From positions 1 through 37,278 of IMG/VR virus record IMGVR_UViG_3300013094_000133: 37,278 nucleotides of DNA. One strand, written 5' to 3'. Under the pieces are notes generated by a model, which did not search any database, was not told where the DNA came from, and saw nothing but the letters and a program-made list of their open reading frames with translations. How positions within the stretch are numbered: position 1 is the stretch's first letter; each line of letters starts with the position of its first letter. The stretch is from a virus. A program made the translations under genes and the position numbers. Of the stretch, positions 1-37,278 are shown one piece after another.

Positions 1-288
1 GCGACCAACTTCTATATCTCAGGTGGTATACAGGTAGATGCTGGTTCTACACTGACCAATTTATTGTTAAACAGCACAGCTAGTACCACAAGCACAACAA
101 CAGGTGCTCTGGTAGTCACCGGTGGTGTTGGTATAGGTGGTGGATTGGTAGTAGGCGGTAATGTAACCGCAACTAATTTCTATATCACCGGTGGTATACA
201 GGTAGATTCTGGCTCAACGCTGACCAATTTGATATTAAACAGCACAGCCAGCACCACAAGCACAACTACTGGTGCTCTAGTAGTCGCG
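1..288 (+). repeat. Tandem 168-base coding repeat, two copies
   Basis: Bases 1-120 and 169-288 encode near-identical segments (ATNFYIxGGIQVDxGSTLTN then LNSTASTTSTTTGALVV). Most differences are third-position changes, so the protein repeat is conserved while the DNA has drifted. The period is 56 codons, so gain or loss of a copy keeps the frame. The left copy may continue outside the window. Confidence 0.8.
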
Positions 289-1722
289 GGCGGAGTAGGT
301 ATAGGTGGTAATTTAGTAGTTGGCGGATCTATAACCGCCCAACAGTTAAACATAGTCTATACAACAATCACTCAGACGCAGATAACCAGCCCAGACATAT
401 TCACTATAACTAATGCTACATCTGCTACCAGTACCATAACAGGCGCACTAGTAGTTGCCGGTGGCGTTGGAATCGGCGGAGCTCTATATGTAAATGGAGA
501 AGTCAATGTAAGCACAGCCACATCAACCGGTACCAATACCGGAGCTTTGGTGATCGCGGGTGGACTAGGCGTAGGTGGAAACATATATGCTGGCGGTCTT
601 ATCTATGCCAATGGTGCACTGGTCAGTAATGTTATTATTTCAGACACTCCTCCTCCTAATCCTACAGCTGGTCAATTCTGGTGGGATAGTCAGGTAGGTA
701 ATCTAGCCATATGGTATGTGAGTGGTGGCTCAGGTCAGTGGGTTGATGCTGTATCACAGACTTTGTTTAATGGCGGTGTCGTAGCCAACGCTATGACCAT
801 ACAGGCAACAACCAGTGCTACCTCTACACTAACAGGCGCTTTGATCGTCGGCGGTGGGGTTGGTATCAGTGGTGCTATATATGCGGCTAATACTTCTTAC
901 ATAGCTGGCGCACAGGTCATCACTACAGCCACTATAGCCAACTATGCGGCAGGTGGTGTTATCACAGGTACTACTGCTACTTTTGTTATATCTAATACAA
1001 CTTCTAGTACCTCTACTACTACAGGTGCCTTGCAGGTCACAGGTGGGGCTGGCATCGGCGGCTCTGTTTATATCGCCAACACATCATATATAGCCGGTGC
1101 GCAGATCATCACCACTGCTACCATATTCAACTATGCAGTAGCCACAGCTACATTCGCTACTTTTGCCAGCACAGCTAGCAGTTTGATTGTAAACACGAGC
1201 AGTGCCAGCGCACAATATTACATAACATTCCTCAACACTACGAGTGGTACTACCAGTGTCATCACAGATGCTGGTAGTAGTCTAACTTATAATCCTGCAC
1301 TAGGACAGTTGGTTAGTCCGGTCCATTTGGTAACATCAAGCACGGTCAGCATAGGTACACAGAGTGGTGCACTGGTAGTAACAGGCGGTGCAGGTATCGG
1401 TGGTAGCTTGTATGCCGGCAACATCTATTCTAATGGTAGCCAATTGGTACCGGGCGCTATACAGGAATTTACTGCTACGCAAGGACAGAGCATATTTACA
1501 GTGACAGGCGGCTACACAGTAGGAAGCATAATAGCCTCAGCCAACGGTATCACTCTAGGCAGTTCAGATTACACGGCTTCAAATGGTACTACTATCGTGC
1601 TGAATTCCGCTCGTAATGCAGGAGATGTTGTACGAGTATTCTATGGAATGTTTGCTCCTGCTACTAACGTAAATGCCCAAAAAGCATTCAGTGTCGCGAT
1701 GAGCGTGGTATTCGGAGCATAA
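1..1722 (+). CDS. Repeat-built tail fibre / virion structural protein, 5' end outside the window
   Basis: The reading frame is open from base 1, so this is the C-terminal 573 residues of a longer protein; a TTG at 64 is internal and not a likely start. The protein is made of tandem units with the core TTTGALVVxGGVGIGG followed by a short beta-like linker, a repeat known from fibre-like structural proteins of T4-like aquatic phages. The first two units are near copies 168 bases apart. Around 635-760 there is a GQFWWDSxxGNLAIWY...QWVDA module that also occurs twice in the paralogue at 27302-29206. The last 80 residues (FTATQGQSIFTV ... GDVVRVFYG) look like a small C-terminal fibre domain. The next gene follows after 31 bases and has no TAAATA element, so it is probably co-transcribed. 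Placement in a fibre is inferred from repeat type and neighbours; the exact structure served is unknown. Confidence 0.8.
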   Translation, partial: ATNFYISGGIQVDAGSTLTNLLLNSTASTTSTTTGALVVTGGVGIGGGLVVGGNVTATNFYITGGIQVDSGSTLTNLILNSTASTTSTTTGALVVAGGVGIGGNLVVGGSITAQQLNIVYTTITQTQITSPDIFTITNATSATSTITGALVVAGGVGIGGALYVNGEVNVSTATSTGTNTGALVIAGGLGVGGNIYAGGLIYANGALVSNVIISDTPPPNPTAGQFWWDSQVGNLAIWYVSGGSGQWVDAVSQTLFNGGVVANAMTIQATTSATSTLTGALIVGGGVGISGAIYAANTSYIAGAQVITTATIANYAAGGVITGTTATFVISNTTSSTSTTTGALQVTGGAGIGGSVYIANTSYIAGAQIITTATIFNYAVATATFATFASTASSLIVNTSSASAQYYITFLNTTSGTTSVITDAGSSLTYNPALGQLVSPVHLVTSSTVSIGTQSGALVVTGGAGIGGSLYAGNIYSNGSQLVPGAIQEFTATQGQSIFTVTGGYTVGSIIASANGITLGSSDYTASNGTTIVLNSARNAGDVVRVFYGMFAPATNVNAQKAFSVAMSVVFGA

Positions 1723-1753
1723 CAGATAAGTATGAGTAAGATAAGGAAAAGAC

Positions 1754-4700
1754 ATGGCCAAGCAACAGATTAGACAATACGTATTCACGCCCGGAGCTGC
1801 GGGTGTAGGAACTATAGAATTCCCTGGAAAATGGGATCTTAATCAGATCACCATAATCACCAACGTCACACGTAACCAGATCCTTTACAATTTCGCAGAT
1901 GCTACCTATATAAACACCACAGTAACATTCAATCGTGGTAATACCACCAATTTCCCCACCGTATCCATGATGGAAGATGGTACGACCACTGTGACTTTTG
2001 GTATTTCCACTGTTGGGCAGAGCGCCACAGACAACATACAGATCTTTATCGAACGCCTAGAGACCTGGACTCGACCATGGCCCATGGGCACAGACGCTTT
2101 CGAGCGCACTCGTGTAGCACAACCTAGCTCCATGATCGACTCGGACTTTGAATATGGTATGCAACCAACCAAATGGCAGACCATAAGTCTGGTACGTGGT
2201 ACTCCCTCAGTCTACGAATTACCAGGATCAGACCAGACCCTGTCCAGCATGACCACTGATGCATCAAACGCTCAAGGGGTCAGTGTAGAAAGTCTTATCA
2301 CTGTGCAGACGGTGAACAATCATCTGCTCGCAGTGGGACAGCCCATTACCGTGCAGAATCTGGACAATACCGTATCTGGTTATTCACGTGCCCAAGGTAT
2401 TTTTGTAGTAAATTCTGTAACCAATGCCACTACCTTTAACTACTACGCCAAGGCATCAGTGGGCACTACCAGCAGTCAGCAGATCAGCACACCATCTACA
2501 GTGGTCCGCAAAGGTGGATTCTATACCAATGCCCAGCAGACACCTACCTATGCTATAACAGGAGGTGGAGCAACTACTACTGGAACAGTGACTCTGACCT
2601 TTGCTACAAATCATGGATTTGTTCCTGGTGACAGCATATTCAGTATAGTCAACTCAGATAATGGCTCTAATAATCACATATTGGTACAGGGACCTTTCCT
2701 GATCACTTCGGTTCCTGGCCAGACTACTCTGTCATTCCTCGCTCGTAACGTAGGCACTATAACAGGTACTCCGACAGGTGTGATCTATGCTCGCCCAGAT
2801 TCATTTTTCCAGCACAGACCTCTGGACGGTGGTGTTATGTTGGGTGCAGGTGGTCCTAACTATGGATCTCATGCTATCCGCCAGAGTAAAAAATATATTC
2901 GTTATCAGTCTGGTAAGGCGGTAAACTACAACACAGGTGCTCAATTCGCTCCTAGCTATAATCTACAGCTGGTCACAGCGACTAACGTCACTACAGGCAG
3001 CTCTATCTACATAACCACAGACGACATCGATCATGGACTACAGGCCGGTAGTGTGATCCAGCTTAACGGTATTGCAAACGCTACCGGTTATCAAGGAACC
3101 TATACAGTGGCCAGCGTGGTCAGCGAGCGACAGATCATAGTAACAGCTACACAGGTCTTAAGTACTACTACCCCAGGGTTGACTGATCCCAGCACACTAA
3201 ACCATGTCAACTGGACTGGTGCTACTGTGCGTGCAGGAACTTATGATGATCAGAATGGCATGTTCTGGCAGTATGATGGTCAGTATATGGCCATAGGACG
3301 CCGTGCCAGCACCTTCCAGATCGCAGGATTAGCCACTTTGACTCCTGGTAGCAATCTAATAACTGGGGTTAACACACGTTTTGACACGCAGTTGACTGCC
3401 GGAGATCGCATAGTAGCACGCGGTATGACACACGTGGTTACAGCAATATCTAGTTCAACCTGGATATATGTGACACCTCCATATCGTGGTTCTACTACTA
3501 CCAATAGTGCTAAACTGACCAAGACTATAGATTTTATCGTTCCACAGTTCTTATGGAACATGGATCGCTGTGATGGCTCAAACGGACCATTTAATCCCAG
3601 CGGATATCAACTGTTACAGTACAAGATGCAGATGATTGGATTGCAGTGGACCTGGTATGGTGCTGGATTTATCGATTGGATGCTACGCGGACCACAGGGC
3701 AACTATATCACTGTGCATCGTATGAAGAATTCAAACATCAACTACGAAGCTTATCAGCGTTCAGGAAACATGCCTGTTCGCTATGAAGTGCAAAACGAAG
3801 GATTCCATGCTCCACTAGCAGTAGCAATGGGAACCACAGACACGGTTATGACATTGACCGATGTAACCTATTTCGCTAGTTCGGGCACTGTCTACGTAGA
3901 CAATGAGATAATCAACTATACTGGTAAAACTTTAACTAGTAATCAGCCTACGATCGATTACCTAGGTCGTCCTACATTCCCAGGAACGCTCACAGGATTG
4001 ACACGTGCTGGCACATTGAGCTATTTCTATGCAGGTGCGCCGAGGGTTCTAACAGCAGGATCAACCGCTACTCATTCTACTGGAACTGGAGTAATATCAA
4101 TCGGTGTTACGGCGACTCCGAGTCTTAGCCACTGGGGATCAGCTTTTATGACAGACGGCGGATTTAACGATGACGTGGGCTATATCTTCAACTATCAGGC
4201 TATCAATGTCAACATCTCTACAGTTAAGACCACAGCTTTTGCCATCCGTCTGGCACCTAGCGTCAGTAACGCTATCTCGGGTGATCTAGGAGTACGTGAT
4301 CTAGTAAATCGTGCGCAGATGAAACTGCAGGCACTGGAAATTACAGCGGGTGGAAGCACAAACGTCAACACTGCTCTGGTGATCGAAGGTGTTATCAATC
4401 CCTCAAACTTCCCCTCAACTGTGACCAATATCACCTGGTACAATCTACAGGGAACCATCGCCGCAGGTAATCCTCTGGGATCAGGACAGCCAAGTTTCTC
4501 ACAGGTAGCCCCAACTGGTAATATCAAGTTCGACAGTACTGCTACATACACAACTACCGTTGCCAACAACATCAGTTCAGGTACATTTGTGATACCTGTG
4601 GCCTCAACCGCCAGTATACAGGCAGGTGATGCTGTGACTATACCAGGAGTCACTGCCCAAGGTAACAGCTACTTCGCTGGAAATTCTATCGTGACCAGCA

Positions 4701-5002
4701 TAGGAGCAGGCACCATCACACTGAATAATGCTACTATTTCTAGCATATCAAACGGTGCCACACTGACCTTCTATCGTAACACCTGGGCACAGCCTGGTGA
4801 GACCATATTCTCATTCATATCATCACCCAGCAACAAAGACTCACTAGATCTGACACCGTTGAAAGAGATGACCAACACTCCACTAGGTGGTAGAGGAACT
4901 TATCCCAATGGGCCAGATACTCTGTTTATCAATGTCTACCTCACACAGGGAACACCGATCAATACACAGTTGGTCCTGCGTTGGGCGGAGCCTCAGGCCT
5001 AA
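1754..5002 (+). CDS. Large conserved virion structural protein of T4-like aquatic phages
   Basis: 1082 residues, starting at ATG 1754 with AAGGA at 1743-1747 (6-base spacing). The N-terminus (MAKQQIRQYVFTPG) and the segment FEYGMQPTKW near residue 135 match a large structural protein recurrent in cyanophage-type myoviruses near tail fibre genes. I recognise the family but know no defined function for it. Several beta modules carry an HGxxxGxxIxxxG signature (residues about 195, 290, 430), resembling small Ig-like decoration modules. A central block (about 495-690) with PYRGSTTTNSAK and WTWYGAGFIDWMLRGPQGNY is the most family-specific part. There is no signal peptide or membrane segment. It lies between a fibre protein and the adhesin cluster; GGAGG-type Shine-Dalgarno of the next gene begins 6 bases after its stop. 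A baseplate-proximal or fibre-connecting role is inference. Confidence 0.75.
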   Translation: MAKQQIRQYVFTPGAAGVGTIEFPGKWDLNQITIITNVTRNQILYNFADATYINTTVTFNRGNTTNFPTVSMMEDGTTTVTFGISTVGQSATDNIQIFIERLETWTRPWPMGTDAFERTRVAQPSSMIDSDFEYGMQPTKWQTISLVRGTPSVYELPGSDQTLSSMTTDASNAQGVSVESLITVQTVNNHLLAVGQPITVQNLDNTVSGYSRAQGIFVVNSVTNATTFNYYAKASVGTTSSQQISTPSTVVRKGGFYTNAQQTPTYAITGGGATTTGTVTLTFATNHGFVPGDSIFSIVNSDNGSNNHILVQGPFLITSVPGQTTLSFLARNVGTITGTPTGVIYARPDSFFQHRPLDGGVMLGAGGPNYGSHAIRQSKKYIRYQSGKAVNYNTGAQFAPSYNLQLVTATNVTTGSSIYITTDDIDHGLQAGSVIQLNGIANATGYQGTYTVASVVSERQIIVTATQVLSTTTPGLTDPSTLNHVNWTGATVRAGTYDDQNGMFWQYDGQYMAIGRRASTFQIAGLATLTPGSNLITGVNTRFDTQLTAGDRIVARGMTHVVTAISSSTWIYVTPPYRGSTTTNSAKLTKTIDFIVPQFLWNMDRCDGSNGPFNPSGYQLLQYKMQMIGLQWTWYGAGFIDWMLRGPQGNYITVHRMKNSNINYEAYQRSGNMPVRYEVQNEGFHAPLAVAMGTTDTVMTLTDVTYFASSGTVYVDNEIINYTGKTLTSNQPTIDYLGRPTFPGTLTGLTRAGTLSYFYAGAPRVLTAGSTATHSTGTGVISIGVTATPSLSHWGSAFMTDGGFNDDVGYIFNYQAINVNISTVKTTAFAIRLAPSVSNAISGDLGVRDLVNRAQMKLQALEITAGGSTNVNTALVIEGVINPSNFPSTVTNITWYNLQGTIAAGNPLGSGQPSFSQVAPTGNIKFDSTATYTTTVANNISSGTFVIPVASTASIQAGDAVTIPGVTAQGNSYFAGNSIVTSIGAGTITLNNATISSISNGATLTFYRNTWAQPGETIFSFISSPSNKDSLDLTPLKEMTNTPLGGRGTYPNGPDTLFINVYLTQGTPINTQLVLRWAEPQA

Positions 5003-5022
5003 CTAGCGGAGGATAGGCCACT

Positions 5023-7647
5023 ATGTCCATACAATTCCCCGCAAATCCAGTAAACGGTCAACTGTTCGAAATCGGATCCAGTGTCTATGCTTATAACTCT
5101 ACAAGACAGCGTTGGATAGCCACAGGATCTAGCCCTACGATCAATACTGGTACTAGCCTGGTCATTGGTGCACTAGCTAATCAACCCACAGTTTCAACAG
5201 GATTCCTACAGTTGCCTGTAGGTACCACGGCTCAGAGACCAGCAATCACTGCGGCTGTGAGTACAGGTACAGGAGGCACATTCTATACAACCGCGACTGG
5301 CCTATTTGCAGGACTATCAGCGGTACACATATTTACAGCCACAGGTACTAGCTATTTCACAGCCAGTTCTGCTGTTACTGTGGCCTATCTAGCTGTAGGC
5401 GGTGGTGGTGGTGGAGGTTGTGGCAACGGTGGTGGTGGTGGCGGAGCTGGTGGTATGACAACTGGAACATTTACAGCCTCTGCCAATACGACATACACTA
5501 TCACTGTAGGAGCAGGTGGGGCCAAAAGCACAGATGGAACCAGTTCAACTATCGTAGGTGGCAGCTTAAACCTAACAGCACTCAAGGGAGGCGCAGGTGG
5601 TAATGATGGTTATCCGGGCGGTTCTTGGACCGCCGCTGGTGGAGGTGCTGGTATATATGGATCAGGAGGTGGAGCTGGTAGAGACGCCACCCTATCTGGT
5701 AACGTTCCTCTATACGGAACAGGTGGAGCAGGCACTACAGGACAAGGGAATCCGGGCGGATCAGATCCAGGATACTGCGCAGGAGGTGGCGGTGGAGCCG
5801 GATCGGTAGGTGGCGCAGGTGGTGGGCTTGGTGGAGTCGGCGGAGCTGGTACTAGTTCAATAATAACTGGAGTATTGACCTACTATGCCGGCGGTGGTGG
5901 TGGAGTTACATCCTCTGTATCTCAGGCTGGCGGGGTTGGTGGTGGTGGGAGATCGTCACAGTTACCCGGAGGAGTTGCCGCACAGTCTGGCACTCCTGGT
6001 ACAGGAGGTGGCGGTGGCGGTGGCGGTAATCCAGGTTGGGTCAGCAATGGTCAGCCAGGTGGTCCTGGGATAGTAGTGATTTCTTACTCTTTATCAGCAA
6101 CTATTCCCACAGGATCAACACGTTTTAACACCACACTGAATCAGATAGAAGTCTATACGGGTTCTGCCTGGACCAAGATCGCCGGACCTGGATACTCGGC
6201 CAGCTTATTACTAGTAGGTGGAGGTGGAGGTGGATCGCCCTCCAGCGGTGGTGGTAGTGGTGGACTAGTAATCACTCAGGCCAATCTAACCACAGGCACA
6301 CAATACACAATAACAGTAGGCACAGGTGGAGCGGCTAATACGCCGGGCACCACTACGACATTTGTAAATTCTACTACAGGAGTCGCGGCCTATTCTGCCG
6401 GGGGTGGACAGGCAGGTCAACCTGGTTCAGTGGGTGGATTGAGTGGTATCGCCTACTCTCCCACACAAACTCTAGGCTACGGGTATCCAGGATCACCAAC
6501 AGGTGGCGGAGCAGGATCACGCGAACCAGGACATGGCGCCTGCGGTGGATCAGGTCGTGCTTTTGTCGATGGCCAGATATATGCCGCTGGTGCTCCCAGT
6601 ACCGGTGCTGTTGTTACTGCGGCCTCTGGGGGAACTCCTACCACTACAGGATCAGGACTATTTCCAGGAACCAGCTATGTGCATACCTATACCACTTCTG
6701 GATTTTTTACTACTACCAGCGCACTGTCGGTAGTGGCTTATATGCTGGTAGCTGGTGGTGGAGCAGGTGGAGTCAATTGGGGAGCTGGTGGTGGAGCAGG
6801 TGGATTCGTGACAGGTACATTTGCGGCTCTGGCAGGCACTACCTATACCATAACCGTAGGTGCTGGAGGCACGCCTGGCAGCAGATTTGCCGCTAGTAAT
6901 CCAGGAGGAAATTCATCGATCAGTGGTGCGGGTATTGTAACTATCACAGCCTGTGGTGGTGGCGGTGGTGGTTCATATGGTGGCGGCTATACAGGAGGTT
7001 CAGGCAGCGGAGATCAATTGGCAGTAGGATCACCTGGTTTTGGTGTGGCTGGACCCCAAGGATATCCTGGAGGAACTGGAGGAGGCACACAGCCTGGCGT
7101 ATTTGCCGGCGGTGGTGGAGCTGGTGGTAGTGGATTCAACGGAACCGGTCCAGGATCTGTAGTAGGACCAGCTATAGGTGGTCCAGGAAGAGCCTACAGC
7201 ATTTCTGGTTCGTCGGTAACCTATGCCGGTGGTGGTGGTGGAGGTGGGGGTGGTCCAGGAGTATCTCCGAGAACCATACCTGGCGGAGCAGGCGGTGGGG
7301 GCTCAGGTAAGGTAACCATCTGTACTAATCCCTGCGGAAGTCCACTAGGAGCAGGCACTCCCGGTACTCCAAACACCGGTGGCGGTGGTGGAGGTGGCAG
7401 TACCAACTGCGGAAACGGTGGATCTGGTGGCCCTGGAATAGTCATCTTAAGTTATTCTTTATCAGGCACTGCCAATGCTTCAACCAGCACAGGTAACGGT
7501 GGTGGCGGTGGTGGTGGTGGTGGTGGATCGGGTATAGTAAAAATAGCCTATCCTGGCACTCAACAGATTGGATCTGGAGGTACAACATCTACTAGTGGTG
7601 GATATTTCTATCATAGTTTTACGAGCCCAGGTACTTATATTGGTTAA
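5023..7647 (+). CDS. F1: glycine-rich tail adhesin with two inserted Gly-rich cassettes
   Basis: 874 residues; ATG 5023 with GGAGG at 5008-5012. Starts MSIQFPANPVNGQ, then a YNSTRQRW motif and GTTAQRP at residues 67-73. The natural continuation of that module (STRFNTTLNQIEVYTGSAW) comes only at residue 365, because glycine-rich cassette 1 lies between. A second, outer glycine-rich domain begins near residue 390 (LLLVGGGGGG), is interrupted by cassette 2 (about 535-815) and resumes as a run of ten glycines and SGIVKIAYPGTQQ. It ends in YFYHSFTSPGTYIG. Each Gly-rich domain follows the plan HxFTATGTSYFTA, VAYLxVGGGGGG, TYTITVGAGG, GPGIVVxSY, which fits the Gly-rich domain family of phage tails; some phage adhesins (S16 gp38) use glycine-rich segments packed as polyglycine-II helices to bind receptors. 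No LamG module is present. Receptor binding is inferred. Confidence 0.75.
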   Translation: MSIQFPANPVNGQLFEIGSSVYAYNSTRQRWIATGSSPTINTGTSLVIGALANQPTVSTGFLQLPVGTTAQRPAITAAVSTGTGGTFYTTATGLFAGLSAVHIFTATGTSYFTASSAVTVAYLAVGGGGGGGCGNGGGGGGAGGMTTGTFTASANTTYTITVGAGGAKSTDGTSSTIVGGSLNLTALKGGAGGNDGYPGGSWTAAGGGAGIYGSGGGAGRDATLSGNVPLYGTGGAGTTGQGNPGGSDPGYCAGGGGGAGSVGGAGGGLGGVGGAGTSSIITGVLTYYAGGGGGVTSSVSQAGGVGGGGRSSQLPGGVAAQSGTPGTGGGGGGGGNPGWVSNGQPGGPGIVVISYSLSATIPTGSTRFNTTLNQIEVYTGSAWTKIAGPGYSASLLLVGGGGGGSPSSGGGSGGLVITQANLTTGTQYTITVGTGGAANTPGTTTTFVNSTTGVAAYSAGGGQAGQPGSVGGLSGIAYSPTQTLGYGYPGSPTGGGAGSREPGHGACGGSGRAFVDGQIYAAGAPSTGAVVTAASGGTPTTTGSGLFPGTSYVHTYTTSGFFTTTSALSVVAYMLVAGGGAGGVNWGAGGGAGGFVTGTFAALAGTTYTITVGAGGTPGSRFAASNPGGNSSISGAGIVTITACGGGGGGSYGGGYTGGSGSGDQLAVGSPGFGVAGPQGYPGGTGGGTQPGVFAGGGGAGGSGFNGTGPGSVVGPAIGGPGRAYSISGSSVTYAGGGGGGGGGPGVSPRTIPGGAGGGGSGKVTICTNPCGSPLGAGTPGTPNTGGGGGGGSTNCGNGGSGGPGIVILSYSLSGTANASTSTGNGGGGGGGGGGSGIVKIAYPGTQQIGSGGTTSTSGGYFYHSFTSPGTYIG
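5257..6105 (+). repeat. Gly-rich cassette 1 (in F1, between GTTAQRP and the RFNT module)
   Basis: Head near 5264 encodes TGGTFYTTATGLF and AVHIFTATGTSYFTA. Tail near 6061-6090 encodes GPGIVVISYSL. The flanking GTTAQRP and STRFNTT pieces join without a gap in F3 and F6. Edges are judged by eye, within about 10 bases. Confidence 0.65.
6625..7470 (+). repeat. Gly-rich cassette 2 (in F1, inside the outer Gly-rich domain)
   Basis: Head encodes SGGTPTTTGSGLFPGTSYVHTYT, a divergent head. Tail at about 7429-7467 encodes GPGIVILSYSLSG. The outer domain resumes at once with ten glycines and SGIVKIAYPG. Edges approximate. Confidence 0.6.
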
Positions 7648-7650
7648 ATA
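7643..7650 (+). promoter_or_regulatory. Possible late promoter octamer GTTAAATA
   Basis: The octamer overlaps the F1 stop codon. With T4 late geometry (octamer -13 to -6) the start would be 7656, giving a 31-base leader that contains AAAGGAG. It shares only the TAAATA core with the T4 consensus TATAAATA. Confidence 0.35.
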
Positions 7651-7686
7651 CTGAGTTGCTAACACATTTCAAAGGAGAACAACAAC

Positions 7687-8070
7687 ATGAGTCATTACGC
7701 AAGAGTAGAAAACGGAACTGTAACACAGGTCATAGTAGCAGAACAAGATTTTATCAACACTGGTGCTGTTGGAGATCCCGCTTCATGGATCCAGACCAGC
7801 TATAACACACGTGGCGGAGTACACTATGGTGCCGATGGACAACCAGACGGCGGTCTAGCACTGCGTGGTAACTATGCAGGTATTGGCTATACATATGATA
7901 GTGTTAATGATGTGTTTTATCCACCTAGCCCGTTCCCAAGCTGGACTATATCAGCTGAGTCAAACTGGTCCTGGACCGCACCTGTGGCACAACCAGCACC
8001 TATAGAAGGAAGCTATTGGTCATGGGACGAGCCTACAACTTCATGGGTAAGTAAACCAAATCCACAATAA
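7687..8070 (+). CDS. Small conserved phage protein between tail adhesin genes
   Basis: 127 residues; ATG 7687 with the strongest Shine-Dalgarno of the region (AAAGGAG, 7671-7677, 9-base spacing). The N-terminal half (MSHYARVENGTVTQVIVAEQDF, then NTRGGVHYG, LRGNYAGIGYTYD) matches a small protein widespread in cyanophage-type genomes and of no defined function, usually near structural genes. The C-terminal half is rich in Trp (SWTI, NWSWTAP, GSYWSWDE, SWVSK), reminiscent of short W-rich modules in fibre and fibre-assembly proteins. It is unrelated to the Gly-rich genes around it. Two options are a minor virion component or a chaperone for the adhesins; the sequence does not decide. The following gene starts 6 bases after its stop without a clear Shine-Dalgarno, suggesting translational coupling. 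Confidence 0.7.
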   Translation: MSHYARVENGTVTQVIVAEQDFINTGAVGDPASWIQTSYNTRGGVHYGADGQPDGGLALRGNYAGIGYTYDSVNDVFYPPSPFPSWTISAESNWSWTAPVAQPAPIEGSYWSWDEPTTSWVSKPNPQ

Positions 8071-8076
8071 CAGTCG

Positions 8077-11000
8077 ATGAGCATACAGTTTCCCTCATAC
8101 ATAACAACTTCTACACTGGTGGCGGACAGCACCATCACCAGTGTGGTTCTACAGTTACACGGTGACGGGATAGCCGCCTCGACTAACAGTAACTTCGTTG
8201 ATTCGAGTACTAATAATTTCGCTATCACTCCTACAGGCACACCTACACAGGGCGCAGTAAATCCATTTGGAAGTTATTGGAGCAATTATTTCAATGGTAC
8301 GACAGATTTTGCTGTATCCATATCATCTAGTTCTTATGTAATAGGACTCAATGACTACTGTTTAGAAGGGTGGAGCAATTTCACTGGTTCGACCGGAACA
8401 CTGGCTATTTTTCTAGCTGATTTTTTTCAAAATCTCCCGGGAGATTATGGCACCTACATAGGAATTAATGCCTCAGGTAAACCATATGGATTTATACAAA
8501 ACGGCAATGGGGCAGGACAGACAGTAGCATTAGTTGGCACCGCTACTATCTCTACCAATAGTTGGAATCATTACGCACTGGTACGCAACGGAGCCAATGC
8601 CAGTTTGTTTTTTAATGGAACACAGGTAGCATCTACCTCAACAGCTAGTATAACGCTAAATCACAATATAGTAACCCTGGGTAGATACTCTAGTAATAAT
8701 GCACTATATTGGTGGACCGGCTACGTTGCTAATGCTCGACTGTCTATAGGATCTGTTCCTGGATATAGCGCGACTGCATCTACTATTCCTGTTCCAACAG
8801 GAAACTTTACAACATCAACAGGAACTGTATATCTAGCATCACAGACCAATAGGTTTTTCGACAGCGTAACGTCGGGGCCACTAACAATTACTGGTACGCC
8901 ATCAGTCCAGCGTTTCTCACCATTTTCAACCTCTACCGTCTACGCTACATCAACAGCTACCTTCTTGGGATCAACATATTTCGATGGATCGACTGGGTAT
9001 CTCAGCATTCCTTCAAATCCTAATTTATATTTTGGTACGAAAGACTATACAGTTGAAGCTTGGGTATACATAACAGCATCAGGCACCAACTTGACATATT
9101 TTGGCGCAACCGCAACCGGAGGTCCAGTATTTAATATAGGGTCTCTTACAACAATATCTGTCAATCCCTACGGCACCAGCCCAGTCAACGGCTCTCAGGG
9201 CTGTATACAGAATTTCACGTTTTCTCTGAATACCTGGTATTATATAGCATTCACTAGAGCCAGTAATACAACAAGAATATTTGTCAATGGAATTCAAATA
9301 GGATCGAATGTAACAGATTCAACCAACTATACTCAAACTGCCATGGCCGTAGGCGGATTTACCGGTCAATTTTTTCCAGGCTATGTTTCTAATCTACGCA
9401 CGACTATTAGTACGGCACTCTACACTGCTAATTTCACTCCCAGTACTGTACCATTAACTACTGTTACCAATACAGTCTTACTAACTAGTCAATATTCTAA
9501 TTCAGTTGCAGATGCGTCTACTGCATCGAATACTATCTCAGTTGTTGGTACGGCGGTTCCAAATCTCCGCACACCATTCACCCGCAACGATCAATCAACC
9601 GCGGCCACAGTCTACGGTGGTAGTATGTATTTCAATGGTAGCACAGACTATCTAACTATACCTCAGAATTCCGCCTTCAATTTTCCTGGTGATTTTACTA
9701 TAGAATTCTGGGCCATCACCCAAACCTTTGCTGTGACGGGAGGTGCCAGTGCCACTTGGATAAGTGGATCTAATCAGATCTCCAACAGCTGGCTATTTAC
9801 ATTCAACGCCACCGTAGCTTCTTTTTATTTTAATCAGTCAGCTATCCTAAACGCCACAGTGGCCAGTAACGTTGCTGAAGGTTGGGCACATTGGGCGGTG
9901 AGTCGTAGATCAGGCAATCTTGTCATATTCAAGAATGGCGTACCTTATGGATCGGTGTCCAACTCGGCTAATATAACTATAGGCGGTCCTTTATACATTG
10001 GAGCGCAGAGCCCCAGTAAGGGATATTCTCTCGGTTATTTAGGTAATGTGAGAATTGTCAACGGTCAGGCTCTTTATACAGGTACTTTTACAGTGTCTAC
10101 AGTAGCACTGACTACATCAAGCCAGGGTGCTACTGGTACAGTCCTGTTGCTACAGGGAACCAATGCGGGCATCATAGACACCACCATGCAGAATAATCTG
10201 ACCACTATCCCCGGTGTGCAGATCAACACCACCGCTACCACGGTGAAATATGGCTCTGGTAGTATGTCGTTTAATGGAGCTGGTGGATATTTAAGCATAC
10301 CTAATAATCCTAATTTGAATTTAAGTTCCGGTAGCTGGACTATTGAGTGTTGGATATACCCAATTAATTTTACTAATTATAATGTAATTGTTGCAAAAAG
10401 AATAAGTTCAGGGGCTAGTACCAGTTACGAATTTTATCTTTTACAAACTTCAGGATACTTATCATTTTTTAACGGCACAACCACGTATAGTTCAACAACC
10501 GCTCCATCGTTAAATGTTTGGAGCCATGTAGCCTGTGTTTATAATGGAACAAATGTAACAATTTACCTAAACGGAAGTAGTGTTTATACAAGTGCTACTA
10601 CTATAACAGAACAAAATAGTACATTACTTATTGGATATGACGGCTCAACAACGGATTATTTTACTGGTTACATCGACGACCTACGCATAACCAAAGGTGT
10701 AGCACGCTATACGGCCACGTTCACTCCACCTACCCAGGCCAACTACGATTCGGCTACAATAAGCACTACCACCTTTACTACCAGTTTCACTACAGCCAAC
10801 AATGTCTATAGTGTTACTTCTGCTACTACACTATCAAGAGGTGGCAATCTAATCTATACTACGGCCACTGGAGTCTTTGGATCCAGCGCAGTACATGTAT
10901 TCACAGCCACAGGCACTAGCTACTTTACAGCATCAAACACCATCACTGTGGCCTTTCTAGTTGTAGGTGGTGGTGGTGGAGGTGGCAGTGGTACGGGTGG

Positions 11001-13449
11001 TATAGGTACTGTGGTCAGTGGGGGAGGTGCAGGAGGTGTGGTTACAGGAACCACTTTGATGTCTGCTGGTACGACTTATACCATCACTGTAGGTAGCGGC
11101 GGAGGTGTATCTCCAGCTACACTAGGTACTCCTGGAACCACCAGCAGTATAGTAGCACCGGATGGTACTAATATCAAAGGACTAGGAGGTGGTGGCGGCG
11201 CTGGCCCTACAGGTAACGGACTTCCCGGAGGATCTGGCGGTGCAGGAGCTGGCGGTACAGGAACACCAACAGCAGTCGGAGGAACTGCTCTTCAGACTAC
11301 AACTAATCAAACTGTAATTTCTGGAACCTATAATAATTACGGGTTTCCGGGAGGTGCTTCAGTTCCTAGTAACTGCGGTACAGGTGGATCGGGTGGGGGT
11401 GGGGCAGGAGCCAAAGGTACTAACGGAGCCAATAATTTCGTCGGTGTTGGAGGAGTTGGCATACAGTACAATATCGTTGGCACATCGACTTATTATGCAG
11501 GAGGAGGAGGAGGTGCAGGTAATAATACCACAGGAGCCGCAGGAGGACTAGGTGGTGGGGGTGCAGGTAGTATAGCTCCGGGAGTACCTACCAGTCTCGG
11601 TATTCCCGGAACAGCAGGAACTGGCGGTGGCGGTGGAGGTGGAAATACACAGGTCACTCCGGGGCTAGGCGGTACAGGTGGGCCTGGTATAGTCATTATC
11701 AGTTATGCCTACACGGGCACCGTGACTACAATAATCTCGACAGGAACTAGCCAGACCTACAACTATGTCAACGGACGTTGGACTCTGCGACCATTCAATA
11801 CCGGCACATTAGACATATCATATGGGGCATTTGCCAATCAGGCCAATACCGCCACCACGGCTCTGGCTGTGAGTGCAGGCTGTACCGGCCAGCGCGGTCT
11901 GCCCACACAGACGGGTGCGGTGCGTTTCAATTCGGCACTGAACGTGGTAGAAACTTATAATACTACCTATAATACCTGGACCAGTATTACCGCGGGCATA
12001 CCCTATACTATAGAATATTTGGCAGTGGCAGCTGGTGGTGCCGCTTCAGCTACAGCAGGTGGTGGAGCTGGTGGAGTCCTGGCTGGATTCGCTTCCGTGA
12101 CCACAGGTAACGTATACACTGTGGCGGTAGGACAAGGTGGTTCTGGAGCTGGTGGGGTTAGTTATATAATCAACAATGCCAATTCCACAGCACAGGTAAC
12201 AGGTCAACAGGCTCAGGGCGGAGACAGTATATACTCTACATCAACTGGCATATTCTCTGGTACCAGCTATGTACACATATTCACCAGCACAGGAACAAGT
12301 TATTTTACAGCATCAAATGCCATCACCGTGGCCTATTTGGTAGTAGCAGGTGGTGGCGGTGGGGGTCGATATGGAGGTGGAGGGGGAGCCGGCGGATTAG
12401 TCACTGGAACATTTACGGCTACTGTCGGTACCGTATATACTGTACAAGTAGGATCGGGCGGAGCAGGATGGCCTGGATGTAGCCAATCTGGTGGGAATGC
12501 TGGTTCGGGAAGATTTTCCAGTATTTCTTCAGGAACCACAGTCATCTCTACAGCTACAGGTGGAGGCGGTGCTGGAACATATGGAAATCCTTCAGGTAGT
12601 CCTGGATTACCTGGTGGATCTGGGGGCGGTGGTGGAGCTAGTAATACTGGGGGACCAACCACTGGAGGCAATGGTGTTCCAGGGCAGGGAAATCCAGGAA
12701 GCGGATCTGTGGCTCCTGTTAATACCAATCCAGCCGGTGGTGGAGGCGGTGCTGGAGGGGCTGGGGGACCGGGAGGCCAAGGAGGATCAGGATCCACTAG
12801 CACCATTTCGGGATTGGCGACAATATACGCCGGTGGTGGTAGCGGTTATCAGGTAAGCGCACCACTTGCAGGTGGATCTGGAGGAGGCGGAACTGGAATT
12901 GGCGTAGCAGGAGGTGCGACACCAACTGCTATCGACGGAGTACGAAATACCGGTGGCGGTGGCGGTGGTGGAAAAGATAATACAGTATGCGGAGTTCTTC
13001 GAGCTGGAAATGGTGGTCCTGGCATCGTAATCCTTAGCTATGCTTATACCAGCACGTTCTATACCGTAAATTCAGGTTCAGCCATAGCCTTCGCCTTTGG
13101 TGGATTTGCTGGTACAGCAACAGGTGGTGCCAGCGGTGGTGGTGTAGTGGGACAGGGTTTCGCGGCTAGTTCTACTCTAGGTGCTGGTGCTTATTCAGCC
13201 GCCGGTACAGGTATCTACTCACAGGTCACTGGTGCACAGATAACCTATGGTGCTGGTGGTGCTGCCACAGGTTCTTCCCCAGGTGGAACCAATACAGGCA
13301 ACGGTGGATCTGCTCCAGGTGGTACAGGTGCCCCGGGTGTGGTCTACATACGCTACACCGGCGGTCAACGTGGCACAGGTGGAACTGTATCTACAGTTGG
13401 TACCTATACTCTGCACACATTTATTTCAACAGGAACCTATACAGCATGA
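8077..13449 (+). CDS. F2: giant adhesin with four LamG modules and two Gly-rich cassettes
   Basis: 1790 residues; ATG 8077 lies 6 bases after the previous stop, with no evident Shine-Dalgarno. Starts MSIQFPSYITT. Four LamG / concanavalin-A-like lectin modules follow at about residues 65-228, 295-448, 511-668 and 723-880. Each opens with a (S/Y)xxFxG strand, has a WxH(Y/V)A or WYYIA strand and an xxxNG(T/I)xV hairpin, and closes with GYxxNxR or GYIDDLR. Then come cassette 3, a YNYVNGRW module, an intact GQRGLPTQTGAVRFN module, an outer Gly-rich domain interrupted by cassette 4, and the tail TLHTFISTGTYTA. LamG folds usually bind glycans or proteins, so a receptor-binding role on the host surface is likely but inferred. 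The stop overlaps the start of F3 (ATGA). Confidence 0.75.
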   Translation: MSIQFPSYITTSTLVADSTITSVVLQLHGDGIAASTNSNFVDSSTNNFAITPTGTPTQGAVNPFGSYWSNYFNGTTDFAVSISSSSYVIGLNDYCLEGWSNFTGSTGTLAIFLADFFQNLPGDYGTYIGINASGKPYGFIQNGNGAGQTVALVGTATISTNSWNHYALVRNGANASLFFNGTQVASTSTASITLNHNIVTLGRYSSNNALYWWTGYVANARLSIGSVPGYSATASTIPVPTGNFTTSTGTVYLASQTNRFFDSVTSGPLTITGTPSVQRFSPFSTSTVYATSTATFLGSTYFDGSTGYLSIPSNPNLYFGTKDYTVEAWVYITASGTNLTYFGATATGGPVFNIGSLTTISVNPYGTSPVNGSQGCIQNFTFSLNTWYYIAFTRASNTTRIFVNGIQIGSNVTDSTNYTQTAMAVGGFTGQFFPGYVSNLRTTISTALYTANFTPSTVPLTTVTNTVLLTSQYSNSVADASTASNTISVVGTAVPNLRTPFTRNDQSTAATVYGGSMYFNGSTDYLTIPQNSAFNFPGDFTIEFWAITQTFAVTGGASATWISGSNQISNSWLFTFNATVASFYFNQSAILNATVASNVAEGWAHWAVSRRSGNLVIFKNGVPYGSVSNSANITIGGPLYIGAQSPSKGYSLGYLGNVRIVNGQALYTGTFTVSTVALTTSSQGATGTVLLLQGTNAGIIDTTMQNNLTTIPGVQINTTATTVKYGSGSMSFNGAGGYLSIPNNPNLNLSSGSWTIECWIYPINFTNYNVIVAKRISSGASTSYEFYLLQTSGYLSFFNGTTTYSSTTAPSLNVWSHVACVYNGTNVTIYLNGSSVYTSATTITEQNSTLLIGYDGSTTDYFTGYIDDLRITKGVARYTATFTPPTQANYDSATISTTTFTTSFTTANNVYSVTSATTLSRGGNLIYTTATGVFGSSAVHVFTATGTSYFTASNTITVAFLVVGGGGGGGSGTGGIGTVVSGGGAGGVVTGTTLMSAGTTYTITVGSGGGVSPATLGTPGTTSSIVAPDGTNIKGLGGGGGAGPTGNGLPGGSGGAGAGGTGTPTAVGGTALQTTTNQTVISGTYNNYGFPGGASVPSNCGTGGSGGGGAGAKGTNGANNFVGVGGVGIQYNIVGTSTYYAGGGGGAGNNTTGAAGGLGGGGAGSIAPGVPTSLGIPGTAGTGGGGGGGNTQVTPGLGGTGGPGIVIISYAYTGTVTTIISTGTSQTYNYVNGRWTLRPFNTGTLDISYGAFANQANTATTALAVSAGCTGQRGLPTQTGAVRFNSALNVVETYNTTYNTWTSITAGIPYTIEYLAVAAGGAASATAGGGAGGVLAGFASVTTGNVYTVAVGQGGSGAGGVSYIINNANSTAQVTGQQAQGGDSIYSTSTGIFSGTSYVHIFTSTGTSYFTASNAITVAYLVVAGGGGGGRYGGGGGAGGLVTGTFTATVGTVYTVQVGSGGAGWPGCSQSGGNAGSGRFSSISSGTTVISTATGGGGAGTYGNPSGSPGLPGGSGGGGGASNTGGPTTGGNGVPGQGNPGSGSVAPVNTNPAGGGGGAGGAGGPGGQGGSGSTSTISGLATIYAGGGSGYQVSAPLAGGSGGGGTGIGVAGGATPTAIDGVRNTGGGGGGGKDNTVCGVLRAGNGGPGIVILSYAYTSTFYTVNSGSAIAFAFGGFAGTATGGASGGGVVGQGFAASSTLGAGAYSAAGTGIYSQVTGAQITYGAGGAATGSSPGGTNTGNGGSAPGGTGAPGVVYIRYTGGQRGTGGTVSTVGTYTLHTFISTGTYTA
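10066..10267 (+). repeat. Conserved linker before LamG module 4 (F2 copy)
   Basis: This stretch, encoding QALYTGTFT to GTVLLLQG, AGIIDTTMQNN, and INTTATTVKYGSGSM, is closely matched at DNA level at 19118-19320 (F5) and less closely at 26247-26460 (F6). The LamG cores downstream are not alike. A hand count gives 50% G+C for 10141-10200 but 33% for the core at 10381-10500. Confidence 0.75.
10838..11715 (+). repeat. Gly-rich cassette 3 (in F2, after LamG module 4)
   Basis: Head encodes RGGNLIYTTATGVF and AVHVFTATGTSYFTA. Tail at about 11680-11709 encodes GPGIVIISYAYTG. It sits between the post-LamG linker (TTFTTSFTTANN) and the YNYVNGRW module, a junction that is empty in F6. Edges approximate. 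Confidence 0.65.
12209..13050 (+). repeat. Gly-rich cassette 4 (in F2, inside the outer Gly-rich domain)
   Basis: Head encodes QAQGGDSIYSTSTGIF and YVHIFTSTGTSYFTA. Tail at about 13015-13050 encodes GPGIVILSYAYTS. The outer domain begins with YTIEYLAVAAGG upstream and resumes with AFAFGGFAGTATGG downstream. Edges approximate. Confidence 0.6.
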
Positions 13450-13450
13450 G
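13431..13450 (+). promoter_or_regulatory. Coupled stop/start junction with embedded Shine-Dalgarno (F2/F3)
   Basis: The 20 bases from AGGAA through ATGAG encode the end of the F2 tail (GTYTA, stop) and also supply AGGAA about 10 bases ahead of the F3 ATG. The same 20 bases recur exactly at 17088-17107 (F4/F5). Confidence 0.7.
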
Positions 13451-14582
13451 CATCGTTTTTCCAACAACAATAGCTTCTACCTATATAGGACAACAAGCTC
13501 AAGGCGGAAATAGTGTCTACACTACTTCTACAGGCCTATTCACTGGAACTTCGGTAGTACACGTGTTCACATCCACAGGAACTAATACATTTACTGCTAA
13601 CAATTTTCTATCAATAGCGTATCTCATAGTGGCAGGTGGTGGCAGCGGCGCCAGCGTTGGTGCTAGTGTAGGCGGCGGCGGTGGCGGAGCTGGCGGAATG
13701 TTGACAGGCACTGCGACCTTACTGGCCGGTTCTTATGCTGTGGTAGTAGGGGCAGGAGCTCCTCCTACAGCTAGTAATTCAGGTAATGGCACTCAAGGTC
13801 AACCATCTAGCATCGCTAGTATTTCCACCGCTACAGGAGGCGGAGCAGGTGGTGGTCCCGGAACTGGCGGTCCTGGTGGTTCGGGTGGGGGTCAATCCAA
13901 GCATCCAGGTTTTGGCACAGGTATACCTGGCCAAGGATATCCAGGAGGAACTGGTTCTGGAAATTATGGTGTTAATCCAGTAGGAGGTGGCGGTGGCGGT
14001 GGCGCTGGATCAGCAGGTGGATGTTCTCCATCAGCACCTACTGGCGGCACAGGCGGCAGTGGTCAAGCATGGTCTATTACCGGAGCATCAGTGACCTATG
14101 CTGTAGGAGGAGGTGGAGGTAATACTGTGACAACTCCGGGAACCACAGGCCCCGGATATGGAGGAGGTGGGGGAGGCGGAGCTGGCGGTCCAGGAGGTAC
14201 TCCGGGCGATCCAGGCGGAGCAGGTGGCCCTGGTATAGTCGTGATCAGTTATGCCTACACCGCCACAATTATTTCGAGTGTTCCGAACGGTTATAAACTA
14301 ACAACATCTACCTACCTAGGCACAGAAACATGGACTTACAACACAGCCACAAACCGTTGGTGGAGCACGCAGGAACCCAGTCAGCAGTATACTCTGACGC
14401 CCAGCCTGATAGAAGATCAAGCTACTACATCTACGGGCTACATAGATTTCCCCTATGGAACCACAGCGCAGAGACCACAGGGCCCGACACCCGGTTATAT
14501 GCGTTTCAACACTGACCTGGGCTTAATGGAATATTACAATACCTCCGGAACGTGGGTGCAGATACCCGCTCAAAACACCTAG
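13446..14582 (+). CDS. F3: short LamG-less adhesin with one Gly-rich cassette
   Basis: 378 residues; the ATG overlaps the F2 stop (ATGA). The start MSIVFPTTIASTYIGQQ leads almost directly into cassette 5. After the cassette comes the post-LamG chassis: TETWTYNTATNRWW, LTPSLIEDQATTSTGYIDFP, GTTAQRP and, eight residues on, RFNTDLGLMEYYNTSGTW. So the GTTAQRP/RFNT junction is intact here. The protein lacks LamG modules, the outer Gly-rich domain and the HTFTxxGTYTA tail. It can be read as an internal-deletion derivative of an F2/F5-like gene that kept the start peptide. A role as a minor adhesin, or as a partner of F2, is speculation. The stop is TAG, followed by a 40-base gap with a late-promoter-like element. 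Confidence 0.75.
   Translation: MSIVFPTTIASTYIGQQAQGGNSVYTTSTGLFTGTSVVHVFTSTGTNTFTANNFLSIAYLIVAGGGSGASVGASVGGGGGGAGGMLTGTATLLAGSYAVVVGAGAPPTASNSGNGTQGQPSSIASISTATGGGAGGGPGTGGPGGSGGGQSKHPGFGTGIPGQGYPGGTGSGNYGVNPVGGGGGGGAGSAGGCSPSAPTGGTGGSGQAWSITGASVTYAVGGGGGNTVTTPGTTGPGYGGGGGGGAGGPGGTPGDPGGAGGPGIVVISYAYTATIISSVPNGYKLTTSTYLGTETWTYNTATNRWWSTQEPSQQYTLTPSLIEDQATTSTGYIDFPYGTTAQRPQGPTPGYMRFNTDLGLMEYYNTSGTWVQIPAQNT
13493..14262 (+). repeat. Gly-rich cassette 5 (in F3, near the N-terminus)
   Basis: Head encodes QAQGGNSVYTTSTGLF and VVHVFTSTGTNTFTA. Tail at about 14227-14256 encodes GPGIVVISYAYTA. The head, including GQQAQGG, is close to that of cassette 4. Edges approximate. Confidence 0.65.
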
Positions 14583-14594
14583 ACCATAATCTAG

Positions 14595-14602
14595 CATAAA
14601 TA
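14595..14602 (+). promoter_or_regulatory. Late-promoter-like octamer CATAAATA
   Basis: Seven of eight bases match the T4 late consensus TATAAATA. It lies in the 40-base gap between F3 and F4. Predicted start is 14608, giving a 15-base leader with AAGG at 14612-14615. Confidence 0.55.
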
Positions 14603-14622
14603 ACTGGAGATAAGGTTAATCG

Positions 14623-17106
14623 ATGATCCAATTTCCAGCAAATCCCAGTAACGGACAACTAGTAGTGGTGGGCGCAACCACCTATGTCTACAACGCCAGC
14701 CGAGGTCGTTGGTTGGTAAACTACGTGGTTCCTGGTACCGGCACTGTGATCACAGCGGCCACATTCAGCTGTCAACCTACTACAAGTGTGGGTTATTTTG
14801 GCCTACCTGTGGGTACCACAGCTCAGAGACCTTCGATATATGTTGGATCTGGTGGAAATTCAGTTTATACTACAAGTACTGGTATATTCTCCGGAACCTC
14901 AATAGTACACGTATTCACAGCCACAGGCACTAGTTATTTCACAGCCACGGCGGCCATCGCTTCGGTTGCTTATCTAGCTGTAGCCGGCGGTGGAGGTGGA
15001 GGTGGTTCGACAGGTGGAGGTGGAGGTGGAGGTGGTGTGACTACAGGAACATTTGTAGCTACAGCCGGAACTACTTACTCGATCACTGTAGGTAGTGGAG
15101 GTGGGGGTGGAGTAGGAGTCGGTACTCTTGGTAAAACTGGAACCAATTCTGTAATCAGCGGCACAAATATATCTACTGTGACAGCCTACGGTGGTGGTGG
15201 TGGCGGAGGTAATTCTACTCCTGGTGGATCAGGAGGATCAAGTGGAGGTGGTGGCGCTTGTGGTTTTAGTGCTCCAGGTAGTGCTGTTCCTGGACAAGGC
15301 AATATAGGTGGAATTGGTTCAGGACCACCAGGATATGGGGGTGGCGGTGGCGGAGGTGCTTGGACTACAGGAACTAACGGAACTTCAGCGGGAGTTGGCG
15401 GAGCAGGTGGAGCAGGAACCAGCACCAACATAACAGGTACTTTATCTATCTACGGTGGTGGCGGTGGTGGTGGTTATTTTAGCGGTGGGACTGCTGGTAC
15501 AGGTGGACCCGGTGGGGGTGGAGCAGGTAACGGAAATCCTGGAACACCAGGTACTGGAGGAGGCGGAGGAGGTGATGTTGGAAATACTCCGGCGGCCGCC
15601 GGAGCCGGTGGTCCTGGTATAGTTGTATTGAGTTATGTGGTTTCATCGATACCAAACGGTGCACTACGCTACAACACCACAACTGGATTACCAGAAGTCT
15701 ACAAGGCTTCGAGCGGAACTTGGGTTAGTATAGTGTCAACCGGTGGCTATACAGTAAACTATCTCGCTGTTGGTGGGGGAGGTGGCGGATCAACTGGCAC
15801 AGGTGGCGCAGGCGGATTGATCTCTGCGTCGGCAGTGGTCTACACCGGAACACAATACGCAATAACAGTGGGATCGGGTGGGGCGGGTGCGGTAAACACA
15901 GCATCAGGATCAACGGGATCGGTAACCATTATAGCGGGCAAAGGACTGGGAGCCATAGCTCAGGGCGGTGGTGGTGGTGCTGGTGCAGGCAGTTTTGGTG
16001 GAGCAGGTGCTAGTCTAGGGGGCGGAGGCATTATTACCACAGGTACAGGTGGTACCTATTACACTACATCAACCGGCCTGTTCAGTGGAATTAGTGTGGT
16101 ACACATTTTTACATCCACCGGTGTCAGTTATTTTACGGCAACATCCTCTATACCCATAGTTGCATATCTAGCTGTAGGAGGTGGCGGTGGCGCCACCGGT
16201 GGCGTAGCCTCGGTCTATTTTGGTGGCGGAGGTGCTGGTGGAGTCGTGCGAACTGGAACCGTGGCATTGAGTGCGGGAGCGACCTATACCGTTACTGTTG
16301 GTGCGGGCGGTACAGCAGGTGGATCTGGACCCTCAGCAGTAGGTGGTACCGGAGGATCTAGCTCTATCAGTGGTCCGGGGATTAGCACAGTCACAGCCAC
16401 AGGTGGAAATGGAGATGTAGCTAACAGTAATGTTGGTGCTAGTAATGCCTGTTTTAGTGGAGGCACAGGAACCGGTTGCTATGGTGCAGGCGGTGGTGCA
16501 GGGGCCGGTGGCGCTGGATCGGGAATAAATGGCGGACCAGGCAAGGCCAGCTCTATCATAGGTGTTAGCACCTACTACGGAGGTGGTGGTGGTGGAGCCA
16601 ACGCAAGTACAAGTGGATCTGGTGGAGTTGGTGGTGGTGGAAATGGATCAACATCGCCTGGCAGCGGAACTGCAGGAACACCAGGAACTGGGGGCGGTGG
16701 CGGCGGTTCTCCTTCAATAGGTTCAGTAGCTGGAGGTCCTGGTATAGTTGTATTGAGCTATTCTCTAGCTTCTTCTGTATCAACAGCCTCTTCCTACACC
16801 TTTGGCCAAGGTCACACTACACAGACTCTATATGGTGGAGGATCAGGATCAGAAGGTCAGCCTGGTGCGGGTGGCACCGGCACAGTATGGCTGGCATCAA
16901 CTACTACCTTATATGCCGCAGGTGGTTATCCATCAACAGGCACAGTGGCTTCGGGCAACGGCGGCACGTTCAATTCAGCAGGTGGACCAGGCATCGCTAT
17001 CATAGGTTATCCTGGTACCCAACAACGAGGTACCGGTGGCACTACCTCAACCTTTAACAATCAGTTCTTCCATACATTTACAGCACCAGGAACCTATACA
17101 GCATGA
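14623..17106 (+). CDS. F4: glycine-rich tail adhesin, close paralogue of F1
   Basis: 827 residues; ATG 14623 with GGAGATAAGG upstream (AAGG to ATG 7 bases). Starts MIQFPANPSNGQ, lacking the Ser of the other F proteins, then YNASRGRW, and GTTAQRP at residues 64-70. The rest of that module (GALRYNTTTGLPEVYK) appears at about residue 346 because cassette 6 lies between. An outer Gly-rich domain (TVNYLAVGGGGGG, about 375) is interrupted by cassette 7 and resumes near residue 720 (TFGQGHTTQTLYGGG) through GPGIAIIGYPGTQQ to the tail FFHTFTAPGTYTA. Domain order equals that of F1, so the two are duplicates with diverged glycine-rich interiors. Its stop overlaps the start of F5. Receptor binding is inferred from family resemblance. 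Confidence 0.75.
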   Translation: MIQFPANPSNGQLVVVGATTYVYNASRGRWLVNYVVPGTGTVITAATFSCQPTTSVGYFGLPVGTTAQRPSIYVGSGGNSVYTTSTGIFSGTSIVHVFTATGTSYFTATAAIASVAYLAVAGGGGGGGSTGGGGGGGGVTTGTFVATAGTTYSITVGSGGGGGVGVGTLGKTGTNSVISGTNISTVTAYGGGGGGGNSTPGGSGGSSGGGGACGFSAPGSAVPGQGNIGGIGSGPPGYGGGGGGGAWTTGTNGTSAGVGGAGGAGTSTNITGTLSIYGGGGGGGYFSGGTAGTGGPGGGGAGNGNPGTPGTGGGGGGDVGNTPAAAGAGGPGIVVLSYVVSSIPNGALRYNTTTGLPEVYKASSGTWVSIVSTGGYTVNYLAVGGGGGGSTGTGGAGGLISASAVVYTGTQYAITVGSGGAGAVNTASGSTGSVTIIAGKGLGAIAQGGGGGAGAGSFGGAGASLGGGGIITTGTGGTYYTTSTGLFSGISVVHIFTSTGVSYFTATSSIPIVAYLAVGGGGGATGGVASVYFGGGGAGGVVRTGTVALSAGATYTVTVGAGGTAGGSGPSAVGGTGGSSSISGPGISTVTATGGNGDVANSNVGASNACFSGGTGTGCYGAGGGAGAGGAGSGINGGPGKASSIIGVSTYYGGGGGGANASTSGSGGVGGGGNGSTSPGSGTAGTPGTGGGGGGSPSIGSVAGGPGIVVLSYSLASSVSTASSYTFGQGHTTQTLYGGGSGSEGQPGAGGTGTVWLASTTTLYAAGGYPSTGTVASGNGGTFNSAGGPGIAIIGYPGTQQRGTGGTTSTFNNQFFHTFTAPGTYTA
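14843..15645 (+). repeat. Gly-rich cassette 6 (in F4, between GTTAQRP and the RYNT module)
   Basis: Head encodes GSGGNSVYTTSTGIF and IVHVFTATGTSYFTA. Tail at about 15609-15640 encodes GPGIVVLSYVV. Same insertion point as cassette 1. Edges approximate. Confidence 0.65.
16037..16770 (+). repeat. Gly-rich cassette 7 (in F4, inside the outer Gly-rich domain)
   Basis: Head encodes GTGGTYYTTSTGLF and VVHIFTSTGVSYFTA. Tail at about 16735-16765 encodes GPGIVVLSYSL, with DNA nearly the same as the tail of cassette 6. Edges approximate. Confidence 0.65.
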
Positions 17107-17107
17107 G
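17088..17107 (+). promoter_or_regulatory. Coupled stop/start junction with embedded Shine-Dalgarno (F4/F5)
   Basis: Exactly the same 20 bases as at 13431-13450: they encode the GTYTA tail and stop of F4 and place AGGAA ahead of the F5 ATG at 17103. Confidence 0.7.
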
Positions 17108-20100
17108 TATCCAATTTCCTTTATACATCAGTACCGGTACAACATCAACAGTGGCTGATCCTACCATCACCAGTGTAGTACTTCAACTACACGGGGATGG
17201 CATTGCCGCCTCGACTAACAGTAACTTCGTTGATGCGTCAACTAACACATTCGTAATAACACGAGTAGGCACGCCTACGCAGGGAAGTGTAAATCCATTT
17301 GGAAGTTATTGGAGTTATTATTTCGGCGGCAATGGAAACTATCTATACACTACATCTAACTCAACTTTCAATCCGGGTGCCACAGGTGCTTGGACCATAG
17401 AACTTTGGGTATTGCCTGTTAACACCACAGTAGGGAATATATTGTGTTTTGGAAATGGTAGTGCTTATGGTAACGCTATCGATTTCTATTGGACTGGTAG
17501 CAGTTTCACATTTAGTCAAAGCAACGGTGGTTCGGCTCCTGTAAACCTTACTACCAGCACAACCTACTCTGTTGGCGCATGGTATCATCTAGCTGTGTCG
17601 AAGAATGCCAGCAATCTAATAAACTTTTATATCAATGGTCAATCTGTAGCCACCCAGACCTATTCAAGTAGCCTTGCGGCGTCTACGGTAGCGGTGCTGA
17701 ATGGCGCATATGATAATAATGGTCTTGGTAACAACGGTGGAACCTTTTACATATCCAACGTGAGATGGACGCCTGGGGTAGCTGTCTATACTGCCAATTT
17801 CACACCTAGCACCACTCCGCTCTACACATTGACCAACACTACTTTTTTAACAGCGGCTACTAATCGTTTCCAAGACATATCAACAAACACCTTTGCATTG
17901 ACAGCGGCAGGCTCACCGTCGGTACAGCGTTTCTCACCATTCACTACCTCTACCGTCTATGCTACATCAACAGCTACCTTCTTGGGATCTAGTTATTTTC
18001 CTGCTACATATACCTATCTATCTGCTCCTTCGGCCAGTTGGCCTATCAACAGCACCACATGGACCGCAGAAGGTTGGTTCTATACCAACAGCTCATCGGG
18101 CAATGTGGGACTGTTCGTTTATGGTGATCTATTGGTAAACTGGTACGATGGTACCAACTTAAATTTCCAATACCGTACTAGTACTGCCGGCGGAACCTGG
18201 ATCAGCCTACTGGCCCCTTATACATTTAGAGCAGGCGTGTGGTATCATATCGCCATGGTAATGAATGTCACCACACTATCTGCCTATGTCAACGGCTCCA
18301 TAACCACCTCCAGTTCGGTGGCTTCTGCTTTGGGTCTATGGGGGGGTACTGGTGTCCAGGCAGTCTGGATTGGCGTTACAGATGTATATCCCTATGGTTC
18401 TCCAGACTATTCTCTTAACGGCTATGTCAGCAATTTCAAGATATCCAATACCGCGCTCTATACAGGGACATCTTTTACGGTACCTTCGAATCCATTATCT
18501 GCTACCTCTAGCACACTGCTATTGACCTGCCAATATTCAAACTCTGTGGCAGACGCATCTACCAATACCTATGCTGTTACCACCGTAGGATCCACAGCCA
18601 CTGTGTCTCTCCGCACACCGTTTGCCCGCAACGATACATCAACCGCGGCTACCCTCTACGGTGGAAGCATCTATCTCAATGGTACCACAGATTATTTGAC
18701 TGTAACATCTTCGACAAATTTAGCCTTAGGGTCTGGAGATTTTACTATAGAAACCTGGGTCTACACTACTATAGCCAATCAAACCTATGGGTCAGGAATC
18801 GTTGGCACATATGATGGAGGATCTAACGGGGGTTGGAGCCTTACTATAAACAGAAGCTCTGGGGGGCCTTATGGTATTGCATTCATACACAACAACACTA
18901 TACAGCAGTCTTATGGAACTTATCTAACTGCAAATACTTGGTATCATATCGCAGTTACTAGAGCTAGTGGAACATTAAGGACTTTCGTAAATGGAATACA
19001 GGTTGCGACAGGAACCTATGCTACTAATGACACAGTATTATCTAAGTGTTACATAGGAGCACAAGGTGCTGGTCAATATCATAGTGGTTATATTAGTAAT
19101 CTCCGCATGGTCAACGGTCAGGCACTCTACACAGGCACCTTTACAGTTACCACGGTGGCACTAACCACATCCAGCCAAGGTGCTACTGGTACAGTCCTGT
19201 TGATACCCGGCGTCAATGCGGGCATCATAGACACCACCATGCAGAATAACTTAGTCACTGTGGGGGCGGCTCAGATCAACACCACCGCTACCACAGTGAA
19301 ATATGGCTCTGGTTCAATGGGATTCAATGGCTCTAGTGGATATTTGTTGAGTCCTGCAACTCCACAATTAACCTTGGGAACAGGAAACTTTACTCTCGAA
19401 TATTGGTTATATTTGAATTCAACATCATCACAAGGGATATTTGGAACAAGACCACAGAGTACAAATGGTATATATCCCGTAATGTATTTTTTAAGCGGTA
19501 CATTAAGATATAATGTAAACAGCACTGATGTGATTTCAGCAAGTATATCCTCCAGCACCTGGTATCATATTGCTGTTAGTCGTTCTGGAAGTTCTACAAA
19601 AATGTTTATAAACGGTACTCAAGCTGGGTCAACCTACACCGATAACAACAATTACCTGTGTTCACGACTAGTAATCGGTGCGGATGATTATGTCCTTGGA
19701 AACAATCCGTTAAACGGTTACATAGACGACCTCAGAATAACTAACGGAGTGGCACGCTATACAGCTACCTTCACTCCACCTACGGCCGCCTTCCCAGATG
19801 TGGCAGTAATCACAGGTACTACAACCACCTATACCACTTCATTCACCACATCGGGGCAGGTGGTCCAGACTCTGCAGATCGGATATCCACAACAGCAGGG
19901 TGGAAATAGTGTCTATACAACGTCAACTGGCCTATTTTCTGGTACCAGCTATGTACACATATTCACAGCCACAGGAACCAGTTATTTCACAGCTACTAGT
20001 GCCATTGCCTCAGTGGCTTATCTCATAGTAGCTGGGGGCGGATCTGGAGGTAATTTTGCAGGAGGAGGAGGAGGTGCCGGTGGCATGATAACAGGAACAT

Positions 20101-23100
20101 TCTCTGCCACTGCTGGTGCTACATATACTATCACTGTAGGAGCAGGCGGAGCAGGAGTTGGGCCCACCGGCAATGCCGCGGTACAAGGTAAGACTGGAAC
20201 TAATTCAAGCATTACAGGAACAGGAATTTCATTGATAGCCTGTGGTGGTGGTGCTGGTGGCGGTAATCCTGTATCTGGGGGTGCAGGTGGTTCTGGGGGC
20301 GGCGGCGGAGTTGGTGGAACAGTAGGCGGCTCAGGCGTTTTCGGACAGGGAAATTCAGGTGGCGGTAGCCCTGTTCCAGGTGGATGTACTACTGGTGGAG
20401 GTGGCGGCGGAGGCGCAGGGGCGGCAGGGGCGTCGGGAACTCCAGGAAGAGTAGGAGGAGCCGGTGGAAATGGACTACAGAGTGCTATCACTGGAAATTT
20501 ACAATACTATGCTGGTGGTGGTGGTGGAGCTACTAGATGTACACCAGGATCAGCGATCGGTGGACTAGGTGGCGGAGGGCCAGGAGCTGGGCCAAGTGGT
20601 GCAACTGGTGTTCCTGGTACTCCAGGAACAGGAGGCGGTGGTGGTGGAACTTGGAATCAAACTCCATTAACTGGGGCTGGTGGTCCTGGTATTGTGGTCC
20701 TATCCTATGCTGCCAGCACTGTGACCACAGTAGTCTACACAGCCACCTCAGTGACCTATACCTACAACACTGTGAGCTCACGCTGGGTGGTACACACTCC
20801 GCCCGCCAGCACAGCTACCAATATCATAACACCCCTCATAGCCAGCTGTCAGGCCAATGCTGCCACGGGATTCTTCGCAGTCAGCTCAGGCACCACAGCC
20901 CAGAGACCTACTACGAATTCCACTTACTATCTAGCAGGATCCGGGGGTAATTTAGTATACTCTACAGTGTTGGGAGCGTTTCCGGGATCTACAGCCGTAG
21001 TACACATATTCACCGCCACAGGTACTAGTTATTTCACAGCCACCGCCAATGTCGCGGCCGCATATCTAGCAGTAGGTGGTGGAGGAGCTGGATGTTCTGG
21101 CGCTACTAACTGTTCTACATACGGAGGTGGTGGTGCTGGAGGAGTCGTCATATCAGGTAGCTTTACCATAACATCTGGTACGACCTATTCTATTACAGTA
21201 GGTGGTGGTGGTATATCTGCGGCCAGGGGATCGACAGGTACTTCAGGAGGTTACAGTTCAATAACTGCAGGATCTACGGTTATCACTACCGCATCGGGAG
21301 GCTCAGTAGCCAGTACTCCTGCGGGTTCAGGTGGTAGCAACAGTTCTTATTCTGGAGGTGCCGCAGGGCCTGGAGCAAGTGCTGGTGGTGGTGCTGGTGC
21401 AGGTGGAGCAGGTGGTCCTGGAGCTACTGGACTGGGAGGTACAGGGGCATTCAATATAATATCAGGATCTCCTACATATTATGGCGGTGGAGGAGCAGGA
21501 GCTCTCACAGGCCTAGGAGGCCTTGGTGGCGGAGGTAACATTGCTACTCCCGGAACTGCTGGTCTAGGTGGCGGTGGTGGCAGTGGCGGTACCGCAGGAG
21601 GTAGCCTATTGTTCACAGGAACCAGTGCTGCCTATGTTGGATTCAGCTATGGTCTCACTGGTCCGCTCTACTGGGGCAATAACCAAAACTTTACCATGGA
21701 GTTCTGGACCTATCCATTTAGCCTTGGAGCCAACAGTGTTTTCGTGAATGTAGGGACTTACAAAGAAGCCTACGGTAGTGAAACTGTTATGTATATCACA
21801 TCATCTACTGGAGCAATCTATATCAGTGGAGGCAGTGGCACCTGTGCCGCAGGATATACATCTACTTTTCCAGCGCCTATACAGGTCAACACCTGGACAC
21901 ACGTGGCTATCGTGCGCAACAACAACAACCTAACCAGCTATGTCAACGGTGTGGCTGGTTCCACAGTCAGTGCTCCCGGAGCCGCACAGCCCAACAGCAA
22001 CAGATACTGCCTCGCTGGTCCTAACGGTTTTTGGTTCGGTATCAACAGTACCAACTGGACTGCCTTTAGTCCTACCACGCTCAACGGTAGGATGACCAAC
22101 ATCAGATACGTAGTGGGCAGTGCGGTCTATACAGGGCCATTTACGCCACCAACTACTCCATTGACTCCTATAGTCAACACGGCTCTGCTGATGAAAGTAG
22201 CCAGTTCGTCTACCTACGTGACCGATTCTAGCACACTGTCTAATGCTATGACCTATATTGGTGTCACCTACACAGCCACGACCACATTGGTTCCTCCTAG
22301 TGCCGGCGGTGGTGGTTCTGGTATAGTGGCCATATCTTACCTCAGCAGTCCTAGTTTTTCTTCTAGTGTGACTACATTTGTCACAGCAGGTACAGTTACC
22401 GCTCTGGTTTCTACAGGAACAGGTGGTAGATTCTATACCACATCAACCGGCCTGTTTGCTGGCACTTCGGTAGTACACGTGTTCACAGCTACGGGTACCA
22501 GTTACTTTACAGCTAGTTCTGCTATATCCTCAGTGGCCTATCTGGTAGTAGCAGGTGGTGGTGGCGGTGGTGGATCTGTAGGTCTAGGAGCAGGAGGCGG
22601 AGGTGCTGGAGGATTCGTAACAGGAACATTTACTGCTACAGCAGGTGCTACTTATACTATCTCAGTAGGATCAGGTGGTGGTGGTGGAGTAGGTACTGCT
22701 TTTAGCACAGGTACTAACGGTAGCTTTAGTTCAATAACATCAGGAACACAGATTATCTCAACAGCCACAGGAGGTGGTGGTGGAGGTGGTGGTATTGGTA
22801 CTGCAGGAGGCGGATCAGGCCTTCCTGGAGGATCTGGAGGTGGTTCTGGTACAGGAGGACCTGCTGGTCAACCAGGTGCGACTGGCATACCAAGACAGGG
22901 TAATGCTGGTGGTGGTGGTTCTGGAAGTGCTCCACCCGGATTTGGTGGTGGCGGTGGTGGAGGTGCTGGATCTACAGGTACTACTGGTACTTCTTCAGCA
23001 GGACCGGGAGGTGCTGGATCTACTAGTACTATTACCGGATCGGCTGTGATCTATGCTGGTGGTGGTGGCGGAAGTACCACTAATGGTAATCCGGCTGCGG

Positions 23101-24221
23101 GAACAGGAGGTCCTGGTGGTGGTGGAAGCGGCACCGGTAATACCACAACAGGCGGTAATGGTACTACGAATACCGGTGGTGGTGGTGGAGCTGGAGGAGC
23201 AGGAAGTAGTACCTGTCGTTCATCTGGTGGTGCGGGTGGTCCCGGCATCGTGGTGTTGAGCTATGCCTATCCTACCGTGACCAGCCTATTGCCTGGTGGT
23301 GCTCTACGCTATAACAACGATACTAACATTATGGAAATCACCAACAGTTCAGGAACTTCATGGGTCGGCGTCACGGGTAGTTCTACCTATCCTGTGGAAT
23401 ATTTGGTAGTAGCAGGCGGTGGCGGCGGTGGCCAGACTATAGCTGGTGGTGGTGGTGCCGGTGGGGTATTGTCGGGCGGAACCTTTGTTTCTCCCGGAGC
23501 GTCATATACCATTACCGTAGGATCTGGTGGAGCAGGTGCTACAGGAAATCCTGCTTATTCTACAGGTGGCGGATCTACCGGTTCAAATTCATCTATAGTA
23601 GGAACCGGAGTTAGTATCGTAGCTACAGGCGGAGGTGCAGGTGGCAATAACGACGGCTCTAGTAATGGAGCTACTCCAGGAGGTTCGGGTGGCGGGCTAG
23701 GAACAAGTTGGCCTGGCACCACAGCCTGCGTAAGCGGTGTTTTAGGTCAAGGCTATCCCGGAGGAACCACAGCAGCCAATGGTAATAATGGCGCTGGAGG
23801 TGGCGGAGCCGGAGGTGCTGGATCTCCAGCGGTCAGTGGTACACCTGCTTCAGGTGGATCAGGAATTGTCAACACTATCAATGGCACCACTACTTATTAT
23901 GCCGGTGGTGGCGGAGGTGGAGCAAGATATCCAGGATATGGCAACGGCGGGGTCGGTGGTGCTGGTGGCGGTGGTGCTGGTGGAGCTAGTGGTCCTGGAA
24001 CCAATGGTACTGCCTACACCGGAGGGGGTGGTGGAGGGGGTGGTTTTAACAACGGACCGGGCACTTCCTATGGTGGTGGTACAGGTGGTTCGGGCATCGT
24101 TATACTACGCTATCCAGGCAGTCAGCGTGCTTCTGGCGGAAATGCGATAAGTACTATCACAGTGTCAGGAAGTAATTTCACAGTACACACATTCACTGCC
24201 ACAGGAGCCTTCATAGCATGA
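17103..24221 (+). CDS. F5: giant adhesin, five LamG modules and three Gly-rich cassettes, one carrying a LamG
   Basis: 2372 residues, the largest gene here; the ATG overlaps the F4 stop (ATGA). Starts MSIQFPLYISTG. Four LamG modules lie at about residues 69-232, 292-452, 517-679 and 732-895, in the same order and with the same linkers as F2 and F6. Cassette 8 follows, then the YNTVSSRW module and GTTAQRP at 1263-1269. The matching RYNN piece is only at 2069: 800 residues of insertion lie between, made of cassette 9 with a fifth LamG (about 1499-1732) nested in its glycine-rich part, and cassette 10. The outer Gly-rich C-terminal domain (about 2098-2345, YPVEYLVVAGGGGGG to GSGIVILRYPGSQ) is uninterrupted, unlike F1, F2 and F4. 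The tail is TVHTFTATGAFIA. Host-surface binding is inferred from the LamG folds. Confidence 0.75.
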   Translation: MSIQFPLYISTGTTSTVADPTITSVVLQLHGDGIAASTNSNFVDASTNTFVITRVGTPTQGSVNPFGSYWSYYFGGNGNYLYTTSNSTFNPGATGAWTIELWVLPVNTTVGNILCFGNGSAYGNAIDFYWTGSSFTFSQSNGGSAPVNLTTSTTYSVGAWYHLAVSKNASNLINFYINGQSVATQTYSSSLAASTVAVLNGAYDNNGLGNNGGTFYISNVRWTPGVAVYTANFTPSTTPLYTLTNTTFLTAATNRFQDISTNTFALTAAGSPSVQRFSPFTTSTVYATSTATFLGSSYFPATYTYLSAPSASWPINSTTWTAEGWFYTNSSSGNVGLFVYGDLLVNWYDGTNLNFQYRTSTAGGTWISLLAPYTFRAGVWYHIAMVMNVTTLSAYVNGSITTSSSVASALGLWGGTGVQAVWIGVTDVYPYGSPDYSLNGYVSNFKISNTALYTGTSFTVPSNPLSATSSTLLLTCQYSNSVADASTNTYAVTTVGSTATVSLRTPFARNDTSTAATLYGGSIYLNGTTDYLTVTSSTNLALGSGDFTIETWVYTTIANQTYGSGIVGTYDGGSNGGWSLTINRSSGGPYGIAFIHNNTIQQSYGTYLTANTWYHIAVTRASGTLRTFVNGIQVATGTYATNDTVLSKCYIGAQGAGQYHSGYISNLRMVNGQALYTGTFTVTTVALTTSSQGATGTVLLIPGVNAGIIDTTMQNNLVTVGAAQINTTATTVKYGSGSMGFNGSSGYLLSPATPQLTLGTGNFTLEYWLYLNSTSSQGIFGTRPQSTNGIYPVMYFLSGTLRYNVNSTDVISASISSSTWYHIAVSRSGSSTKMFINGTQAGSTYTDNNNYLCSRLVIGADDYVLGNNPLNGYIDDLRITNGVARYTATFTPPTAAFPDVAVITGTTTTYTTSFTTSGQVVQTLQIGYPQQQGGNSVYTTSTGLFSGTSYVHIFTATGTSYFTATSAIASVAYLIVAGGGSGGNFAGGGGGAGGMITGTFSATAGATYTITVGAGGAGVGPTGNAAVQGKTGTNSSITGTGISLIACGGGAGGGNPVSGGAGGSGGGGGVGGTVGGSGVFGQGNSGGGSPVPGGCTTGGGGGGGAGAAGASGTPGRVGGAGGNGLQSAITGNLQYYAGGGGGATRCTPGSAIGGLGGGGPGAGPSGATGVPGTPGTGGGGGGTWNQTPLTGAGGPGIVVLSYAASTVTTVVYTATSVTYTYNTVSSRWVVHTPPASTATNIITPLIASCQANAATGFFAVSSGTTAQRPTTNSTYYLAGSGGNLVYSTVLGAFPGSTAVVHIFTATGTSYFTATANVAAAYLAVGGGGAGCSGATNCSTYGGGGAGGVVISGSFTITSGTTYSITVGGGGISAARGSTGTSGGYSSITAGSTVITTASGGSVASTPAGSGGSNSSYSGGAAGPGASAGGGAGAGGAGGPGATGLGGTGAFNIISGSPTYYGGGGAGALTGLGGLGGGGNIATPGTAGLGGGGGSGGTAGGSLLFTGTSAAYVGFSYGLTGPLYWGNNQNFTMEFWTYPFSLGANSVFVNVGTYKEAYGSETVMYITSSTGAIYISGGSGTCAAGYTSTFPAPIQVNTWTHVAIVRNNNNLTSYVNGVAGSTVSAPGAAQPNSNRYCLAGPNGFWFGINSTNWTAFSPTTLNGRMTNIRYVVGSAVYTGPFTPPTTPLTPIVNTALLMKVASSSTYVTDSSTLSNAMTYIGVTYTATTTLVPPSAGGGGSGIVAISYLSSPSFSSSVTTFVTAGTVTALVSTGTGGRFYTTSTGLFAGTSVVHVFTATGTSYFTASSAISSVAYLVVAGGGGGGGSVGLGAGGGGAGGFVTGTFTATAGATYTISVGSGGGGGVGTAFSTGTNGSFSSITSGTQIISTATGGGGGGGGIGTAGGGSGLPGGSGGGSGTGGPAGQPGATGIPRQGNAGGGGSGSAPPGFGGGGGGGAGSTGTTGTSSAGPGGAGSTSTITGSAVIYAGGGGGSTTNGNPAAGTGGPGGGGSGTGNTTTGGNGTTNTGGGGGAGGAGSSTCRSSGGAGGPGIVVLSYAYPTVTSLLPGGALRYNNDTNIMEITNSSGTSWVGVTGSSTYPVEYLVVAGGGGGGQTIAGGGGAGGVLSGGTFVSPGASYTITVGSGGAGATGNPAYSTGGGSTGSNSSIVGTGVSIVATGGGAGGNNDGSSNGATPGGSGGGLGTSWPGTTACVSGVLGQGYPGGTTAANGNNGAGGGGAGGAGSPAVSGTPASGGSGIVNTINGTTTYYAGGGGGGARYPGYGNGGVGGAGGGGAGGASGPGTNGTAYTGGGGGGGGFNNGPGTSYGGGTGGSGIVILRYPGSQRASGGNAISTITVSGSNFTVHTFTATGAFIA
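19118..19320 (+). repeat. Conserved linker before LamG module 4 (F5 copy)
   Basis: Encodes QALYTGTFT, GTVLLIPGVNAG, IIDTTMQNN and TTVKYGSGSM. It shares long near-identical runs with 10066-10267; for example the bases coding GATGTVLL and AGIIDTTMQNN are almost unchanged. The downstream LamG core is different. Confidence 0.75.
19890..20710 (+). repeat. Gly-rich cassette 8 (in F5, after LamG module 4)
   Basis: Head encodes QQQGGNSVYTTSTGLF and YVHIFTATGTSYFTA. Tail at about 20683-20712 encodes GPGIVVLSYAAS. Same insertion point as cassette 3. Edges approximate. Confidence 0.65.
20935..22340 (+). repeat. Gly-rich cassette 9 with a nested LamG module (in F5)
   Basis: Head encodes GSGGNLVYSTVLGAF and VVHIFTATGTSYFTA. 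The glycine-rich body breaks off at GGGGGSGGTAGG (about 21600), a LamG module of about 700 bases follows, and the body resumes at about 22305 with SAGGGGSGIVAISY, the normal cassette ending. At about 1.4 kb it is longer than the others by roughly the LamG length. Confidence 0.6.
22415..23275 (+). repeat. Gly-rich cassette 10 (in F5, tandem to cassette 9)
   Basis: Head encodes GTGGRFYTTSTGLF and VVHVFTATGTSYFTA. Tail at about 23239-23270 encodes GPGIVVLSYAYP. It is followed by the GALRYNN half of the split module, so cassettes 9 and 10 share one insertion point. Edges approximate. Confidence 0.65.
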
Positions 24222-27200
24222 GTATTCAATTTCCTCTATACATCGGTACTACCATTAACAGTGGTGATGTCTACTACAACGAAGACGCTCTGTTATTACA
24301 TGCTGACGGTGTCACGGGCAGTAACAACACTGGTACTTTTGTAGATGCATCAACTAATACCTTTGTCATAACTCGAGTAGGAACTCCCGCACAGGGAAGT
24401 GTAAATCCATTTGGCACCAACTGGTCAGCCTACTTCAACGGAGCTACAACTGCCACGGTCTATGCCAGCACGGTGACAACCAGTTCATTCGCATTTGGTA
24501 CCAACAACTGGACCATAGAAACCTGGATCAATGCTGCCAACACTGTGAGTAACTATCCTCTGATAGTAGGCAACTATGTGACAACTTTCACCACCAATAG
24601 CTGGGGACTCTATTACAATCGCATAGACACAGGCAATTTCTATTTTTCCGCCAGCAACGGTGGTATGACTCTGGCATCAGGTAGTGCCTATATAGTTCCA
24701 GGATGGAATCATGTGGCCGTGGTCCGCAATGGTGCCACAGTCAGTTTATTTGTCAACGGTACTCAGACCGGCAGTTTCAACTATGGAGCCACTAGCCTAG
24801 ACGGTGGGGTGGCTGCTAATCTCTATATAGGTGATGCTGGCGGAAATGACGCCACTACTCGTTTCAATGGCTATATCTCAAATCTACGTGTGGAAAATGG
24901 ATCTGCAGTATATACTGGAACATTTACTCCCAGTGTGGTACCACTCTCTACTGTTACTAACACTGTTTTACTGACTTTGGCCAGTAACTACGTGAGAGAT
25001 TTATCAACACTGAATTTTGCTACTACAGCAAGTTCTGGAGTCAGCATACAGAGATTCAATCCTTTTGGTAATACTCAGACCTACAGTATCAGTAGTGCCA
25101 CGATACAGGGAAGCACATATTTTGGAGGTAGTGGCAATTATATGACCACAAATTCAACTCCTATCTCTACCACACAGAGTACATTCACTATCGAAGCATG
25201 GATCTACATGACTGCAACTCCAGTAGGATCAGACAGAGGAGCTGTCGTGGGAGATATGCAGGCTAATGCAGGTTCTAACATTTGGAGTTTTGGTCCAAAC
25301 GCTTCAGGACAGTTGACATTCTATTGGTATACCGGATCGTTAAACACCGCTTACGGCAATACAATATTAAATCTCAACACATGGTACCATATTGCAGTTT
25401 CAATAAATGCCGCCGCCATCTCTATGTATGTAAATGGAGTCCAGCAGACACTCACTGGCACCACTACTCTGACGAATAGATTGGGCAGTAACAACAGCCT
25501 AGCTATAGGACAATATAGTAATACCCCCGCCGCTCTATTCACCGGGTATATCAGCAATTTGCGCATAGTAAACAGCACAGCAGTCTACTCCGCCACGTTC
25601 ACTCCTAGCCCAGTTCCACTCGCTCCGGTTACTAATACCGTATTACTGACCAGCCAATATTCAAACAGCCTAGCCGATTTGTCCACAGCATCAAACGTCA
25701 TCTCCGCTGTTGGCACAGTAGCCCCAAGTCTCCGCTCACCATTCGCCAGGGTGGATACATCAACCGCAGCCACAGTCTATGGTGGAAGCATCTATCTCAA
25801 TGGTAGCAGTTATCTAACAGTGCCTTATTCATCAGATATAAATTTATCTACAGGAGCACCAAATTGGACAGTTGAATTGTGGATATATCCTACGAGTGTA
25901 GCGGCAGGTGGGTCTCTTTTATTGAAAGATTATGTATTTGGAAGCACTTTTCCCATATATGGCGGTTTTTTGAATACCAACGGTACGATAACATGGTATG
26001 CCAGCAACGGTGTTGCTAATCAATACGTTACAACATCCATAGCGGTATCAGTAAACACATGGAATCATTTGGCTTTTGTGAGAAATGGAACTACAGCAAC
26101 TATCTATATCAACGGAGTTCCGAGCGGTTCATTTACGATTAGCACAGCGATGACCGACAATGGCGGTCCTTTGTACATAGGTGCTTACAGTACACCAGGT
26201 GGCTATTTTACTGGATATTTTAGTAATATTCGTATTGTAAAAGGTCAAGCTCTCTATACTGCTAACTTCACTCCTAGCGTAGTACCATTAACCACATCAA
26301 GCCAAAGTGCTACTGGCACAGTTTTGTTGATACCCGGCGTCAATGCTGGCATCTATGATTCCACTATGGAGAATAATCTAGTCACCGTGGGTTCGGCTCA
26401 GATCAACACCACCGCCACCACGGTGAAGTTTGGTTCTGGTTCAATGTATTTCAATGGTAGCGGATATCTTTCATCCCCATACTCCTATGCTTGGATACTG
26501 TCAGGTAACTTTACTGTAGAGTGTTGGTTATATTGGTCAGCACACGGTTCGTACGGTGGTATAGTTGGATCAGCTAATAACAACACAGGAGCCGCTATTA
26601 CATCTGGTTGGTTTCTAGATTTCAACAGTACCAGCAATAATCTGCAGTTCGAAGGGCAGGGCAGTGTTTCTGTTGTCACAACGAATCCAATACCACAGAA
26701 TACCTGGACGCACATAGCTGTGGTTCGTTCTGGGTCGACTATAACTCACTACTTAAACGGTGTTGCCAACGGATCTGGAACCAGTTCGCAAGTATTCAAT
26801 TCGACCAGCTATCCTCTCTATGTAGGTGTAGATCGAGGTTCCACTTCATATCTCACAGGCTATGTCGACGACCTTAGGATAACCAACGGAGTGGCACGCT
26901 ACACAGCCACATTCACTCCGCCCACAGCTAGCTTTGCTGACATACAACCGTCCACATCTACCATAATCACCACGACATTTACCACAGCCACCAATATTGG
27001 TACTGTGACCTGGGCCTACAACACAGCTACCACACGCTGGGGTGGCCTACAGGAACCCACCGCCTCAACCAATCTAACACCCATGAGCATAGAAGATCAG
27101 GCCAATACAGCCACAGGCTATTTCAGCTTGCCGCAGGGCACCACTGGTCAGCGACCCCCCAATCCACAGGCTGGCTACATGCGCTACAATACCACACTAG

Positions 27201-27250
27201 ATTCAGTGGAATATTACAATTTCGTAACAGGTTGGACCACTATCCCCTAA
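24218..27250 (+). CDS. F6: LamG adhesin without Gly-rich domains (cassette-free chassis)
   Basis: 1010 residues; the ATG overlaps the F5 stop (ATGA), with AGGAG at 24203-24207. Starts MSIQFPLYIGTT, then four LamG modules at about residues 67-237, 297-460, 520-684 and 742-904. The post-LamG linker (TTTFTTATN) runs straight into VTWAYNTATTRW, then LTPMSIEDQANTATGYFSLP, GTTGQRP and, eight residues on, RYNTTLDSVEYYN, ending GWTTIP. Both the post-LamG and GTTAQRP insertion points are therefore empty. It has no glycine-rich domain and no HTFTxxGTYTA tail, so it serves as the reference for reading the insertions in F1-F5. LamG modules suggest glycan or protein binding; the target is unknown. A 51-base gap with a consensus late promoter follows. 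Confidence 0.75.
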   Translation: MSIQFPLYIGTTINSGDVYYNEDALLLHADGVTGSNNTGTFVDASTNTFVITRVGTPAQGSVNPFGTNWSAYFNGATTATVYASTVTTSSFAFGTNNWTIETWINAANTVSNYPLIVGNYVTTFTTNSWGLYYNRIDTGNFYFSASNGGMTLASGSAYIVPGWNHVAVVRNGATVSLFVNGTQTGSFNYGATSLDGGVAANLYIGDAGGNDATTRFNGYISNLRVENGSAVYTGTFTPSVVPLSTVTNTVLLTLASNYVRDLSTLNFATTASSGVSIQRFNPFGNTQTYSISSATIQGSTYFGGSGNYMTTNSTPISTTQSTFTIEAWIYMTATPVGSDRGAVVGDMQANAGSNIWSFGPNASGQLTFYWYTGSLNTAYGNTILNLNTWYHIAVSINAAAISMYVNGVQQTLTGTTTLTNRLGSNNSLAIGQYSNTPAALFTGYISNLRIVNSTAVYSATFTPSPVPLAPVTNTVLLTSQYSNSLADLSTASNVISAVGTVAPSLRSPFARVDTSTAATVYGGSIYLNGSSYLTVPYSSDINLSTGAPNWTVELWIYPTSVAAGGSLLLKDYVFGSTFPIYGGFLNTNGTITWYASNGVANQYVTTSIAVSVNTWNHLAFVRNGTTATIYINGVPSGSFTISTAMTDNGGPLYIGAYSTPGGYFTGYFSNIRIVKGQALYTANFTPSVVPLTTSSQSATGTVLLIPGVNAGIYDSTMENNLVTVGSAQINTTATTVKFGSGSMYFNGSGYLSSPYSYAWILSGNFTVECWLYWSAHGSYGGIVGSANNNTGAAITSGWFLDFNSTSNNLQFEGQGSVSVVTTNPIPQNTWTHIAVVRSGSTITHYLNGVANGSGTSSQVFNSTSYPLYVGVDRGSTSYLTGYVDDLRITNGVARYTATFTPPTASFADIQPSTSTIITTTFTTATNIGTVTWAYNTATTRWGGLQEPTASTNLTPMSIEDQANTATGYFSLPQGTTGQRPPNPQAGYMRYNTTLDSVEYYNFVTGWTTIP
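26247..26460 (+). repeat. Conserved linker before LamG module 4 (F6 copy)
   Basis: Third copy of the linker: encodes QALYTANFT, ATGTVLLIPGVNAGI, MENNLVTVG and TTVKFGSGSM. It is more diverged than the F2 and F5 copies but still shows long matching runs, such as the bases coding IPGVNAG and INTTATTVK. Confidence 0.7.
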
Positions 27251-27262
27251 ACCTATGACTGC

Positions 27263-27270
27263 TATAAATA
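27263..27270 (+). promoter_or_regulatory. Late promoter, consensus octamer TATAAATA
   Basis: An exact match to the T4 late promoter octamer, in the 51-base gap between F6 and the next fibre gene. Predicted start is about 27276, leaving a 26-base leader with GGAG at 27291-27294. Confidence 0.7.
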
Positions 27271-27301
27271 CACTACTAGAGACACTATCCGGAGCTGAAT
27301 C

Positions 27302-29206
27302 TTGACAATAGCAAATAATCTGTCGTTCCTAATGAATTCCGCGGGTGCCCTAACCACGGGAACCGTCAACGCTTCATCGTCGCCTATCACATTCAGCGCA
27401 ATCAACAGCCTGAAAGTTTCAATAGACTCTAACGGTTATCTGCTGATCAATACGGCTACCAGCGGTGGATCTTATTTCCTACAGGTACAGGGATCTACCT
27501 ACATAGCTAATACGCTGACAGTAGCAGGAGTTACCAACCTAGGTGCCGTGGGCAATGTCATTATCACAGGCGGTACCAGTGGACAGTATTTAAGTACAAA
27601 CGGCGCTGGTGGATTGAGCTGGGCCACAGTGACCGGCGGGGGTGGCGGAGCCAGTGTAACTATTTCAGATTCGGCACCAATCAGTTCTTCAGCAGGTAAT
27701 CTATGGTGGGATTCATCAGTAGGTAACCTAGCCATCTATTATGTTGATGCGGCTGGTGGACAGTGGGTTGATGCCGTATCATCATATGTGTTTCCTTCAA
27801 CTGTTAATAACCTAAACATAAGCACAGCTACGCAGAGCGTATCAACTACCACAGGTGCTCTGGTAGTCACAGGTGGTGTGGGTATTGGCGGAAACCTATA
27901 CGTAGGCGGTGGAGCGGCCAGCACATCAACTACCACAGGTGCTCTGGTAGTCACAGGTGGTGTGGGTATTGGCGGAAACTTAAACGTTGCTGGAACAATT
28001 ACCAGTAATCAGCTGACAGTTCAGTACACCACGATTACCAACGTAACGATCATAACGACCGATGTATTTACATTAACCAATACCACCACAGTGGTTTCTA
28101 CCACGACAGGTGCTCTAGTAGTCGCAGGTGGAGTGGGCATAGGTGGCGGTCTATTTGTTGGCGGTGCTATCACTGCTACCAGTCTAACCTTGCTGAGCGG
28201 AGAAACAGAACAAGGAAACGTTTCGATACTGTCTACTACTAGTAGCAATTCAACCACTACTGGTGCTCTCACAGTCACAGGTGGAGTGGGCATAGGTGGT
28301 AATCTAAACCTAGGTGGTAGCTTAAACATAGGCACAACACTGTTGGTTAATGGAGTCACACTAAATCCTGTGACCATATCAGATTCAGCACCAGCAACAC
28401 CAGCCGCTGGCCAACTATGGTGGGACAGCAACATAGGTAACCTGGCTATCTACTATGTAGACACATTAGGCGGTCAGTGGGTTGATGCAGTATCATCATA
28501 CGTATTCCCTAGCTCAGTTAATAATCTAAGCGTTACTACATCTACTCAATCAGCATCAACTACCACAGGTGCTCTAGTAGTCGCAGGTGGTGTTGGCGTT
28601 GGTGGAGCGTTATATATCAACACAACATCATTTATTGCCAATTCACAAATTATTACCACAGCTACCATTGGATCCTATGCGGCCAGTAATACAGGAACAA
28701 CTGGTACTTTTTTAATCTCAAATCTTACCACCGCTACCTACAACATAGCCAATACTTCAACAGGAGTCACAACAGGCACTGGCGCATTGACAGTGCAGGG
28801 CGGTGTATTCATTAGTAACACTGCTAGTGCGGCTATACAGTTATCAGCAACCACTGCCAGCAATACCGTCACAGCGGCACTTATTGTAGCGGGAGGCGCT
28901 TATATAGGTGGATCTATAGTCTACAACGGCCTAATAGCTACCAATGCTACTGCTACAACCATAGCCAGTGCGGCTACTATAGCGCCGGTCACGCAGATAC
29001 TCTATGTTTCTGGTACTACGCAGATTACCACAATCACTGCTCCTAAACCTATATCAGTCACAGGTGGTCAGATCACTTTAATTCCTACCGGTCTTTGGAC
29101 TACAGCAGCCACTGGCAACATAGCACTGGCGTCAACCGCAGTGGTTAGCAAGGCCTTGATCATGACCTACGATGCTGGTACTGCTAAATGGTATCCTAGT
29201 TATTAA
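27302..29206 (+). CDS. Repeat-built tail fibre / virion structural protein, paralogue of the left-edge gene
   Basis: 634 residues. The start is TTG 27302, chosen because GGAG sits 7 bases upstream and a consensus late promoter precedes it; the first in-frame ATG is a few codons inside. After an N-terminal segment (IANNLSFLMNSAG ... SIDSNGYLLINTATSGGSYFLQV) come repeats of TTTGALVVxGGVGIGG and two copies of a PAAGQLWWDSxxGNLAIYY...QWVDA module. The stretch YTTITNVTIITTDVFTLTN corresponds to YTTITQTQITSPDIFTITN in the gene at 1-1722, so the two are paralogues bracketing the adhesin cluster. The C-terminal 90 residues (TATTIASAATIAPVTQILYVSG ... MTYDAGTAKWYPSY) resemble a trimeric fibre tip. Its last 4 bases overlap the end of the convergent Nudix gene. 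A structural fibre role is inferred. Confidence 0.75.
   Translation: MTIANNLSFLMNSAGALTTGTVNASSSPITFSAINSLKVSIDSNGYLLINTATSGGSYFLQVQGSTYIANTLTVAGVTNLGAVGNVIITGGTSGQYLSTNGAGGLSWATVTGGGGGASVTISDSAPISSSAGNLWWDSSVGNLAIYYVDAAGGQWVDAVSSYVFPSTVNNLNISTATQSVSTTTGALVVTGGVGIGGNLYVGGGAASTSTTTGALVVTGGVGIGGNLNVAGTITSNQLTVQYTTITNVTIITTDVFTLTNTTTVVSTTTGALVVAGGVGIGGGLFVGGAITATSLTLLSGETEQGNVSILSTTSSNSTTTGALTVTGGVGIGGNLNLGGSLNIGTTLLVNGVTLNPVTISDSAPATPAAGQLWWDSNIGNLAIYYVDTLGGQWVDAVSSYVFPSSVNNLSVTTSTQSASTTTGALVVAGGVGVGGALYINTTSFIANSQIITTATIGSYAASNTGTTGTFLISNLTTATYNIANTSTGVTTGTGALTVQGGVFISNTASAAIQLSATTASNTVTAALIVAGGAYIGGSIVYNGLIATNATATTIASAATIAPVTQILYVSGTTQITTITAPKPISVTGGQITLIPTGLWTTAATGNIALASTAVVSKALIMTYDAGTAKWYPSY
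27841..27979 (+). repeat. Perfect 55-base direct repeat, 84-base period
   Basis: Bases 27841-27895 recur without change at 27925-27979. They encode STTTGALVVTGGVGIGGN. Identity at every third position indicates a recent duplication or gene conversion, and the 28-codon period keeps the frame. Confidence 0.85.
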
Positions 29207-29643
29207 ATTAAATCCAATAACAGTTCTAATTTGGCCTTGACTACCTTGTTGTTAAGGCTATTCTTTACCCCTTGATGAAGAGGTTTTGGCCAAGCTCCCA
29301 TTGCGCACCACGCCCAGCTGGCGTGTTCTTGATTCAATCTAGGAATGAATTCTTCTGACACTATCAGCACGTAGGTATTGTATTGGAAATTTTCATCACT
29401 ACTAGTGAATAATTCCAGTGGCACGATCTTTTCTATACTGGGCACGGTGCCTATTTCTTCGGCTATTTCTCTATTCAGTATGTCTATGGGAGTAGTATCT
29501 CCTGGTTCCTTCTTGCCACCTACCAGGCCCCAGGTGCCAGCGGTCTTGCCCTGTGTCCGCAACAACAATAGGAATCTGCCTGTGTCTTTGGCGAGGAAGA
29601 TGCCGCCACTACAGACTATTTGATTTATAGGACTAGTCGCCAT
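29203..29643 (-). CDS. Nudix hydrolase
   Basis: 146 residues. Nudix enzymes hydrolyse nucleoside diphosphates linked to another moiety, using a metal-binding Nudix helix. The expected strand-loop-helix is present: TWGLVGGKKEPGD (residues 37-49) then REIAEEIG (58-65). Against the consensus Gx5Ex7REUxEExGU, the first Glu is Asp (49) and there are eight instead of seven residues before REU; the metal-binding REIAEE core is complete. The substrate cannot be told. Phage Nudix proteins may clear damaged nucleotides or signalling nucleotides. It overlaps the end of gp15 by 19 bases, so it is probably co-transcribed with gp14-gp15, and its stop overlaps the convergent fibre gene by 4 bases. Confidence 0.8.
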   Translation of the reverse strand: MATSPINQIVCSGGIFLAKDTGRFLLLLRTQGKTAGTWGLVGGKKEPGDTTPIDILNREIAEEIGTVPSIEKIVPLELFTSSDENFQYNTYVLIVSEEFIPRLNQEHASWAWCAMGAWPKPLHQGVKNSLNNKVVKAKLELLLDLI

Positions 29644-31049
29644 GTTAGCTTATCGTATATACCTTCGAAGCTCTTGCTCCATTGCTGAGTACCAGTTTCC
29701 CATTTGTATTGGACCCCGGTATACGTATTAGTTATATAGGTGATTGCTGTGGCTGAGCTAGAACTGAACACAGTGACCCACTCAGTTCCACTCCATTCAA
29801 TGATGTCATTGGCATAGAGCAGTGGATCTAATGCATCACTGTTCTTCCAGGCACGTGGACCATCATAGCCGGAAGTTCCGTATTCTGCATTGACGTTGAC
29901 ATTTTCCAGTATGAGATAGCGTATGCCCGCTGTGGGATTCACCGGTCGGAATGTCTCGGGATTCACTATGGCATCTACAGTACCCCAATTGAGGTTGTTG
30001 CGAGCAGGACCTGAGATGATGGTGTTGGTAGGTATAGTGTCTTGATCTATGTTAAGATGCATCTTGGTTTCATCTACGGGATCGAGACTGATATAGGCCA
30101 CGATCTCGTTGCCAGACGGCTGTGTCAATCTCAGCGTACTGAGCCCAGGACGGAAGCTGCCTGGATATAGATCCAATATCTGATACCAACTGTTGGGTTT
30201 ATCTGGTGTAGGTAAACTGAGTGTATCACCGGCAGGCTGCGGTGCTATCAGTGTGGCCTGATTGTCCAAGACCAAGAGATCGAAACCTCCAGGAGTAGTC
30301 ACGCTGACACTGGCTATCTCTCCTAGGCTGGTTATCACAGCCGCTCCATCTGCGTAGTCGCTGGCGATGGTGCCCTGTGGATTGGAAAATACACTGGCGA
30401 TGATCTTGGTGATGACACCTAACTGCTGTACCTTGGCCGGAGGATTGATCCATACATGGCTCTGGAACTGCATGTTCAAGATATCTATGTCCTGTTCTAG
30501 GCCCTGAGGTACCTGCCGGCTTGACCATGTCTGAGCCGTCAGCTCTAGTATACTGATACTGGTCCAGTCGATATAGTTGTCAGTGGTCTGTAGTTCCAGT
30601 GTGGGATTGAATAAGACTGAAATCTGTTCCCATATCTGTAGCTTCTGGTCAGTGTTGCTGGTCCAGATGTCTGCGGCAAATGTGGCCAGGTAGGGTGTAG
30701 GCATCAGTTTCTGTACTGTGTAGTTGGCACCTTGTGTGTTGAGATATTGGCCAGTAATAGGATCAAATGTGCGCTCGTTGACAGCTACAGTGCTGACAAA
30801 GGTTGGGTCCTGTATGCGAGGGCGATCAAACTGCATGTCCTTGATATAACAGGCTATGAAGGGCGCGGTTGGGATAGTATTCTCTGAATTCTTGCGGAGT
30901 ATCTGGCCCACCTGTCGGGTCATGTCTCCATAACGTACAGGCACCCGTAGGATTTCACCTCTAGCATTTTTATAGCTGAAGTTGCTCATTACACGCATGA
31001 ATTGTGTCAAGTATCTTCTTACCTGGCCGTCATAAAAATAAGATGACAT
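29625..31049 (-). CDS. gp15: Tail completion / sheath stabiliser protein gp15
   Basis: 474 residues. In T4, gp15 forms a hexameric ring that caps the tail tube and sheath and joins the tail to the head neck. The N-terminus SSYFYDGQVRRYLTQFMRVM followed by RVPVRYGD parallels T4 gp15 (GYFYNSSFRRYATL ... FIRVPITYA), and the cyanophage-type signature continues: PFIACYIKDMQFDR, NTQGANYTVQKLMPTPY, IWTSNTDQK, WEQISVLFNP and NYIDWTS. T4 gp15 is 272 residues; this one has about 230 more at the C-terminus, with GIRYLIL, IEWSGTEWV and VQYKWETGTQQW, beta modules of the kind seen in the fibres. The gene begins 5 bases after the gp14 stop and overlaps the Nudix start. The orientation, opposite to gp13 and gp18, is unusual. 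Confidence 0.85.
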   Translation of the reverse strand: MSSYFYDGQVRRYLTQFMRVMSNFSYKNARGEILRVPVRYGDMTRQVGQILRKNSENTIPTAPFIACYIKDMQFDRPRIQDPTFVSTVAVNERTFDPITGQYLNTQGANYTVQKLMPTPYLATFAADIWTSNTDQKLQIWEQISVLFNPTLELQTTDNYIDWTSISILELTAQTWSSRQVPQGLEQDIDILNMQFQSHVWINPPAKVQQLGVITKIIASVFSNPQGTIASDYADGAAVITSLGEIASVSVTTPGGFDLLVLDNQATLIAPQPAGDTLSLPTPDKPNSWYQILDLYPGSFRPGLSTLRLTQPSGNEIVAYISLDPVDETKMHLNIDQDTIPTNTIISGPARNNLNWGTVDAIVNPETFRPVNPTAGIRYLILENVNVNAEYGTSGYDGPRAWKNSDALDPLLYANDIIEWSGTEWVTVFSSSSATAITYITNTYTGVQYKWETGTQQWSKSFEGIYDKLTWRLVL

Positions 31050-31054
31050 ATAAT

Positions 31055-32269
31055 TTAACCGTCCGTTTTAGGTCTTAGGGCCTTGCTCAATGCCTGGCGT
31101 TCTATTACCACCTGACCGTTGATGGTAGCTGTATTGGTGTTGTTGATAAATCCACCTTTCAGTGTTTGATTCACGGCCTTGCCTGCGAATGCGCCTGAGG
31201 CCACATCCTGAGCACCAAAGTTGTTCAGAGTCATTCGTACATTAGATTCAAAATAGATCCAATTGCGGCCGTCATATCTATAGAGACGATTTGGCAGATA
31301 ATCTGTACGTAGATAGAATTGACCAGATACCGCACCTGTGGGGAATGTAGCGCCAAATCCATAAGGTGCACCATTAGGTGGAGCACCGTTGCCGGCCAGA
31401 TAACCACTACCTACATAGATATTTCCATTAGGAGTCTGTAAGACCATAGAAGCATCAACCGCCGCCTGGGCGATAGAAGCGTCTAAATTTATCGTGCTGG
31501 CATCTTCTACGCTGACCAGGCCTGTGCTGGTGGTAGTAGGTATGATGTAGTAGCCGGAGGTATTAAATCCGCTGTTGGGGACATCAGCATCTGCCTGTTC
31601 TATGATCTGATCGTTGACAGCGATATCAGTATTGTAGGTTGATAGGATATCACGCAGAGTAGTACCACTTCCATCTCCGATATCTGCACCTAGTATTTCG
31701 TTGTATTCTTGGCTGTCTACCAGTGGTACGCATTTAGCACGCAGTAGATGTGGATACCAGGTCTGGCTGAATCCTGCTGTGGGACGTGTGACATCCTGTA
31801 CTACATAGAATCTTTTTAGTGCCAGTGAAGCATTGTCCAGTGCATATTCATCTTTGAGATGCGGCAATTCCAGCACGTCACCACTCATTATCTTGCGGCC
31901 TAGATTTTCCACTGAACTGCGTAGATGGAAAAACATCATGATGTTGTCATTGTTGAGGAATAGACCAAATTGGCTGAGGTTGAAATCTAGATCCTGCATC
32001 TGATGTATACCTCGTAGCACATAGACATCAGGTTCATAGTGGCGATCACGGTTTTCCATGAATAGTAGATCCTGGATGCCCAGTTCGGGGATAGGTCCTT
32101 CGTTCACAGGAACAGCAGGAGTTGACGCCTCTGCTGTGGGATTTACCGGCCCCGCATATTTGTGTACGAACACATCGGTTCCGCCCACTTGGAATTCTTC
32201 GTTGATCACACGATCGATGAATCGGAAATCATTTCCTTTTTCGGGACGGTATAGGCTGAGTTTTGGCAT
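31055..32269 (-). CDS. gp14: Neck protein gp14
   Basis: 404 residues. gp14 works with gp13 to complete the head neck so that tails can attach. The sequence MPKLSLYRPEKGNDFRFIDR, then GTDVFVHKYAGP, IQDLLFMENRDRHY, LSQFGLFL and SQTWYPHLLRAKCVPL is the cyanophage-type gp14 pattern. It is longer than T4 gp14 (256 residues). An extra C-terminal part (about residues 245-404) contains GQFYLRTDYLPNRLYRYDGRNW, a small module like those in the fibre proteins. The ATG at 32269 has no Shine-Dalgarno; it lies exactly five bases after an AATAAATA octamer. It heads a gp14-gp15-Nudix operon and is divergent from gp13 across 28 bases. Confidence 0.85.
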   Translation of the reverse strand: MPKLSLYRPEKGNDFRFIDRVINEEFQVGGTDVFVHKYAGPVNPTAEASTPAVPVNEGPIPELGIQDLLFMENRDRHYEPDVYVLRGIHQMQDLDFNLSQFGLFLNNDNIMMFFHLRSSVENLGRKIMSGDVLELPHLKDEYALDNASLALKRFYVVQDVTRPTAGFSQTWYPHLLRAKCVPLVDSQEYNEILGADIGDGSGTTLRDILSTYNTDIAVNDQIIEQADADVPNSGFNTSGYYIIPTTTSTGLVSVEDASTINLDASIAQAAVDASMVLQTPNGNIYVGSGYLAGNGAPPNGAPYGFGATFPTGAVSGQFYLRTDYLPNRLYRYDGRNWIYFESNVRMTLNNFGAQDVASGAFAGKAVNQTLKGGFINNTNTATINGQVVIERQALSKALRPKTDG

Positions 32270-32274
32270 ACTTG

Positions 32275-32282
32275 TATTTATT
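32275..32282 (-). promoter_or_regulatory. Late-promoter-like octamer AATAAATA for gp14
   Basis: Seven of eight bases match TATAAATA. Five bases (CAAGT) separate it from the gp14 ATG, so with T4 late geometry transcription would begin at the A of ATG. Confidence 0.6.
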
Positions 32283-32284
32283 GA

Positions 32285-32292
32285 ACTAAATA
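32285..32292 (+). promoter_or_regulatory. Late-promoter-like octamer ACTAAATA for gp13
   Basis: It contains the TAAATA core. Five bases (CTCAT) separate it from the gp13 ATG, the same spacing as for gp14 on the other strand, and there is no Shine-Dalgarno. The two opposing octamers are two bases apart. Confidence 0.5.
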
Positions 32293-32297
32293 CTCAT

Positions 32298-33056
32298 ATG
32301 ACCGAGACAGAACAACAAAGACAGATAGTCCGTGACTATATAAATGCCATGTTAGGTGGTGGTATGGTGGATATAGAGCTAGATCCAGTCCACTATGATA
32401 CAGCTATAGATCGCGCCTTGAACAAATTCCGCCAGCGTAGTACCAATGCTGTGGAAGAAAGTTTCGGATTTTTGACCATCACGCAGGATGTCACAGACTA
32501 TATTATGCCCAAAGAAGTCATGAGCATACGTCAGCTGTTCCGCCGTAGCATAGGATCACGTACAGGTGGAGGAGATGGAGGCAGTTTATTCGAGCCATTT
32601 AACTTAGCCTACTCAAATACCTATTTGTTAGCTTCAACAAACATGGGTGGATTAGCCACCTACTATGCTTTTGCATCATACCAAAAGATGGTTGGTAAAA
32701 TGTTCGGTACAGACATCAATTTTACCTTCAATAAAACTACCAAGATGTTGACCATCATGCAACGTCCTAGAGCAGACGAAGAACTGCTAGTATGGATGCA
32801 CAACTATCGTCCAGACTTCAATCTACTACAGGATCCCTATGCTAGCCAATGGTTGCGTGACTACAGCCTAGCCACAGCCAAGATCATGCTGGGAGAAGCT
32901 CGTGAAAAATTCAATTCTATCGCCAGCCCACAGGGATCTACTACCCTAAATGGTACCGCCCTAAAAAATGAGGGCAAGGCTGAGATCGAGATGCTGGAGC
33001 AGGATCTCATCAACTACAAAGAGGGCGGAACTCCTCTTACATTTATTGTGGGTTGA
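32298..33056 (+). CDS. gp13: Neck protein gp13
   Basis: 252 residues from ATG 32298. The frame is open further upstream, over the opposite-strand gp14, but that part is a shadow. Family features: REYINAMLGGG-like start (RDYINAMLGGGMVDIEL), a helix with RALNKFRQRSTNAVEES (about residues 42-58), FGFLTI, YIMPKEVMSIRQLF, and HNYRPDFNLLQDPYASQWLRDYSLA toward the C-terminus. T4 gp13 is 309 residues. gp13 and gp14 together form the neck that seals the filled head and receives the tail. In T4 genes 13, 14 and 15 run the same way; here gp13 is divergent from gp14/gp15. The start lacks a Shine-Dalgarno and sits five bases after a TAAATA octamer. Confidence 0.85.
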   Translation: MTETEQQRQIVRDYINAMLGGGMVDIELDPVHYDTAIDRALNKFRQRSTNAVEESFGFLTITQDVTDYIMPKEVMSIRQLFRRSIGSRTGGGDGGSLFEPFNLAYSNTYLLASTNMGGLATYYAFASYQKMVGKMFGTDINFTFNKTTKMLTIMQRPRADEELLVWMHNYRPDFNLLQDPYASQWLRDYSLATAKIMLGEAREKFNSIASPQGSTTLNGTALKNEGKAEIEMLEQDLINYKEGGTPLTFIVG

Positions 33057-33073
33057 CGTTCGTAGTTGGATAA

Positions 33074-33081
33074 GATAAATA
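33074..33081 (+). promoter_or_regulatory. Late-promoter-like octamer GATAAATA for the HNH gene
   Basis: Seven of eight bases match TATAAATA. Five bases (AAAGT) separate it from ATG 33087, nearly the same string (CAAGT) as ahead of gp14. No Shine-Dalgarno is visible. Confidence 0.6.
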
Positions 33082-33086
33082 AAAGT

Positions 33087-33893
33087 ATGAAAAACATACT
33101 TTTAGAAATTATCAACAACGATAAATCCTACAATAAATCCGCTACACGATATCTGCACAAAACTCAACCAGAGCTATGGACTGAAATATTAGACAAAACT
33201 TCTTTTCTACCTAATGATGCAATGCCAAAACAAAGGGTATGGCATATATTAAATGATGTCTGGGAAATACCTCATTGTCCTATTACCGGCCTAGAAGTTA
33301 AATGGTGGGATAATAGATATCTAGAAACAGCCAATCGTTCCGCAAAAGCTACTCTGGCAAATAAATTAGGAAAAAATAAAACCCAAACAGAGGAAGCTAA
33401 ACGAAAAAGAGTAACATCTAATCAAAAGATTATAGATGCAGGTTTAAGAAAATTGCCTGCCATAACCGATAAAATGAAAAAAATTAGAGCTGAAAAAATT
33501 AAAACAACTTCTCTAAAAAAATATGGGGTATCAAACCCTAGCAAAAATATTAGAATAAAAAAGAAAATATCAGATAAAAGAATAGAGCAGGGTGCAACAC
33601 CAAAACACCTACGACCATTCCGTGATCTATATCATTATGCTGTATTAGTCGCAACTAAACAAAATTGGAAAGATCATTTCGATAAGATAAATCCTACCAG
33701 ATTAAATCGAAGTGAAGTTGACCTAGATCATATCTATAGCATACAACAGGGATTTATAGATAATATTCCTCCATATATTATAGGTCATTGGACTAATTTA
33801 CGTATGTTAGAAAAAGGCGAGAATTATTCAAAAGGTATGCGATGCGATAAAAGCAAAGAAACCCTATTTGAGGATTTTTTCAAAAACCGTTGA
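33087..33893 (+). CDS. HNH-type endonuclease, probably a free-standing homing nuclease
   Basis: 268 residues from ATG 33087. A TTG at 33066 would add seven residues but lies upstream of the octamer, so ATG is preferred. The C-terminus has the metal-site plan of HNH enzymes: DLDHIYSIQQGF (His about residue 215), then HWTNLRMLEKGENYSKGMRC (about 237-256). The middle is lysine-rich and holds LKKYGVSNPSKNIRIKKKI (about 160-180), a motif common in phage homing nucleases and likely DNA-binding. G+C in the 60-base blocks starting at 33361 and 33541 is 28% each by hand count, against 47% for 32881-32940 in gp13. Such composition and its place between core genes point to recent acquisition. It is not inside another gene, so it would cut related phages lacking it. 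Activity is inferred. Confidence 0.75.
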   Translation: MKNILLEIINNDKSYNKSATRYLHKTQPELWTEILDKTSFLPNDAMPKQRVWHILNDVWEIPHCPITGLEVKWWDNRYLETANRSAKATLANKLGKNKTQTEEAKRKRVTSNQKIIDAGLRKLPAITDKMKKIRAEKIKTTSLKKYGVSNPSKNIRIKKKISDKRIEQGATPKHLRPFRDLYHYAVLVATKQNWKDHFDKINPTRLNRSEVDLDHIYSIQQGFIDNIPPYIIGHWTNLRMLEKGENYSKGMRCDKSKETLFEDFFKNR

Positions 33894-33918
33894 CCTAATC
33901 CAAATATCATCTTATAAT
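33890..33918 (+). promoter_or_regulatory. Sigma70-like promoter for the dNMP kinase
   Basis: TTGACC at 33890-33895, a 17-base spacer, and TATAAT at 33913-33918. The -35 box overlaps the HNH stop codon. This host-type promoter suggests early or middle expression, unlike the late-type elements around it. Confidence 0.7.
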
Positions 33919-33939
33919 ATTCCTAATAGGGGAAATATT

Positions 33940-34614
33940 ATGATCATTGGAATATGTGGATTTATCGGTTCGGGAAAAGACACCATAGCAGACTATCTCT
34001 GCAATTTCGAAGAATTCCGTCGAGAATCATTCGCATCAACACTGAAAGATGCCGTAGCGGCCGTGTTTGGTTGGGATCGAGTCATGCTGGAAGGTCGTAC
34101 CAAAGAAGCTCGTGAGTGGAGAGAACAGGTAGATCCATGGTGGAGCCAACGCCTAGACATGCCACATCTTACCCCACGCTGGATCCTACAGTATTGGGGT
34201 ACAGAAGTCTGCCGCAAGAGCTTCCACGATGACACATGGATCGCCAGCCTAGAAAACAAACTCCGCAACAGCCGAGACAATGTGGTGATATCAGACTGCC
34301 GTTTTCCTAATGAGATCAAGGCCATACGTGAACAGGGTGGAGAGATCGTATGGGTGCAACGGGGTCCATTACCTGTGTGGTATGACGTAGCCCTAGAGAC
34401 CAATCAAGGCTCATTCGATCATATGAAGACTGCCTATCCAGAAGTGCATCGTTCAGAATGGGCCTGGGTGGGCACAGAGTTCGATCACATCGTTGACAAC
34501 AACGGTTCTATAGGAGACCTGTATGACCAGGTCAAACAGTTGGTCAGAAGTCCGGAACCAGATCGCCTCGACGCCACTGAACGCCCTCTCTATATAGGAC
34601 TCTTGAGCAGTTAG
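33940..34614 (+). CDS. Deoxynucleoside monophosphate kinase
   Basis: 224 residues. The start ATG 33940 is chosen because AGGGGA (33928-33933) lies 6 bases upstream and the P-loop must be near the N-terminus; the open frame further back is not used. The P-loop is GFIGSGKDT (residues 7-15). LKDAVAAVFGW, LTPRWILQYWGTEVCRKSF, TWIASLENKL and VVISDCRFPNEIKAI follow the phage dNMP kinase plan (T4 gene 1 type), where the enzyme phosphorylates dNMPs to dNDPs for phage DNA synthesis in the cytoplasm. Substrate range cannot be read. It has its own sigma70-like promoter. The last 71 bases overlap the convergent zinc-ribbon gene. It sits among late morphogenesis genes, an unusual place for nucleotide metabolism. 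Confidence 0.8.
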   Translation: MIIGICGFIGSGKDTIADYLCNFEEFRRESFASTLKDAVAAVFGWDRVMLEGRTKEAREWREQVDPWWSQRLDMPHLTPRWILQYWGTEVCRKSFHDDTWIASLENKLRNSRDNVVISDCRFPNEIKAIREQGGEIVWVQRGPLPVWYDVALETNQGSFDHMKTAYPEVHRSEWAWVGTEFDHIVDNNGSIGDLYDQVKQLVRSPEPDRLDATERPLYIGLLSS

Positions 34615-34879
34615 CACAGATGGTCTTGAGATTAGTGGGTCGGCAGTTCTTGAGATCTCCGTCCACGTGAAACACATCGAACTGATCAGGATGCTTGGAA
34701 GTGAACCTACAGTGTTCACACACCGACTTTTTCTTATAGCCTGATAATTCCCATAGCGGCCGTGCATCTCGGCTGCCACGACTGCAGTGGTCACACTTAC
34801 GCCTATAGTAAGGCTTACCTTCCTTATAGTAGTTTATAGCCACTGGTCTAGACTTGCATTTCGAGCATAATTTTCTCAT
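34544..34879 (-). CDS. Small HNH-like zinc-ribbon protein
   Basis: 111 residues from ATG 34879 (MRKLCSKC). An upstream in-frame ATG at 34963 would add 28 residues but lies beyond the AGGAAAAGG Shine-Dalgarno and the likely promoter. There are two CxxC pairs (Cys 5/8 and 29/32) and two more (54/57 and 88/91). The latter pairs enclose FHVDGDLKNC and NLKTICANC, the HVDGN...NL...C pattern of zinc-bound HNH folds. The second Asn of the usual HVDGNxxNN is replaced, so catalysis is uncertain. I recognise near-identical small proteins from cyanophage-type genomes, where they have no set role. A DNA-binding or nicking function is inferred. It runs against both neighbours and overlaps the kinase end by 71 bases. 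Confidence 0.7.
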   Translation of the reverse strand: MRKLCSKCKSRPVAINYYKEGKPYYRRKCDHCSRGSRDARPLWELSGYKKKSVCEHCRFTSKHPDQFDVFHVDGDLKNCRPTNLKTICANCSRVLYREGVQWRRGDLVPDF

Positions 34880-34910
34880 AACCGCCCTTTTCCTGCCCTT
34901 TTTATACTGG

Positions 34911-34918
34911 TATTTAAC
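34911..34918 (-). promoter_or_regulatory. Possible late promoter octamer GTTAAATA for the zinc-ribbon gene
   Basis: The same octamer as at 7643. Predicted start is 34905, leaving a 26-base leader with a purine-rich Shine-Dalgarno. A TATAAAAA element (34899-34906, minus strand) is an alternative. Confidence 0.35.
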
Positions 34919-34939
34919 CGGTATTTTTTCCAAGGTATA

Positions 34940-34947
34940 GCTAAATA
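34940..34947 (+). promoter_or_regulatory. Late-promoter-like octamer GCTAAATA for gp18
   Basis: TAAATA core; predicted start 34953, leaving a 26-base leader with AGGAG (34966-34970) eight bases ahead of the gp18 ATG. Confidence 0.45.
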
Positions 34948-34978
34948 AAACAAAGCATTCCAATTAGGAGATTATCAA

Positions 34979-37278
34979 ATGGCCACACTCGTATCACCAG
35001 GCGTAAGCGTATCAGTTATAGATCAGAGTTTTTATACTCCATCTGCTCCGGGCACAGTCCCTACAATATTCGTTGCCACTGCGGCAAACAAAGCCAATGC
35101 TTCCGGTACAGGAACAGCACAGGGCACACTAGAATCCAATGTGGGTCAGGTATGGTTGATGACTAGCCAACGCGATCTAACAGACACTTTTGGTACTCCA
35201 AAATTCTACACAGATACCAGTGGTAATCCAATCAACGGTTCAGAACTAAACGAATATGGTCTACAGGCAGCATATTCAGTACTAGGTGTAAGCTCACGTG
35301 CTTATGTCATCCGTGCTGATGTTGACTTGGCCAGTATAGCAGGATCAACTTCAGTTCCAGCAGGTCTTCCAATGTCCGGCACCTACTGGGTCGACACTGC
35401 CAACAGTCTATTTGGTATCAACCAATGGGATGCTACAAGTAAAAAATTCACACTGGTTACACCATTGATCATTGATGATTCAAATTCCTCAACAGCCACA
35501 GACGGTGAAGGTACTCCTGTATCCGGTTTTGGTTCTCAAGGCGACTACGCTGTAGTGATCACCAAAGACAACGGCACTAACTTCCCTAATGCAGTATGGT
35601 ACAAGAACTCTAGCAATGCGTGGGTTGAAGTACAGACACAGAACAACAGCTGGAGCGGCGGAACTCTACAACTAGCAGTTAGCCCGCACTATCAATATCC
35701 AGATACTACATCTTGGCCAACTGGCAGCATTTGGATCAAGACAACGACTCCAGGCTACGGCGAAGATGTTGTTGTAAAATACTACAATGGTGCTGTAGGA
35801 GCATGGACTTCAGTCGGCACAGCGGTATATCCAAGCACAGCGGCAGCTAATGGTGCTATAGACAAGAGTGGTGGTCAATACGTTCCTGTTGGCACTGTGA
35901 TCGTTGAATCAGATCCAGATCATTATGGCATCACCACAACTGGTACTGTGATCACTACAGAATTCCGTCTATGGCGCAAGAATGCCACAGGTGCTACTAC
36001 TATATCAGTAACTGGCTCTAGCACAGCAGAAACACAGGCTACTTCAAGCACATTTATCATGCGTGCTACCAACGCCAACGGCGTATGGAGCTCACCGGTG
36101 ACTGTACACATCGCAGGTAGCACAACGACCAGCGTGGCCTACAATATGCAGGCTGCTGTCAGTGCCGCAGGTCTTCCTGTCACAGCTACATACAATCAAT
36201 CAGCTCAGACTTTCAGTATCAGTCACACACTAGGTGGTAATATAGAATTCACAGATGGAACGAATAGTCCATTAGAAAATGTAGGATTCCAACCTTGGGA
36301 TCAAGCTACTAAAACAGGAACACAGAACTTCTACCGTGCTCCAAGTGACGACGGATTCCAAGTCATAGCTACAAACTGGAAACCATTGGTTTATCAGGCA
36401 CAGACTAGTGCACCTAAGACTACTCCGGCAGATGATACACTATGGTATGATACTAATCTAGAATCAGTAGATATACTATACAACAACGGTTCTACATGGG
36501 TTGGCTACAGAGATTCTAGTGCATTCCCAGACAGCGATATCAACGGACCGATCATCAGTGCTACACAGCCAACTACTCAGTCAGATGGCAACGATCTAGT
36601 CGCAGGTGACATCTGGATCGATCTCAGCGATTTAGAAAACTACGGCAAGAACGTCTACGTTTGGAACGCAGATACACAGGCATGGGATCTACAGGATGTA
36701 GCAGATCATCACTCACCTACAGGTTGGGTGTTCTACGATGCACGTTGGTCTGATAACGGCGTCAATGGCCCAGATTACATTACTTCTATCTCCGATCTAT
36801 TGATCAGCAACTATCTAGATCCAGATTGCGTAGATCCTGCACTATATCCAAAAGGCACACGTCTATGGAATACTCGTCGTTCTGGATTTACAGTTAAGAA
36901 GTTCAACGCCAGTGAGATCGATATCACTGCCAACAATGGATTGAATCTACGCTACGAAAACGACAATATGAGTTCTTATACTCCGGGTCGTTGGGTATCA
37001 GTGACTCCACTACAGACAGATGGTTCAGGTACATTTGGTCGCAAGGCTCAACGTGCCTATGTGGTATCTAAGTTGAAGTCAGAAATTGACACCAACACAA
37101 AGGTACGCGATACAGACACCCTGACATTCAATCTGTTGGCCTGCCCTGGTTATCCAGAAGCCATACAGAACTTGATCAATCTAAACACAGACATCGGTCA
37201 GACAGCTTTCGTAGTTGGTGATACTAGCATGCGTTTACAGCCAACTGGCACAGCACTAACTGCCTATGGTAACAATAC
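34979..37278 (+). CDS. gp18: Contractile tail sheath protein gp18, 3' end outside the window
   Basis: 766 codons are visible and no stop is reached. The ATG 34979 follows AGGAG with 8-base spacing. The start MATLVSPGVSVSVIDQSFYTP and TVPTIFVATAANK is the sheath N-terminus of cyanophage-type T4-like phages, followed by GQVWLMTSQRDLTDTFG and LNEYGLQAAYSVLGVSSRAYVIRADVDL. The part toward the edge (RRSGFTVKKFNAS, TPLQTDGSGTFGRKAQRAYVV, FNLLACPGYPEAI) belongs to the conserved sheath core. T4 gp18 has 659 residues; this one is already longer, with at least four inserted small modules of the type DDTLWYDTNLESVDILYNNGSTW between about residues 120 and 580. The sheath contracts to drive the tube through the host envelope. 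The orientation matches gp13, and no terminase genes lie between. Confidence 0.9.
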   Translation, partial: MATLVSPGVSVSVIDQSFYTPSAPGTVPTIFVATAANKANASGTGTAQGTLESNVGQVWLMTSQRDLTDTFGTPKFYTDTSGNPINGSELNEYGLQAAYSVLGVSSRAYVIRADVDLASIAGSTSVPAGLPMSGTYWVDTANSLFGINQWDATSKKFTLVTPLIIDDSNSSTATDGEGTPVSGFGSQGDYAVVITKDNGTNFPNAVWYKNSSNAWVEVQTQNNSWSGGTLQLAVSPHYQYPDTTSWPTGSIWIKTTTPGYGEDVVVKYYNGAVGAWTSVGTAVYPSTAAANGAIDKSGGQYVPVGTVIVESDPDHYGITTTGTVITTEFRLWRKNATGATTISVTGSSTAETQATSSTFIMRATNANGVWSSPVTVHIAGSTTTSVAYNMQAAVSAAGLPVTATYNQSAQTFSISHTLGGNIEFTDGTNSPLENVGFQPWDQATKTGTQNFYRAPSDDGFQVIATNWKPLVYQAQTSAPKTTPADDTLWYDTNLESVDILYNNGSTWVGYRDSSAFPDSDINGPIISATQPTTQSDGNDLVAGDIWIDLSDLENYGKNVYVWNADTQAWDLQDVADHHSPTGWVFYDARWSDNGVNGPDYITSISDLLISNYLDPDCVDPALYPKGTRLWNTRRSGFTVKKFNASEIDITANNGLNLRYENDNMSSYTPGRWVSVTPLQTDGSGTFGRKAQRAYVVSKLKSEIDTNTKVRDTDTLTFNLLACPGYPEAIQNLINLNTDIGQTAFVVGDTSMRLQPTGTALTAYGNN

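Follow-up and report, generated by a model that had tools for sequence, protein, structure and literature searches.

How ten glycine-rich cassettes came to be distributed over five of six paralogous adhesin-like genes, and whether they are inserted domains or ordinary tandem repeats, is the question raised by the virus record IMGVR_UViG_3300013094_000133. The window analysed is this linear record at its full length of 37,278 bases, and the six genes (F1–F6) occupy positions 5023–27250, with all parts mapped within them on the plus strand. One window gene matches the Pfam family of the T4-type tail sheath stabiliser (PF16724), and the gene at 1754–5002 is 48% identical to a structural protein of Synechococcus phage S-CAM1, so that the virus looks like a T4-like myovirus. 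Pfam scans of F1–F6 returned only Gly_rich_2 (PF21722, in F1–F5), LamG-type domains (PF13385, in F2, F5 and F6) and one hydrolase-like family. No match was obtained with the F4 protein as query against isolated phages (low-complexity filter on) or by megablast with the whole adhesin array, and the C-terminal part of F2 had no relative among bacterial and archaeal genomes.

The cassettes are Gly_rich_2 domains

The original prediction described ten segments sharing a head and a tail. All ten were located, and Pfam assigns them to PF21722, a family of phage 'glycine-rich domain-containing proteins', which has 12 matches in the window, every one above the curated cut-off, with the cassettes and outer domains well above it. 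Each cassette is a Gly_rich_2 domain with a conserved head in front (VHxFTATGTSYFTA...AYLVVAGGG) and a conserved tail (GGPGIVVLSY), and the bodies are hypervariable. The proposed tail consensus GPGIVVxSY held in general but not in the first F5 site-2 cassette, where the tail reads GGSGIVAISY. The Gly_rich_2 match is continuous at full length in most cassettes and in the F5 outer domain, and interrupted in the outer domains of F1, F2 and F4 and in the first F5 site-2 cassette. The outer Gly-rich domain and the cassette belong to the same family, and at site 3, within the outer domain, one Gly_rich_2 domain thus interrupts another.

For a view of the fold, the intact F5 outer Gly domain (23382–24125) was aligned with 41 relatives and given to AlphaFold2, which returned a confident model (pLDDT 92, pTM 0.90). 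Only two PDB entries matched this model in Foldseek with E below 0.001, the Bxb1 tail tip (E 9.8e-5) and the fibre of cyanophage Pam3 (7ypx, E 1.6e-4, probability 1.00), the latter at a modest TM of about 0.44, while 177 BFVD matches at E<=0.001 show that viral relatives are abundant. A sequence search of the PDB with the cassette profile gave no match. According to the accessible part of the Pam3 report (PMC9608196), the fibre protein gp24 (7YPX, 7YFW) resembles the cassette domain in combining a TNF-like and glycine-rich fold, and its glycine-rich domain has a conserved stem and, distally, a hypervariable tip responsible for receptor recognition. That part describes one such domain per gp24 chain and no insertion. 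By model and analogy, the cassette is a putative receptor-binding type domain with a TNF-like base and glycine-rich loops.

Site 2 is a short fixed junction, filled or empty

Site 2 separates the two halves of the chassis. It holds one cassette in F1 and F4 and two in F5, and it is empty in F2, F3 and F6, as had been claimed; the eight or so residues proposed for the empty junction proved to be exactly 8, between GTTAQRP or a variant and RYNT. In F1, chassis alignment places the N-half (YNxxxxRW ... GTTAQRP) at 5023–5241 and the C-half (RFNTTLNQIEVY..W) at 6112–6189, with the PF21722 cassette at 5272–6087. F4 has the same arrangement, with halves at 14623–14832 and 15661–15747 around a PF21722 cassette at 14851–15636. 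In F5, halves at 20718–20909 and 23292–23384 enclose a first cassette at 20943–22340, which is split by a LamG domain (about 21681–22148), and a second at 22422–23264, supported by Pfam and by orthologue comparison. The chassis with site 2 empty spans 11713–12012 in F2 (8 residues after GCTGQRG, about 11899–11922), 14292–14579 in F3 and 26963–27247 in F6.

Filled and empty paralogues can be aligned over both chassis halves, as the prediction required. All 42 empty relatives (42/42) aligned, unguided, to the chassis left and right of the F4 cassette, with invariant columns at G64, T65, R69 and P70 before the insert and G346, R349, N351, E358 and W367 after it. Profile matches to two solved phage proteins, 9d83 (2.2e-5) and 6nw9 (weak), covered both halves as one stretch. 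An AlphaFold2 model of F4 residues 1–376 was confident in the first 33 residues and in the right half; the QRP side had low confidence, and the halves were not seen folding as one unit. Among 114 distinct modules outside the lineage, the site-2 gap was 8 residues in 109, 7 in four and 6 in one, and none (0/114) had a gap above 200 residues or a filled site. The survey started from the left half and its matches were checked against an empty query, a design that favours modules without an interruption, and the 114/114 result is therefore strong but not unbiased. With the junction empty at 6–8 residues throughout this set, the filled state looks derived.

Site 1 and the nested outer domains

Site 1 holds a cassette in F2, F3 and F5 and none in F6, as claimed. 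The PF21722 cassettes lie at 10840–11706 in F2, 13503–14252 in F3 and 19899–20708 in F5. The position of this site after a LamG block was borne out for F2 (block and linker at 8077–10839) and F5 (17103–19898), but F3 has no such block, which puts its site 1 close to the N-terminus.

As had been proposed, F5 has an undivided outer Gly domain and F1, F2 and F4 a divided one, but site 3 is not one shared point: the domain is broken at different loops in the three genes. In F1, the first part (6193–6627) is followed late in the domain by a cassette (6628–7455) and then by the last part (GGSGIVKIAYPG) with the C-terminus (7456–7644). The F2 cassette (12217–13041) sits in an early loop, between parts at 11986–12216 and 13042–13446, and that of F4 (16048–16761) in a middle loop, between parts at 15748–16047, mapped on the domain model, and 16762–17103. 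On that model the breaks fall at about residue 57 (F2), 107 (F4) and 177–208 (F1), relatives add breaks at about 78–82 (a gene of L179) and 130–150 (F2 of L093), and the LamG domain within the first F5 site-2 cassette enters it at about 224–228, these positions being approximate where half-domain alignments, and with them some placements, are weak. No insertion point in the host domain is common to all cassettes. The order of starts and tails gives nested brackets such as '(())' in this lineage only and plain '()' in 102 ORFs elsewhere, a count in which several loci overlap one contig; the F1 and F2 cassettes at site 3 are identified by PF21722 and by this order. When aligned to a nested outer domain, intact outer domains land on the cassette instead.

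Occupancy and content differ among relatives

The nearest relative of the window, REL, consists of loci L009 and L089 joined on contig 3300025389_000014. It is syntenic with the window at about 95% DNA identity and has the same ten sites filled; the F2 LamG block and linker are mostly unalignable between the two. Six of the ten cassettes are 92.6–100% identical between window and REL, whereas the bodies at F1 site 2, F3 site 1 and both F4 sites (2 and 3) share only 48–54%, counting gaps as differences. Around these four cassettes, identity is 65–87% in 40-residue flanks that include the linkers, except in F3 (42–60%), and climbs to 92–97% beyond. Judged by these identities, the four are strongly diverged and non-orthologous, the pattern of in-place replacement, and differences between cassettes include indels as well as replacement of whole bodies. 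Since the two share their occupancy, gain and loss are visible only at greater distance.

At that distance, the same genes with different occupied sites, which the original prediction had proposed seeking in related phages, were found in L094, L093, L178 and L179. At F1 site 3 the window and REL have a cassette and L094 has none; the L094 outer domain is uninterrupted and aligns on both flanks. F2 of L093 has one cassette more, in a stretch that is continuous in the window (within the last part of the outer domain), REL and L094. At F5 site 2 the window and REL have a pair of cassettes and L178 a single one, lacking the copy that bears the LamG domain. In one gene of L179, a further cassette splits the Gly domain at site 1. 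F2 site 3 is apparently empty in L179, a less certain case because the sequence is more divergent and Gly-rich repeats can mislead alignment.

Cassettes also appear to be shared between genes. In the near-star tree of cassettes, clustering by position is mostly limited to near-identical copies. The REL cassette at F4 site 2, however, pairs with the L093 cassette at F2 site 3 (SH-aLRT 98), with 74% DNA identity over 563 nt (350 bits) versus 107 bits with its positional counterpart in the window. One cassette type is thus present, on sequence comparison, at two genes and sites in different phages; this is the only clear cross-gene pair. Assigning a donor to every cassette failed with the near-star tree, since the majority have diverged too far for this. 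At F3 site 1, a 140-nt head is 96% identical between window and L094 and is followed by divergence, as expected for exchange at the conserved head. A stretch of the F5 LamG block (17922–18659) is 98.5% identical to REL F2 and not to REL F5, indicating that modules also move between paralogues. Of the proposal that the cassette behaves as a mobile module, nesting, orthologous gain and loss, and replacement are directly supported and movement between genes has one strong case, but no dedicated mobility machinery was found in the sequences scanned.

Competing explanations

We consider the best reading to be that a receptor-binding type domain has been recursively inserted in frame and replaced in place, by recombination, within one T4-like myovirus lineage (probability about 0.8). 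Whole cassettes would have been inserted into the short, fixed-length chassis junction at site 2 and also into other Gly_rich_2 domains, at their loops, so that the proteins carry one domain within another. Resident cassettes would then have been exchanged for others, most probably through homologous recombination at the conserved heads and tails, a route that would fit the breakpoints. Nesting may be tolerated since the two ends of the domain, its first and last strands, may adjoin at the base of the fold. For site 2 and the outer domains, insertion is favoured over loss, since forms without an interruption are the norm elsewhere; individual losses, for example at F5 site 2, are possible. The benefit would be diversification of the adhesins. 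Given the fold and the role ascribed to domains of this type, it is plausible that cassettes retarget adhesins, and the varying slots and contents among relatives suggest a modular way to change phage attachment. More tentatively, at somewhat under even odds, the system may be a recursive, self-nesting one, in which the glycine-rich loops of the receptor-binding domain take up further complete copies of that domain as well as LamG lectin domains; in-frame recombination would let the resulting branched adhesins gain and lose branches and exchange them among genes and among phages.

A first alternative is that the Gly-rich domains simply stand in tandem, joined by linkers, and that repetitive sequence gives a false impression of split modules. 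It would agree with the membership of cassettes and outer domains in one family and with the F4 model, in which two small confident modules flank the cassette with an uncertain linker. This is unlikely, given the uninterrupted, fully flanked F1 outer domain of L094, the extra F2 cassette of L093 within an otherwise continuous stretch, the nested rather than serial bracket order and the fixed site-2 junction elsewhere; the L094 and L093 orthologues rule out serial repeats as the only arrangement. The filled state could instead have come first, through ancient whole-gene duplication, with the empty sites arising by deletion. The chassis shared by the paralogues and the occupancy shared with the nearest relative would suit such a history, which is nevertheless quite improbable: outside the lineage, junctions and Gly domains are as a rule uninterrupted, insertion points vary among paralogues, and beyond near-copies the cassettes group by neither gene nor site.

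The involvement of a dedicated element (a diversity-generating retroelement, transposon or homing endonuclease) in moving or mutating the cassettes is highly improbable, even though hypervariable bodies between conserved heads and tails are what such an element might produce. The sole hint of an enzyme is a weak homing-endonuclease-like match at 33066–33893 (phrog_3339, E 9.9e-5), an ORF to which Pfam assigns nothing, and the insertion points lack a common position in the host domain. No reverse transcriptase, transposase or recombinase was present among the window ORFs scanned, and the partial contigs of five relatives contained no reverse transcriptase (RVT_1) either, which makes diversification by a retroelement less likely. 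Repeats are hard to assemble and all sequences are metagenomic, yet a metagenome assembly artefact that joined repeats is barely credible when the same nested ORFs recur in an independent record at about 95% identity and in further contigs, all in frame and without stops.

Relation to known phage adhesins

The system falls among the modular phage adhesins; its unusual feature is that nesting is in frame and recursive and that orthologues show sites both filled and empty. In the other loci compared, Gly_rich_2 occurs as a plain single or serial unit, and self-nesting was seen only in this lineage. In the accessible description of T-even gp38 adhesins (S16, T2 type), a glycine-rich core lies between hypervariable host-specificity segments (Trojet et al. 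2011); compared by description, variation there lies in short hypervariable segments and here in whole-domain insertion. Pfam scans of F1–F6 did not return the gp38 family. Receptor-binding proteins are a focus of ongoing domain mosaicism, and the available text of Smug et al. (2023, PMC10684548) reports varied domain arrangements and does not contain the terms nested, inserted or domain insertion. No precedent for nested or inserted glycine-rich phage domains was found in the open-access literature, a body that leaves out most subscription papers. The shuffling of phage receptor-binding proteins already known is mostly domain exchange along the chain, whereas here whole domains lie inside loops of the same fold. 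With same-fold nesting and both filled and empty orthologues in hand, the effect of insertion on binding and the tolerance of the fold to being split by its own copy become testable. The F5 domain model also showed a weaker Foldseek match (E 0.15 to 2.4) to the TG (TNF-like and glycine-rich) domain of ALK and LTK, an animal receptor domain.

Exchange and insertion of LamG domains in the adhesin genes

Within F5, one of six paralogous adhesin-like genes (F1–F6), the LamG stretch at window positions 17922–18659 is 98.5% identical to F2 of a close relative (L009, 17151–17888) rather than to the F5 of that relative, which indicates that LamG modules were recently exchanged between paralogues. A LamG lectin domain (about 21681–22148) also lies inside the first site-2 cassette of F5, an in-frame Gly_rich_2 insertion at 20943–22340, immediately ahead of the cassette tail, and inserted domains are therefore not restricted to the Gly-rich kind. 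The close relative retains this internal LamG, and at L178, a locus of a further relative, it is missing together with the entire cassette. An HTFTxxGTYTA-like motif, similar to the cassette head VHxFTATGTSYFTA, forms the protein end in F1, F2, F4 and F5 and likewise in many other phage Gly proteins; judging from the motif, these proteins end as if in the head of a following Gly domain that is absent.

Gene junctions and neighboring ORFs

ATGA overlaps at F2/F3 (13446), F4/F5 (17103) and F5/F6 (24218), all embedded in the conserved junction sequence GCATGAGyAT, suggest that these gene pairs are translationally coupled. The adhesin gene array differs in length among relatives. At two related loci (L094 and L179), a gene beginning MNTYETVTPTIVGESIQTS comes directly after F3-type genes, and thus F4–F6 are not present at that place.

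Elsewhere in the window, an AT-rich ORF (33066–33893; about 33% GC versus 45–50% in its surroundings) gave weak PHROG matches, one of them annotated as a homing endonuclease, and no Pfam match. Between F1 and F2, a 127-aa phrog_7759 protein is encoded at 7687–8070, and the close relative keeps it at the same place.

Follow-up and report, generated by a model that had tools for sequence, protein, structure and literature searches.

The neck locus of this phage raises the question of whether late mRNAs made from T4-type promoters may begin directly on the start codon. The textbook view is that T4 late mRNAs have leaders containing a Shine-Dalgarno (SD) sequence. The T4 late promoters are described as TAAATA at -10, in an octamer numbered from A(-13), without a conserved -35 element, and depend on the gp55 sigma (PMC2988020). 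An earlier note on this DNA had proposed that three late genes, named gp14, gp13 and HNH, are leaderless, and that the phage uses two translation modes for its late genes.

Promoter cores at the neck locus

The window, that is, the whole analyzed stretch of 37,278 nt, contains the TAAATA-N5-ATG pattern exactly three times, at 32267-32280 (-), 32287-32300 (+), and 33076-33089 (+), and these are the starts of the three genes (Table 1). The spacers CAAGT (gp14), CTCAT (gp13), and AAAGT (third gene) agree with the earlier description, and no SD-like sequence is present in the upstream bases near the three starts. The octamer said to be common to them is common only in its TAAATA hexamer: the full octamers, AATAAATA for gp14, ACTAAATA for gp13, and GATAAATA for the third gene, differ, and none of the three sites matches the T4 consensus TATAAATA.

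Two gene names are kept for convenience. The PHROG matched by gp14 is named merely "virion structural protein". The HNH label of the third gene was not confirmed (no Pfam match); the family phrog_5104 is of unknown function, and the weak match to phrog_3339 points to a homing endonuclease.

Table 1. Late-promoter cores and associated genes in the window
Feature	Coordinates	Strand	Remarks
gp14, virion structural protein gene, predicted leaderless	31055..32269	-	phrog_11591 (head and packaging), E 5.8e-79
Gap of 28 bp with two back-to-back divergent late-promoter cores	32270..32297	.	gp14 leftward, gp13 rightward
Late-promoter core TAAATA of gp14	32275..32280	-	5 bases before ATG; motif scan and relatives
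Late-promoter core TAAATA of gp13	32287..32292	+	5 bases before ATG; same spacing in 109/114 distinct upstream regions
gp13-like neck protein gene (head-tail adaptor Ad2), predicted leaderless	32298..33056	+	phrog_211, E 2.6e-33
Late-promoter core TAAATA of endonuclease-like gene	33076..33081	+	5 bases before ATG
Homing-endonuclease-like gene, predicted leaderless	33087..33893	+	phrog_5104, E 8.9e-9; phrog_3339, E 1.3e-4
Late-promoter core of SD-led gene 7687-8070	7645..7650	+	36 bases upstream of start
Late-promoter core of SD-led gene 14623-17106	14597..14602	+	20 bases upstream of start
Late-promoter core of SD-led gene 27302-29206	27265..27270	+	31 bases upstream of TTG start
Late-promoter core of small gene 34544-34879	34911..34916	-	31 bases upstream of start; weak SD
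Late-promoter core of SD-led tail sheath gene (34979 onward)	34942..34947	+	31 bases upstream of start; phrog_10581, E 2.6e-98

The five genes that the earlier note had set against these three, starting at 7687, 14623, 27302, 34979, and 34879, indeed have TAAATA farther upstream together with an SD-like sequence, which is weak at 34879. The small gene 34544-34879 has an HNH_3 match below the cut-off of that family; its relatives form a 14-member family with short spacing, and it is 43% identical to one of them (L152).

It is the placement of the hexamer rather than its abundance that stands out in the window. TAAATA as such is not enriched (16 occurrences, 19.8 expected); in shuffled versions of the window the spaced pattern occurs 0.39 times on average, and three or more copies are reached in 1 of 100 shuffles. 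On the window only, the case for a non-random motif is thus modest, and the weight is carried by relatives.

Spacing and start codons in relatives

The nearest relatives in IMG/VR were analyzed, namely the best 80 of 206 for gp14 and the best 80 of at least 600 for gp13. Genes in them were called as longest ORFs, and upstream regions are counted as distinct after identical ones were collapsed, near-identical ones being retained. In 1.44 Mb of non-redundant sequence, the distance from TAAATA to ATG is two-peaked, with 209 cases at five bases, 99 at seven, and 24 at eight, a total of only 23 at 9-16, and then a hump at about 17-35. An SD sequence was found at 1/313 distinct short-spaced starts and at 224/281 long-spaced ones. 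The five-base peak coupled to a missing SD, which the earlier note had proposed to look for in relatives, is thus present. The SD absence is weaker as evidence than the counts suggest, since at five-base spacing the hexamer itself stands at -11 to -6, the SD site, so that the absence is partly forced by geometry. Independent support for the leaderless reading comes from the near-empty stretch at 9-16, the base at -1, and the practically ATG-only starts; the earlier proposal of leaderless transcripts of the three genes and of two late translation modes is supported.

The base preceding ATG is a pyrimidine in all 193 distinct five-base starts, compared with 95/224 SD-led starts, as a +1 on the A of ATG would predict. 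All 209 starts at five bases are ATG, with no GTG or TTG; a single GTG was observed at four bases. ATT occurs 17 times at 5-8 bases, similarly to other distances. Folding energies averaged over the first 45 nt (-2.5 vs. -3.7) were set aside as evidence.

Permuted hexamers serve as a control. In four large relatives, TAAATA precedes the start by five bases in 34/689 called genes, with none of 14 permutations exceeding 8. In the 1.44 Mb set some permutations reach 20-44 at this distance (AATATA being the best, with 44), against 209 for TAAATA. High counts at 4-8 bases for ATAAAT (198) and AAATAT (175) result from their one-base-shifted overlap with the motif. Both the five-base and SD-led classes prefer (G/A)(C/A)TAAATA. 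Outside gp13 and gp14, 133 loci in 14 families have a spacing of 4-8 bases, 93 of them exactly five, and the short-spaced set also includes genes for terminase, baseplate, tail-tube-like, and endonuclease-like proteins. In the same genomes, further late genes such as those for sheath, tube, and hub have a normal SD, and their core lies about 17-40 nt upstream.

The spacing is conserved at gp13, being five bases in 109/114 distinct upstream regions, at protein identities as low as about 60%. Exceptions are L014, L107, and L044, the last with an ATG at five-base spacing about 10 codons ahead of the aligned start; L148 matches the SD pattern. In both gp13 and gp14 of relatives, codons from the second or third onward vary mainly at the third base, which supports protein-level selection running from the predicted leaderless ATG onward.

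For gp14 the mode of initiation varies, and the start codon varies with it. Leaderless-type forms start with ATG in 92/92 cases, and SD-led forms within the clade with ATT in 16/18, or with ATT or TTG in 17/18. On the gp14 tree the codon shifts with the mode in 6/7 independent pairs, and never in the opposite direction; after correction for shared ancestry, the support is no stronger than p ~0.03. The exceptions are L155, which seems to be frameshifted by one base close to its start, and L093, with neither SD nor TAAATA. In mycobacterial leaderless genes a start at the 5' end is limited to ATG or GTG, and ATT is tolerated only with a leader (PMC4633059); the gp14 pattern fits the same restriction.

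An alternative explanation is that the promoters are real and transcription starts a few bases earlier, leaving a leader of 1-5 nt on all short-spaced mRNAs. The preferred reading itself allows 0-3 nt and overlaps with it; we consider a leader in the five-base class as well unlikely. In its favour, start positions in T4 can vary. In the seven-base class, position 5 is A in 96% of cases and ACT mostly precedes ATG; position six is C in 83%, so that transcription more likely starts on the A at position 5 (a 3-nt leader) or at position 8. Most gp14 relatives, which are of this type, may thus have a leader of 3 nt rather than 0. Against an extension to the five-base class is the invariant composition of the latter, with T or C at position 5 and A at position 6 in 193/193 starts, pointing to the ATG itself; the pyrimidine at -1 has a single exception both in the four large relatives (33/34) and in the cultured Pelagibacter phage HTVC008M (11/12).

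Far less probable is that TAAATA at this spacing is a translational element, an A/T-rich ribosome-binding or Kozak-like signal within a leadered transcript. Positions -11 to -6 are indeed a region of ribosome contacts, and SD is absent; however, the identical hexamer with similar 5' flanks stands upstream of SD-led genes, and permuted hexamers are far rarer at five bases. The gap between the divergent gp13 and gp14 genes measures 24-30 bp in 68/113 loci (28-29 bp in 48/113), so that each gene should have its promoter inside it. The pyrimidine at -1 and the ATG-only starts are also more in keeping with a transcription start than with a ribosome site in a leadered mRNA. Finally, coincidence, which the unenriched hexamer and the one shuffle with three copies could have suggested, has a negligible probability and was rejected because of the spacing peak, the gp13 conservation, and the -1 pyrimidine in relatives.

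Distribution among phages

The layout appears to be a trait of a large clade of uncultured T4-type phages and of at least one cultured ocean phage. In HTVC008M, TAAATA occupies positions -11 to -6 in 12/198 genes of the deposited annotation and is the commonest hexamer there, its permutations reaching at most 3. The TAAATA-N5-ATG pattern outnumbers its reversed control 53 to 9 in six clade contigs, compared with 82 to 66 in nine named phages: Phosso 3/2, PA5oct 15/12, SCTP-2 24/19, 121Q 6/11, Vibrio 2.275.O 3/3, Aeh1 1/2, S-PM2 5/3, T4 10/5, and Atu_ph07 15/9. With the -1 pyrimidine required, the counts are 2/2 in KVP40, 3/9 in RaK2, 1/2 in Syn9, 2/4 in P-SSM2, 1/0 in ORM_20, and 0/0 in Cr30 and phiM9. 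A total of 79 vs. 7 from a count of this type does not represent 15 independent genomes, as the match strings of G007, G009, and G010 recur in G003 and these genomes look near-identical.

ORF-based counts gave no five-base peak in T4, Atu_ph07 (400 kb), Phosso (400 kb), or PA5oct (200 kb); the pattern and control counts cover the last three genomes whole. T4 and Atu_ph07 thus have a slight raw excess without an ORF-based peak, Atu_ph07 with three cases at seven bases. Mosig (7 vs. 2) and Melnitz (5 vs. 2) give a weak signal and three cyanophages none, which means that the pattern is not family-wide; a general T4 property was rejected.

A late sigma of the gp55 family is encoded in 5/6 clade contigs (phrog_12791, E 1e-83 to 1e-89; phrog_234, E ~1e-25 to 1e-26), the window itself being a fragment. 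The TAAATA core of relatives stands before late virion genes, their lateness being judged from gene function. Phage-encoded bS21 was rejected as a discriminator, being present in HTVC008M and five SD-led jumbo phages and missing from 12 clade contigs. A host search in genome contigs gave three MAG contigs, two from one "Rickettsiales" MAG and one from a "Pelagibacter" MAG, which are too weak a basis for naming a host.

Predicted mechanism and known systems

Very probably, the T4-type gp55 late promoters of this clade start transcription at the initiation codon itself or no more than about 3 nt from it, yielding leaderless late mRNAs for a defined set of genes. We infer the exact 5' ends, and leaderless initiation itself, from the features seen in the sequences, the clade gp55 included. 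Host RNA polymerase with the gp55-like sigma would bind the -10-like TAAATA, with no need for -35. At five-base spacing (gp13, terminase, the tail-tube-like protein, endonuclease-like genes) transcription would begin on the A of ATG, and at seven or eight bases (most gp14) on the A of ACT|ATG, so that leaders would be 0-3 nt overall. The 5'-terminal AUG would then be taken by ribosomes without SD pairing. From the identical core about 17-40 nt upstream, other late genes would produce SD-led mRNAs, the second translation mode.

A more tentative suggestion, which we find possible but doubtful, is that leader length is a dosage code. With one sigma and one core, leaderless mRNAs would keep the output of low-copy parts such as neck proteins, terminase, and endonucleases low, and bulk parts such as sheath and tube would be SD-led. 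A gp14 that gained an SD would compensate through a weak start, its decay to ATT holding the output down. Phages relying on leaderless mRNAs would carry no IF3, a reported antagonist of leaderless starts, which some SD-led jumbo relatives do carry: no phage IF3 gene was found in 48 clade contigs or in HTVC008M, and one is present in Atu_ph07, Phosso, and 121Q, with none in PA5oct, SCTP-2, and T4. Counting against the dosage idea is the leaderless tail-tube-like family, which is not necessarily low-copy.

Thus, an uncultured T4-type clade and a cultured SAR11 phage seem to use one promoter core for two sets of late genes, one leaderless and the other SD-led. This provides a precise start-site rule for gene callers, and the leaderless prediction can be tested in HTVC008M. 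The alternation of leaderless ATG and SD-led ATT forms of gp14 is a natural experiment on start-codon rules. The motif may also help with late promoters of pelagimyophages, for which detection of middle and late promoters is described as unsuccessful (PMC7029224). In the open-access literature searched, we found no report of T4-type or jumbo phages with leaderless late mRNAs.

Among the closest known systems is the T4 late promoter, with which the clade shares the TAAATA core, the lack of a conserved -35, a gp55-family sigma, and control of late virion genes (PMC2988020). The flanks of the window octamers and of the five-base and SD-led classes resemble the a/gC octamer variant of Aeh1 late promoters (PMC2988020). 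In T4, Atu_ph07, Phosso, and PA5oct, start-proximal cores are mostly about 17-40 nt upstream, mostly with SD and with no peak at five bases, whereas the clade has a defined gene set with the core 5-8 nt upstream and no SD. The jumbo phage AR9 has mapped late promoters, yet its leaders are long (26-491 nt) and it uses its own multisubunit polymerases; the authors of that study comment on the frequent lack of leaders in phage transcripts (PMC5312081).

Leaderless middle and late mRNAs occur in the Thermus phages P23-45 and phiYS40. For phiYS40, most transcripts of these two classes are reported to lack a leader, and IF2/IF3 levels are reported to shift (PMC3594737). Dependence of a phage on leaderless initiation of late mRNAs, predicted for the clade, would be common to both; phiYS40 belongs to another phage class with other promoters, whereas the clade has a T4-type sigma and a mixture with SD-led late genes (PMC3594737). 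In Deinococcus-Thermus genes a -10 region adjoining the ORF leads to leaderless mRNA; the -10 beside the start codon is common to both systems, but theirs is bacterial and involves no phage late sigma (PMC12340547). With mycobacterial leaderless genes the clade shares the restriction of start codons, although GTG, which works there, was unseen here at five-base spacing (PMC4633059).

The short-spaced late core in the window and its relatives

Scanning both strands of the window, an IMG/VR record of 37,278 bases, for TAAATA, the late-promoter core, followed by five bases and ATG (TAAATA-N5-ATG) yields three matches, exactly at the genes where the earlier note had placed them and had seen no Shine-Dalgarno sequence (table). 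Shuffled window sequence gives a mean of 0.39 matches, 1 of 100 shuffles reaches at least three, and the hexamer by itself is not enriched in the window (16 observed, 19.8 expected). The five genes held up by that note as a contrast also agree with its description: their cores lie 20-36 bases upstream, with a Shine-Dalgarno-like (SD-like) sequence at each, weak at 34879. The TAAATA octamer described for the three genes is retained only in part. The octamers differ (AATAAATA, ACTAAATA, GATAAATA), and thus the common element is the hexamer.

Profile searches describe gp14 as a virion structural protein and gp13 as a head-tail adaptor, and their neighbours in the window as a sheath and a sheath stabiliser. 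The proposed HNH identity of the third gene is reduced to a homing-endonuclease-like one by a weak PHROG match, with no Pfam match. Among cultured phages, tblastn searches find the closest relatives in T4-type jumbo phages, namely Atu_ph07, PA5oct, and Phosso for gp14 (34-37% identity) and the PA5oct group for gp13 (46%). A gp55-family late sigma factor is encoded in five of six large contigs of relatives.

Features with coordinates in the window, in related IMG/VR loci (L-numbers), and in Pelagibacter phage HTVC008M
Source	Feature	Coordinates (strand)	TAAATA-N5-ATG or spacing
Window	gp14	31055-32269 (-)	32267-32280 (-)
Window	gp13	32298-33056 (+)	32287-32300 (+)
Window	HNH gene, endonuclease-like	33087-33893 (+)	33076-33089 (+)
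Window	small HNH_3-like gene	34544-34879 (-)	31-base spacing, weak SD
L152	HNH_3-like gene	11576-11935 (-)	short-spaced
L014	endonuclease-like gene	13268-13882 (-)	own N5 late core
HTVC008M	DNA end protector	18392-18916 (-)	N5 late core
HTVC008M	head closure	18943-19440 (+)	N5 late core

The spacing was then measured in the nearest relatives from two IMG/VR scans, the best 80 of 206 for gp14 and the best 80 of at least 600 for gp13. These 160 loci and the window, with duplicates masked at 93% identity, left 1.44 Mb, in which we counted TAAATA cores upstream of ORF-opening ATGs. The peak at five bases predicted in the earlier note is present: there are 209 cases at five bases, 99 at seven, and 24 at eight, then between 0 and 6 per distance over 9-16 and a second, broad hump around 17-35, and the highest permuted hexamer reaches 44 at five bases. 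The predicted lack of SD sequences is seen as well. After removal of identical starts, SD occurs in 224 of 281 starts with the core 16-40 bases upstream and in only 1 of 313 with the core at 4-8 (short-spaced), a scarcity partly forced because the hexamer occupies the SD position; just 12 starts have the core at 9-15. The near-empty stretch at 9-16 is not forced by geometry. A +1 at about the sixth base would account for it, since a leader of some 4-10 nt is neither short enough to count as leaderless nor long enough to carry an SD.

Start-site signature and the genes concerned

In the five-base class, T or C directly precedes ATG in all 193 starts, versus 95 of 224 SD-led genes of the same set; called N5 genes of four large relatives show this in 33 of 34. 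The usual initiation preference is a pyrimidine at -1 and a purine at +1. The seven-base class, mostly gp14, has A at position 5 in 96% and usually ACT before ATG, which fits a predicted 3-nt leader or a start on ATG. The five-base and SD-led classes share a 5'-flank preference, (G/A)(C/A), and therefore both appear to have one type of promoter; for phage Aeh1, an a/gC flank has been described (PMC2988020). In that paper the late octamer's first base is numbered -13, by which +1 at N5 would coincide with the A of ATG.

The spacing of gp13 is five bases in 109 of 114 distinct upstream regions (six in one) and persists to about 60% protein identity. For gp14, 93 of 114 have 4-8 bases without SD, 20 have SD, and one has neither. 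The two genes are divergent; the gap between them, in which both promoters are expected, measures 24-30 bp in 68 of 113 loci and 28 bp in the window. A subclade has a 43-44-bp gap (L142, L147, L149, L152-L154, L157-L159, L282, L284); of these, L282 and L284 belong to MAGs with the labels Rickettsiales and Pelagibacter, perhaps a hint of habitat or host. In both genes, codons 2-3 onward differ chiefly at the third base among relatives; thus, protein-level selection acts on the frame almost from the start codon.

Beyond this pair, 4-8 spacing occurs at 133 loci in 14 families, 93 of them at five bases. In the four large relatives, TAAATA stands at N5 in 34 of 689 called genes, none with SD; none of 14 permuted hexamers exceeds 8. 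Profile searches there place among the short-spaced genes the terminase large subunit, a tail-tube-like protein, virion structural proteins, and a gp25-like baseplate wedge (4- and 7-base spacing); one AMP-binding enzyme is also short-spaced. The sheath (in the window), tail tube, and baseplate hub have the core further upstream with SD.

Outside the four large relatives, short spacing is also found at a homing endonuclease of phrog_314 in L014 and in a weakly HNH-like family. The endonuclease-like genes of the window and L014 belong to different PHROG families, each with its own N5 late core; seven free-standing T4 endonucleases appear promoter-less (PMC2988022). The small HNH_3-like gene of the window, 43% identical to the L152 copy, belongs to a family short-spaced in its 14 relatives.

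Start codons and changes of mode in gp14

ATG opens 92 of 92 leaderless-type gp14 forms; a 93rd (L155) has an apparent frameshift. SD-led gp14 within the clade starts with ATT in 16 of 18 (TTG and ATG once each). These 16 (e.g., L009, L010, L013, L096, L115) have an apparent ATT start preceded by SD, often GGAGAAYTAAA. The outgroups Atu_ph07 and Phosso have SD-led gp14 with ATG. The best gp14 tree needs at least 13 mode changes, seven forced by well-supported branches, and in seven independent pairs the codon is non-ATG with SD in six, the opposite in none, and unchanged in one (sign test, p ~0.03). In mycobacterial reporters, leaderless initiation accepts ATG or GTG only, and leadered initiation also rare codons including ATT (PMC4633059); thus, the gp14 codon switch acts as two initiation modes should. 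We infer that ATT would keep gp14 output low once SD is present.

In L006, L032, L047, and L058, the ATG at the old place after the core opens a different short frame (in L006, MPDFIQNK, read by eye), and SD with ATT-started gp14 follows further on. The two frames are possibly translationally coupled.

Distribution among phages and comparison with known systems

Against the reversed pattern as control, TAAATA-N5-ATG counts are 53 vs 9 in six clade contigs and 82 vs 66 in a set of nine named phages that contains T4, Aeh1, and S-PM2. Of these nine, T4 (10 vs 5) and Atu_ph07 (15 vs 9) stand highest relative to the control among counts of at least 10. Named jumbo phages with inspected gp14 upstream regions have TAAATA well upstream and SD, except SCTP-2, where no TAAATA was seen. 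With a pyrimidine required at -1, the counts are 79 vs 7 in 15 further clade contigs, not all independent, and 12 vs 1 in the cultured HTVC008M. Cr30, phiM9, KVP40, and RaK2 have no excess with the same requirement. Pelagiphage Mosig (7 vs 2) and methylophage Melnitz (5 vs 2) are weakly positive; three cyanophages are not.

By the deposited annotation of HTVC008M, TAAATA is the most frequent hexamer at -11 to -6 (12 of 198 genes; permuted hexamers at most 3). All 12 genes start with ATG, 11 have a pyrimidine at -1, and 11 lack an SD match. Eleven coincide with pattern matches, of which there are 12; the remaining match does not lie at an annotated start. The 12 genes include the DNA end protector, head closure, tube cap, baseplate wedge, tail completion, and putative tape measure genes. 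The first two are divergent, and the 26 bp between them contain two N5 late cores, an arrangement matching that of gp14 and gp13 in the window clade.

A paper in the reference list of PMC4633059 has the antagonism of leaderless starts by IF3 as its title. Three SD-led phages, Atu_ph07, Phosso, and 121Q, encode an IF3 homologue; none of 48 clade contigs, which are incomplete, does so, nor does HTVC008M. Because of this incompleteness, and because PA5oct, SCTP-2, and T4 also lack IF3, a link between its absence and the leaderless mode is a possible lead only. Ribosomal protein S21, encoded by Atu_ph07, PA5oct, Phosso, SCTP-2, Vibrio 2.275.O, and HTVC008M, does not separate leaderless from SD-led groups and was rejected as a marker.

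Thermus phage phiYS40 is reported to make leaderless middle and late mRNAs (PMC3594737), and Deinococcus-Thermus to have -10 elements adjoining ORFs (PMC12340547). According to the AR9 paper (PMC5312081), phages often have leaderless transcripts, while the leaders of AR9 itself are 26-491 nt. The word "leaderless" is absent from a review of T4 post-transcriptional control (PMC3014915), and we found no report of leaderless late mRNA in T4-type phages in full-text searches of an open-access library. Therefore, what appears to be new here is a T4-type late promoter that, as predicted from core position, gives leaderless mRNA for some genes and SD-led mRNA for others.
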